This document shows positions 1 through 64,000 of a stretch of DNA of 64,000 bases, piece by piece. A program made the position numbers and the translations under genes. The DNA is taken from the NCBI GenBank assembly GCA_030272585.1, contig BSYQ01000002.1, positions 6,510,001 to 6,574,000 of the forward strand, read 5' to 3'. Position 1 is the first letter of the stretch; every line of letters starts with the position of its first letter. The stretch comes from Bryopsis sp. KO-2023. Lineage: Eukaryota; Chlorophyta; Ulvophyceae; Bryopsidales; Bryopsidaceae. The notes below the pieces were generated by a model, which saw only the letters and a program-made list of their open reading frames with translations, was not told where the DNA came from and ran no database searches.

Positions 1-613
1 ACAAATTGGGTTCCAAGAGGCTGGAATTTACGATTGCGGAGGATGTTGAAAATTGAGATCAAAAGCCACAAGGCCAGGAATTGTTTTCTGCGAATCAACT
101 TTTTCATCAGATCTTAGAAACCTAATTGGGCGAGATTTATTATGGGTGGGAAGAGTGTCCTGATTAAAAAAAATTGCTCTTGAAGCAGCTTTTCAAACAA
201 GAATCTGGCATAAAAAAATGATTGACAGATTTAATATTTGTTTTTGAGGATGGGATATCATGAAAAAGAACAATGTCCATGTGCCTGGTTCACTTTTCTG
301 ATCTCTTTCAAGACAAAACCCTTATTTCCACAACCTTAAACCTTAATACTGTTGCAAACCTCGGGATCAGTCAGACTGTGGGTGCAGCTCCAACCCGAAA
401 CCACCCAATCACCACCCATCTACTTTTCCAACCAGCTTGGAGAAGCTGGTTTTGGCTGCACCCAACATTCTGACTGACTGACATCCCTTTCGAGGGGCAT
501 TCCACACCCCCATTGGGATTGGGCACCCTGACCAGCCAGAGCCTAACCGGCCACAGGTTGCAACAAGCCACCAATCAAGGCCGACCACCAACATGTATGA
601 GAATCCACCGAAT
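1..613 (+). repeat. Dispersed repeat, copy of the 39-45 kb foldback arm
   Basis: This stretch is closely similar to 42893-43250 followed by 44205-44445 on the plus strand, and in reverse complement to about 40290-40890. The window-edge copy lacks the roughly 950-bp segment that separates the two halves in the right foldback arm, so it shows the uninterrupted state. Similarity fades near 613. The short open frames inside it are repeated in every copy and have no recognisable domain, so I do not call genes. Confidence 0.85.
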
Positions 614-2333
614 CGAGGATTCTTTCTTATTTGGAGGGCGTGTTCTGTGATTGGATAGAGCAGCTCTCCGAAAACTTGTATACGAAGGGAAATAACGTTT
701 GTTTCATGTTTTCTTTTAACACCAACCCAGCCTGGCTACACAGGAAACAGATCACCACAACAGCGAGAAGGTCAAGAGAGTCAGACCCCTCTTTCGCTTT
801 CTTTAATTTTCTTTTCTCAAATAAAGACAACGTCGCTTACATCAGGATTGCTGAGTAAGCCCATGTCAGCGTTTGTATGAACTAGATCTACCCTTTCTTC
901 ACTTTTTTTATTATACATTCGTCAGTCAGTCTGCCAGACAGACGGACGGTCTTGTAGATCTGATATCACTGAGAATGTACATTTATTTCTCAAGTTCTGC
1001 CAATTCTTTTCCCTATCTTTCCACATTCTATTAATTCCTCCTTTTCCGTAACCCTTTCTTCCCTGCACCTCTTTTTTTTTTCTTTTTCTGCTATTCTGTT
1101 TTCTAATACTTACTCAATTCCTAAAGCTTTCTATATGAAACAAATGTCATCATATAAATACTCCCAAGTCATTATATCTGGGGGCTTGATCTTGAAATCT
1201 CAGCTTCAGCTGTGCATGTGTTTCCCTCCCAACGATGCGCCCCCAGTCCCTTCAGCATGATGATCCCGGTGATTTTTTTACCGAAACAACGTTCCACTCT
1301 GTGCGCTTCCCTCCCACCAACCAGGATGTGCTGGAGGCACGCAGAACTGACATTTGATTTTCTCGCGTGTGCTTGAACTCCGCCCCAAAGCCTGACAACG
1401 ACTTGTTATAATTCTATATTGTAGAGTGCCGAGCAGGGTAGCGCCTGCTTATCACCCAAGCGGGGACTGTTGAGTGTGGATCGAAGGTGTCTGTTCTTGG
1501 TCCTGTGCTGAGCGTTGATGGTGCATCCTTTCCAAGAGGTGGGTCTGTTCTGGCGCCTTCTCTGAGGAGTTCGTGGTGGAGTGAATGAAGTGCTGGGCAA
1601 AGCGCAAGGCGGGAAACCGAGCAGCGATCACTGGCCGCCTGCTCCGGTGGGAGGACAATGCACCAGAGTTGAGCACTGGGTTTATCATCGACAGCTTCCC
1701 CAGAGAGACCGCTCGATTCTTTTTGTTCTATCACATTTGATGCGCCTTCTTTGCTTCTTGTTTTCTCTATAAAGCGATATATCAGCCCATTTGTGTACAC
1801 GATCAAAAGAATAGGTGTTTGTTAATTTTTCGTGTGCACAAATGGTTAGACTTCAAGTCTTACAATGCACAAATGTTAGATTGAATTCGCTTTCAAAAGA
1901 AGCCATAAAACGCTTCAGAAGGGAAATCCAGGGCGACGATGCAAGGTGGATAAGTCAACGACACTGAAGTTTCGATAGGGCCAGAGTGGCTCGTCGGACA
2001 ACATGTAATCATGGATTAATAGATTAATTGAAGTCGCCGACAGTCGACCAGGGAGGATAAGCGCAGCCAGGCCACACAAGGGAGGAGAGCTAGAGGTTGC
2101 GAATAGAAAAAAATTGGAAACAGTAAGAAAAAAAGCGGTCACGGACTTTTCGTCGGTGAATAAGACCTAAAGCAATCTCACAAGAGCTCTCCTCTTTGCA
2201 AGTGCACCTCCAAGTTAATCAATAATTACAACCCACAACAAAAGAGAGCCATCACCATCCATGATGTTGGAACAAGAACAAAAACAGATAGTCAATGAAC
2301 GACCTAACAAAACTGCATCGAACAAGATAATGC
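614..2333. other. Intergenic, no supported gene
   Basis: AT-rich sequence with several pyrimidine runs. The longest open frame, on the minus strand at about 1414-1806, overlaps other short frames and shows no recognisable domain, repeat or coding bias that I can see. The part next to 2334 probably holds the 3' end of the F-box/WD40 transcript. I see no RNA gene or transposon signature. Confidence 0.5.
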
Positions 2334-3374
2334 TCACAACCCATTGGAAAAATCCCAGACCCAAATCTCCCCATTACCACGAACAGCCACCAACTTTTCA
2401 ACATCAACCCATATCCTTTCTATTATTGTCTCCCTATCGACCCGACAAACAAAGGTCCGCACACACTCCCCCTTCGTTGTATCCCATATTTTTATCGTTC
2501 CATCATAAGATCCTGTGAACATCCGACCTTCTTTAACAACGATAGAGCTCACAATATCTGAGTGACCTTGAAAGGTTTCCACAAGTTGACCGCTTTCAAA
2601 TTCCCAGGAGCGAATGTTACCGTCCCACGCTCCACAAAAGATGAGTCCATCAGAAACTCTCATTTGTGTCGCTCCATGTAATTGTCCATGAATCACTCGA
2701 AGGCAGGCATTATCGAGCAAGTTCCATACTCGAATAGTCTCATCCTTCGACCCACTGATCGAGAGATTGCCTGGTTGGAAAAAAATGCAAAAAACATGAT
2801 CTTTGTGACCGCGAAGGGATTCAACTAGCTCCCACACCCCTTTTCTCCAAATTTGAAGAGCCCCGTCTTTTCCCCCAACGGCCACGTTGTCGCCAAGGTC
2901 CGCTATAGACAAGATGCTCGAATTGAGAAGTGAGACGCAAAAAAGCTTTTTCCATGTGGATATATCCCATCCACGCAAATCACCATTGCCACCTCCAGTT
3001 ACAAGGATCCCATCCATAAAAGAAAGACTCGGTATTGATCCAATCTCCCTACAATCAAAAATCAATTCTTTTCGATCGAAATCGAACACCTTCAACCCTT
3101 TGTAACCACCTATGGCAATGAGATTTCTCATCTTGGCACAACAAAACGTCATGAAATTTTTTAGATTCTCGTGAACCATTGGCTCTATTGGTTTATACAA
3201 CCAGGCACGGTCCAAATCAATTTTTCTTTTCAGGGACGACTCCTTTTTGGTAACTTCTCGCCAAGATGTGGCCACACCAGAGCATCTAGCAAGCAAAACA
3301 CCAGGAATTCTCCGAAAGATATCGGCCAGGATATGCCAGGGCAAGTCCCATTCGAGCGGAATATAATCGCTCAT
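2334..3374 (-). CDS. F-box and WD40-repeat protein (346 aa)
   Basis: Single-exon gene of 346 codons. The start ATG at 3374-3372 (MSDYIPLEWD) sits in an ACC-ATGAG context and matches the start of the paralogue at 26973. Residues about 5-50 form an F-box-like helical segment (LPWHILADIFRRIPGVLLAR), followed from about residue 85 by six or seven WD40 blades with typical GH and WD endings (IRVWNLLD, IKIWDTTKG, IWVWDFSNGL). Such F-box/WD40 proteins act as substrate receptors of SCF-type ubiquitin ligases: the F-box binds SKP1 and the propeller binds the substrate. That role is inferred from family; the substrate is unknown. The gene diverges from the ankyrin gene that starts at 4962. Its upstream DNA is shared with the paralogue. 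Confidence 0.88.
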   Translation of the reverse strand: MSDYIPLEWDLPWHILADIFRRIPGVLLARCSGVATSWREVTKKESSLKRKIDLDRAWLYKPIEPMVHENLKNFMTFCCAKMRNLIAIGGYKGLKVFDFDRKELIFDCREIGSIPSLSFMDGILVTGGGNGDLRGWDISTWKKLFCVSLLNSSILSIADLGDNVAVGGKDGALQIWRKGVWELVESLRGHKDHVFCIFFQPGNLSISGSKDETIRVWNLLDNACLRVIHGQLHGATQMRVSDGLIFCGAWDGNIRSWEFESGQLVETFQGHSDIVSSIVVKEGRMFTGSYDGTIKIWDTTKGECVRTFVCRVDRETIIERIWVDVEKLVAVRGNGEIWVWDFSNGL

Positions 3375-4961
3375 GGTGGCGTTCCGCTCCGGAAAAATTG
3401 ATCCTCTTCCTAGATTCACAATATCACGTGGTCAAACGAGCGAGACTCTCGTCGCCTTATACTGTGTAAGTTACACAGCGCGAGAGTCTTTTCAAGAAAA
3501 AAACACGAGCTGTGGGGACGCCTAGCGCCAGCAAACACAAAACAAGTCCATCCAAGAAACCCTGGGCGCGTCGCCGAAAAATCACAAAGAGAACGGCTAG
3601 AGGCGAGCGTGAAGAAAAAAAGAAAAACGTGAAGACCACTCCCTTGTTTTTTGGACCAAACTTGCAGTCCCAGTAGCCAACTTTGCACTTGTCCTCTTCG
3701 CTGTAACTTAGAAAGCGTAGGCGAAAAACCTATGCCGAAGAGGTGATGCCGAGCGCACCCACCTTTTTGCGGTAGGCCGATATCAAAAACGTTGCCAGCA
3801 GAGCGACTCGATCGCTCAAAAAAGTTGGTGGTGGGCTGTGATCGTACCTCTTTTCAACCGTGGTGCTGTCGGTGTTAATGATCTGACAAGTCGATAGGCG
3901 GTCGAGGTCACATTTTTCTGCAGCGAGTGACAGAGTGACGACGCCCGATGTAAACACGATACCTCACCGGAGTGACGCGATTTTGCCGTCTCCCCACCCC
4001 GAACGCCCAACGTTGTGCAAAAGAACCTCGGCAAGAGACAAAAATATTTTTCGAACCGTGCCTCGGCCTGGAACTAACCCAATTTGGCTTGAAAACGGAC
4101 CCTGGTTGTCGACTTGTCGGGAAAAAAGAAACTCTTCTTAAATAAGTAGAATTAAAAGCACGCTTGCCTCGAAACGAAAACCAGACACACCAAGAAAACT
4201 CCGACTCCGGAGCCGGCGGATCCCTCTTTTTTCTCCATGAAGAAGGGAAACAAAAAAATGATCGGAAAATACTTCGTCTCGTACCCTGCTGGGTTTCTTT
4301 CCTGCACCCAGACAAAGAAAGGAGTCAACAGAAAAAAACGCACACACTGTCACGGCCCAGTGCGTCAGGGCAGCACGTATCGAAACTAGTTCCCTGTCGA
4401 CGACAAAACCCTTCTCGAATTAAACGGGCGTTCCACTCCCCTTGTGACGTCAATTGTCTTACTTGGCGGCGCTCAAGAGGTCGCATGCATTCAGAAAATT
4501 CACGCATCCAGCAAACGCGGCGAAAGGATTAAGAAAAACTCGCAGGGAATCCTCGCCCCAAGACCTCTTGAAGGCAAATTTGACTTCAAATTTTTACTTT
4601 ACAGTGATCTCGAATAAAATTAGGGATCTCAGCTGGAAAAAACCATTCCCCAAAAAAGCCCCCAAAAAGCATAAACTCAAGAGGTTTCCCCGCACTCGGC
4701 TTTTCCGTGCGTTTCGTTCAAAATAGTCGGAGCAGCAGCCGAATCCAAGCTTCCGTCTGTTCACGATTTCATGAGGTGCAGGTTACGTGAGCGTTTTCAC
4801 CCGGTTTGAAACGCTCGTGTGTCCGCTATGGGTGCATTTTAATCGCCGTGTAATGTCGGGCGCAGCATCCGTGGAACTTCCCTCATACAGCAACGTCTAC
4901 TATCCATCCTGCAAGCTTATAAAGTCCTGCCAAACGCCACAGTTTGGAACGAGTCTCGGAA
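3375..4961. promoter_or_regulatory. Intergenic region between divergent genes, partly duplicated at 26 kb
   Basis: This 1.6 kb separates the minus-strand WD40 gene from the plus-strand ankyrin gene, so it should contain both promoters. The part from 3375 to about 3960 is recognisably similar, in reverse complement, to about 26160-26970 upstream of the second WD40 gene: a GATATTGTGAATnnAGGAAGAG block just before the start, a GTTTCCCCACAG-like block and the TTTTTTTCTTGAAAAGACT block recur in the same order. I cannot define a core promoter. The short open frames here have no recognisable domain. Confidence 0.55.
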
Positions 4962-7900
4962 ATGGCTTCCGCCACGCAGTCAAGAAGTGACGCCGTCGAG
5001 GGAGACGAGCTTAGCAGCCCACAGGAGGATTCCATGCAAGGTGAACAGCCACCTCTCTCAGCTTATATTCCCACACAGTGCGCTTTTTCTTGGAACAACC
5101 CTCTTCTCATCTCGACCCACGATAGCGACGAGACCTATGACGCTCTGTGTCGTTTGTGCAAACGTTGGCGAGAGTGTCTCATCAACCAGAAAAAGAAACA
5201 CCCTTGCCCTTTGTTTCTTGAGATTATGGGACGGTTGTAGTGAACGCCCAACACTGTACTTTCTTGCAGGCAAGCGTTCGACTGAAAGGGAGTTACGAGA
5301 CGTTCGAGCGGCAATCGATAATCTTTCTGCCTGTCTCAATAAGCTGGAAGGAAGGGGTGACTGTCGTAAGGAGGTCGAACTGCACGAATAGGGTTGCTTG
5401 TCTCGCCGTCTGTATCTTTTTTTTTTGGATTGGCTCGCCAAACACAGTCGGGACAGTCGTACTGTTATGTTTTTTTTCTTCTCATTCCCCCTTCGATTCG
5501 GCGGGGTGGATATATCGGAAGCTGTTGCTGATTTGTGAACCACGTGTCCGAAATGACGACAATGTGGATCGCACATTGAATCTTTTTTTCTTGGCTTGTC
5601 ATTGAGCAGACACAGGGTCGAGGCTGGAGCAGTCGTTGAAGGAAGTCGACAGCGAGTCTGAAGCGATACGGCTGCTTAAGGTACTCCAATAGTCTCGTTT
5701 CTCTTGGTCAGTTGTGCTCTGCAATAATCACACAACACAGGGAGGAGACTGGTTGGTTCGTGTGTGTCCAGGTGACCGTTAACGCGAAAGAGATGGAGAT
5801 TCGGGAGCTTAACGCGAGACTGCTAGAGAAAGATGCGATGATGGATTGTCTCCAAGAGAGTCTCAAAGAAAATCGCGCGATGATGAGTTTCCTTCGTGAC
5901 CAGTTGGTGACTGGTGGGGAGCAGTTAAAAAAGAAGGATGACTTGATAATATCTCTCCAAGCGACCCTTGAGGAGAACGTTGCTCACAAACCTGTACACG
6001 AACACGAGATCAAAGCGCTACGAGGTGTGGGCGCTCCAGATGCGAACAAGGAGAAACACCTATTTGAGTTGCACAGTTTCTAATCCGTTGGTGATAAAAC
6101 GCTAAGGATAAAGGCTTTTTTTCCGCTTGCAGATCAGTTTGCAGCACTCGAGCGTGGAAAAAAATCAAGGATTTCATTGCTTGAGGAAAAAAACAGGGAG
6201 CAAGATGCAGTGATTAGACGGAAAGAGGAGATGATAAAAGCGAATGCTGCGAACCATGAGCAAAAAGAGAGAGAAATGATCCAGAAAAAAGATGACGAGA
6301 TACAAGCAATCGTTGCGAACATAAGTATAACAATGCCAACTTAATCTTGATTCTTGTGTTTTGGGCGACACAATTTTGTCAACACGGTCTTGCTAGAACT
6401 TCAAATTTGGTTGATAAAGAGAAATAAAAGCTAAAGCGAGCGTGTGCTCATTCCAATAAAAGTCGCTCAAAATGGCGTTAATCACTCTATTACACCAAGA
6501 TTTGCGTTGCTAAGAAGTGGTATTCATTCGTTGCAGGGAAAGTTATTTTGTTATCCGAATACAATTTTCAGGTAGGAAAAGCAACTTTCTCATTTGTCAA
6601 TGCTGAGTGATTGACCTCTGAATCTTCCACACCTGCTAAAAAGTATTTCGCTTGGTGATCTTGTTTGACAATAGGAGAAAGGTGTTCCACTGTTCTTAAA
6701 TGTTGTCAAGGATGGTGACCTTGAAACAATGAAGGTAATAAAAGCTCACAAGCTGTTACAGTGGCGACGACCATACCACAAGCGGTTCTTCCATCTACTT
6801 ATTTCTTGCTTGATAATGTGCGATCATGTTTTGTTTCATTTAGCTTAAATTCTTTTTTATAAAATCAAAAAATGCTTTGTATTTTTAACAGGCATTCATA
6901 TCCATGGGATTTGATGTCGATACTCAAGACGAAGCGAAAAGGACCCCACTTTCCTACGCTGCCGAAAAAGGACATTATTCTATCGTCGAAACACTACTTT
7001 TGAAAGGTTTGCCAAGAACTATATAAGAACACTCTTGCTTTTTCTTTCTCTTCGTTTTTCGAAGGAGGTAGTGTATTCTTTCGCCTGGTTTCTTCAAAAC
7101 TCCTCGTATCAAAACAAAAGTTTATATCGAAGCATTTTTCGAACACACCAAGCCAATAGGAATGATTTGAGATAGTGCAGTGCCTCCCCTATCAATAAGA
7201 ACAATCGCTTGAACCTTAGCGTGAACCCTAGCAGTCATACTCAGTAATAACAATCTTTCCCGTTACAAACCTCAAGTATTGTCACCATGAGCTTGAGAAA
7301 AAAAGAAAGTTAATTGTGTACCTTTGTCGTACGTGTTTAGGAGCCAATGTTGACCTGAGCGATAAGAATCACAAGACTCCCACACATTGGGCATCCGAGA
7401 AGGGCAACGTTGAAGTGGTCAAGGCATTGATCCACGCAGGTAAATTTCGGTTCGCATTCTTTCTTTTTATGAATCAATGAAAGTGAACGGAAGAGAAGAA
7501 ATTGTGTTTAATCTCTGGTTTCCTCACATCCTTTGGACAATGTGACAATATCAATTTGAAACATCTTTCTTGATCTAAACGAGTTGGGGAAACTAATTCA
7601 AAGTGCGTTGGACTCGTTTCCGAATAAGTTCTTGCAATGTGTCCCTAGCCTTTAAGTTTCTTTCTTCCCGGCTATACTCTATGGCTTCCTACAAATGTGA
7701 TTTGTTTTTTTACTTTTTCATGAAAACGATGACTTTCATGGAAAGTCTCTCTGTTCATTTCTGTGTCCCGGGTGTCAATCTGAGTGTTGGGAGAGAAGCT
7801 AATTGCGTCCCTTGGTGCGTGTCCAGGGGCTAATTTTGATTCGAAAAATAGATTCAAATATACTCCACTCCTTTTGGCATGTATTTTTAGCAAACCCGAA

Positions 7901-10367
7901 GTGGTGAAGGAATTGTTGCACAATGGTAAGCTTTGCTTGCCTTTTTTCTTTCTGAGCAAGAATGAGAAACAACAAGGACACATCCGGTCAACGAAGTCGT
8001 TGTCAATGATTTTTTGAGTAGTATCGAATGGTAGTTGTTTCTTTTTTCATGTTTTGGACTTTCAAGATAACAAATAGTTATGAAATATTTGTTCCAAAAA
8101 GGGTTAGAACCATGTATAATTTAGTTTTTTATTTTACGCTATTATTATCATTCTCTTTGGGCACGAAGAGCGTCTTGGCTTCTATTGATGTGGTAAGATT
8201 ACAAATCTAATCATCTTAGTTTTGTTTTTTCCAGGGGTCAATGTCGAAGCTCAAGACGAAGAGGGGGACAATCATACTATGGATCTGATCGATCTTCCAA
8301 AACTAAGGTAATATTAGGTCACAGCAGTAATCCGACATCATAACTGCGTCCTAGAACCGATTTTAGCAATGATCGGTTTTTTTTTTTTTTTTTTTCATTT
8401 TTGGCTGATCGGTGATCGTGATCGTGATCGGCCGATCAAATGTTGATCGTGCTCTTGATCGTCCGATCACATGTTGATCGTGATCGTGATCGGTTCGCCG
8501 ATCACCGATCTGATCGGTTGTTCCGATCACGATCCCGATCACGATCAAGCGCCGCGACCTGTCGGCACTTCATCGGCTGACCTTGATCGGTGTGATCGTG
8601 ATCGGCCGATCGTGATCGGACCTGCATCCGATCATGATCGGTACTGATCATTTGATCGACGAATTGATCGGTCTCGCGAAAATGCCGACAAGTCACCACC
8701 CGCAGGTGTTTCTGAGGTGGAAGGATTCGAACCGGGTACCTAACGGATTAGAAGCATACTCACTAACGCTTGGACCACTCGGAGCCACGGTTTGTAGGTC
8801 ATCCGTGTCATTATATACGTGATCTGTCAGTCCGACAAACTGAGGTATATAATGACACGGATGACCTAGTGACCGTGGCTCCGAGTGGTCCAAGCGTTAA
8901 TGCGTCTGTCTCTAGTCTGTTAGGTCCCAGGTTCGAATCCCTGCACCCCAGAAACACCTGCGGGTGGTGATTTCTCGGCATTTGTGATGGACCGATCAAT
9001 TGACCGATCATGATCCGATCTAATCGGCATCTCCGATCACGATCACGATCACGATCAAGCGCCTCGCCCTGTCGGCGCTTGATCGGCCGATGTTGGACGG
9101 TGTGATCGTGATCGGCCGATCAAAGTTGGCCGATTAAATCGGTCAGCCGATCAGATTGGTGATCGGCCGATCTCCATCGATGATCGGCCAAACCGATTTG
9201 ATCGGCGATCGATCTGATCGGAAAAACCCGATCACGATTTAATCGGTCGGACCGATCAATCCACGACCGATTAGATCGTGATCGGATCCACAGTATGGGG
9301 ACAATGCGTTACATTGGGCGTCACTGCAAGGCAATGTTGATATTACTAGAGAATTGATCAACCGTGGTGAGTCCACTTCAATTTTTCGAGCTTGTTTAGT
9401 CTTCTGATCATGATGTTACTTCCGTAAAAACAATGTGAATTCTTGACCAATTTTCATTGCGACGAATTCTTGTAAAGATCTGTTACGGCCATGCCACCGC
9501 AACAAGATGTCTCAAGGCTAAATTTTTTTTAGAGATACACACACCTCTTTTTAAAAACGTAAAATATGCTTGTTCCTCAACTTCTTCTCACTACTTTTCT
9601 TTCATCATTTGCTTCACCGCGAACTGTCTAGCAGCCTTTTAGGGCAATATCACCAAGTTTGACAAAAGATGGTTAGAACCCGGTCAAGTTTGATTTATCT
9701 TTTCATTTTTTATTTTGGGGGGGGGGACGAAGGAGTTCTTCTCTTCTGCTGATCTGATAAGATTAAATATTGAATCTTTTGAAATCACCTTTTTCAGGCG
9801 CTAATGTCGATGCTCAAGACAAGTTCAAGAGAACAGCACTATATTATGCAGTTTCAGGTGGCTTTGTTGATATCGCCAGAAAATTGATTGATCATGGTGG
9901 GTCCAATCAGAGTTTTTCAGCATTTTTCTGTTAACTCTTCATGGTGTCACTCCCCTCAACAAAATACGAATTCAACTCATGAACAAATATGGTTGCTGAG
10001 GAATTCTTGTAGAGATGTTTCCTGCCTGGAAAAAAAAAACCCTTCGGGACACAAGATATTCTTGTGCCTTAGCATTTTCTCATTGCTCTCCTTTTCCTTT
10101 TTTCTCCACCAAAAAATATTCAGCAGCCTCTGATGGCTACGTCACCGAAATTTGACTGATTTCGAAAAAGATGCATCCGTGTGAGAAGAGAAAGCTCGTA
10201 CTAGCATCTTTTATTTTCAGTTCAATCATTTTTGTGGCGTCATGTTTTTTCAAGGTGCGAGGCAAGACATTCGCGATCACACAAAAATGACTGCTGCAGA
10301 GGTTGTGTGCAAATACAAGGGGAATGCGATAAAAAAAGAGCTGGAAGACCTTCTCAAGAAATATTGA
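4962..10367 (+). CDS. Coiled-coil and ankyrin-repeat protein, 13 exons, split by a transposon
   Basis: Exons inferred from splice signals and phase: 4962-5040, 5270-5356, 5610-5680, 5772-6075, 6133-6324, 6537-6571, 6675-6734, 6892-7006, 7341-7439, 7827-7925, 8235-8272 plus 9306-9366, 9798-9896, 10255-10367. Every junction keeps phase and the sum is 1,452 nt, 483 aa, if the inserted element is ignored. Residues about 27-250 are a long charged coiled coil; residues about 255-480 are ankyrin repeats (TPLSYAAEKGH, TPTHWASEKGN, TPLLLACIF, ALHWASLQGN, TALYYAVSGG). Four ankyrin exons are exactly 99 nt with phase-1 borders, one repeat each. Ankyrin repeats mediate protein binding; the partner is unknown. 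With the element in place the frame runs into the transposon, so this allele is probably disrupted. Confidence 0.85.
8273..9297. mobile_element. hAT-like non-autonomous element A (1,025 bp) in ankyrin exon 11
   Basis: Termini are inverted: the left end reads CATACTATGGATCTGATC and the reverse complement of the right end reads CATACTGTGGATCCGATC. The 8 bp GGGACAAT occur on both sides (8265-8272 and 9298-9305). Removing the element and one copy restores an exon of exactly 99 nt with an intact ankyrin reading frame, so the borders are secure. Inside, about 8390-8690 and 9000-9290 are dense arrays of GATCGG/GATCGTGATCG motifs. The centre (about 8695-8972) is a palindrome whose arms each carry a tRNA-like sequence with A-box-like (GTGGCTCCGAGTGG) and B-box (GGTTCGAATCC) motifs. 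No transposase is encoded. An 8-bp duplication and CA-starting TIR suit hAT; the assignment is inference. Confidence 0.92.
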
Positions 10368-11195
10368 AGAGACGAGTGCATTTGGACTGCTCTGTTCTTC
10401 TCTTGCTTAACTCTGTCCAGTCTAAGCATTTTTAACATTTTTTTCTTATTGTGCTTTTCTCACCAAGGGACCTGTTCCGGTTTGATCCTATTGTGTTAAA
10501 TTTTTTTTTTCTAGGATTGTAGGATTTATGTTGAATTTAGTTATCTCCTTGTTCTTTTTTTTCCTTTTTAAGAGGGGGCTATTCTGTGGATATCTGTGTT
10601 TTGGAAAGACTGATAAGAACTTTTGCCGTCTTCTCAAAATTACAACATTGAGACCAGGGATGGGCGGAAAAGAAAAAAATTCCGCAGAGTCTGAATCAAA
10701 TGAGACTAGATCTCAGCACATTTCTTGCACCAGTTTAATTTTGCTGGCTTGATGAGCTGACATACATACACCGTTCTTGTGTGTGAAGGGGTGGCAGTGA
10801 CTTTGATTATGAAAAGAAAGACAAATCATGTAACAACTTTGAGTGAAGCTTTTTGTTATTTTCCGAGTTGATGATTTTTATGATCAGATGAAGGGGTTCT
10901 TTAGGAAACAGAAATCCACACAAAAAGAACTCATTTTAAATCCTAATTGAGTTCTGTTACTGGTTTGCATGTGGAAAAACAATATTTTCCAAAACTGTAA
11001 TCTAATTCTTCTTTCCTAGGTGTTCATTCAGACAAGATCCTTTTCGAACCAATGCCAGCTTAGCGGCCAGATCCAAAAAAAAAAACTTGAACGTTTCTAT
11101 TCCAAGAATGTTTCTGTTTTCCTTCCACTGTTAACTTTTTAAGTTCCCATCGTTGCCTGAATGAAGACTGGCGGAACGAGAAGTAGGAAGTCGTG
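10368..11195. other. Intergenic between ankyrin gene and DIRS element
   Basis: AT-rich sequence that should include the 3' untranslated region of the ankyrin gene. I see no conserved open frame, tRNA or repeat border before the right-hand terminal repeat of the DIRS element begins at 11196. Confidence 0.5.
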
Positions 11196-11279
11196 CATTA
11201 ACCCACTGCATGAGGATCCCACCCAGAAAAGCTGGAGGAGTTCTCTTCACAAAAGGCTAACATATTAATACTAAATGCC
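11196..11279 (-). repeat. DIRS terminal repeat B2
   Basis: 84-bp copy of the sequence at 11512-11595. It marks the 3' outer end of the element. It is separated from A2 by 56 bp (11280-11335) that have no counterpart next to A1. Confidence 0.88.
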
Positions 11280-11335
11280 ATATTGGTTTACACTTCGAAC
11301 TGTTTGTTTGTTTTGTCCCAAAACCTAACCATTCC

Positions 11336-11513
11336 AAAAACCTCGATTGTAATATGAAAACCGCCCTCTTTTAAGCGAACTACTCCCTCAATCATTCTAA
11401 GATCCAGTCCAACTGGATCCCCAACTGGCGTCGCCTGTCCCTTCCAGGGATAGCTTTTCGTCCCACCCTGAGTCATTGCGTTCTTTAACCTATCGTACTA
11501 ACCGTACTAGCCA
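11336..11513 (-). repeat. DIRS internal repeat A2
   Basis: 178-bp direct repeat of A1 at 24188-24365. It abuts B1 without a gap, as expected for the junction that templates circle formation in PAT-like elements. Confidence 0.9.
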
Positions 11514-11595
11514 TTAACCCACTGCATGAGGATCCCACCCAGAAAAGCTGGAGGAGTTCTCTTCACAAAAGGCTAACATATTAATACTAAATGCC
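11512..11595 (-). repeat. DIRS internal repeat B1
   Basis: 84-bp direct repeat of B2 (11196-11279), immediately downstream of the recombinase frame in the minus-strand sense and directly abutting A2. Confidence 0.9.
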
Positions 11596-11682
11596 CCTTA
11601 ACTCACAAGTAAGCAGTAAGGAATCGAATACCATGAAAAAAAACGGTCCCCAGCTGTCCCTAATAACTACTTAGTAAAAAAT

Positions 11683-12800
11683 TCAGCTCCGCTTTTTCCA
11701 TGCAAAAAATAACAAGTCGGACTCCGTCGCGACCTGCGCTTTGTCGATATACGACCAAACGGCCGTCGACGATGCAGACCACCCCCCCCAGAATTTAATG
11801 TCCCCTTCACTAATCCCTATCGCATACATTGCGGATGCGCCGCCCCGACGAAGAGAGTGATGGCCATAGACACACCCTAGGGAGAAGATCCCAGTGCAGC
11901 ATTCGCCAGTGCCTTCCAAGGCGGTTCATTTTTGGTTATCCCTGGTGCGAGAGCAGGACTTGACCCTTCCCCAAGTCAGAGATCTTTTATTGATGGTATT
12001 CGATTTCCTTTTCTTTGCTCGGGCGGATACGGCGTTCGCGGTTCGCCTGCAGGATCTGGAACTGGATGCGGGTGAGTGCACGATACATTTTATTGAGCGG
12101 CGCTACAAATCGCACAATGCTTTTGAGTTGCGACGGTCGAGGCTTTTTCCTTGTTCGGGGTGCCTAGAGGTTTTCGGGGCGTTTGAAAAGTTTTTGAAAG
12201 CGCGGAAAGAAAACTGGGGACAGGATCAAGAAATGGCGACGTCTCCTCTCGCTTCATTATGGCGGTTGCCTGGAGATCCAGTTACATTGGATGCAAAATT
12301 TGTGGCGAAGTGCTTCTCCAGAGTCATTTTGAGTTTCGGAGAAGCAAGTGGATTGCCTAACCTCGTCCGAAAGCTTCAAGGTCCCCAGCATAGTCCACGA
12401 ATGCATGGATTGGATCGCCGTCAAATACTGTCTCGCGGAACCAGGACTCACCCTCCCTTCTTCTTTCAAAAAGGTCAAGTACTCATAAATCTCCGGGGTT
12501 AATACAGGAAACGGGGGTTTCTCTTTGGTAGACTGCATAAAATGCCAAAATTTTCTAAACTTTGCAAAAATAGTGTCCCGTCCAGACGGCGCATTCGATG
12601 CGATAACCTTGCGAATCAAATCGGGCACCACATGAAGCCGTAAAGCCACAATCTCAGACGGCCATTGTATATCCACTTCTAGCAAACGCTCCCAATCATA
12701 CTGTTGCTGTCCAAACTCCTCGTCTAACACTGCGAGGACAATTTGACGAAGGGAATTACCTTGTCCTTCCAGAACCAAACCTTCTTCGGTTTGTTGATAA
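11683..12800 (-). pseudogene. DIRS tyrosine recombinase, broken by an internal inversion
   Basis: Three collinear parts of one recombinase lie on alternating strands. The N-terminal SAM-like core-binding part is read on the minus strand from about 12800 to 12350 (it includes VSPGSARQYLTAIQSMHSW). The middle part, with the first catalytic arginine region (FLFFARADTAFAVRLQDLEL), is read on the plus strand from about 11900 to 12345. The C-terminal part, with the HxxR motif (HHSLRRGGASAM) and the catalytic tyrosine (AVWSYID), returns to the minus strand at 11893-11683. So about 450 bp are inverted in place. The upstream edge overlaps the end of the reverse transcriptase frame (12724). The enzyme cannot be made from this copy. 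Confidence 0.85.
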
Positions 12801-14576
12801 TCCACACCACCGAACGCCAAGGGGGGTACGGGGTCTGGTTGCACGTCCCCGGATGAGGTAGGAATGTCCCTGCTTGGTCCGGGAGCCAAATCCCTCCTTG
12901 GGCTAAGCTCATCACTTGGCGACACCACACTGCTCCTGGCCACCACGGCAGTACCAACAGGGCACGAACTCGCGGCAGATTGCTGAGGAAGTCGATAGTT
13001 TTCTCCAACAAGCCCCAGGGTGGGTGAACGAATGAAACTCCTCTGTCCCAATCCCTCTGGGAGAGAGCATCTATGCCTGAGCTCTCGCGTTCCCAAGTTC
13101 GTGAATTGTATTCCTCCACTTGCCGATCTCTGAGCGTGGCGAACCGGTCTATCCGAACCGGGCCAAAGTGAACCTCCAACTGACGAAAAATAGCCGGATT
13201 GAGTCTCCAGCCATGAGACTGGAGGCGGCTCAATGCATCTGCCTGAAAATTGTCCTGGGAGGCCACCCAACGCGGGCACATGCGCGCCCCCGTCCGCGTC
13301 AAAAACTCGACGATCTGCTGTAATACTGGAACCAGAGTTGGTTCGTACACTCGTAGTTTCTTGAGCGCCCAATAAGTTACCCTGGAGTCCGTAACCACGG
13401 ATACCAGACATTTGCCGAGGCAGGGTTCCCAATGTTCCAAGGCGCGCGATATTGCCGTCAGCTCCTTCCAATTGATCGACTGTTGCTGATGTTCGGCCTG
13501 AAAAAAGCCGTGACACACTGCCCCCTGTGCTCGTCGCTCCCGCTCGTCGGTCTCTACCAAGCCCTTCAACAATGAGGCCCCCCAGCCGGTGAGGGAGGCG
13601 TCGGTTTCCAGCGTCCAATGGACCCTCCCGGGTTTCCACCGAGTTCCATTCCAGGCCGCGGGAACGTTTCGCCACCATTTCAACTCCCTCCTCGCGGCTG
13701 CAGATATGGGGACCCATGATTTCCAGGTTTTCTTCTGGCCAATCTGAGCGTATAAGTGACTCAGATAGAACCTGGCGGCGCTTAAAGCCGGGCTGGTGCT
13801 CTGGCAAAGGCCACAGAACGATGCTACCAGTCGGACTGGGAGCTTCCAACGATGTCGACGCCCCCGATCGAGCAACAATCGTGCCAACCCCTGGATCCGA
13901 CACAACCTTGTAACCGGTACTCGTAACAAACACTGATTGGTATCTATTTCTAATCCCAAATGAATCCTCCTCCTGGAGGGCGAAAAATCGCTCTTGACAG
14001 GGTGGACTAGCAGGCCTAACGCCTGAAAAAATTTCTGAATCCACCTGCCCCATCGAGCCAAAACCTTTTTTCCCTTGTATAATGCTAAGAAATCGTCTAA
14101 ATACACCAAAAGTGTGACGGGAATATCGGCTTTCCAAATTTTCTTCAAAATACCCCCTGGCGGGCAAGCCACTTTCCGCGGGAAACGCAAAAAGGACGAC
14201 ACATCCTTCATCACCTTTGTCCAGACAAAGGGCGAAATACACAAACCAAAGGGTAATGCACAGCATTCGAATAGACGACCATTTACCATAATCGTCACAT
14301 ATTTCCTCAGCTTGGGGTGGATGGGCACATGGAAGTACGCATGTTTCAAGTCCCATTGGATCATGTGGGCGGCTTCTGGAAAATGGCCAACCGCCGACTG
14401 CAGAGTCTCGAACCGGACCTTTGGAACCTGAATCCACTGGTTGATAGGTCGTAAATCCATGATGAGCCTGTAGTCGGGAGAATCGCGTTTCTTGATCAAG
14501 AAAGCCTTGGACACCCAGCGATTCGAACGGGCCGGGCGCAACACCCCGAGATCCAAATACTCTTGCAGAATTTTGT
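12724..14576 (-). CDS. DIRS reverse transcriptase and RNase H, main part
   Basis: Open frame continuous with 23381-23167 once the LTR element and one copy of its 5-bp duplication are left out. Motifs in order: RLIMDLRPIN, the catalytic aspartate in DLKHAYFHVPI, LPFGLCISPFVW, the YLDD active-site box, RNase H residues ETDAS, NWKELTAI, VTDSR and ADALSR, then a region with RIDRFATLRD that recalls the conserved DLFAT-type segment after RNase H in DIRS elements. The enzyme would copy element RNA into DNA. The frame has no internal stop, but its 5' part is 8.6 kb away, so it is interrupted and not translatable as one protein. Confidence 0.88.
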
Positions 14577-14581
14577 CCCAT

Positions 14582-14777
14582 TGTAACGCGCGCCAGAAAA
14601 CAAGGGGAAACCCTCGACAGGGGGACACAAGGGTCGGAAACCCAAAACACAGTTGGATATTACAACACTAACCCTTCGTGGTTTATATACACTCAGGTCA
14701 GTCATAGCTACTATGTCCCTATGACGTACTCTCACGCCTTAGACATATCACGATAAATAAAGTACCCCATCGTAACA
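14582..14777 (-). repeat. LTR (3' LTR in element sense)
   Basis: 196 bp, starting TGTAACG and ending CGTAACA on the plus strand. It looks identical base for base to the copy at 22966-23161. On the minus strand it contains GTATATAAACC, a plausible TATA box. Confidence 0.93.
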
Positions 14778-17700
14778 TTCGCCACCCGATTCACCGAACT
14801 AGTGTCCTCACAGGTACGAATCGTTTATATCAAAATCAAACCAGCTAAATCGCGGTACCGGTTGAAAATAAAACCGATCGAGATCTAACTCCACCACCAA
14901 CAATCCAAAATGAAATCATAACCAAAAATATCCATCAATTCACTTCAATATATTTCAATGAACAAAACAACCCAAGAAACCATCCATCAACACATTAGAT
15001 CACTCCGGCTGTTTCTACAAAGGCCGCTGATTGGTTGATTCCCTACGCGATTTAAACGCGCATCATGATTCCATCAACTCCCGTCCTCAGACGTTACCCT
15101 TGCCAGCTTCTACACAAATCGTATGCAATGACGATCTCGAAGAAGGCGTTAGCTATTCCAATGCGAGGCAACCGCACCAATGCCGAACGTCCCATACCGT
15201 TCCATTTGCCAGGTCACTCGTTCCATTCACGACTACCGCTCAGCCGCAGGACTCCACTCGCACCGGCGGTACTCAGCCTGTAACTCTTTCCTGGATCATT
15301 GCACCGTCCGTGATCCTCCTTTACAACCTCCAGTAGGTATAACTGTCGCCGCAGTTTGTAATGCCCAGACTGACCCATTCAGCCCTGCATATTCTGTGGT
15401 ATTTACCGCTGCTATCTCGCTTCTTACATTACTCGTCAAGTCGTGCGCACCCAATAGTCTGTTTCCACCTTCAGAAATCCTTTGTTTTTTTTTTTGTTTT
15501 TTTTCCTTCATATACAGATTTCTGCTCAACTGAAACTCCTTCAACTTCTTCTCATTACCGGTGTTCTTCGGCAATGCGTAAGTTCCAGTTCTGCGTACCG
15601 ACGATCTCCAAATAGAAAACCTTTTACGTTTCTTCATTCCTTCCAATATATCCAGTCCAGCGCCAATTCAGTTTTACCATATCATTCGATTCACAAGAAG
15701 CACTTCCACCAAGTCCAGTACCTCCAGGAAGGCACATAAATTGACTTCCGCTGTTCGAATTCCACCATTGGCCGCTAAGACTGTTGTCTTCTTCCAGAGT
15801 GACTTACAGCTGCATCTCTGTCGCAACAATAGCGCTTTCGAGGTAGAATGCAAGGCCGTATACGCTGGCCCCTACCACGCTGTACACTCGGCCAACAACA
15901 CCGAACCGAGTTTGCTGCAGATGAACAACAAGAGAATAAAACCAAAGCCAGCCCGTCGACCAACTCACGCTATCCAAATGTCTTCACTTTAGCACCCCCT
16001 TAAGACTTGCCATTGTCACAATTCTGTGCACCACACTGTCGCAATATATCCTCAGGGATCCACCCAACCAGCATCATGCGTCCACGACACATCAAGATGA
16101 TCCACTGGCTTAAGACATTTCTTTAACCGCCGCCCCAAATCCAGTTTGACGACGAAACATCAGAATATTCCCTTGGCAATTTCAACCATACTCAAATACT
16201 TGAACAAAAATGTCTTTCTTGATCCACTCATATTTCCTATTGTTCCTTTTGTTTCAGTAAACCAATCCACAGTACCCCAATCACTGACTCTTTTTTTCTT
16301 CCAGTAAATTTCTCGGGGATACCGTCGCCACCCCGTTCATAATCCAATGAACGGACAAACCGAGGAACGAAACAATAAAACAAGAGGCCACAGAATGCTC
16401 TCTTCAAAAACCCACTATAGTTGTCTTTAACAAATGCTAATGTCCTTGTGATGATTCTCGACTCCTCCAGTAGAATTCCAACATCCGTATCCGGCATACG
16501 AACCTTCCACTGAAAGGCCGGATAACACTCAAAACCAATCTCCTAAAAGACGAATATAACATTGTTGGAAAACGCAATACTCAAAAGGTTCCAAATGTTT
16601 TTCCGCGAGGACCAAAATTCACTTCCGCAAAAATGAATCTTTCCCCTACATGACCCATTCTGTGTAGAGTAAGCACACGGGGGTTTGGCGTCCCATCTAA
16701 AACTATGCCAAATCCCACCGTTGCATGGTCTATATCTGGACATCTGACCAGTTCGCAACGCACTATCACCCAAATACTTGTCGCATGCTAGGCCGTGTAC
16801 GCTAGCCCCATCCACACGAACAAGTCCACAGGCGTAGCCACGCCCACAATCAAAACACGATCGCCACCGTAATTGATTGCTAGAGACCGCCCGCTAGTCT
16901 CATCGAACACTCTAAATGAATTTTCTACCACAGAGAAAAGTTCCCTTATTAATTTCTGTACCAACAATTCTCTTAAGGCAAATACCATTGTCAGTCCATC
17001 TTATTTCAGCCCAAAAACTTGTAGGTTTCATTCCAAATGCATTCCAATCAGATCTGCCACCGTTCTGCACTGGGTTGTAGTTTCTCTTCCTGAAACTCCC
17101 GTCAGATTAGCATTGAAATGTACAAGTCACTGATCAACCAACTACCATAATTCCATTCAGCTCTCAAGATGACTGCAAATGGGGAATGTAATCATATCAA
17201 AAGAATTCTCTCCCACGGTTCTCTCCATATTTATACACCATACGACCATTCATGTGAGATGTTTAAAAACAAGCAAATCACCAGTTCTGGCTGCTCTATA
17301 TTATATATATATTTTTTTTTGAACATCTCATTTCAAATCAGAGGCTACCTGATTCATAAACTCACTCCATCATCCACCTTATGCGGTACCACTCACGCAA
17401 TGCCGATCAGTTCCATCGCATTGTAGTCTCTTTTTTTTTCCCCATTATGAACACATGTATCAGCAGTGGTTAAGACTCCATCAACTGCTACTGATTTTCA
17501 TCATTTCCGGTGCAAAGCATTTCCTTGCTCACTCCCGCCAATAAATCCATACTTCGCCACCGAAATGGGGTGTATCATTCCATCCTTCGCCTTCCAGTGT
17601 GTGGTCCAAGTGCCGATAGAACTGTGAGATTTGCTCGCACAAAGTTCAGGGAGATTTGAACCCGCTTCCAGATCTTTAACTTTGCTGCTTGAGCCAGCCA

Positions 17701-18835
17701 CACAATACATGTATAACGTCTTACCGCGGCTGCGAATCCCGCCTTACGGTATTGGGCCCCAGCCCTCACTGCAGGACCGACTTACTCCGTCTTATTGCGC
17801 CATCCAGTAGACCTCCTCCAGCCATGGTCAGGTCTCGCCAACGAACAATAACTCCACTGCCCCATACATTCAGCCACTTGTTTGGAGGGGACACATTCGA
17901 AGTTTTCTTTGAAATAATAACCGCAATGTTCATCCGCATCCCAAAGAAAGCACATTGATGGTTGTTCACGCCACCAAGTGTTCAAGTCCTTGTCAGTTCC
18001 TCCAGAGGTTCAGTCCTATTCGACCATTGTCTTCTTTTCTCTCACTGACCTACTGGACAACTCAGCGTATCCACAAGTTCTTTCTTCCTTTGATGTGTTA
18101 ATTTCTGTGGCTCCAGCCAACAGAAACTACCGTAGGTGTTTGCCTCGCCTTTTAAATCAACCACTTGTGCAGTCGGCATGCTGCATCAAGGTCCTTCGTC
18201 AATCCAATAGACAAAACTCGCCAACGATGTGCATTCTGCTCCATCGTATTAGAGGTGCAGACCGGAAGACATCTGAATTTGTCGGGACTCACACAGGAGC
18301 CGGATCCTGTTGCCAGTCGACAATTCACCTCTGATATTCCTCCTTATATCCTCCGTAATATCTTGATATTCATCCGCTGATGCAGTCCATGTAAACACCG
18401 CGCGTACAACACAGGCTCGCGCTAAGCTTCTAGGGAGATACAACCGAATTCCATCCGGGATCTTTGCCTTTGCAGCGTATATTCGCGCCAAAGGTAGCTG
18501 CCGCGTTAAATCCAATATTGCCACACCAGAGTCCACATATATACATCCCTCCTTAAGATCTCATCCACCTCCTCTTTACTAGTTCAGGCAACTAGCATCA
18601 TCTCCTCCGTGAATTCAATGGAAATGGGTGCCATGAGATGCCCAACGGTTTCCAGCCGTCCACATGGCTCCATTGTATTCACCACCTTAGAATTCTGCCT
18701 CAGCCATACCACTGTAGGTTCTGACTGCCTTGGCGTTGTTCACTGAGGTTCATATGATCCACCCATATTTTTTATTTGCGACACTATAGAGAAGAGGTGC
18801 CTGCAAACTACTTCCCCACAGAACTTTCATATTGG
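14778..18835. other. LTR element interior, non-coding, left part
   Basis: Pyrimidine-rich sequence with scattered short frames and no recognisable retroviral domain on either strand. I see no tRNA, no tandem array and no conserved protein motif. Confidence 0.65.
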
Positions 18836-18843
18836 CCAGTCAG

Positions 18844-20148
18844 CAGACCTGGGCGCCGACCCGTTGGACCGGACCGGACCGGACCGGCAACCACTTTCTG
18901 GACCGGATTTGACCTTTCTTAGACAGGTCAAATCCGGTCTGGAAAGGTCAAATCCGGTCCAAGAAAGGTCAAATCCGGGCTAGTTAAGGCCCCCTTTTCT
19001 AGACCGGATTTGACCTTTCTGGACCGGATTTGACCTTTCCAGACAGGTTGTCGCCTGTCTAGTACGGTCATACTCGTGTGACCTGTTTTAGACCGGTGTG
19101 ACCCTGTTTTAGACCGATGTGACGCCCAATATGACCTGTTTTAGACCGACTCCAAGTCGGTCTGGACAGGTGGGCCGCCTGTCCAGACCGACCTGGCACC
19201 TGTCTAGAACAGGTCACACAATTAAGCACTTTTTAATGTGTTAATCGACTGAGAACTGATTCAATTGATTAAAGAACAAAGTATTATTTATTATATACAT
19301 TTTTAATGCATGAATGATGTGAGCCAAGCCCACCAGCCACCGACTAGAGGGAGTCGGTCGACTCAAGGAGGATTCGAACCCGGGTTGGCTAAGCCCGAGT
19401 CGAAGACACTATCGCTAGTGGACCCCACCACAGGGACGCTCAAAAGGGGGCCGTTACTTTTAAGTACCCGTTTAATTTTGGAAAATTAAACGGGTACGTA
19501 AAAGTAACGGCCCCCTTTTGAGCGTCCCTGTGGTGGGGTCCACTAGCGATAGTGTCTTCGACTCGGGCTTAGCCAACCCGGGTTCGAATCCTCCTTGAGT
19601 CGACCGACTCCCTCTAGTCGGTGGCTGGTGGGCTTGGCTCACGTCATTCATGCATTAAAAATGTATATAATAAATAATACTTTGTTCTTTAATCAATTGA
19701 ATCAGTTCTCAGTCGATTGATATACAATTAGCACGTTAAAAGTGCTTAATTGTGCGACCTGTTCTAGACAGGCTCCAGGTCGGTCTGGACAGGCAGCCCA
19801 CCTGTCCAGACCGACCTGGAGCCGGTCTAAAACAGGAGAACAACCCTGTCAAGACAGGGTCGTTCCGGTTTTAGACAGGTCACATCGCCGGTCTAATAAA
19901 GGCGAAATGTGGGTGTGACCTGTCTAAAAACGGAAAATCTGTCAAAAAACCGGTCCAGATTTCTGCAGATTTCCGAGGTTGACTGGACCGGAGTGGACAG
20001 GACCGGACAGGTCACAACCTGTCCGGTCTTGCAAGGACCGGCGTTTTTTCGTTGGACCGGACAGGACCGGACAGGTCAGCCGGTCCATGGACAGGTTGGA
20101 CCGGACCGGACCGGTTTTTCGCTGCCGGTCCGGTCGGGCCCAGGTCTG
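18844..20148. mobile_element. hAT-like non-autonomous element C (1,305 bp)
   Basis: Left end CAGACCTGGGCGCCGACC; reverse complement of the right end CAGACCTGGGCCCGACCGG. Both sides carry CCAGTCAG (18836-18843 and 20149-20156), an exact 8-bp duplication. Outer parts are arrays of GGACCGG and of a GACAGGTCAAATCCGGTC-type unit in both orientations. The middle, about 19206-19765, is a near-perfect palindrome of about 560 bp; each arm contains a tRNA-like sequence (minus strand about 19360-19435, plus strand about 19540-19610) with a canonical B-box GGTTCGAATCC. There is no protein-coding frame. It is inserted in the LTR element, so it is younger than it. Confidence 0.92.
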
Positions 20149-20156
20149 CCAGTCAG

Positions 20157-22965
20157 CACTTCTAGTTTTCACTTTCAGTTCACTCTGAAATTGGCTCAAT
20201 AAAAATATCACCACCGCCAAGGGAACACAAAGCTCACTAGTATATGGTAATTTTCATTCACCACATACGTCCATACTTCTCCCGAAACACATTGCGTAGG
20301 TCAATTGATACCTCTCTCGCTTGAGACTTCTTTCAACTCCATCCAGAAACAGTATTGTAGCACATCAGTCATGCTCCAGCCCCAACATATATCTTCCATC
20401 AATATATCTTTTAATCCCTGCTTGGTCCTTTGGCATGGATATCTTCCAGATTATTCTCCCGCCACCAATTGCAGTTTTCGGCTGTCCATGAGTATAAATT
20501 CTGTGCTTTACAAGCTCCACTCAACATAGAGGCTTGTTCCCTTTCAGGTTATACTCAGCTCCTAATCTTGTCTCCACCTGAGCTGTCGGTTCACCGATAC
20601 GCGAGTGCACCGATAATATCCTTGAATGGCTGGTCCCTTCACAACTAACAATCAGCCATCACCTTTATCAATCTGTTTCTTGCGATAAGGTTCCATGTTT
20701 CCTCCACTTTTTCCATCAGTCCAAGTTCTTCAATCAGGCATCCACACTTGTATCCAATCCAACACACTCTTCTCATGTTTCCTTCTGTGGATTAGCCTGA
20801 TCACGCTTCAGCAATTTTTCTCTTTTTCACTTATCCTTCAATTGCTCTTCCAGCAGATGCAACTCCACACGTCTGTGGAACACCAATTCTGCCGGGTAAA
20901 AATTCCCTTTCTGTGATTTCACATATTTTCCACAGCCCATCTCCATTTCTTCATATATCTTGGACTGTCGACATCTTTTATACTCTTCTTGGCCTCAGAA
21001 TGTAGGTCTTCTGATCATCCATTCATGGTAACATCTCAACAAGCTGTCGGATATTGCACGATCGCTACCATTCATTGGTTGCGTCTCTGCTCGTGTGGTA
21101 ATCCACTCTTCATTGGTGTACTCCACCAAGCACAAGGTAGCTTGGGATCTTCAGTCCAAAACAGCAAAATATGTTTACCCTATTCAGTCAGCGCTCTTTA
21201 CTTCCACTGCTCATGGTTCATATTTGCTTTTTGCTGAATAGCTCCTCCATAACTCCTTTTTCACTTGCAATGTCTCCTCTTCCAACTCCAGCTCTGTAAT
21301 GAGATTCCATCCTTTAAATACTCATAATTTTCAGGCTTCTTCCATGATGTGATCATATTCCATTTCTATGAAAATAAAACAACATCTGCTGTCCATTTCT
21401 GTCCACAACTCTGAATAATAATCCAAAGATAGTTTCCAAATCCTTCAAGACTGTAAAACTCAGCATACTTTTGTTGTCCTGATCTTTGATTGAACACATT
21501 CATAAACTTCTGCCCATCAGATACCTCACATCTGAAAATATGTGCAAATCTGCCAAAGCTTAACACTCCATTCTTCCTTTTCAACAGTCACACTCAAATC
21601 GATTCATTTTGTCAGGAGATAAAATAAAATCCACTCCTTCAGCCTTCTGCCAGCCACAGCCAGCTTAAACTTTGACTACCTCAATCTTCCACAATCAGTC
21701 TTATCCCTCTGTCAGGCAACATTCATTCTTGAATCCTGCTGGACTTCCTCCAGTCCCTTTCACTGACAGCATCTTCCAATATTCCTGCCACTGCGTCCTT
21801 TCCCCTGGTACGTCCAGCCACACCCTGCGCAGCCAGTCGACCACTCCACCGACGGTGCCCCTTAGACCGACGTCGAACCACGATCCCCTATCCCAAAACT
21901 CAGGGGATTCCGATTTTGGTGCTGTCCTGTATTCTCCTTCTGCTTTGGTCTTCAGAAACTCTACTATTCGCGTTTCTTTTCGCCAGCTCCTCGTCTCTCG
22001 ATCCAGTCCAGATCCAGTCGAGTGTTTTTCCTCTCGCCACCATTCGCGACACACTCCTGCCTTGAGCTGCAGGTCTTGAAACATCGTTGAATCCACGTCG
22101 ACCCACAACAATCAGCCTCCAGACGAGACCATGTTCTCCAAACACTGGTCACTGGCCGTCACGTCGACAGTGCGCCACCTTTCCAACCTTCTGGCGCTGC
22201 CCTTAACGCTCTGGACGCTCGTCTGTAGTACAACTCGCCATTACTGCAGCGTTACACTTTTCAGGGCTGCAGGTTCACTCGACTGGTCTTCCTCCTCGAC
22301 TCGCGACCGCCACAACCACTAGCACGACCTCCTTCCAGACCGTAGCTCTTTTCCAGCGTGGTTTTCCTGCGTGGTTGTAGTAGCACTTCTGCAGATCGTC
22401 GACCTCACACTTGGTCACACTTCTTTTAGTCGGCGCAGGGATCTCCGCCCTTGCTTCTGCACGCCTTAGGTCGAACGAACACCTTTCAGTCGCTTGCCTT
22501 GCGAGTAGGTTCACGCCACAGCACCACATAGCACCACAGCGCAACACTATAGGTTAACTTCACGTTTCTCCCTTTAGATCTCGAGTTCCATCTTTTCCAG
22601 ACTACAGATCTTTCTTCACAGACTCGTTCTCTTTCGACTCCAACTGGAACGAACTCACTTCTCGAGGTTTGCTGCGTCTTGAACTTGACTTCGCGTTCAC
22701 GATCGAAGCTCATAAGTCTTACAAGGTTCTGCTAGCTATTCCAGGCGCAAGAACATTCCAACTTCCACGTCGCTTTTGCCCTTATCCTATCGAAGTTGTG
22801 AGCGCACTCTATTGAGGTCGCTTCACCTCCCCAACGCTCCGGGGTCCTTTTCCTTTTCGATCTACCCTGGGCACGCCCTTTAGGAAGGCTGCTGGGCTGG
22901 ATCCGCGCTTGTTCTCAGGGTCCTAAGGTCGAACACACATACCCTAGACCCGGCTCCGAAACCAT
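20157..22965. other. LTR element interior, non-coding, right part
   Basis: Continues the non-coding, pyrimidine-rich interior. The primer-binding site lies at its right edge (about 22947-22965, minus strand). The open frames at about 21672-22150 overlap on both strands and have no family resemblance that I can see. Confidence 0.6.
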
Positions 22966-23161
22966 TGTAACGCGCGCCAGAAAACAAGGGGAAACCCTCG
23001 ACAGGGGGACACAAGGGTCGGAAACCCAAAACACAGTTGGATATTACAACACTAACCCTTCGTGGTTTATATACACTCAGGTCAGTCATAGCTACTATGT
23101 CCCTATGACGTACTCTCACGCCTTAGACATATCACGATAAATAAAGTACCCCATCGTAACA
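22966..23161 (-). repeat. LTR (5' LTR in element sense)
   Basis: 196-bp LTR identical to 14582-14777; followed on the minus strand by the primer-binding site. Identity of the two LTRs implies a recent insertion. Confidence 0.93.
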
Positions 23162-23166
23162 CCCAT

Positions 23167-23381
23167 GCTTGACCAGTTGCCCCCTCCATCACTGAATTCC
23201 CCTCGTGGAAGGGGGGTGGTGGTCCTGAGATCCAATTCCAATCCACCCCCTGATGCAACCATTTCATTGTGCGCCGGGAAGCTCCCATACGTCTCCAAAT
23301 CGTCAACCGCTTCCTCGGCTGATTGAAGAGAAAAGTCGTCTGATCGCGAACTGGCCATCCCGCTGGCGGCTTATACCCCAT
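23167..23381 (-). CDS. DIRS reverse transcriptase, 5' part separated by the LTR element
   Basis: About 70 codons that run in the same frame into the reverse transcriptase at 14576 once the LTR element and one CCCAT copy are removed. The segment carries no motif of its own; it is assigned by frame continuity and position. The real start codon is uncertain. Confidence 0.65.
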
Positions 23382-23423
23382 TCACTTCTTTGGGTGATTC
23401 TGATTTTGCGGCGGCTGCTGCTG

Positions 23424-24076
23424 CTAAGCCCCAGAATTCTCGCCCTGTCCTTGCTGCGCTCCTTTACGAGAACGACCTTTTTTCTGATCCCCCCGAGAGG
23501 GCGTAGTAGCGTGCTTAACCTGCGCCCGCTGCAACTGCTCTCGAAACGAGCCAAAATATTCATGGGCCACTGGGGCAGAATATCCGCGGAACTGAGCTCC
23601 CTGTAATCGAATCTGGTTATGCAGACCTGCTGCTGCACCGGGAACGTCTGGATCTTGAGAACCCCGAGTCTGTAACACCTGCCACTGGGCAACAGCTAAA
23701 TCCAACGTGCGCACTTGCGCTGACACAATCGGATGGATATGTTCACGCAAAGCCTCTGGTACTCCAGGATGCGCCAAAAAACCAACCAAATTAGCTGTGG
23801 TCACAAACAGCGATACAATACCGGAGCTGTATTCGCAATCTCCTGCCAGAAGCCTGAACGCTTTCCCAAAGTCGATTGTAGTTCCAGACCGTCCGCCGTT
23901 CGTCCAAAATCAAACCAAAGCCCCAAGGTCACTCCTGTCGAAGGAGCCTCGACCGGGTTATTCGCCGCGGGCAAAAGTGTAGTATCCGACAATTGTCGAT
24001 ACAGGGCCAAGTCTTGTGGGATAGAAACTCCGTAATTTCGAGCTGCTGTGGTATACAACGGTAAAAGACGATCCAT
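23424..24076 (-). pseudogene. DIRS gag-like ORF1, frameshifted
   Basis: Two open frames, 24076-23801 and 23804-23424, overlap by a few bases and together make a protein of about 215 aa in the position of the DIRS gag gene, between A1 and the reverse transcriptase. The first frame ends just as the second opens (near 23803), which looks like a one-base frameshift. The C-terminal part is rich in Q, R, K and S (RSRKGAQQGQG), as in nucleic-acid-binding Gag tails. No zinc knuckle is visible. Assignment is by position and composition. Confidence 0.55.
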
Positions 24077-24187
24077 CCAGATGGATCAAAATGAAAACAA
24101 CACAACCCTCTGGGTTGGGACGCCGCAAGCGGCAGAAAAAACTATCAGTTCGAAGAACCAACACTTTCTTTGGAGATCCAAAGAAAG

Positions 24188-24365
24188 AAAAACCTCGATT
24201 GTAATATGAAAACCGCCCTCTTTTAAGCGAACTACTCCCTCAATCATTCTAAGATCCAGTCCAACTGGATCCCCAACTGGCGTCGCCTGTCCCTTCCAGG
24301 GATAGCTTTTCGTCCCACCCTGAGTCATTGCGTTCTTTAACCTATCGTACTAACCGTACTAGCCA
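24188..24365 (-). repeat. DIRS terminal repeat A1
   Basis: 178-bp copy of A2 (11336-11513); the outer 5' end of the DIRS element. Confidence 0.9.
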
Positions 24366-26157
24366 CTCATTCAACAGGGGTTACAGTGGTAGTGGCGATG
24401 TGACCTCCACCTGTTCAGAAGGGTATTTTCGGCACCATGGCTGTGGGAATTTTGGAAAGGAAAATTTGCCAACTTTCCCCCACCGGAGGCATCTATCTGC
24501 AGTTTCTTGGAGTCAACAGGGGTTGGGCAAGTGCACTGGATGGCAGTGTGGGGGCCAGAGAGGAAAAAATTGAAAAAAAAAGACTGATCTGCAGACCTTT
24601 CCACCATAAATAATCAAAAATAATAGATTTCGAAAAAAAAAGGCGCGCCCACAAGTAGTCCCCGTATATTTGTTCCCAGTAGTATATAAGCGAAGCTTCT
24701 TTCTTACTCATTTTTGAACTTCCTTTCTCCGTCACTTTGTTCTGAATTATAGCATCTAGAATGGCGAAAAACTGCTCCGATGTGATGCACCCCTGTCCAC
24801 AGCCCGATGTAAAACCTTGAGCACTTTTGAGCAGAAAAAATTCTAAAAATTTTCTAGGACCAGGACCAGCTGTTGATATTTTTTGGGTCACTAACAAAAA
24901 GAGAAATAGGCGATGCTTTTCTGCAATTGTTTTTGCTCATTTCCCCCATCAAAAAAGAAGCCTTCCCTTTAGAGGGCTGGCTTATCTTTACTTTCTTCTC
25001 TTTACTCTTTATTTTTGGTTTTTGAGCAGATGGGTGGGTGGAAACTAACCTGACCTAGCAAGCCCTCTGGGTGTTTCTCCTGAGACGGGGCTCCTGTTGT
25101 TGCCGTTCTATGCTACGGGCAGCTCGTAGCATCAGAGAGTCCAGCTTTTTTCTTTTTTCTTTTCGTTTCTCTGCAATCCGCCCCCATCATCAGGAACTAG
25201 AAGAACATGTCCAGCTCCCCACTACCTGAGGTTTTAAGATTCTCAAAACAAAATTCAAATCGACCTCAGGTTCAGCATTTGCAGGCGAGGCGAGAATTCC
25301 ACTATTGGGAAAAGGGTGGGGGAAAAGAGTGAGGTGTTCCATTGAAAAATGGATTTTTCTCGACAAGAAGGCTGATTTCTTGGGAGGCAAAATTTATGAT
25401 GGGACAATCCAGGCCACACGAACGGGTTTTTTTTTCCATCACTTCTCGATTTCACACAAGATATTCAACAGTCAGTTTGCAGAGGGGGTATCTTGTCCTC
25501 ATCAAGGAAAAGAAGAAAATTGAAAGAGAAATTTGTACAAGCAATTTTTCCAGTCAGGTGGAGAGAGTGGGATTCTGCCTTTCAGTGCTATTAGCTAATA
25601 AGGAAATTACCTGATGCATACACATCAATGCGTTGCACCCCTTCATCTCCAGAACAGGACGAGTCAGCAACGGCCTCCACCAGCATTATCACCACATAAG
25701 GGAATGCTTCCTTGACCCACATTCTCAAGGTCAGGTCCTACATTCTTTTCTCACTGCAATTCTTCGTTCGAAAATCGCACCCCAGGTTCATCATATTTCC
25801 AGTCAGCTGGCAAGCCCCTCCAAAATTATCTTGAGGAGGCGCATCTCTGTCATAATGTGTTCTCAGAAAACAGTCGCACTCTAAATCCAGCAATCCTTGG
25901 ATGGCGTCATCCCAATCGCCTCACAATGGGGTGGAAGAATGCAATACCGACGTCCCGTCAGTAGAAAGATTCGTCGGCGCTAGAGTCAAAAACCCCCACG
26001 CACGCGGGTGAAAAAAAAAAAAAAAGCCGACAGCAGTACCAATATTTCGTCTCGACGCTATTCAGCCCACTCGAAAAAAGAATTCGAAAAAGGGGGGTCA
26101 ATTGAAAAAAAAGGAAAAAGGGATCACTCTCCCACTCACTGACTGGAAATTTGATCT
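24366..26157. other. Intergenic with a diverged dispersed repeat
   Basis: About 25320-25700 is alignable with 59970-60400 (shared blocks such as AACAAGAAGGCTGATTTCTT and ACATCAATGCRTTGCACCCC), so it is an old dispersed repeat. A minus-strand frame at about 24897-24493 has a plausible stretch (ITSEQFFAILDAIIQNKVTE) but no start, splice context or family match that I can support. The rest shows no gene. Confidence 0.5.
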
Positions 26158-26972
26158 CGACCACCTGTCGGATCATCAACGTCGATGAATCCGACAACAC
26201 CGCCGCCACAGTTCAAAAGAGCTGCGATCGCAGCCCACAAACAGCTTTCTCGGACGATCGAGTCCCTCTGCCGGAAAACTTTTTGATATCGAACTACTTC
26301 ACTCACGCAGGTGGGTTTGCTTGGCGTTACCTCTTAGGGGTAGGTTTTTCGCCTACGCTGCTCTCAGTTTTAGCGGAGCGGACGGTTTGACAAGTGCAAA
26401 GTGGGTTACTAGGACTGCAAGTTTGGTCTTAGTGGTCATATCAAGAACGTTCGACCAACGTTTTTTTTTTTCCCGCCCGGCTTTAGCCGTCCTCCTTTTG
26501 ATTTTTCGGCAACGCGGGGGAGGGGGGGGGGACATGGCCTTGTTTTGCCTTTGCTGGTGCTGGGTTTCCCCACAGCTAGTTTTTTTTTCTTGAAAAGACT
26601 TTCGCTCTCGTCAAGGCGATAAAATTCTGGCTTTGGATAGCATCGTTCTTTCAAAATATTGATTGATCGATTGATCGTTTTTTCGAATTGAAGGGGGCCG
26701 TTGTTTTCCTGGTGGTTTTTCTGTAAGAAAGAGCGGATTTGGGGGGGGGGCGGGGGGCGCGATGGCTTTTTTTTCGTCTGCTAGCGCTGGGTTTCCCCAC
26801 CGCTCTTTTTTCGCCAGAAAAGATCTGCGCACGAGACTTTCATCGCCTTGTCGAGCGTGCGTCTCGTTTTCGGCCTGTTTGACCTTGTGATATTGTGAAT
26901 TGAGGAAGAGAGCATCGTTTTTTTGGTGAGGAACCATTGATCCATTTGATCGTTTTTTCGACTTGAAGGGTC
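26158..26972 (+). promoter_or_regulatory. Upstream region of the WD40 paralogue, shared with the intact gene
   Basis: Homologous in pieces to the reverse complement of about 3375-3960, including a GATATTGTGAATTGAGGAAGAG-like block about 80 bp before the start. The duplication therefore covered promoter and coding region. Runs of G and T make it low in complexity. The block around GGGTTTCCCCAC occurs twice (about 26560 and 26790). Confidence 0.55.
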
Positions 26973-28044
26973 ATGAGCGACAGTATTCCGATCGAATGGG
27001 ACTTGCCAGGGGATATCCTGGACGCCATTCTTCGAAAAATTCCTGTTGCATCGCTTGCTAGATGCTGTTCTGTGGCCACATCTTGGCGAGAAGCTATAAA
27101 TGAGGATTGGTCCCTAAAAAAGAAAATCGGCTTGGAACGTGCCTGGTTGCACGAAACAGTAGAGCCCATTATTCACAAAGACCAAAACTCTGTTACCACA
27201 TGTTACCACATCATGTTTGACTAAGATGAAAAATTTCATTATTGCCTCGAGTTGCTTTGAAGGGTTCGAGGTGTTTGACCTCGATCGAAAGGAACTTATT
27301 TTTTCTCAAAAGGGGATGAGTTCGGTGAGTTCGGTGTTTTCTTTGTCTTTCATGGATGGGATGCTTGTGACCGGGGGTAGAGAAGGCCACTTGGGTGGAT
27401 GGGATATATCCACATGGAAAAATCTTTTCTACGTTCGAATTTTTAATTCGAGCATCTTGTCTGAAGCGGACCTTGGTGACAACGTGGCCGTTGGGGGAAA
27501 AGGCGGGGCTCTTCAAATTTGGAGAAAAGGGGTGTGGGAGCTAGTAGAATCCCTTCAAGGTCACAAAGGTCATGTTCAATGGATTTTTTCCCAACCAGGC
27601 AATCTCTTGATCAGTGGGTCGAGGAATGGGGCTGTTCGAATATGGAACTTAGTTGATTATGCTTGCCTTCGAGTGATCCGTAGACAGAAAGGGGGATTGA
27701 CTGCCATGGGTGTTTCTGATGGACTTGTTTTTTGTGGAGCGTTCGATGGTAACATTCGCTTGTGGGACTCCAAAAGCGGTGAGCAAATACAAACCTTTCG
27801 AGGTCACACAAAAACTGTGACATCCGTCGTTGTTAAAGAAGGCCGGATGTTCACCGGATCCTCTGATCAAACGATAAAAATATGGGATACAACAAAGTGC
27901 GAGTGTGTGCGGAGTTTTGTTTTGGAGAACAATTGGAGAACTTATCCTTGGCAAAGGGTTCTGTTACAGGTTGATGATGAAACGTTAGTGGCTGTTGGTG
28001 GCCATGGGGAGATTTTGGAGTGGGACTTTTCGAAGGGGTTGTAA
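26973..28044 (+). pseudogene. F-box/WD40 paralogue, frameshifted by a 10-bp duplication
   Basis: Paralogue of the gene at 2334-3374, similar over its whole length: it starts MSDSIPIEWDLPGDILDAIL and ends with a WDFSKGL blade. The decamer TGTTACCACA is present twice in tandem (27191-27200 and 27201-27210); the extra copy shifts the frame and gives a stop at 27222. Leaving one copy out gives continuous alignment with the intact gene across the junction. From 27217 to 28044 the WD40 propeller is open. It is therefore a recent pseudogene, or a polymorphic null allele, unless the duplication is a sequencing error. Translation from an internal ATG would give a propeller without an F-box. Confidence 0.85.
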
Positions 28045-28454
28045 GCAATACCTGTTGGACATCCTCTTGTTTTATGTTACATTACCTGTTCAATGATTAA
28101 CAGATGCAATTTAAAGAGGAACGGTCTTGTGAACTTGTTTTATCTTCTTCACCCACCAAATATCTCATGTTTGCTTTTTCTAAAAAAATTCAAATTTTCA
28201 TGGCAAGGTGTTGGTCATATTGGGCTTTTCTTCTCCCCGAAATTGTTTGCTGAGCCTGGGGGTGAATGGCGGCAATAATAAATGGGAATCAATCACCCTT
28301 TCATTTTATGATCTCCTCTTTCCCAACGATCACATCATCACGCTCCCCGATTCTTTGCTTTAACACTGCCGGCTTGTGCTTGCATTTGATGAAGGAGAAA
28401 AAACGGAGGCAAAAAAGAAAGGAAAAAAACGAAGAATAAAGCTTTTTTTGAAAT
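28045..28454. other. Intergenic
   Basis: Contains the 3' end of the WD40 paralogue. I see no gene or repeat. Confidence 0.4.
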
Positions 28455-28975
28455 GAACGCATTTTTCTCAGCATCGAGAGCGTCCCTGGCAAATAGGTGC
28501 CTTCTCATTTCTTCGAGTTCCTTCGCAGCGTTTCCAAGCTGTTTATCTCTTTCGTTAACAGCGAAACAGTTCTGCGAGGATAAGAAAAACAAAAGAGCTG
28601 GGAGTACCTTCAGCGACTGTATCCTGTCAGCCACGTTGTTAGCTTCTATCAACGACTCCTGCAACCTCGCCCCTGCAGTTCTTGTGTGTCGAAGCTGAGG
28701 AATAAAATTCGAGTTTCGCAATGGGGGGTCGAGACGGGAACAAAGTTGTGTTGCGGCTACCGTGGTAACGCCGCTCAAGAAAACTATGTTTCTTGTTCCA
28801 ACATGAGGACAAGCAGGTACCTTGTAAGGGACGATCCTGATTGGCACACATGGACCCTCGTGAACCTTGTCCTCAACTCTTTCAGACCAAGAGTCATCGT
28901 CAAGTTTTTCAGCTCTTGCATTGACCCCATCTGTAGTTTTCTACTCTCTGTTCGGATATCTGTGGTGATAGTCAA
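28455..28975 (-). pseudogene. Coiled-coil gene fragment, possibly related to the ankyrin gene's N-terminus
   Basis: On the minus strand, an exon at 28694-28608 (87 nt, after a TTATTCCTCAG acceptor) is joined in phase by a 36-nt intron (28607-28572) to a frame from 28571 to about 28455. Both parts are charged helices (ARLQESLIEANNVADRIQSLK; VNERDKQLGNAAKELEEMRR) and weakly resemble exons 3-4 of the gene at 4962. An upstream exon ending near 28820 (ELRTRFTRVH) is possible. The frame runs into a hydrophobic, T-rich tail without a proper donor, so the gene looks truncated. Relationship to the ankyrin gene is a suggestion from a by-eye comparison. Confidence 0.4.
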
Positions 28976-29131
28976 AATTCTGCTGAGATGCAGTTTCCAG
29001 AAAAGAATCTACTGACGTCTATGAGAGTGTACTATTGTAGACACATCCGCACAACGGTTATACGGCCAAGGACAAAGATGAGCTGGAGCTGGGAAATTTG
29101 CCCACCGTTGAGGTGAATGACCGCCTCTCCG

Positions 29132-30733
29132 GTTGTGGTAAACACCGAAAACCACCGAAAACTACCGAAAACTACCGAAAACCACCGAAAACCACCAAAA
29201 ACTACTCACGAAAACCACCGAAAACTACCGAAAACTACCGAAAACTACTCACGAAAACTACCGAAAACTATAAAAACTGTAACTATGCAGCGATTACCCT
29301 TTATAAAAGGAAAAGGGAAAGATAAATATTCAAGACTATTTCAAACAAGACATTTGCTTTCAGAGTGGTAACAAGTGAGCATACCAGGGATGGTGATAGG
29401 TAATGATCGACCACCCAGAACAGTATGCAGATGAGGTCAAACACCTGATCTGACCTGACAGTTACCTTAAGGGCATGAAACTAACCATGATTGGTTTTTG
29501 ACCGATTTTTTGAAAATCGGTCAAGATCGGTCCGATTAATCGGATCGGCCGACTTGATCGAGATCGGCATCGTGACCGACTCAATCGGGCCGATAAAGAT
29601 CGGTCGTACTCCAACCAATCGGCACTTGATCGGAAGCGCTCCGATCATGATCGGTTGATCGGAATTTGATTTTAGATTCCGATCATGATCGGTATTTTTG
29701 GAAATGCCGACAAGTCACCACCCAAAGGTGTTTCTGAGGTGGAAGGATTCGAACCGGGTACCTCACAGACTGGAATCCAACGCATCGACGCTTGGACCAC
29801 TCTGAGCCACGGTTACAAGGTGATTCGTGTCAATATATGCTGAATCGGTCAGTCTGTCAAACTGAGGTACATAATGACACGGATCACCTAATTACCGTGG
29901 CTCAGAGTGGTCCAAGCGTCGATGCGTTGGATTCCAGTCTATGAGGTACCCGGTTCGAATCCTTCCACCCCAAAAACACCTTCAGGTGGTGATTTGTCGG
30001 CATTTCTAAAAATACCGATCAAATCGGCTCATTGCCGATCATGATCGGCGCATGCCGATCCCGATCACCGATCCGATCTTGGTCGGAACCCGACCCCGAT
30101 TTGGTCGATCAATTTTGATCGGCCGATCAACCGATCCCGATCAAATCGGACCGATTTTGATCGGCCGATCATTCGATGATCGGCATGATCGGTTGATCGG
30201 CATGATCGGTTGATCGGCAATGATCGGTGATCGGGATCGAGATCGGCGACCGATCACCGATCATGATCGGTCGCCCAGGTGATCGGAAACCGATTTAATC
30301 GGGATCAGATCCCAGGTATGCAAGTGAGTCTCCGAGTGATAGTACTTATCGGCAAGTGGGTATGCAAGTGTGACCCTCGGGATTCGAACCCGAGTCAACC
30401 AACCAAGGAGCCACTGGAACCAAACCAAGAGTCCATAACATTTGTAACATATTCACTCATATAAACAAAATGAATGTATTAGTTTCTTTTGTGTGTAATG
30501 GGTTTTTTCGGTGGACTCCCCGTTATAAATTTATTTTTACTGTTCAAGTTTTCGTTTTATCATGTCGATTTTTATAGTTTTCGGTGGTTTTCGGTAGTTT
30601 TCGGTAGTTTTCGGTGGTTTTCGTGAGTAGTTTTCGGTGGTTTTCGGTGGTTTTCGGTAGTTTTCGGTGGTTTTCGGTAGTTTTCGGTAGTTTTCGGTGG
30701 TTTTCGGTGGTTTTCGGTGTTTACCACGACCCA
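29132..30733. repeat. Element G: inverted CCGAAAACYAC arrays flanking element B and a tRNA-like sequence
   Basis: The left end is GTGGTAAACACCGAAAACC followed by a CCGAAAACYA array to about 29275. The right end, about 30590-30733, is its inverted counterpart. Between them lie element B (29380-30320) and a minus-strand tRNA-like sequence with a perfect T-arm-like B-box (about 30366-30440, CTCGGGTTCGAATCCCGAG). Removing B leaves an element of about 650 bp. I find no target duplication outside the ends, so its borders are less secure than those of A-D. Confidence 0.65.
29380..30320. mobile_element. hAT-like non-autonomous element B (941 bp)
   Basis: Left end CATACCAGGGATGGTGAT; reverse complement of the right end CATACCTGGGATCTGATC. 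CAAGTGAG flanks both sides (29372-29379 and 30321-30328). The interior is arrays of GATCGG motifs around a palindrome (about 29700-30005) with two head-to-head tRNA-like sequences (minus about 29735-29820, plus about 29890-29970), closely similar to the centre of element A. A and B are thus members of one subfamily with diverged arrays. No coding frame. Confidence 0.92.
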
Positions 30734-31563
30734 CTGGGTTTCCTTGGGATTTTTGGTTTTTGTCAAGGTTTTGGGTTGGGGGCTGTGTCATTTTCCATTT
30801 CTAATTTGAACTGGAGACAAGAGTTGCAGTATGGCAACTCTCGCACCCCCAACCGCCACCACGCCTAACCCTTCCTCTCAAGCAAACTCGAACAATCGCG
30901 GGCGGCTGCGGAGAGGAGCGCAAAACGTTGAAGTCGACCAAAACCGAGAACAACGCCAGAACTCAGCCGCCTTTACCTGTCCGTCTGGACATCACTTCCT
31001 GAAGGGGATGAATAAATCAAAAAGAAAGAAAGAGAACAAAAGAGAGCGTTCATCTTTCCCATGATGCTGGAAAAAATCCAAAAAAAGAGCAGCCTCCAAA
31101 CACAAACACAGCTTTGCAACAAAAGAGAGGATGGCGCGGTGAATCCCACAACGAAGATAACAAGAGTCCTTCTTTAACTGGAAAAACGCTCCCACCAGCG
31201 TCAAAAGCGAAAAAGCAAGGGTACTTTAGCGTCCAAACAGTGTTTTGTTAACAACGTTGATCAGGACTCCCTGAACGAAGATCTGCACAGCACCAGGAAA
31301 ATGAAAGTCTGCCAGTGAAGCTCCATGCATGGCTCCCGAGGGGAAAAAATAAGAAGAAGTTTGTTAGAATTTTTTTCTGGTTTTTCATGAGGCCTAAAAC
31401 TTCCTAAGGAAAACACAGCAAGCAAATTCACAACAGGGCCGGAAGTGGAGGAGCTTAGACTCTAGAACAATTCACCTACCTGCGCGCCGACATCGCTAAA
31501 CCGAAGTCCAGGGTTTTGTCTAGCTCACGCCTTGAAGTTCGTGTCGTTAACACACACACGCAG
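30734..31563. other. Intergenic upstream of the thioredoxin-like gene
   Basis: A plus-strand frame starts with ATG at about 30831 and runs to 31064; it is rich in N, Q, R and P with one CPSGHH motif. I cannot tell whether it is a small gene or an unspliced first exon. No domain is recognised. The remainder should contain the promoter of the gene at 31564. Confidence 0.4.
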
Positions 31564-33018
31564 ATGAGTTTTTCGAGGTCAAGCACAACCCCCGCCACCA
31601 AAGTACCCGCGACCTCAAGACTAATGCTGGCTTTACCTAGCAAAGTGCATTATCAGCCCCACAAGAAAAGAGAAAAAATTCTCGTTTTTTCAGCAGCTTT
31701 GTTCAGGTTGTTTCTGGAGCTTAAAAGCGATGGCGTGGAATACATCAAAAGCAGTACCAACTGCTTTTATCCACGAGCGCCAGGCGGGACGGAACAATAC
31801 AGGTCTTTCTACTATTTAAAGAGGAACGACCTTCTTTCTTCAGGCTTTTCAACTCAGAGACTATGGAGTACCGAAATATGGGAAGCCTTCAAAAATCTTC
31901 GACGCGCGGGCTGATGACTGCTCGCCACCCTGCGCCACTTCAAAAATGCACTCCAGTATTTTTGAACACCTCAAAGCGCTCAGCATTTGTCATTCGTGTG
32001 GGTTCGTCCAAGAGTGAGCACTTTTGCCCCCACCCTGACGCCCTTCGAAGAAGAAAAGAAGCCGAAGCGAGGTCTGTGTTGTTCTTTATCGAAAATCATG
32101 AAAGGCTGTGGAGCTCTTGAGAGTTTTTTTCTTCTTTATCGAAAAACATGAAACGCTGTGGAGCTCTTGAGAGTTCTTTTCTCTTTATCGAAAAACATGA
32201 AAGGCTGTGGAGCTCTTGAGAGGTTTCTTTTCTTTATCGAAAACCACGAAAGGCTGTGGAGCTCCTGGGAGGTATTTTTTCTAACACAAGTGATGATGCT
32301 GTCAACAGGCAGAAGCAGAGGACGAAGGAGCTTCGTGAGTTGGCGGCGGCTGTCACGTGCGGGTGAGGGAAATAGGCCTGCACATTTTTGAGCAAAGTTG
32401 GCGTTTGCTCAAACAATCAAAAACTTTCTCAACAGCGATAAACTGCTTTGTGTGTTTGTCTCTTTGCTCCCTTATTTCAGATCGGCGGCTGGAGCTGGAA
32501 AAAATATCATCGACATTGACAGTGCGTCGGAATTCGAAAGGCGCTTGTCGAACGAATTGCGGCAGGGCACCACAACATTGGTGTATTTCAAGTTGCCTTC
32601 GTGTCAATCCTGCCTAAGGTTGTCGCCGAAACTGACGCAAGTCGCCCGCCAAAACCCAGACGTCAAATTTCTGGTAGTAGACGTCACCGGCCCGGATGTC
32701 CAGCGCTTGTGTGGGAAAATGGGGATTACGAGACTGCCCTTTTTCCAGCTTTACGGGAAAGGAAGCATTACCTCTCAAGGCTCCTGGGGGAATATTGATT
32801 TGCTGAAAGCGGCGGCGGATTATGCAGACGAAGGACCTCTGTGCACCCTATCGGCGCCGCCATCAGAAACACACACCGCGGGCCGCTGGGAAAAAGTGCA
32901 ACAGGCAGAGAGTGAGAACTCATCGAATGAAAGCAAACCAAGCGATGGAAAGGGAGGTCTGGAGGTATTGTTTAACAGCTCGGCCTTGGAGTGGGTTTCA
33001 GACTCCACGGAGGAATAA
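31564..33018 (+). CDS. Thioredoxin-like protein with CQSC site, resembling plastid ACHT type
   Basis: Four exons in phase: 31564-31802, 31844-32071, 32291-32362, 32481-33018, giving 358 aa. The last exon carries a thioredoxin fold: a strand before the active site (TTLVYFKLPSCQSC), NPDVKFLVVDV, the cis-proline region (GITRLPFFQLYG) and a C-terminal helix. The CxxC motif is CQSC instead of CGPC. The pattern SPKLTQVARQNPDVKFL with LPFFQLY recalls ACHT atypical thioredoxins of chloroplasts, which act in redox signalling; the basic, serine-rich first exon (MSFSRSSTTPATK) could be a transit peptide. The first two exons lack homology that I can recognise, so the 5' model is less certain than the thioredoxin exon. 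The C-terminus is acidic (DSTEE). Confidence 0.7.
32085..32275 (+). repeat. Four-copy tandem repeat in intron 3 of the thioredoxin-like gene
   Basis: Unit CTTTATCGAAAANCATGAAA followed by GGCTGTGGAGCTCYTGRGAG and a T-rich spacer, about 45-55 bp, four copies with variable spacers, lying just before the polypyrimidine tract of the acceptor at 32290. Confidence 0.85.
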
Positions 33019-34059
33019 CCGAGTTTTCCAAATGTCTTTCCTCAAATCTCTGTTGTATTTTGAATGAGAAAACCGATAAAAAGGGGAGATGAGAACAGTG
33101 GTGGGGCAGGGGTAGGAAAAGGGAAGACAGGGATGAAAAAGCAATGAAAGGAAATGTTGTAATGGCATTATATTCAGTGCAGTTGACATTCGGTAGAGAA
33201 GTGAAAAAAGTTAGGTTTCGGAACATTAAATAAGCTTGCACATGACCTACTGAAGAAAGAAAAGGAATCAAAATAAATAAAAATTGGTCCTGCAGGTTCT
33301 AAAAAGCTAAAAAAAATTGTTATCTTATCGATCGAATGAAGACCTTCAAGCGAAATCGACACATCGACTTCAGTCAGACCCTCAAGATTCTATTAAAAAA
33401 CGCCCCAACCGTAAGTTCCCTCTAAAAAACAGGAAAAAAAGCAAAATCAAGTCCAAACCTAACGCTATATATTCAATCTCGACGCCGCAGTATAAGACAC
33501 ATAACAAAAAACCCGCCCAAGTTCTTAATAAAAAAAGAGAAAGAACGAAAAAAAAACGAATCCAAACCTACCGCTCTATATTCAATCTCGACGCCGAAGT
33601 AACAGGCTAAAAAAAAAAGAAAACATGCGCCGACGAGTTCCTCGACTCGAAAGTCTGCAGACTTTCAATTGAAAGTCTCCAGCTCTGTTGTTGGACAAAG
33701 GCGCCATACATTTTAAGCCAACGATACAATGCGCTCTGGTTTGACATATCTTGTACTGTTTTGTTTGATCGGTAAGGCAACTCAGAGAAAGATTGGTCGA
33801 GACAGTGTGGGTTCGACAATGTGGTGTCCAATGGGTGTTTGTTTTACAGAAATGTTCATACAGACCCAAATCTGTCGACAATGTGGTGTATCTTTCGATG
33901 TGCAGCGTTCTGCCATTCAAACCCAGCCGCACCAGAGCAATTTGTGCAAGTTAAGGAAACAAATTTAGCTCAGGTCAGACAAATTGCGATAAAACGTCCA
34001 CGTTACTCTCTTATATTATCGCTCTCCATAAAATGGAGCAAAAAATTACTGGAACTGAT
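33019..34059. other. Intergenic
   Basis: Holds an imperfect direct repeat of about 45 bp (33450-33495 and 33555-33600) and a block of about 40 bp near 33840-33880 that recurs at about 46495-46535. No gene is supported; a short frame at 33729 begins with a hydrophobic stretch but does not continue convincingly. Confidence 0.45.
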
Positions 34060-34282
34060 CAGAGTTGTGCGCCGTTGCAACGGCGCACAACTCTGGCTCC
34101 AAGTGACGCTCCCAATCGCCAATTAGCTCGTCGACGCTCGTGCGTTTGAGATTTTGAAGTCACATCTCATTCTTGGAAAATGTGTCAGAGTCGTGCCGAC
34201 GTCGTTTTTGCGACAACGACAACGGCCGTTAACCGTTAACGGCCGTTGTCGTTGTCGCAAAAACGACGTCGGCACAACTCTG
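34060..34282. mobile_element. hAT-like foldback element F (223 bp)
   Basis: Begins CAGAGTTGTGCGCCG and ends, in reverse complement, CAGAGTTGTGCCGACG. GAACTGAT flanks both sides (34052-34059 and 34283-34290). The left end is a perfect 36-bp palindrome (34060-34095) and the right end an almost perfect 97-bp palindrome (34186-34282) with GTTGTCGTTGTCG-type arms. Each palindrome starts with CAGAG and ends with CTCTG, so each looks like a complete pair of termini. No coding capacity. Confidence 0.9.
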
Positions 34283-34361
34283 GAACTGATCGATCGGGGG
34301 AACATATTTCAAGATCGATTGTTAGTGGTCCTACAGACTGACATGCACAATGTCTGACTGC

Positions 34362-34645
34362 CACTAGTGAAAAAATGCCGCTTTTACAAGCTTGTAAACA
34401 CCTTGTAAAGTGCTTGTAAAGTGGATTACAAGCTTGTAAAGACTTGACACTCTCCCCATCGTTTACAAGCTTGTAAAGTGGAGATTACAAGCTGTTACAA
34501 GCTGTTACACGCAAAAAGCTTGTAAAGTGGAACAGCTCCATGCTTGTAAAGTGGGAATTTACAAGCTGTTACAAGCTGTTACAAGCTTTTCCCGATCCAC
34601 GCGGTTACAAGCTCTTACAAGCTGTTACAAGCACTTTACAAGCTC
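34362..34645 (+). repeat. TTACAAGCTTGTAA array, left copy (element E end)
   Basis: Starts CACTAGTGAAAAAATGCCGC, then about 15 variants of TTACAAGCTTGTAA and CTTGTAAAGTGG, a self-complementary motif. It is the inverted counterpart of 38640-38717. Confidence 0.8.
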
Positions 34646-35962
34646 TGTCATTGATGTGTCATCACACAAGCCCAAGCACACGCTCGGCTGTGATTCTTGT
34701 CGTGGTACGATTGATTGTAAATTTTAATTGATGATTGTCTATAGATGATTCCATTCTCCACCACGTGGGTGATTATCATTATCATAAATTACAATCATTG
34801 CAATATTTTAATGATTATGAAGTAATGGACAGGATATCATCATGATTTCAATTTTTCTAATTACAATGATAAATTACAACAAAAACGCAAATCCCTTTCA
34901 ACAGCTTGATGTGCCCAAGAATCGAACTTGGGATCCACCTTCTGCACATTCTTGCTTTCTGGAAGTTTATCCCACAACCAGCAAAAGAAAGCAAAAACAC
35001 CCCTAAACCACCTCAATTGAGTTTTTTCCACCCATCACACAAGACGCCAATTCTGGTTCTAGGCACAAATTGGCAGAAGCTAGGCTTTTCCCTGTCCTGT
35101 TCATGTCATGCATATCAAGACACCACAGGTTCAGGGTTATCACCCCCATCTCAGCTCTTCAAACAGGATCGCAGCTCATTTCCCTTCAGCCCCCAAGTCA
35201 GGCTGCAGGAGGAATTTGCTGCCCTGTCCATCAACCAGCTAATCGACTCTTCCTAGACTGAATGTATCGCAAAGCATATACCAATCAGCGAATGAGTGGC
35301 CAAACATCAGCCCTTCATCACAACTATCAAAGAAACAAGTATATCCTTTGCTTCAATATCTCCTCTCTTTCCTGCCTCACCTGATTTCACCACATCAATG
35401 CAAAAAAAGGACAATGAGTGCCAGCAAAAAATCGTCAGCTCAATTGGGCATCCTAGAAGACTCATCATATAGATATACCGGCAGGAAAAAAAGTACATCT
35501 CCTGAACAACATACCAGCTAAAAATTGAGCCAGATGCATGCCCTAAAGGATTTCATTTGTTTTTTTGGGAGGGGGGTAAACTTTGCACCCAGAACCAGAA
35601 GCAAAGCTATCAGAAGTGAGCGAGAACGAGGAGAAGCCCCTCTTGTGCACGTGGAAGGTTTGATCCCTGGTCCTCATTATGTCATTCAAAATGCTCATGT
35701 TGCAGGGCAACGACCTCTTTCAGGGACTCCTTTAAAAGTCTCCTGGTTTGCGAATCCAAGCCAGAACTTCAAGCCAGATTGCCCATCCCAGACACCTACG
35801 AAGCACTTTTATTCTTGCTTTCTTTACTTATTCAAAAACAATATGTATAATGATTTTACTCATTTTAAATTTATTTAACTATTTTTAAAGCGGAATTTAC
35901 TTGGGTCGCCAGCGTCGGTCTCGTCCTTTGCGTCTGTCATCGGAGTATGACCGTCCCCTGCA
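34646..35962. other. Intergenic, with a tRNA-like fragment
   Basis: On the minus strand about 34905-34985 contains a T-arm-like sequence (CCAAGTTCGATTCTTGG) but no matching acceptor stem, so it is a tRNA relic or SINE-like fragment. The frame at 34906-35256 overlaps it and is not supported as a gene. Confidence 0.4.
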
Positions 35963-38060
35963 TCAGGACCTGGATCTGGAACGTGATCTTCGATATCTGG
36001 ACGGAGATCTAACCCTCGATCTCCTCCGGTACCTTGTTCCCCACCACCCCGAAAAAAAAAAGTAAAGAAAAGTAAAGAAAACCCCAATAAAACACAGAAC
36101 AGAAAGAAAAAAGAGAAAACATCCACTGCAATCGTTGTGGGATGATGACCTGGAAAAAAGCCCGCTAACATTCACTCAGATCAGAAGTTAACGTACATTT
36201 CAGCACAGATTTGTTATGCATTCTCCGTTTACATCAGAGGATTCTTTTTTTGGCTTCGTTCGTTTCACTTTATTTAATGTTCATTCTATTTTATTCTTGA
36301 CCAGACTGCTTTCATTGCAATGGCACTACCTGCTCCTGGACACAGATCTCGAACGAGAATAGGACCGAGATTGCAGATGCTCCTTGAACTACTGTGGGCG
36401 ATGCATCCCCGGTCGCAATTGATCGATGGGGGGTTTCCAAGTGTGGCCCAGGTTCTGCTGAGCTCTTCAACAATAAGGGAGCAGATGTCGGGTCGAACGC
36501 AAAGCATCGAGTGATGGAGGTGCAGAATGTTGAGAGTCTGATAGGAGGGCCAATCAACAACTGGTGAACTCTCAGGGGCCCTGTACAGGCAAAGGAAGAA
36601 AAAAAAGGTGATGATTCGAACAGGGGACCAGCACAAAGGCTCAAGTTCTGTTGAACCCAATAAAAACGTGTTTACAGACAGGGACCCCACCTGCAATATC
36701 CAGAGCTGATGCCAGCTGCCTGGCAGCTGCCACTCCCTCCTGGCTGCTTTTCTCATTTGCCTTGCGTAGATTTCTACTCCTCTGCTTTGTGATGAGTTCA
36801 ATGATTTTCGCCAGTGGATGATTCTCTTGCCCATTTCCCTTGCTTGAGGAGCTCATTTGCCTGCTCAAAGGATATAGGAACTTGCAGCATGGAGAGCTGA
36901 CCTGGAACAACAAAACCAAAACCCACGCCACCACTTGCGGAATTTCAGAGCCACCTACATCCTGCTGTCAACTAAACCTTCCAACAGGGAAATAAAAATT
37001 GTGCTTGAAAGGGAAAAAAAAAACCCAAAATAGACCCAAGGGTGATGCGTGTGGGAGGAGGCTGTAAGCACCCCGAATTTTCGTTATTGATTATTTTGGC
37101 GATGCGTTTTCAACTTCTTTTTTCTGCGCACCTTTTCCCATTCATCATATACAAGCGTAAGTACGATACGAAGCAATGTGTCATTGGATGCCTCCAGTGC
37201 CACTGAGCAGGTAGACAGCAAAGCCACCACTCCTGCAATCAAGCACACCAAATAAAAAGACGATGACTTCCCGGTTTAAACAGGGATCTATGTTAGGAAA
37301 AAGAAAAAAAAAGAAGAAAGAACAGAGCTCATCTGTTTTTGTAGTGGGCTAGAATTACCTTCCCCCAATTTTCTTCTGACAGAAACTGCAGGGTGGTGTT
37401 GGAGACTGGGCAAGCCTCAACCTTCGAATGGAATAAGATCTGGTACACCAGAACACAGCCTTTCTTCACATTCAATACCCATAGAAAATCGACCACCTCC
37501 ACTGTCGCCACCTGTTCAATTTCTTTTTTCCCCTCCAAAAAAAACAAAAGCAGCAACAAAACACGCAGTTCGCTGGCTGTAGCGAAACACTCACCTCACG
37601 GGGGATCTTGATCTTGACCTTGAACTGGATAATGAATATCGCCGCCGTGACCTTACCCAACAGAAAGATACCACCCTTCTTGGTGCCCTCCATCGCGTAT
37701 CCACTGGCGGAATGGGCGGTTGAGGTCATTTGCTTGCGCTTGATGGACTCTTGGTAGGGGACGGCGACCGCCTGGGCCTCTTCAACGGCCCAAAGAGAAG
37801 TAACACCGACCACGTGGTCGGTAGATGCAGTGCACTGCATCAACCGGAGACCAATTCTTTCAAGAAAAAATCGTCGGAGCACTACTTTTCTCCACTTTTT
37901 TCTTCCTTAACTGTACCCATCAAGACGAGGCCGTGCGACAGAGCAAAGCTTATCTAGTTTCACTCCTGGTCTGACTTTGAAATCTTTGCCGTCAGCGAGA
38001 ACCGCCTCCCTTCGGTTGGCAGACTTCTCGGCATCAATCTGCTTTGAGATTCCACTCTTC
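35963..38060 (-). CDS. Gene with C-terminal RS domain, upstream exons tentative
   Basis: The last two exons are well supported: 36388-36330 and 36032-35963 join in phase (AG plus G) and encode an arginine/serine dipeptide tail of about 43 residues (SRSYSRSRSVSRSR, then SPSRYRRSRSRSRS, stop). Such RS tails are typical of SR splicing factors and related nuclear RNA-processing proteins. Plausible upstream exons on the same strand are about 38055-37912 (KQIDAEKSANRREAVLADGK), 37862-37661, 37528-37361, 37204-37133 and 36869-36693 (HPLAKIIELITKQRSRNLRK); not all their phases agree, and I see no RRM. Function beyond likely RNA processing is unknown. The whole gene lies between the inverted ends of element E. 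Confidence 0.5.
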
Positions 38061-38539
38061 CCAACAAGAAGAAGGAGCCGAACTCAGGTTTCATAATACT
38101 CCTCTGCTGTAGGAAAGAACAGATCAACCCCTGTGCAACCTCCCCCTCCCCCTCCCCCTCCACAGTGTAAAATTAACCAGAGAATAATTTTTCATTCCCC
38201 TCTCTCCGTACCTGGGCCCTCGATCTCGTCAGATTCTTTTCTTGAAAAAACCCACAATATTCACCACCGGCGAACCACAGGTTTGTTGAAGTGAACATGG
38301 TATCGGGGGGCCATTATCCTCAGCGCATTATGTCGTCGACGACGCCTCCTGGAGGTGCGAGGAGCGCGGTCTTTCAAGGCGTTGCTGCGTTCGAAAATGG
38401 GGCACCGGCAGGTATCGACCGTATCAGGGGCGTCTGGGGAATAGTTACACCCAGGCGCAGGCCAACTCGGTGCCCCATTTTCGATACACTTGGCGAAAGG
38501 CGAGATTGCGTAATAACAAATGAGACGATTACAGGGTTA
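38061..38539. other. Intergenic with a 16-bp hairpin
   Basis: Contains exact inverted 16-mers CGAAAATGGGGCACCG (38392-38407) and its complement (38468-38483). An open frame at 38291-38542 spans the hairpin; I cannot say whether it is a first exon. Confidence 0.45.
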
Positions 38540-38717
38540 TAAACTGCGATTACAAGCTTGTAAACGCACTTTACATGGTAGAAACCAAAGAGAGCTCTCC
38601 GCGACGCGAAATTTCGGCTAAGTGCTGCCCGCCTGAATGTTACAAGCTCGTAAAGTGGATTACAAGCTTGTAAAGTCGCGTTTACAAGCTTGTAAAAACG
38701 GCATATTTTCACTAGTG
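38540..38717 (-). repeat. TTACAAGCTTGTAA array, right copy (element E end)
   Basis: Ends TTTTCACTAGTG at 38717. Reversed, its first 45 bases match 34357-34400 with four differences. The array is shorter and more diverged than the left copy. No matching target duplication is found on the two outer sides. Confidence 0.75.
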
Positions 38718-39246
38718 ACAGTGGAAAAACCGTTCACAGAGGAAACAGAGGGGTTCAGACAAAAACAGAAACTTCAGTCAGAAAATCGCTTCGTCGAGGG
38801 AATTTAATTCTGCAGCCGACGAGCAGAGAGACCCCTGATACGTTCAACTCCCACCTATTCAAGCCGACAGTCTTTTAAACTTGACCATTTCTGTACGTTC
38901 CCACTATTCCAGCGACGACTGACGCATTTGTAAGAAGCGGCGAAAAGAAACTGCAAAACCGGTGATTCCTGTTGTGCATCCCACTATCGGAAAAACCATT
39001 CTGTGCGATATCTTCAATACAGTTGCACAGAAACCTGCGACATCGCACAAATACTTTTTCACATTGCACAATGCTTACAGGGAGCTTCTTCACAGTGGGC
39101 TTTTTTTTTGTTTTGTTTTTTACCACGTGGCGCGATGTGTTCCTGTGGGATGTCGAGGGAAGCCGGCTGGAGGCCGAATGGTGGTGGTATTTTAATCCTT
39201 TCCTTAGGATTTCTATCTGTGGTGAAGAAGTTTGGGGTGGAGGGGG
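38718..39246. other. Intergenic
   Basis: No supported gene or repeat up to the start of the left foldback arm. Confidence 0.4.
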
Positions 39247-42200
39247 GACCTCCATCATCTAAGCAATTTCAAATCTTGTTCCAGTTTTTATGAAGATTTT
39301 TGGTTCGCTCGAGAAATCGGTCCTGAGAAACAAAGGGGAAAAAAAATTAAGAATTCGTGTCGACTGCATCTTGATATCGGAAAGAAAACAGAACTATCAC
39401 AACACCAAACTGTTCTTTCCTTTTCCTTGTTGCCTACTAGGCAACATTGAATGCACAGCCAAGTTGGCTGTGAGGGTTTTCGCTTTTGTTGGGAAACCAA
39501 GTGGGTTGGTGCAACTTCTAACAGAGCCATGAACATTCAGGATCCACCAAAACACGCACACACACACAAGGGCACCAAAACAACAGCAGTTTTTTTTTCC
39601 CAACATGCATGAAAATCCCCCCAAAAAAGGTAAAAAGTAAAATCAAAAACAAAAACAAAACCCCGCCGGCGGTTTCAGCACCGGCGGCTACGACCTCCCT
39701 GGCGCATCTGATCATCCCTGTCAGTTCGAGAGTGAAGGTTCGAACCCGGGACTTGGTGTCCAAGGATCCTCTAGCAGATCCCCTTGACCAGCGGGCCGAA
39801 CGATGACACGCAGCGATGTCGCACTTAAGTACCCCCCCAAGGATGATTCACCCAACCACCAGAAACTCGAGCGGTGCGCGCGTTGAGGGGCTCTCCCACG
39901 TCTTCGAAGACGTCCCCGGTCCAAACCAGTCGTCCGAATCGCAGGAGGAAAGAATGCTCACGCGTGGTGACCAAAGCCACCAAAGAGTCATGTGGGTGAG
40001 AGTGTGGGGAGCTGTTGTGTGGGGAACAGGAAAACGCTTTCCTGTTCTGGAGAAGCTCGGTCGAGTTCTCACGGTTTGGGTATACAATCAAACACACCAA
40101 CGGGTGCCATGGTTTTGGCGCAGCGCGCCTGAGCTGGTGATTCCGGGAAGAATCTCATTATTTTTGGTGGAACGAATCCAATGGTTTTCAATTGGGGAGG
40201 GGGGGATTCTCCATTCTGTCTTTCTTTTGGATTTTCATCCATGTCGGCTGATTTTGTTTGGTTGGGAGATGTGCCTGTGGTTGGGGAATTTTCATGCATT
40301 TTGGTGGTCGGCCTTGATTGGTGGCTTGTTGCAAGCTGTGGCCGGTTAGGCTCTGGGTGGTCAGGGTGCCCAATCCCAATGGGGGTGTGGAATGCCCCTC
40401 GAAAGGAAAGGGATGTCAGTCAGTCAGAATGTTGGGTGCAGCCAAAACCAGCTTTTCCAAGCTGGTTGGAAAAGTAGATGGGTGGTGATTGGGTGGTCTC
40501 TGGTTGGAGCTGCACCCACAGTCTGACTGATCCTGAGGTTTGCAACAGTATTAAGGTGTAAGGTTGTGGAAATAAGGTTTTTGTCTTGAAGGAGATCAGA
40601 AAAGTGAACTAGGCACATGGACATCGTTCTTTTTCTTGATATCCCATCCTCAAAAACAAATATTCAATATATCAACCATCATTTTATGCTAGATTTTTGT
40701 TTGAAGCTTCAAGAGGAGTTTTTTTAATCCAGGACACTCCCACTCATAATAAATTTTGCCCAATTACCTTTCTAAGGTAAGATCTGATGAAAAAGTTGAT
40801 TCGTAGAAAACAATTCCTGGTTTTGTGGTTTTTGATCTCAATTTTCAACATCCCCCGCATTCGTAAATTCCAGCCTCTTGGAACCCAATTTGTTTTGAGG
40901 CAGCCGACAGTGGTGTTTTTTTGGTTTTTTTTCTGAAACCCAATCCGAAGGATAGCGAAAGAAGTACAAGGGCCCTCCCAGATTAGCCACAGTTGGAGGG
41001 CTATTCTTATGGAGGATTCTATCATCCTTTTCACATTTGATTGGGCTTCAGCTTTGTCTCACTTTTTTTTTCTGCAGTGCTTTGCCTGTTCATCACCTAT
41101 CATTCACAAATATTCAGTTCTATTACCTTGATGGCTGTGAGGTCCCCAATTCTGGATGCACCGAGGCTTGCTTGATTGTATGTGGATTTCCCCAGAAAAA
41201 AACATCAGCTGGAAAAACGGATATCCAAAAAAAAATAAATATTCGATTGTCGAGGCTTCACACGTGTCAAGAATGATTAATCATTCTTGACATTGTGGCA
41301 GGCCCCATTGTGGAAGAAAAGAAAAAAATCTTTGAAGTTAATCCAAAAATTTGACAGGCTCCTTTGTTTTGTAGCCAAATTGCTTAAGGCCTTTTTCTGT
41401 TTGCTACCCCGGAAAGCAAAGCAAAACGTCGGAAGAATGTCATGTGTTGCAGCAACATTGTTACATCAACTCACGGACCATTGTTTTTCTTCCCTAATCC
41501 AAGAAGAGTTGGCCTAGTTTTGGTAGCCAGCAGGAGGATCCCACAGTCGAGGCCGCACAAAAACGTGATATTGACAGCACATGCCTTTTTTCCACGCCGC
41601 TCACAGGGCGAAGTGACCTATAGAGGGAGAAGTAGTGTTAGTGTTTCCTGAGAGGGGATCGAAGAAGGCTGGAAACGAAGTGGTGTAGACGAAGTCCTTA
41701 TCAAGGGCTGGGAAGAGCTGGGAGGTTCTGTCAGAAAAACACGATTTGCTGAGCGAAAGCTTTGCTTTTTTTGAATCCACTCGTTCCTTCTCGCCATCCT
41801 TCGCGATTTCTGGGAATCGTTTGCCGACATCTTTCACATTTCTGATGTCGTTTTACGGAGGGTATGTGGTCTTGGTTGCACTTTCGAGTGTTTTTCGTGT
41901 GTGCTGCAGTCGTCCTAGTGGAAATTCTGCAGAATAAATCCTCTCAACGAAGCGATTTTCTGACTGAAGTCTCTGAAGTTGGTTGAAGTTGGCTGAAGTC
42001 CTCTGGTAAAACTGCAACCCGTGGCCCTGGCTCTTGCAGTGTCGACTGTATGTCCCCAGGTCAGTGTTTCGGGTTCCTTGCACTCTTTTCTGTTTTTTGA
42101 ACACCTCTATGTTCTGTCCCTCAATTGGATTGACCGTTCTTTCTGAAGACTTTTGAAAATTTTGTTCACACCTTCCACTGTTCTTCTTTGATTTGCTACT

Positions 42201-45200
42201 GGGGGAGCTGGGGGTTAGTTTCGGTGTTGGACAGATTTGGAGAGGTAAATTCAAATGAGAATCCGTGTTGGTGTGCTACCCTGTGGGCTATTTTTATCCT
42301 GATGAGTACAAAAGTCGAAGGGAGCTACAGTGTTTTTAGCTTTACCTTTCGGGGTAGCAAAAACGAAAAGGTCTCAAGCAGTTTTCTTGTAAAACCAAGG
42401 GGCCTGTCAATATTTTGAATTGATTTCAAAGCTTTTTTTCTTTTGTTTCACAATGGGGCCTGCCACAATGTCAAGCATGATTAATCATTCTTCACACGTG
42501 TGAAGCCTCGACAATCGAATATTTATGTCTTTTTATCTGGATATCTGTTTTTCCAGCTGATGTTTTTATTTTCAGGGGAAATCCACATACAATCAACCAG
42601 GCGTTGGTACAACCAGAATTGGGGACCTCACAGCGATCAAGTTAATAAAACTGAATATTCGTGGATGATAGGTGATGAACAGGCAAAGCACTGCAGAAAA
42701 AAAAAAGTGAGACAAAGCAGAAGCCCAATCAAATGTGAAAAGGATGATAGAAGCCGATTGCCTCCATAAGAATTGCCCTCCAACTGTGGCTAATCTGGGA
42801 GGGCCCCTGTACTTCTTTCGTTATCATTCGGATTGGGTTACAGAAAAAAAAAAAAAAAACGAAAAAAAACACCACTGTCGGCTGCCTTAAAACAAATTGG
42901 GTTTCAAGAGGCTGGAATTTACGAATGCGGAGGATGTTGAAAATTGAGATCAAAAGCCACAAGGTCAGGAATTGTTTCCTGCGAATCAACTTTTTCATCA
43001 GATCTTAGAAACGTAATTGGGCAAAATCGATTTTGGGTGGGAAGAGTGTCCTGGATAAAAAAAATTGCACTTGAAGCAGCTTTTCAAACAAAAATCTAGC
43101 ATAAAAAGATGGTTGACAGATTGAATATTTGTTTTTGAGGACGGGATATCAAGAAAAAGAACAATGTCCATGTGCCTGTTTCACTTTTCTGATCTCCTTC
43201 AAGACAAAAACCTTATTTCCACAACCTTAAACCTTAATACTGTTGCATACATATGAAATCATATGTAAACAGAAAACAAAACAAAACTCGACTCAATCCA
43301 ATTTTTTTTCTGTCACTATGGGAGAGAAAAAGAAAGCGCTGCAGTTTTGTTTTGCTTATTTTTATAATCAAGTCTCTGACTGTTTAACAGGAGACGTTGA
43401 ACTTTCATGAGGACGACCAACTCTCTCCGTGGTGGAAAGCTGACAAGGAATGATGTCCAAAAGTCTATCAATTCTGAAATTCATGAATTGATCAAACACA
43501 TTCCTACATAGCAATGTTGCCCGCTATAAATGAGCTGGTAGCAAGTGAAACTACTAGTATTTCTGCCCGTGATCTTTTTATCCTCAGTCTCGTCTGGAAA
43601 AGATGGGAGCCAGGGGTAATTTTCGTGAGGAACTTATGCAGAGCTCTCATAAAGACCCCGCATGCTTCTCGCCCGCTTGAGCGGAGGAGGAGGAGGCGGC
43701 AGGAGTGACCACCACAAGTGATTCATGCGTTTTCTGTGCTTTTTAGGAAGGCAAGGCCTGGGGTGACTCCTTTGCCGATGATGGAGCTGAACTACACGAT
43801 AGTGTGGCAGCATTTTTGGTAGTTACTGTTTTTTTGCTTTTTTTTTCCCGTTTTCGGACCTTGGGCGATGCGATCCATCGCCCAGCCAAAGCCCCCTCGA
43901 TAATAGGGATAATGTGTTTTTCTGTTCAGGACTGAAGTATTGCTCTATGTTTTGTTTTTGTAACGCAGCCGTCGTTCTTGTTTCGAAGGGAAACAAAGTG
44001 CTTTTGTTTTCAGTGACTCTGTGTTTTCTTGGATGCTTCTGGGTCTATTTTCAAGGATGTTTTTCGTTCTGTTTGGAAAGATTGGAGTCTGTTTGGAAAG
44101 AAAGCCAAGCCGCCAGGAGCCCCTTGGTGAATGGTGTGCACTTCACTCAGTTGCACCAACCCACTTTTCAAAAACAACGAAAACGCCCCAGCTCGAAGAG
44201 AACCCAAACCTCAGGATCAGTCAGACTGTGGGTGCAGCTCCAACAAGAAACCATCCAATCACCACCCATCTACTTTTCCAACCAGCTTGAAAAAGCTGGC
44301 TTTGGCTTCACCGAACAGTCGGACTGACTGACATCTCTTTCGAGGGGCATTCCACACCCCCATTGGGATTGGGCACCCTGACCAGCCAGAGCCTAACCCG
44401 CCACAGGTTGCAACAAGCCACCAATCAAGGCCGACCACCAAGATGCATGAAAATCCCCCAACCACAGACACATCCCCCAACCAAACAAAATCAGCCGACA
44501 TGGATGAAAATCCAAAAGAAAGACAGAATGGAGAATCCCCCCCTCCCCAATTGGAAACTATTGGATACGTTCAACGAAAAAAATTGAGATTCTTCCTGGA
44601 ATCACCAGCTCAGGCGCGCTGCGCCGAAACCATGGCACACGTTGGTACGTTTGGTTGCATACCCAAACCGTGAGAGCTCGACCGGGCTTCTCCAGAACAG
44701 GAAAGCGTTTTCCTGTCCCTCACACAACAGCTCCCCCCGCACTCTCACTCACCTGACTCTTTGGTGGCTTTGGTCACCACGCGTGAGCATCGCCAAGACA
44801 GCGATTCGGACGGCTGGTTTGGACCGGGGACGGATGCGAAGACGTGGGAGAGCCGCTCGACGGGTGCACCGCTCGAGTTTCTGGCGGTTGGGTGAATCAT
44901 CCTTGGGGGGGTATTTGAGTGCGACATCGCTGAATGTCATCGTTCGCCCGCTGGTCAAGGGGATCTGCTAGTGGATCCCTGGACATCAGGTCCCGGGTTC
45001 GAACCTTCACTCTCGAACTGACAGGGATGATCAGATGCGCCAGGGAGGTCGTAGCCGCCGGTGCTGAAACCGCCGGCGGGGTTTTGTTTTTGTTTTCGAT
45101 TTTCTTTTACATTTTTGGGGGGATTTTCATGCATGTTGGGGAAAAAAAGTTGCTGTTGCTTTCGGTGCCCTTGTGTGTGTGCGTGTTTTGTTGGATCCTG

Positions 45201-45502
45201 AATGTTCATGGTTTTGTTAGAAGCTGCATCAACCCACTTGGTTTCCCAACAAATGCGAAAAACCCCACAGCCAAGCTGGCTGTGCATTGAATGTTGCCTA
45301 CTGGGCAACATGGAAAAAGAAAGAAAAGTTTGGTGTGGTGATAGATGTGTTTTCTTTCCGATATCAAGATGCAGTCGACACGAATTTTAAATTTTTTTTT
45401 TCCTCTTTGTTTCTCAGGAGCCATTGCTCGAGCGAACCAAAAATCTTCGTAAAAACTGGAACAAGATTTGAAATTGGCTCAGATGATGGAGGTCACGAAT
45501 TC
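39247..45502. mobile_element. Giant inverted repeat (foldback) element
   Basis: The left arm (39247-about 41430) and right arm (about 42335-45502) are reverse complements at roughly 85-90% by eye; outer ends share GACCTCCATCATCT. The centre (about 41430-42335) is single copy. The right arm contains an extra segment, about 43255-44205, absent from the left arm and from the copy at 1-613. Each arm contains a tRNA-like stretch with a B-box (GGGTTCGAACC; left about 39735-39810 on the minus strand, right about 44940-45010 on the plus strand). No transposase frame is recognised, and no flanking duplication is visible, so this may be a foldback transposon or an inverted duplication of a repeat. Confidence 0.75.
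43255..44205 (+). other. Extra segment in the right foldback arm
   Basis: This segment interrupts the alignment with the left arm and with 1-613. It starts with a palindromic ACATATGAAATCATATGT and contains an open frame of 64 codons at 43514-43708 ending in an arginine run. No terminal repeats or target duplication are obvious. It may be an insertion or a captured genomic fragment. Confidence 0.55.
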
Positions 45503-47284
45503 CCATGAGCAAAGGCTTAGAACTCTGCTGCAGGATTTGAACAGTGCGTCAGGATGATCATCCGGATGATCCGGATGATCCGGATGATCACCTCATGAGG
45601 TCGCATGAAATGACCTGCTATCGAGGACCTGGTCGTGTATTGATTTACGCTGCAAGAATGAAACGGAAACGTAGTGTGAATACGCAATACCAGCCTGCCG
45701 CACTGTGAATTCTCACTGGTTGCAAACTGTCCTACACTGACAGTGAATGTCATGTAATAAAACAAAGTGATGGACCAGCAAAAGCAAACTGTTGGAAAGG
45801 CAAAAAAAGTCGACATTCCACAGTTTCAATCGTTCAAACACTCTCAACCGCCTCGCTTTACAACAAGTGTTTCACACCCCACTCCACCCCATTTTCCATA
45901 AATTTCAAAACACAAAAACAAAGAAGAACTCGAATTTATAACAAACGTTTTGGAAAAATGTAATAGAAAATTCCCTGACAAAAAAAAGTGTGGCTTAAAA
46001 CTGGATCCGAAGTGGCAAAGAAAGCTCTAAGGTTGACATCGATCTCTACTCCAAGTCTAAAAAGACCCAGTTCAGGACTACCAAGCAGATGGTGTTGAGG
46101 ATGCTGCTCTTGCACACGTGATGACGTTAATTCTGTAGCTTTTCTGTTCCAAACTGTGTCAAGTCTCCCCTCCATTTCAAGCCCACTTCAAGGACAGGGT
46201 TTTTCAAAATCTTGGATATAAGCAGGCCATCATCAGTCATGCAAAGACCCCACATTTTCTTGTCTGCTCCAGACGTAGCATCCATTTTAGCACCCCTGCC
46301 GAAAGAGGCTGCATCCACTTTTGTATCTCTACATCTACTCCTGCTCTTTTTTTGCTGCTTCTGCTCTGACGCTTGAATTAATCTAGCATGTGCTTCTGCG
46401 TCTGCTTCGTACGTTTTGAGCAAATCTGATACAGAGCATGAAACCACTCAGTGCATATCAAATATTTCAACAATTTCCGTCCAATGGATTTTTTGTTTAC
46501 AGAAATGTTCATACAGACCCAAATCTGTCAACAATTTCCGTCAATAATCAGTGGTGCACTTTCATTGGTTGAGTGAATCAAGCCTGATCAGCATCAGGAA
46601 ACGTAGGCCCACTGGAACACCATATCTGGAGCAAAAGGACAAAATTCCCCTAACCAAACCAAGCAAACATCTAATTATTCGGAGCAGAAATGCACACACA
46701 AACGTTTAAGATATATTTGTTTCCACGAAATCTTTTTGCTTACCAGCAGTCTTGGTCCAGGTCCGGGCAACACGCACACACACACACGCACACACATGCA
46801 TTCGATTCCTGGAAGCATATAGGTGCCAATCATGTCCCAAAGATATTAGGCAGTGGTGTTGGAGTGAAAACTGTACAAAAGGAGTGGTAAAAAAAATCTT
46901 AGGCCACCCCAAGCAAGTTTACCATCCCATATAAGTCAATATATCTGTTTGAATGGCGACGAACCCTGGGCCCATCGCCACTACTACTGTGATGCCCCTG
47001 TGCAACGCCGTTGAGCCAAGCCATCGTTGTGAGACAAGCTCTCCTGTTTTCCTTCAGTGTTGTCGAGCTGACAATTCCGCGACAGTGGTGCCCCTTGGTG
47101 CTAAGTCTGGGACTGAGACCGGCGTGTTAGAGCGGGGTTGGTTTTCGAAAAGGATCGATGGCCGGCGGAGCGAAACGACAGTGCAAGCGAGGTGTACCGT
47201 ACTTTGGCTGTTTTGTTTGTGAGATCGAGAGATCGAAGGGAGGTTGCAGAAAAGCCTCGCATACCCGCCGTGTTTTCCTTTGGA
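45503..47284. other. Intergenic with microsatellites
   Basis: Contains a CCGGATGAT microsatellite (about 45553-45590), a CA-rich microsatellite (about 46768-46800) and a minus-strand frame of 106 codons at 46447-46127 (LLKTYEADAEAHARLIQASE) that begins with GTG rather than ATG and could be an exon of an unrecognised gene. About 46495-46535 repeats sequence from 33840-33880. Confidence 0.4.
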
Positions 47285-47367
47285 AACACCGCGGTTGACC
47301 GAATGAAGGCACGTGACATGTGACAGCAACACATGTCACGTGCCTTCATTCGGTCAACCACGGTGTT
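47285..47367. repeat. Hairpin with 38-bp arms upstream of the dynein-like gene
   Basis: Arms 47285-47322 and 47330-47367 are inverted with one mismatch and a 7-nt loop. Each arm carries CACGTG, an E-box core. It lies about 80 bp before the proposed start codon at 47446, so it is either a small foldback insertion or a promoter element. Confidence 0.85.
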
Positions 47368-47445
47368 CTACATAGGAACACACTTGCGCGTTTCTGTTTG
47401 TCTTTGGGTCGCTCGTAGTTTATCTGCGAGTTAAGAAGACTTAAA

Positions 47446-49687
47446 ATGGCGAGCTTGAGCTTCCTTAGCAACGACGAGCTCATGAGTATTTTCAAGAAAA
47501 TTACCGAAAGTCTTGGATACGAGCCAGATGCGGAGGCAACGTTCCAAGCGATCGACTCGATGGCGTTTTTCGACCCGGACGTCAAGGTGCGTTCCCGTTT
47601 GGAAATTTGATTCTGGAACATTTTCTGCTTGGATCTGGCGGGAGTCTGGCGAATGTTGTAGAAAGAGTTGTAGAACCCCCTTCTACCCATCAGCGTAGTT
47701 CAGCACAGTGGATATAGAATTTGTTTACCGACGAAAATATCATTTCGTTCCCCTCCAATTGCTTTCATTATAAATTCTGCCAGCAAACCTTGCTTACCAG
47801 CAGTATACCCAAATAAGCTGTAAATTGAGAATCCCCCAAACTTTCTGGAATGAATATAGTTTTTTCCTGTTTTTTCTTTCTCTTAATAGGAACTATTAGG
47901 GAAAAAAAAGACAAAAATTATCTGATGTGCATCTACAACGGAAAAAATGGATCAAATGTCATCCGTTGTTTCATTATGCGAGCGATTTCACTCTTTTTTC
48001 CACACCCTGCTGAATCCAAAATCAGACAACATGATTATTTTTGTTTGATATTCATCCTACAAAAAATTGGACAGTGATGCCTCAAATGTTCAAAAATACA
48101 GAACTAAAATAAAAGCCGAAATAGATCTTCTTAGACCCTTTTCGGTCGATCCGCCACAGAACGAAAGCAAAGAAAATCCCATCAAACTTTCTTTTCTATG
48201 ATAGACACTGGCTTGAGTTATGGTTTTGGAAATTGTGCCATGTGGTGCATCAGCAAATGTGAAGAGGAAAATCTTAGCATTAATCTTTTTTGGTCATGTT
48301 TCGTGTAACATCTTTCTTCCCCACTGCAGATCTCCATGCCTTCACCAAATCCTACCTCAGGTCAGACGAAGGTGGTAACTTCGTCCATGATTGTTGGAAT
48401 GCCGAAAGAAGCCCAACTAGCTGCAGAACAAAGCATTCCTCACAGCCAAAACTCTTCCGTGACCAACGTTTTGGGGGAACCTGTCAAAATCAGGGAGCGG
48501 CAAGTCTCTGGTTCGCCGAGCGATACGTTTTCGATTTCAAACGGAATGATTGTCGCAAATGGGAGACGCTGGCCGTTGATGATCGACCCTGAAGGACAGG
48601 CCAACAAGTGGATTCGAAATCTGGAGAAGAATCTTCAGATCGTCAAATTGTCCGAGGGAGGGGAATACCTCAGGACTTTGGAGAACGCCATTCAGTTTGG
48701 CTTACCCGTTCTGCTGGAGAACGTGAGGGAGGATCTCCACCCGTCACTGGAGCCCTTGTTGTCGAAACAGGTACATCACAAGCAGTTCAGTTCAGTTTCA
48801 CTGTCAGGAAAACAAGACAACAGTTTTCTTCAACAATGTCAATGACCGTGTTTCTCTGGTCGTGGCCATAGCTATTCAAGTCTGGAGGCGTCAACTGCAT
48901 TCGTCTGGGTGACTCCACGATCGAGTATTCGAGCGACTTCCGCTTCTACATCACCACCAAGTATAGAAATCCACGTTATCCACCAGAAGTGGCGGTCAAG
49001 GTAACATTGCTCAAGTTCATGATAACACCAGTGGGTCTAAGCGACCAGATGCTAGGGGTATTACTACTACCACTAGTAGTGTTGGCCAACGAGCGCTCGG
49101 ACTTGGAAGAACAAAGCAACGAACTGCTGGTTCAAAGTGCGACCAATGCACGGAAGCTGAAAGAAATCGAGGACAGAATTCTCGAGGTATTGACCTACTC
49201 GGAAGGCAATATTTTGGAGGACGAGACTGCCATCCAGATCATCACAGAAGCAAAGATTCTAGGAGAGGAAATCGCTGAAAAAAAGCAAAAGCTATCGGAA
49301 GAGACGGAGAAAGCAATCGAGAAGGCCAGGGTGGGATACAAAGCCTGCGGAGACGTCAAGGCGATCCTCTTTTTCTGTATGTCCGACCTGGCGAATATCG
49401 ATCCTACGTCTTACCGCTACTCTCTCACATGGTTCATCAATCTTTTTGTCGCCTCCCTGCACGCGTGTGAGCCCGCTGAAGACCTGGAGAAACGGCTGGA
49501 AAATATTCACAATCACTCCACTTCCGACATCTGTCGATCCTTGTTTGAGAAGGACAAACTGCTCCCCGCATTTTTACTGAGCGAAAATGTATCAATGGAG
49601 GATGGTGCAGCCTATATCCATGAAAGGAAGTCAGGAATGACCAGCATGCTGGAACGAAACATCAAGGAGCTGTGTGACAAGAAGCAG
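47446..49687 (+). CDS. Dynein heavy chain AAA5 region with a novel N-terminus
   Basis: Three exons in phase: 47446-47586, 48330-48770, 48872-49687 (466 aa). The first exon (MASLSFLSNDELMSIFKKIT) and about 35 residues of the second have no dynein counterpart that I know. From about residue 90 the sequence is a clear axonemal-type dynein heavy chain at AAA5: NVLGEPVKIRERQVSGSPSD, RRWPLMIDPEGQANKWIRNL, LRTLENAIQFGLPVLLENV, IRLGDSTIEYSSDFRFYITT, then LKEIEDRILEVLTYSEGNIL and SLTWFINLFVASL, stopping near LFEKDKLLPAFLL. In normal heavy chains AAA5 follows AAA4 and the stalk; here it is first. An in-frame insertion of about 9 residues at 49060-49083 lies in a conserved loop. Confidence 0.78.
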
Positions 49688-49724
49688 GTCGGTCGGTTGC
49701 ACAAACCAGGACGATTTCCTTCAG

Positions 49725-52700
49725 ATTTTTTTTCTGGCTTCCGCGTTCCACTGACGAGGATGGGGATGTTGTTCGAAAGGCTATCACGAAGCAGCTGCCT
49801 TCAGGAAGATACGATAGCAGCCAGCTCTCCCCAAGCGAAGCATTGGGGGAACTTGACCGCATGCTGGAAACATCGACAGGGTTCGACGAACGAAAGGATG
49901 AGCTTGTGAAGTACGAAGGCCTGTTCGATATGGCACCAGCGGACTTCTCCAGCTTTGAACAAACTCACAAGAAGCCTACCATTCACCACCAAAAGTGGAA
50001 GCTCCTCAACGATTTCAGAAAGTCCGTCGAAGAATGGATGAAGGGTGCCTGCTCTAGCTTGAACGTTTTTGAAGAAATACAAGCCAAGGAAGAGGTACGG
50101 CGAATATTTTTGAGCCCCACGAATGCCTGTCTGTAGCTCTGAGACGTTCCAGCTCCCTTTCCAATATTCCCTCGTGGTTTTTCTTGCTTTCATCGTACGC
50201 TCCCCCCCCCCTCCCAGGTACAATCTGTTTCTGCGAGCGCTTCCAAACAGTTTTCGATGCTCAAAACAATGGAAAAAATGAAGAGCGAGTGGGAGGATCT
50301 TCAGTTCGTTTGCATTTCCTATAAGGACACTGGCACCTTCATTATTGGTGGAACAGACGAGATTCAGATGACCCTGGATGATCGAATTGTCAAAATAGAA
50401 GCTATGAATGCGTCCCCCTTCGTAAAACCCTTCAAAGCTGCTTTGTGGGAAGACACGCTGCGAACCTTGCAGGTGTTGTCCTCAAAAACTTATCCCCATC
50501 ATCCACATCAGTGGGTGTCAAAAATCACTTTCACTTCTTTCTGCAGTCCTTCGTGGTCACTGACAGATAAAAAGAATTCCCTGAACAAATATCACATGTG
50601 AACTAAAGGGCAGGCAAATACTTGTCCACTGTTTATTGTTCAGATCCTCTCCGAGACGGAGGACCCCACTCGGGTGACAGCTTCGTATTGGACTCAAGGC
50701 GTAGAGAAGGCGATTCAAGAGAAACGTGTGAAGGAATGTGAGGAATCCTGCACTCAGGACTTGCTGAAGATTGTTGATTTGGTTGGAGGAAAGGCAACAA
50801 CCCTTGGTAACAATGCTCAAGGACTTTGTCGCTCACATGATTCAAAGATGACATCTGGGCAGTTTTGTCAAACCCTCGTGAACTTGAAATCTAAATTTTG
50901 GCAGCGTGTCCACGCAGGGGATCTTGTTGTCATGGACGTTCACGCACGGGATAACATCGGTGACTTTGAGCGGCAAGCACAACTGAGAAGCTACTGGAAG
51001 AAAGACGAGTCTGGTGAAAACGATTTCACAACGTTGATGCGTATGATGTCGGCAACTCTGGAATACGGCTGCGGGTATCTGGGGAATTCCTCCAGATTGG
51101 TTATTACTTCCCTGACAGACAGGTGGGCTCTCTTCGGAGCAGAAATATGGCCTCATATCAGGTCTAGGGGGACTTTTGTACATCGTGTGGGCCAGTGTTC
51201 GAGAAGCTCCTTTGATAGAAAGTGAGGTTTCACATGCAGATGCTATCGGACGCTCCTTGGCGCGATTCTGGGAGGAGCGCCAGAAGGGGCCGCTGGAACA
51301 GGAAAGACAGAGACCACCAAGGATTTGGCGAAAGCTCTGGCTCGCCGATGTGTGGTCTTCGACTGCTCAGACTCGCTGGATTACATAAGGATGGGGAAAA
51401 AAATCTTCAAAGGTCTTGCCTCATCTGGGGCGTGGGCTTGCTTTGACGAGTTCAATCGAATCGATCTTGAAGTAATCAAGATTGTCGTCGCTCAGCAGGT
51501 GTGGGTCTCGTGCCTCCCCACTCATCGCAGCAAATTCATCCTTAACGACTCTGTAGGAAAAAAGAGCTGGCACTGACATTTGATATCTCGTTCTGCTAAG
51601 GTTCTGGACATTCGAAGGGCAAGAGCCACTCGCCTGACGGTATTCACCTTCGAGGGAACAGAAATGCGACTCAAGTGGAGCGCCTGGGGTGGGATCACGA
51701 TGAACCCTGGATACGCTGGGAGATCCGAACTTCCTGATAATTTGAAGGCTCTCTTCAGAACGGAGATCACATTGTTTTCGTTTGGATACCTTCAAGCACG
51801 AGAATGTGCAAAGAAAATTGTCCTACAGTGCTACAAGCTGTGCTCTGAGCAGCTCTCCTCTCAAGACCATTATGATTACGGTAACAGTTCGAGATCAGCG
51901 CTTATTCGCTTTGTTCAAGCTCACCCAAGCTCCCTTCCAACAACGGCAGAGCATTATGTTTCTGTAGGAATGAGAGCCACACTGAATGCTCGGAATGACT
52001 TCGACAAGTTTTTCAGGACGGCATCGCAGCTGGAAACGTTTTCTGGACCGTCTGGAGAAAGGTATCGAGAAAAAAGTTCGAGGAAGCAATCAAGAGCGAT
52101 TTTCCTGTTGTGTTTGTCTATTATCCGTGTGTTTTCCTCCACTGTCAAGGTACAACCTTCCAGAGAACATACCAAAGAATCGTGTCACAATGATGGAGGC
52201 ATCGATGCTTCCGAATGGAGATGAAACGTCTGTCTATGACCACTACTTCTTCGAGAAAAAGTCAGGACAGTGGAAGCTCCGGAGACCCTCACAGATAGGA
52301 GAAGTGGATTTCCAGCATGACACTCCAATACGAGCGATTGTGATGCCTACTGTCGACTACACATACATACTGGATCTCGCTGTGAAGAACGTTCAGCCTT
52401 GCTTGCTTGTTGGACCAACAGGAACTGGTAAGCTGAGCATATGAACGAGAGGCTTTGGGCTGGCATATGATATTAAAAAATGTGTCGGTAAGCCGAGCAT
52501 GCTCAGACGAAGAGAAAGGATTGTTTCAAGAGCTGAAGCTGTCCCAATTCTTCCTCCAGGCAAGTCGGTATACGTTCAGTCATACTGGCCGCGGCCAGTC
52601 GGCAAGCGAGCTGTTATATTGGTCGACGATTTGAACATGCCTCAAGTCGGGCAGTTCGATGCTCAGCCTCCGATCGAACTCCTGGCGCAATTCATGGACC

Positions 52701-54242
52701 ATCAAGGGTGGTATGACAGGTGATACTACTTTTTTTCAGGCATATCCTGCTTCACTCATTTTTCGTCTTCTGGACCGAGTCATGCCCATTTTGCTCGGTT
52801 TTGCTGTGCAGATCGAAGAACGCCTTCCGCAAAATGGAGGATTGTCGGTTCGTTTGTGCTATGGGGCCGCCTGGGGGAGAAAATCGAAATCCTGTGACCC
52901 AACGCTACTCAAGGCACTACTTCAACATGGTGTCTCTCGTCGATTTTGATAACGGGTCGACCCTGACGCAGATTTTCACCTCGCTAATCGACTGGTTCAG
53001 GAAGAAAGAAGCATTCCCTGACAACGTCAAGGTCAGCCTCTTTCCAGAACTACAACTGGTCCTTCAACTACAGACAGTTTTCTACGATGCACTCGTGGAT
53101 GAAAGAGACCAGCAATGGTTCCTGCCAGCACTCGAGCAAACAACGGCCACCAGTCTGGATGCAGACTTCGACAAGCTGCTCAAGCATGTAGCCGACGAGG
53201 AGGCGAACATAGTGGAGCCGGAAGAGGAGTGCGAAAAAATCGAAACTGGGGATGTGTACCAAACAAGCAAGGAACGTGATCTTGCTTGTCAGCTGCGAAA
53301 AGCTGAACAGGTGAAACAAGGATCAGTCAGCAGTGCTTGCACCCTGTTGGGGAACAAATCTAAGATTTAGAATGTGTTAATGTGTGTCAGACTATATCGA
53401 GTCTGAGATTAGAGCTGGGGAAGGCCCAAGGAGAAATTCGGGAGCTCAAAAAAGAAAGGAAACAATCGAGGAACAATTCCACATCCAATCAAGGAAATAA
53501 CGTGGTGGAGGATATGGGACCTAAGTTCATTGAGCCCAACCACGAAGACCCTGATCTATTGAACGAGGCGTCAGCTCGGGAACAACATTCTGCTGAGATT
53601 GAAGAATTGGAGCCCAAACATGCAAATGTCCAGAGCGCGAACGCAATACGTGACATAATCTCTTCAAAGGAAGCCAAAAAACTTGAAAAAAATGGGATGG
53701 ACAGTCATGAACTCAGCCTTGCTCTTCAGTTGAAGAAACCTGAAAAGTTTGAATCTGGAAAGAGAGCAATTCAAGTGGAAAAGAGGGAAGTTCAAGTTGA
53801 GCTTGAACAAGAAAACAAAGTTGCCACAAAAAAAATCAAGGAACCAGCAAGGATACCACCACCGCCAAGACAAAAATTGTCATCTACCGTGGATCCATTG
53901 TGGAAACGCAGTAGGATTCCGCAGCCACAATCATCACGACAAAAAAAGTTGCCATCCAACAGTGGAATACCCCTCCCACCATCGAAAAAGCCATCAAGCA
54001 TGAGTCCACTGCAGAACCAAAGGAGGATACCACCACCGCCCACGAAGATGCCATCGATCAAGAATTCGCTGCGAAACCAAAGGAGGATACCCCTCCCACC
54101 ATGGAAAAGGCCATCAATAATGAATCCACTGCGAAACCAAAGGAGGATACCACCACCGCCCACGAAGATGCCATCGATCAAGAATTCGATGCGAAACCAA
54201 AGTAGGATACCACCACCATCATTCTTCAACTTTGTAACTTAG
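49725..54242 (+). CDS. Compacted dynein heavy chain: linker-AAA1-AAA2end-AAA3-AAA4start plus coiled coil and proline-rich tail
   Basis: Exons: 49725-50094, 50218-50472, 50644-51122, 51240-51498, 51601-51880, 51968-52061, 52150-52427, 52560-52719, 52812-53031, 53074-53310, 53391-54242; all junctions keep phase, about 1,160 aa. Linker: [20 protein letters not shown] and [11 protein letters not shown]1: Walker A GAAGTGKT, Walker [32 protein letters not shown], but the usual block after LKALFR is missing (it runs straight to [10 protein letters not shown]). AAA2 is reduced to its C-terminal end. AAA3: [26 protein letters not shown], with the segment between Walker A and B shortened. AAA4 stops after its first helices ([16 protein letters not shown]). 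The last exon is a coiled coil and proline-rich repeats. Stalk, microtubule-binding domain and AAA6 are absent, so it cannot be a normal motor. Confidence 0.78.
53850..54215 (+). repeat. Proline-rich 60-bp coding repeats at the C-terminus
   Basis: The final exon encodes about six degenerate 20-residue repeats of the type [20 protein letters not shown]; the last three units (about 54016-54195) are nearly identical at DNA level, with alternate units more alike, which points to recent unequal exchange. IPPPP runs are candidate ligands for SH3, WW or EVH1-type domains. Confidence 0.85.
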
Positions 54243-57029
54243 CCCTACTGTAAACGGCATTGTAAGGCCATTTTACCGTCTCCACCAAAAAATGTACACC
54301 CATCGACGCACGTTAAACTGTGACTGACCGTGCAAATTAGTAAGAATACTGGAAAACAGGCACGGAAAACGGAAAAAAAAGGTGTTTTACCGTCGTTTTC
54401 TCAACATCTAAAGACCTGTGGTTTCGAAATATACGAGGTGGAAAGAATTTGGTCCTGGCCGTTGTTCTCACACCCACCTATGTCCCAAAATCGACAGATC
54501 CGTGCATCTTTCGAGACTCCCGAACCCAACTGACTGTCCAGTGCGTTTTTAAACAACTCCCGAGCTTTCCTTCAATACGAATGTTCTTTTGAGACACTAA
54601 GAATATATTTTATATGGGGTGGCGAAGGCCAGTCGATACTCAAAGATGCCTGTTCACGACGTCGTTGCCTCACAAAACACTCATTATAAATGTCGCACTC
54701 CAACGCGCCGGCCTGCTCATCTCCTGTGCGAGCTAGAACACTCGCAACCTATTTCACAGGACGTTTTACAGTATGGTGGGGGTTGGTCGACTTTCACTTG
54801 GTGCTCCGTCGTTTTTGTATGCTCGGGGTGGAACTGTATACTAACAACTTACAGTGTCGTTTACTGTGTAGCGGTTGAGATGCTCTCATACCTTCAATAC
54901 CTGATGAGCATCTCCACCGCGAAATGATGCAAACACACCTGAGAAAACAAGAGGAAAAAAACCACCCCATGGAAGAAGTTTGCTATCTAATGAGAGGCAA
55001 TTGATTTGTCAATATGACAATGTGTCTTGTGCTATGTGTAGGTGTTTTCCTTCAAGAACAAATGTCGGGCCTTCAGAAAATTCGATTATATAAAAAGCTG
55101 GAAACGGAGGGATTTCCAAAAGATCCATCGGATGATTCCCAGAATCTTTTCCAAACAATGATGAAATCACGAATGTTTTTGAAACTGAAGGAGGCGTTTT
55201 AAAGGAGGGAAGATAAACTGTTGTGATATTTGGGCAATGTAAGTAATTTCAAGTTGTTGAATATACTATTTTGGCACCAAGGCTTACAATCCAACAGGAA
55301 CCAATCGACTGGCCCTGGCAACAACTATTGCCGCAACACGTTACAGTTTTCCGACGCGTGTTTCAAGGGGAAAGCGCTTGTGGAAAAAAAGCCTGTGAAC
55401 GCAAAATGCCGTCAATTCAAAAGACATTTCCAGATGGCGGCTATGAGTCATAGCCGCCACCCAGGAGGTTTGTCCGTGATCCGTCAGACTGACACGAAGC
55501 GTGCGCAATTGTCATTTCGTATGGATGAATTCCGCGAAGCGTCAACAGAGACCAACCGCGACAGAATCGTCGGCAGTCGAGAGAGATGGTCACGGCGATA
55601 TGTCAGCAGGTTCGTACCAAAATTGGAGTGAAGAAGACTTCAAAATCTGCGTCTTGGCGTGTTTTTCTTACTCTGGGATGGAACTCGTGAAAGCCACGTC
55701 GCTGGTCATTTCTTTTGTCTTTTTTTTCTTTTAGTGATTTGTTTCTCCGTCATAAAATGACCTTCCTGAAAACTGTTGAAAGTGAGGATGTGGTGGAAGT
55801 TGTTGATGTTTTGTTTTCAGAACTTTATATCAAATATGGTCCCCGATCCACCCTCCCACTGGAGTGACTCAATGTGCAAGTACCTATTTGACATGCTGAC
55901 CAACCTCTGATGATCGGGCTCTGATGAAGAAGCCTGCGGATTGCCGAATTTGTTTCTGTAAAATCAAATTCCACTCGGCTGAAGATGCACTGTGTGAGGT
56001 GGGGACCACCACCATTGACAATAGAAAATAGATGGCCAAACATGAGTGACTCTTCTATTTTCTGTTCCAAGGTTCATTTTATTCTCATCAAAGCCTGCTT
56101 TATTTTAACAAACTTTTCCTCCAGGAATAAGAAATCTCATTTCCCCCGGGTGGTGAAAAAATGAAATTTTTTCAATTCAAATTGACTCAAATCTGAGGAT
56201 TTTTCAGACCCTATTTCTGGTGGATCTATTTTTGCACTGCACAACACTCTGGGACTTTGATCGTCTGGGTGGAATCTTTAGAAGAGTATACCGAATCACG
56301 ATATCGTCGAAAACGAAAACCACTTTGTTTGAGAATTAGACACAGCAAACATCATTTCCTTTTTTTTTTGCTGATCCATGTTTTTTTTGTCCATCATCTG
56401 AGGATTTTCCATATGCCACCAGAGCAGCCGACGATTGATAGGCAGGGTGAAAGGAAATATCATGTCGTGCATCAGAAAAAAAAAAGTTTTTTGAAAGCTT
56501 CAGGCGGTTGCACTCTTTGAAACGGAGCAAGAGTCACAGGATTTGATTTGGTTTTTCATTTTTTTGTTTCTCCATGATTGTGAAGTGCCATCTTTGTTTT
56601 CTAATCTCAACAAGTCTATGCCGGGTTGATCTCCCATATAACAGGATTAAGAAATTGATTTTCTTTGATTAAATTCTGTTCTATTGTCTTTCTTCCTTCT
56701 TGCCTGGACTTTTGATTACAAAGCAACTACTGTGACATCAGCATTCGGCTGGACCTCCGAAAGGATGGATAAAAACAGAAATTACTCCAAATCCTCGTTC
56801 CATTGGCCCTGGATTGGAAAACCCGAAGAAAATAAACTCATTTCAGTCGTATTTTAGGTTTGCACATGCAAAAAGAAATACACCATCCTGTAACACAACA
56901 TGTTTTTCCCTCCATGTGGAAAAAAAAACTAAAATGAATATAATTTGATCCAGAAAATGTCCCATTTCTTTGCACTTTCCGTAAGAAATATAAAATTCAT
57001 ACTTTCTTGAATAATAACTGTCCCCAAAC
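54243..57029. other. Intergenic with possible exon fragments
   Basis: Two short frames look protein-like but stay unassigned: 55052-55202 (+), after a TTCCTTCAAG acceptor-like site (SGLQKIRLYKKLETEGFPKD, ending in a stop), and 55274-55453 (+). An imperfect palindrome GGCGGCTATGAGTCATAGCCGCC lies at about 55436-55458. I see no RNA gene or transposon borders. Confidence 0.35.
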
Positions 57030-57605
57030 CTGCTACTGATGCTCCTTTGTCTAACAAAAAGCATCCCTGAGGATGAGTCAACCTGTTACTGATGCTCTTT
57101 TTTCTGATAAAAAGCATCCCTGAGGATGAGTCAACCTGTTACTGATGCTCTTTTTTCTGATAAAAAGAATCCCTGAGGATGAGTCAACCTGTTACTGATG
57201 CTCCTTTGTCTAACAAAAAGCACCCCTGAGGATGAGTCAACCTGTTGCTGATGCTCATTTTTTTGACAAAAAGCATCCCTGAGGATGAGTCAACCTGCTA
57301 CTGATGCTCCTTTGTCTAACAAAAAGCACCCCTAAGGATGAGTCAACCTGTTGCTGATGCTCCTTTGTCTAACAAAAAGCACCCCTAAGGATGAGTCAAC
57401 CTGTTGCTGATGCTCATTTTTCTGATAAAGAGCATCCCTGAGGATGAGTCAACTTGTTGCTGATGCTCTTTTTTTCTGACAAAAAGCACCCCTAAGGATA
57501 AATCAACCTATTACTGATGCTCCTTTGTCTAACAAAAAGCACCCCTAAGGATGAGTCAACCTGTTGCTGATGCTCTTTTTTCTGATAAAAAGCATCCCTG
57601 AGGAT
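57030..57605. repeat. Tandem repeat, about 53-bp unit
   Basis: About ten copies of a unit containing TGAGGATGAGTCAACCTGTT, CTGATGCTC and an AAAAAGCAYCCC block. Units differ mainly in the T-run and in TCTGATAA versus GTCTAACA versions, which alternate. Inverted GATGCT/AGCATC within each unit could form hairpins. Confidence 0.9.
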
Positions 57606-57940
57606 GGACATGAGCTAAACCTTGTCTTGGCTGTGGAAAACTGAGTGCTGTTGTTGCATGTCGATTCGATTTAAAAAAAAAATTTCTATGAAGAATATTC
57701 CTCAACTGTGCAATACTTTGCTGCTTTTTGCAAATAGAAAACAGAATGCCCCTAGACAGACTCCAGTAACCTCTTTTTTTTTTTTTCCTCCATCTTTGCT
57801 GCGCAGTTTGTTTTGATCATTACTACCGAAAAACAGAGGATCGACATCGTCAAACTAGGAAAAAAAAAAAAAGATAACAACAACTCTAAATCAAGTTCCA
57901 TTAAAAAGATAGAGCTGCTGCTTGCTGTTGCGACTCATTT

Positions 57941-58016
57941 AGAATTCAGAAATGGACTGGATGTTATGTTATGTCATTTAGAATTCAAAAATGGACTGGA
58001 TGTTATGTTACGTCAC
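57941..58016. repeat. Two-copy 38-bp tandem repeat
   Basis: CATTTAGAATTCAGAAATGG and the following 18 bases occur twice in a row with two differences. Confidence 0.85.
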
Positions 58017-58041
58017 AGTTGCTCTGGCATCACTTCCATAT

Positions 58042-59600
58042 ATGCCCAGAACTTGAATTTTGAATTTTGGGTTACTGAGGAGGGATGCTCCCTCTGATGC
58101 TGATGCTGCCCGTAGTAGTATCATTGGATGGTCCGCCTGATTTCGTCTTTTCATTTCTCTGCAATAATCCACTCGAATCTCCACATGCCCAGAACTTGAA
58201 TTTTGAATTTTGGGTTACTGAGGAGGGATGCTCCCTCTGATGCTGATGCTGCCCGTAGTAGTATCATTGGATGGTCCGCCTGATTTCGTCTTTTCATTTC
58301 TCTGCAATAATCCACTCGAATCTCCACATGCCCAGAACTTGAATTTTGAATTTTGGGTTACTGAGGAGGGATGCTCCCTCTGATGCTGATGCTGCCCGTA
58401 GTAGTATCATTGGATGGTCCGCCTGATTTCGTCTTTTCATTTCTCTGCAATAATCCACTCGAATCTCCACATGCCCAGAACTTGAATTTTGAATTTTGGG
58501 TTACTGAGGAGGGATGCTCCCTCTGATGCTGATGCTGCCCGTAGTAGTATCATTGGATGGTCCGCCTGATTTCGTCTTTTCATTTCTCTGCAATAATCCA
58601 CTCGAATCTCCACATGCCCAGAACTTGAATTTTGAATTTTGGGTTACTGAGGAGGGATGCTCCCTCTGATGCTGATGCTGCCCGTAGTAGTATCATTGGA
58701 TGGTCCGCCTGATTTCGTCTTTTCATTTCTCTGCAATAATCCACTCGAATCTCCACATGCCCAGAACTTGAATTTTGAATTTTGGGTTACTGAGGAGGGA
58801 TGCTCCTGATGCTGATGCTGCCCGTAGTAGTATCATTGGATGGTCCGCCTGATTTCGTCTTTTCATTTCTCTGCAATAATCCACTCGAATCTCCACATGC
58901 CCAGAACTTGAATTTTGAATTTTGGGTTACTGAGGAGGGATGCTCCCTCTGATGCTGATGCTGCCCGTAGTAGTATCATTGGATGGTCCGCCTGATTTCG
59001 TCTTTTCATTTCTCTGCAATAATCCACTCGAATCTCCACATGCCCAGAACTTGAATTTTGAATTTTGGGTTACTGAGGAGGGATGCTCCTGATGCTGATG
59101 CTGCCCGTAGTAGTATCATTGGATGGTCCGCCTGATTTCGTCTTTTCATTTCTCTGCAATAATCCACTCGAATCTCCACATGCCCAGAACTTGAATTTTG
59201 AATTTTGGGTTACTGAGGAGGGATGCTCCCTCTGATGCTGATGCTGCCCGTAGTAGTATCATTGGATGGTCCGCCTGATTTCGTCTTTTCATTTCTCTGC
59301 AATAATCCACTCGAATCTCCACATGCCCAGAACTTGAATTTTGAATTTTGGGTTACTGAGGAGGGATGCTCCCTCTGATGCTGATGCTGCCCGTAGTAGT
59401 ATCATTGGATGGTCCGCCTGATTTCGTCTTTTCATTTCTCTGCAATAATCCACTCGAATCTCCACATGCCCAGAACTTGAATTTTGAATTTTGGGTTACT
59501 GAGGAGGGATGCTCCTGATGCTGCCTATAGTAGCATTGGATGATCCGCCTGATTTCGTCTTTTTCATTTCTCTCTGCAATAATCCACTCTAAATCGTCAA
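58042..59600. repeat. Satellite-like array, 143-bp unit
   Basis: Units begin at 58042, 58185, 58328, 58471, 58614, 58757, 58897, 59040, 59180, 59323 and 59466. Most are 143 bp; two are 140 bp owing to the same 3-bp loss in the CTCCCTCTGATG block. Copies are otherwise nearly identical, the last is partial and diverged. The period is not a multiple of three, and both strands are interrupted, so it is non-coding. Confidence 0.95.
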
Positions 59601-62565
59601 GAACCTCTACCTCACTTTGCACGGTTTTTTGAAAACAGAATTCACATCCACTCACATCGAATCGACAGTGGTTGGAATTGCAGGTGGAAATTCAATGATT
59701 TGGGGAAAAGGTTGTATTTCTTTTTTTTTTGGGGGAGGGGGGGGATATACAGAGGTAACTTTTTTTTTTTTCCATGGCCAGGGTGGTAACTTTGGTTCAA
59801 TACTATAGACTAAAGGGGTTCAGGTGTGTGTGTTTTTCGTGTTTTTTTTTTTCCGGTCCGAAAAGGTCCGAATTTTTTTTCAACAGGTTGTTGAGAGGTT
59901 GGCAGCAAAAAAACTAAAAATAGTTCTTTTTGTTTTCTTGTTTAAGTTCAAATCATGCAGAGATTCTTAAAAAAAGGTGTTCCATTTAAAAAATCGAATT
60001 TTTCCTGAAAACAAGAAGGCTGATTTCTTTTGGGAGGTGTAATTTATGCTGGGATGATTTTTTTCAAGTCAATCCAGGCTACTTCAGTTGTTTGTCCCCA
60101 ATTTCATCGGTTTCGTTCTTTTTCGAATTTCCACAAAGAGAAGGAATTCGGCAGCAAGGCTCAAAATGGTCAGTTTGCGAGGGGGGGGGGGGGTTCTTGT
60201 TTTAATAAAGACAAAAGTGAAAAAGAAACAATATTTTTGCACAAGCAATACTTCCATTCAGGGGGCAGAGTTCCATTTTGGTTTATAACTCCGAAATGGC
60301 TTACCTGCAATGCATATATACATCAATGCATTGCACCCCATTCCATTTCCAGAACAGGGGGGGTTGAGCAACAGCCTCCACCAACATTTTCACCACATGG
60401 AAATGTTGGTTTGCTGGCTGGCTAGCTTTCACCACATGTTGATGGAAATGTTGGCTGGCTAGCTGGCTTTCACCACATGTTGATGGAAATATGCTGGCTT
60501 GCTGGTTGGCTGGATGGTTTCCAGCTCCCAACCACACATGCAAAAATTTGAGGTTAAGAATTCAAGAAAGAAATTTCCACCACCAGGCAGGCAGAACTTT
60601 ATAGAAGGGGTGTGAACAAAAACAAAAACTGAACAAAAACTGGAAAACAACATACTGCAATGGGGTATTGATCGTCTCTTGGAGAGACGAAAATAAAGAT
60701 AAAGAAAATGTTACATACATGTATTAAACTGAATGCAACTAAAAAATAAGACAAAAAAAATGAGATAAAAAAAATACAAGCAATTGTTTTGGGAACATTA
60801 ACCGACCCCTGTGTCATTTACACCTCGAACTTTTTTCCGAAATCTTTTTTTGGGGAAAATTAAGGGAAAAATAAATAAAATAAAAAAGAAGACAACAACA
60901 GACCTTCTCTTTTGTTTTTTTCCTGAGGTAAAAGAACAGGCAGTAGAAAAAAATTGAAAAAAAAAAAAATTCATGAAAGCAACACAGGGGAATCCAACCC
61001 CTACTACTGTCCCAATTATCCACCTTTTTAATCTAAAATATAATTACAAATTCTAAAAATAGTTTTTGAAATTTAGGTCATTTCCTTGAGCCTGTGAGTA
61101 CGAACAGTTGCTGATATGCATCATTATTTTTAAAAAAGTAACCCTTCTTTCAGAAATAAACTAGAAAAAAAAAATAAATAAAACATTGTGAGGAGCAAAG
61201 GGGTTAGTCACTCTTTTTATTTTATCTTGGAGGAAAAAACGGACAATACAAACTATCCTCAGAGCATCTCTCATCAATCAGGGCTTTTCGTTCGGGGGGA
61301 ACAAATATTTTTTCATTTTCTTTCTTACCTTCACACCTGAATTGATTGGCCCCAGAAAGAAGCCTGTTTCTGTTGTGAAAGAAAGAAAAGAAGTATTCAG
61401 GGTTTTCTCATCTTCAATTTTTTGGCTGTTTCAAGTTTCAATTAATTTATTTGTTTTCAAAAAGGCCTGGACTCTTTTGCCAGAGGTTAGGCTTGGGGTT
61501 TCCTTTTCAAAAAAACGTATTTACTTCCCACCCCCCTTGAAAAGAAAAACACTCTCCAAGTTTCCACGAAGACACCCACAGGCCGCTTCTTCGCCACGAA
61601 AAGAAAAATAATGGAACAAGTCATATCGTGGTAAATATTTTGTCCCAGTCCTCCCTGAGAAACGAGAAAGAAAAAAGAAAAAACATGCCAACAGAAACGC
61701 GGCGTACCCTTCCTTTTTTTTCCTACAACGAGTCATCGCTTTCGCAGAAAAATTCCCCTCGACGATTCCGCTCCTTCCAGATTATAGTCCAGCAGTTTCG
61801 CCAGGGCGAAAAAAAGCCGACGGGGTTCAAAAAATAAATAAGCAGCGTTCTCTTTTCACGACTCAGAAAGACGAAAAAAAACTCAAAACCGTCGAAACAG
61901 GAAACTCTCTTTTCGATAGGTGGACGGGAAAACTGAAAATCATTTACTTGATTGGAAAAAAAGAACTATCTTCAGAGGTGTGAGAAAGATCTCGAACAAA
62001 AGTGACGTACATCCCACAAACTTCTCCATGTGTGACGATCCGAAAAGCGCATTCGGCGCAACTACTAACTTTTCATTCGCGCCGCGACTAAAGGTAGTGT
62101 CGCACCGAACTACTGCGGAGTCTGTCTACAGCAACTGAGTCGGACTACGCCAACTTTGAATGTCATATCAAAAACTCGGTATCTAAACTGCAACGCACTG
62201 AAACTATCGTCACCCAAGAAGTCGGCTAAGACCAGTCGCACAATTAAAACATCGCAATCCAACAGTGATAAGTTCGAACCCTGCCACTCACGAAAGGCCT
62301 AAGACCAGGCACCTGAACGCAATACGAGTCAAAGTCGACGGAGACACCCGCTAAGAGGGCCTTGCTCCCGAGACTGAGACAGAAAGTGGAGTCCCCTGGA
62401 GGGTGGTCGCTAAGAAACCATGGCCTAAGGGGACTCTGGAAACTGAGCTGGAGAAGGGAGAAACATAACAAAAGACAAGGAGACACCTCTGAGTGCAAAA
62501 ACTCCTAAGGGAAGAACAGCACCTTCCCCCACTAGCTATTACTTCTGACTTCTAGGATTAAAGAC
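59601..62565. other. Intergenic with a dispersed repeat
   Basis: About 59970-60400 is the counterpart of the repeat at 25320-25700. It is followed by about three copies of a 40-odd-bp tandem unit (TTTCACCACATGTTGATGGA, about 60425-60520) with GCTGGCTGGCTAGC motifs. Homopolymer A and T runs are frequent from 60600 to 61300. A tRNA-like B-box (GGGTTCGAACTT, minus strand) occurs near 62285. No gene is supported. Confidence 0.45.
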
Positions 62566-63030
62566 CAGAGATAGGACTTTACGGTTACGGTCACCGTAAC
62601 CGGACCGTAACCACCGTAACCGGACCGTAACCGGAGTACAATTTTCGTCAGAAAATCGTACTTTTACGGCCGTAACCGTAGCACCGTACCACTCCGTACC
62701 GCTCCGTACCGGACCGTAACGACCGTAACGGCCGTAACAACCGTAAACCGTAGAAAGTGACCCCCGCAGGGTCCCACGATTCCAAAGGAACCCAGGGGGA
62801 TTCGAACCTGCGACCCTACTGACTGCAGCCTAACGCTTTAGCACTGAACCACGCTACTTCACGGTGATTTAGGGCCTACCGTAGTTATACCGTACCTGTT
62901 CCGTACCGTAAAAACAACATATTACTCCGGTTACGGTACGGAGTTACGGCCGTAGTACGGTGACCGTAACCCGACCGTAACCGGACCGGACCGGAGTCGG
63001 ACCAAAAATTTGGCCCAAGTCCTATCTCTG
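62566..63030. mobile_element. hAT-like non-autonomous element D (465 bp)
   Basis: Perfect 14-bp TIRs CAGAGATAGGACTT; TTAAAGAC on both sides (62558-62565 and 63031-63038). Inside are arrays of CCGTAACC/CCGTAACGG and related CCGTACC motifs on both sides of one minus-strand tRNA-like sequence (about 62786-62870) with a B-box GCAGGTTCGAATCC and an A-box-like GTAGCGTGGTTCAGTG. Unlike A, B and C it has only one tRNA-like copy. No coding frame. Confidence 0.93.
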
Positions 63031-63038
63031 TTAAAGAC

Positions 63039-64000
63039 TAATCAGAAATAGCCTATTTTACTCTCAGCCACCCTACTGACTCCTCTTAACTATAAACACT
63101 TCAGAAACACTATTCTTTCTAGAATTTAGAAGGATGGAAGAAATCATCAGTGATTTCCTTATTCACACACACACACTCACACACACCCACATATAATTTT
63201 GCAAGGAAATGTTTACAGAAAAAGAGAAGGGATGGTGTATCCCACTTTGAAAGTGAACTGCGTAATCCTTGGGTAATCATATCCTTGGCCAGAAGTACCT
63301 CGTTAGATCCGGATTCCCGTTTAAGGTAAGTCGCGAAGCTTCCTTAAGTCCGTCACAAGTGCGAAGTCTCTTCTTTAGATAGATATCCGAGGTAAGAAGT
63401 TCACGAGGTAAGAGCCGAGGTCAGAGTTATTCTAACAGACCTCGGCGCTATTTTTATACTCGCCGCCAGTTCTAGCGCTAGCGCACATGTGTTGGCGGCG
63501 AGTTCGGCGTCACAGCTAGGGTCGCTTTAGCGACCCGACTAAAAGCTGTCTAGATCGTCTTATGGATCGGGTTTCGTAGTGGGTAGTATCCTATGCGCTG
63601 TTTTCCACCGTGTTTTCGTTGGCTCCTTGTTTTCCCAGCGGCGCTTTTCGTAGAAGTCATACCTCGGATGTCTTAATATGACAGTGCCGTCAGTATGACT
63701 CCTAGTACTCTGCGCTAGCTATGGGTTGGCATGCCAACTATTCGATATTGTCCAGCGCATCGATATACAACCATTCCTACGTCATCGACCTCGTTGGGAG
63801 TTGAACCCAACGTTCGAACCGCCAGGTCTCACATAGAGCAGCTGTAATACAACTGTTTATCAGTGCGAGTTGGCAATTCCATTCTTCCGAATTATAATCG
63901 GGATTAATGTTACATTCTGTTGGCAGTACATCTGCCATGTTCTTTCTAGCTCCGTCACACCATGGACGACAGGCTACACTTGTTCGCGAAAAAAGAGAAA
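63039..64000. other. Intergenic to window end, with a CA microsatellite and a tRNA-like fragment
   Basis: CA-rich microsatellite at about 63162-63190. On the minus strand about 63785-63870 has a T-arm-like sequence (TTGGGTTCAACTCCCAA) and an upstream possible anticodon-like stem, but no acceptor stem, so it is not called a tRNA. An inverted CGCCGCCA/TGGCGGCG pair lies near 63462 and 63493. No gene is supported. Confidence 0.4.

Follow-up and report, generated by a model that had tools for sequence, protein, structure and literature searches.

In maize, Ds2 and Ac have some 200 bp in common at either end; Ds2 carries several AAACGG transposase-binding hexamers and an unrelated filler, and is flanked by 8-bp duplications, according to the available sections of PMC3260210. 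In Hermes, five motif copies lie within the first 55 bp per end and the target preference is nTnnnnAn (available sections of PMC10368747). Helenus, Ajax and Cassandra (TRIMp3) are small non-autonomous elements whose pol III promoter derives from tRNA or 5S and which need autonomous relatives (available sections of PMC10886601, from whose main text the term 'DNA transposon' is absent).

The window (the whole stretch of DNA analysed, 64,000 nucleotides) comes from Bryopsis sp. KO-2023, a giant single-celled green alga. An earlier note had described five elements in it, A, B, C, D and F, with inverted termini (TIR) and exact 8-bp target duplications (TSD). Both were recovered for all five (Table 1), lie far above chance, and confirm that the observation was real. 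The TIRs begin with CATAC in A and B, CAGAC in C and CAGAG in D and F. The hAT TIR consensus YARNG is typical but not defining; D and F agree with it, and A, B and C differ.

Table 1. Elements, target duplications and tRNA-like units in the window (window positions).
Feature	Position	Strand	Description
Element A	8273..9297	n/a	1025 bp, predicted non-autonomous hAT; TIR CATACTATGGATC
Element A TSD	8265-8272 and 9298-9305		GGGACAAT
A left tRNA-like unit	8680..8818	-	limits approximate; leftward; B box 8723-8733
A right tRNA-like unit	8845..8985	+	limits approximate; rightward; B box 8930-8940; A box TGGCTCCGAGTGG
Element B	29380..30320		941 bp, A relative; TSD CAAGTGAG; GATCGG arrays
B core	29702..30005		divergent pair of tRNA-like units; B boxes at 29745-29755 (-) and 29952-29962 (+)
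Element C	18844..20148		1305 bp; TIR CAGACCTGGGC; TSD CCAGTCAG; CCTGTC/CCGGTC arrays
C core	19243..19718		237-nt arms, 99% complementary; one tRNA-like unit per arm
C B boxes	19370-19380 (-), 19581-19591 (+)		
Element D	62566..63030		465 bp; TIR CAGAGATAGGACTT; TSD TTAAAGAC; CCGTAA arrays
D tRNA-like unit	62797..62865	-	limits approximate; B box 62798-62808
Element F	34060..34282		223 bp; two palindromes; TSD GAACTGAT

Further copies were searched for genome-wide. The duplication script used the best-matching TIR pair per locus, with up to 3 mismatches allowed. Candidates scored were 40 of 171 for B, 40 of 186 for C, 40 of 494 for D, 40 of 124 for F and 40 of 167 in one further first-look search. 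The earlier note had named unduplicated flanks in related insertions as one observation that would count against it; many copies were found, and perfect 8-bp duplications flanked 49 of 52 distinct family members, the window's own five included. They were perfect at 20/20 A-type loci (L001-L020, A included) and 10/10 D loci. For the B core, 8 loci represented 7 distinct elements (perfect in 6, absent in L054), and for C, 8 loci represented 5 elements (perfect in 4, absent in L062). F gave 9/10, L078 matching at 7 of 8 positions. The A-type TIR string occurred 468 times in the 91-Mb genome vs 2 for the reversed-string control, the D string 790 vs 0, one end string of C 72 vs 0, and the F string 188 vs 2, the F end being palindromic and often counted twice. 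No two of 51 collected duplications (a set without the 7/8 F copy and without GTTGGAAG, GTAGCAAG and CAACAGAC) were alike. Their preference was nTnnnnAn, of hAT type, with T at position 2 and A at position 7 each at 57% after symmetrisation and G2/C7 at 2%.

The search for an autonomous hAT partner sharing the TIRs, as had been proposed, returned three from the genome: full-length elements of 5.1-6.9 kb with a hAT domain, matching arrays and their own 8-bp duplications, all perfect (ACGACGAC, GTTGGAAG, GTAGCAAG). By arrays, A/B (GATCGG), C (CCTGTC/CCGGTC) and D (CCGTAA) each pair with one of them (loci L046 for A; L086, L044 and L039 for C; L085 and L031 for D). The outer ends of A matched L046 over 377 bp at 87% and 265 bp at 94.7%, and by sequence comparison the A core is missing from L046. 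C aligned with the autonomous element at C7:1845776-1852648 over 236 columns at one end (84%) and 188 columns at the other (81%). The first 47 bases of D aligned with autonomous D-type at 94% (48 columns), and its 3' 105 bp were 97% identical to D-type copies with a hAT domain. PF05699, the hAT C-terminal dimerisation domain, scored above cut-off in the A, C and D types (150 of 185 candidates scored; 7.4e-16 for the L046 ORF). The A-type transposase, and this type only, matched Hermes transposase at 3.6e-8, resting on a C-terminal stretch; VTD, CxxH and TRWNST also stood opposite Hermes, in sub-alignments that were individually not significant. Pfam BED was unreported at E 0.001 (A type only), and a C-x2-C...H-x4-H pattern was read by eye in the L046 ORF. 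B is linked to a hAT transposase solely via A-like relatives, and for F no transposase was found in the genome. Because autonomous elements pair with them by ends and arrays, A, C and D are assigned as Ds2-like non-autonomous hATs, with ends common to an autonomous element and a different interior. The hAT reading of TIR and TSD given earlier is supported by these partners and by the many duplicated copies.

Array motifs were counted on both strands: GATCGG 34 times in A and 35 in B, CCTGTC/CCGGTC 44 times in C, and TTACGG 17 times in D, against a background of 0.5-1.4 per kb (whole window, elements counted in). In 900 end bases, GATCGG, TTACGG and CCTGTC+CCGGTC numbered 28/0/2 for the A type, 0/35/5 for the D type and 0/0/64 for the C type. 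Since ends, arrays and transposases differ, and the cores, A and B apart, have in common only a tRNA-like stretch or the B box, the single family earlier proposed for all five is rejected; by sequence comparison they fall into no fewer than three distinct hAT families, with F in addition. B is a lone A relative, the next-best core match being 86% (among 40 of 171 candidates scored). The plan of arrays with tRNA-like units holds for A, B, C and D, the last having arrays and a single unit, as described, but not for F, in which a motif count on the element gave none of the three array motifs. F does keep only palindromes, two of them, and by TSD and TIR is classed as a hAT-like MITE.

The pol III B box (GGTTCGAATCC) was perfect in 7/7 units, two divergent ones each in A, B and C and one in D. 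The plan attributed to A, B and C stands as regards outer arrays and two tRNA-like units inside, but the units point apart rather than face each other; in A their 5' ends are central and the B boxes lie at 8733 (-) and 8930 (+). The arms of A are 85% complementary. Homogenisation of the C arms was considered and dropped, identities within and between four copies being the same (0.979-0.996). A looser box (GGTTCGANNCC) matched at 10 places in the window, 7 of them inside A, B, C and D; the expectation set by 20 mononucleotide shuffles was 0.4. The exact B box was absent from F and from the three autonomous elements; L046 had one match to the looser form (GGTTCGATCCC at 4932). Contig C1 was surveyed up to 9,218,361 using the first 100 of 1726 B-box sites and exact TIR strings at both ends. 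In these 9.2 Mb, the B box was held by 9/9 short A-type and 22/23 short D-type elements. Of the 100 sites used, 59 lay in transposons, a warning that scanning a genome of this kind for B boxes picks up many such elements. One long A-type pair with a B box on C1 (10996-18282) has a D nested at 12593.

The description 'tRNA-like' stands for a perfect B box, an A box read by eye in A and B and a weak A-D match in the tRNA body, not for any foldable or callable tRNA. ARAGORN called no tRNA in the units. The covariance-model check proposed for the cores, run with Rfam, gave no tRNA at gathering score, nor at a lax threshold for A, B and C (D at gathering score only). Real tRNA genes are excluded, neither program recognising the units. 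With lowered thresholds and introns, ARAGORN gave scattered calls over all elements, including F and the unrelated stretch 34280-38760; among the calls listed, these were taken as noise. Folding of the unit RNAs was no stronger than that of shuffled sequences (z 0.03, -0.80, -0.01 and 1.38), and tRNA-shaped folding was rejected on these scores. Every candidate from an A-box motif scan had 1-2 mismatches, and the distances varied; the A box was read from the alignment in A and B and by eye in D, while C is weak, with only the B box clear. T runs fit to end pol III transcripts were inconsistently placed among units, and a common terminator rule was dropped. None of 10 other B-box sites examined held a callable tRNA; the box by itself, even when perfect, does not establish a pol III gene.

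Very probably, A, B, C and D are non-autonomous hATs that move by cut and paste, mobilised in trans by the transposases of full-length hAT relatives in the genome. This judgement covers the hAT part and excludes the pol III step. It is based on common TIRs, family-specific arrays, 8-bp duplications, transposase domains and many near-identical copies. The arrays are putative transposase-binding sites, by analogy with the subterminal repeats of Ac and Hermes, and with a different motif per family each transposase would move its own derivatives. Where the coding region would be sits a core with tRNA-type promoter boxes, in outward pairs in A, B and C; such cores may derive from tRNA or tRNA-derived sequence acquired in repair after excision. 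The weakest step, put forward tentatively and with more doubt than belief, is that the boxes bind TFIIIC/pol III, so that gene-less copies would be open or transcribed and their spread helped. TFIIIC might keep copies accessible to transposase or shield them from silencing; alternatively, pol III might transcribe the self-complementary arrays outward and the transcripts disturb silencing.

That the elements are SINEs or tRNA-carrying TRIMs of Helenus type mimicking DNA transposons is scarcely credible: tRNA SINEs and Helenus LTRs typically have tRNA-like pol III boxes (available sections of PMC10886601), but the termini here are inverted rather than direct, the duplications are a constant 8 bp vs 4-5 bp in TRIM, and the ends of A, C and D are common to hAT transposase elements with 8-bp duplications. 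A reading that falls just short of an even chance is that the cores are filler without function, spread along with the ends as in Ds2, whose variable filler is documented (available sections of PMC3260210). The units hold no cloverleaf or callable tRNA, and F spread without a tRNA-like core, as filler would allow. On the other side, three different end types all carry the B box, while chance would put one into a filler of this length in roughly 0.2-0.4% of cases at the frequency outside these elements (a projection based on 100 of the 1726 sites, the first listed), and the boxes are better conserved than the stretch between. Across four diverged arms (one sequence each, from 30 distinct arms, three of them outside the family), 12/13 A-box and 11/11 B-box columns were kept vs 26/41 between (permutation p 1.3e-4); the B-box invariance is partly by choice, because the arms were collected by a perfect B box.

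Capture bias rather than selection, which we think unlikely, would also place tRNA-type boxes in the cores. tRNA genes are fragile, replication-stalling sites and on this view would often serve as gap-repair templates after excision, and cores would therefore tend to be tRNA-derived. Between the A and D units, a stretch of 57 nt that runs from the A box to the B box is 75% identical (E about 2e-6), and no other match between the two cores exceeds 11 nt, as expected with different tRNA-like donors; against this, no donor locus was found.

The hAT-derivative plan is already known, and the new part is the interior, tRNA-type boxes in gene-less hATs. The earlier note knew no description of TIR and TSD combined with a tRNA promoter, and a limited search of open-licence PMC literature likewise named no hAT or other DNA transposon with a tRNA-like piece. 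Gene-less retroelements, which move as RNA, are known to have pol III promoters. DNA transposons move without any RNA, and boxes in gene-less hATs therefore call for a different role of TFIIIC/pol III in transposon life, e.g. chromatin access or insulation, or for biased capture. It is conceivable, though we would not expect it, that SINEs and TRIMp3 have a counterpart among DNA transposons, gene-less Bryopsis hATs having gained pol III (TFIIIC) modules time and again, often as divergent pairs, and being successful because of them. The copies are young, a transposase is paired with its derivative in three cases and the motifs are clear, so the question is directly testable in Bryopsis.

Like tRNA-derived SINEs, the Bryopsis elements have the boxes of a degenerate tRNA; unlike them, they have TIRs, constant 8-bp duplications and hAT ends. 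TRIMp3 are LTR retrotransposons with 4-5 bp duplications, whereas these appear to be DNA transposons with TIRs and 8 bp. Hermes is resembled in A-type transposase homology (3.6e-8), the 8-bp nTnnnnAn target and subterminal repeats, but 28-64 motif copies lie in two 450-bp ends in Bryopsis. As in Ac/Ds2 of maize, non-autonomous elements combine the ends of an autonomous hAT with a foreign interior; unlike Ac/Ds2, the arrays are longer and self-complementary, the cores of A, B and C are inverted pairs, and tRNA-type boxes occupy the interior of three hAT end types.

The assembly searched comprised 91.09 Mb in 28 contigs, with the window at C2:6510001-6574000; C28 (91,672 bp) was a plastid genome, with psbA, chlI, rps7 and rps12 frames read by eye in its last 5.7 kb. 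The ChlI encoded there was 100% identical to that of the coenocytic green alga Bryopsis sp. KO-2023, which is therefore the host. A search with PF05699 (hAT dimerisation domain) gave 185 candidates, of which the 150 scored all lay above the cut-off and fell into several size classes. Three of these classes paired with window elements. The autonomous hAT partner predicted in the earlier note was found for A, C and D, in each case with a hAT domain, common ends and 8-bp duplications. The ends of A aligned with those of its partner, locus L046, over 379 columns (87%) and 265 columns (95%), those of C over 236 (84%) and 188 (81%), and those of D over 48 (94%) and 105 (97%).

L046 contained an open frame of 811 aa, in which PF05699 was matched (7.4e-16) and which resembled Hermes transposase (3.6e-8); compared with A, it was without the interior tRNA-like core. 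A protein search with this transposase, in which the best 8000 candidates were scored, returned two proteins, one with 39% identity across 94% of the query and one weak match to a fish hAT. The A-type transposase represents a hAT branch that is seldom sampled. Second-gene-like frames, in which GPPPNMIRPGQ is repeated, were seen downstream of the transposase on the opposite strand; no Pfam match was found for them. Stretches similar to these frames by eye occurred in loci L033-L036. A different hAT-domain family was seen at locus L041, where CTGTGCACAGG-like motifs formed arrays downstream of the domain.

Locations of the elements, their autonomous partners and associated features.
Feature	Location	Length (bp)	Duplication
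Element A	window 8273-9297		
Element B	window 29380-30320		
Element C	window 18844-20148		
Element D	window 62566-63030		
Element F	window 34060-34282		
A-type partner (L046)	C1:3379249-3386098	6850	ACGACGAC
C-type partner	C7:1845776-1852648	6873	GTAGCAAG
D-type partner	C8:1642982-1648096	5115	GTTGGAAG
Second-gene-like frames	L046 3965-4927 and 5348-5806 (-)		
Arrays in C-type transposase gene region	L044 240-600 and 2380-2640		
Arrays in D-type transposase gene region	L085 4280-4490		
Possible further element	window 34362-38717		
Array-bearing stretch around B	window 29135-30727		
Stretch with direct repeats around C	window 11196-24365		
tRNA array	C5:3665776-3768604		

Genome relatives, proposed earlier as a check for further copies, bore differing 8-bp duplications. 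These were present in 20/20 A-type loci (A itself counted), one of which was two nested elements, each with a perfect duplication. With the window copy counted, duplications were present in 6/7 distinct elements from the B-core search, 4/5 distinct elements for C and 10/10 for D, and were perfect in 9/10 for F, the remaining copy matching at 7/8 bases. No two of 51 duplications were alike; when symmetrised, position 2 was T and position 7 was A in 57% each, which is the Hermes target preference (PMC10368747). Ten plus-oriented A copies (A included) were 96.8-100% identical over 1025 bp, which suggests recent movement. The A-type TIR string matched the genome 468 times (2 for the reversed string), that of D 790 times (0 reversed), one C end 72 times (0 reversed), and that of F 188 times (2 reversed), the F end being palindromic and often counted twice. 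By contig, 77/188 F end matches lay on C2 (9.7% of the genome; 18 expected) and 8 on C1 (24 expected), a bias whose p value is too small since matches of one palindrome are not independent; 18 of 40 scored F copies were on C2. This crowding may reflect local hopping or a special chromosome.

GATCGG was counted 34 times in A, 35 in B and 32 in the A-type partner (0 in the other five elements compared), TTACGG/CCGTAA 17 times in D and 52 in its partner (≤1 in the others), and CCTGTC/CCGGTC 44 times in C and 114 in its partner (0-8 in the others). By analogy, these arrays are best read as subterminal repeats to which transposase would bind. Such hexamers are bound by transposase in Ac (PMC3260210), and subterminal repeats by the BED domain in Hermes (PMC10368747). 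End-motif arrays of the same family also lay inside the C-type and D-type transposase gene regions, in stretches that resembled introns by eye, as if each gene could be bound by its own transposase.

The earlier description of the five elements was confirmed, except that the tRNA-like sequences said to face each other in A, B and C were divergent. Each of these elements had two divergent units with a perfect pol III B box (the 11-mer GGTTCGAATCC), and D had one unit. A and B were one lineage, with cores 84% alike. The 11-mer occurred 1726 times in the genome (8 for the reversed string). Placement was read for the first 100 sites listed (C1 up to 9,218,361), and 59 belonged to A-, D- or C-type elements or lay next to one (short A pairs 19; short D pairs 22; single A end 7; single D end 6; C cores 5). 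Over the same stretch, a divergent box pair was present in 9/9 short A-type TIR pairs, one with an extra box, and exactly one box in 22/23 short D-type pairs. Two of three long A-type pairs were without a box, and the third had one because of a nested D element. The perfect box was not found in the three full autonomous elements; L046 had one looser box, GGTTCGATCCC.

When four arms (A-left, A-right, B-left, B-right) were aligned, conserved columns numbered 12/13 in the A box, 11/11 in the B box and 26/41 between them (permutation p 1.3e-4, optimistic because the arms were gathered via the B box). In both A arms, the A box was preceded at a distance of 30 columns by TATATAAT, of which the B arms had variants. 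A and D units were 75% alike across the 57 nt that run from one box to the other, an independent sign of tRNA ancestry. Against such ancestry, no tRNA was called in the units by Rfam or ARAGORN, no unusual folding of the unit RNAs was found, and an automatic A-box scan gave mismatched candidates only; in C, the A box was weak. Of the 41 other B-box sites, 10 were fetched, with a callable tRNA in 0/10 and a short TIR/8-bp structure within 400 bp in 0/10, so the B box alone is not specific.

Short tRNA-like pieces, with a stem such as GGCAT...TGCC around the T arm and no D arm, were seen at loci L087, L088, L092 and L094; these may be tRNA genes in degenerate, split or permuted form. A span of 100 kb on C5 had high-scoring tRNA matches at a spacing of ~3.2 kb, wider in some places; this is a tandem array with one tRNA gene per unit. 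At L037 and L045, apparent LTR retrotransposon ends with tRNA-like sequence and TTCGAA boxes were seen by eye, resembling those of Helenus-type TRIMs. Within the window, a possible further element had the TIR CACTAGTGAAAAAATGCCG and carried arrays of TTACAAGCTTGTAA at each end; a clear target duplication was not found by eye. Inverted AAAACCACCG arrays and ends GTGGTAAACACC flanked B, and position 30390 (-) had a further B box. Element B thus seems to lie inside an older array-bearing element, for which no duplication was seen by eye. In the stretch around C, identical direct repeats (11336/24188 and 14578/22962) bracketed an ORF whose resemblance to an integrase was weak (3.3e-4, below cut-off); this stretch may be a large nested element into which C is inserted.

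Most likely, each autonomous hAT transposase would bind its own arrays, cut at the TIRs and move full and gene-less copies alike, the latter having lost the gene and received inserted tRNA-like DNA. The chance of a box arriving from outside these elements was roughly estimated at about 0.2-0.4% per filler, and the same kind of filler in three end types is unlikely by chance alone. Either capture would therefore be biased, or TFIIIC/pol III binding would aid persistence of the copies. A real pol III role for the cores is conceivable, though we lean against it.

Pol III promoters are reported in the gene-less LTR elements Helenus, Ajax and Cassandra (PMC10886601). The combination of tRNA-type boxes with a DNA transposon, which the earlier note did not know to be described, was likewise absent from the matches listed in searches of an open-licence paper library. 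Non-autonomous hATs with foreign interiors are already known from Ac/Ds2, and filler acquisition in Ds2 parallels the proposed gain of tRNA-like DNA by the gene-less Bryopsis copies.
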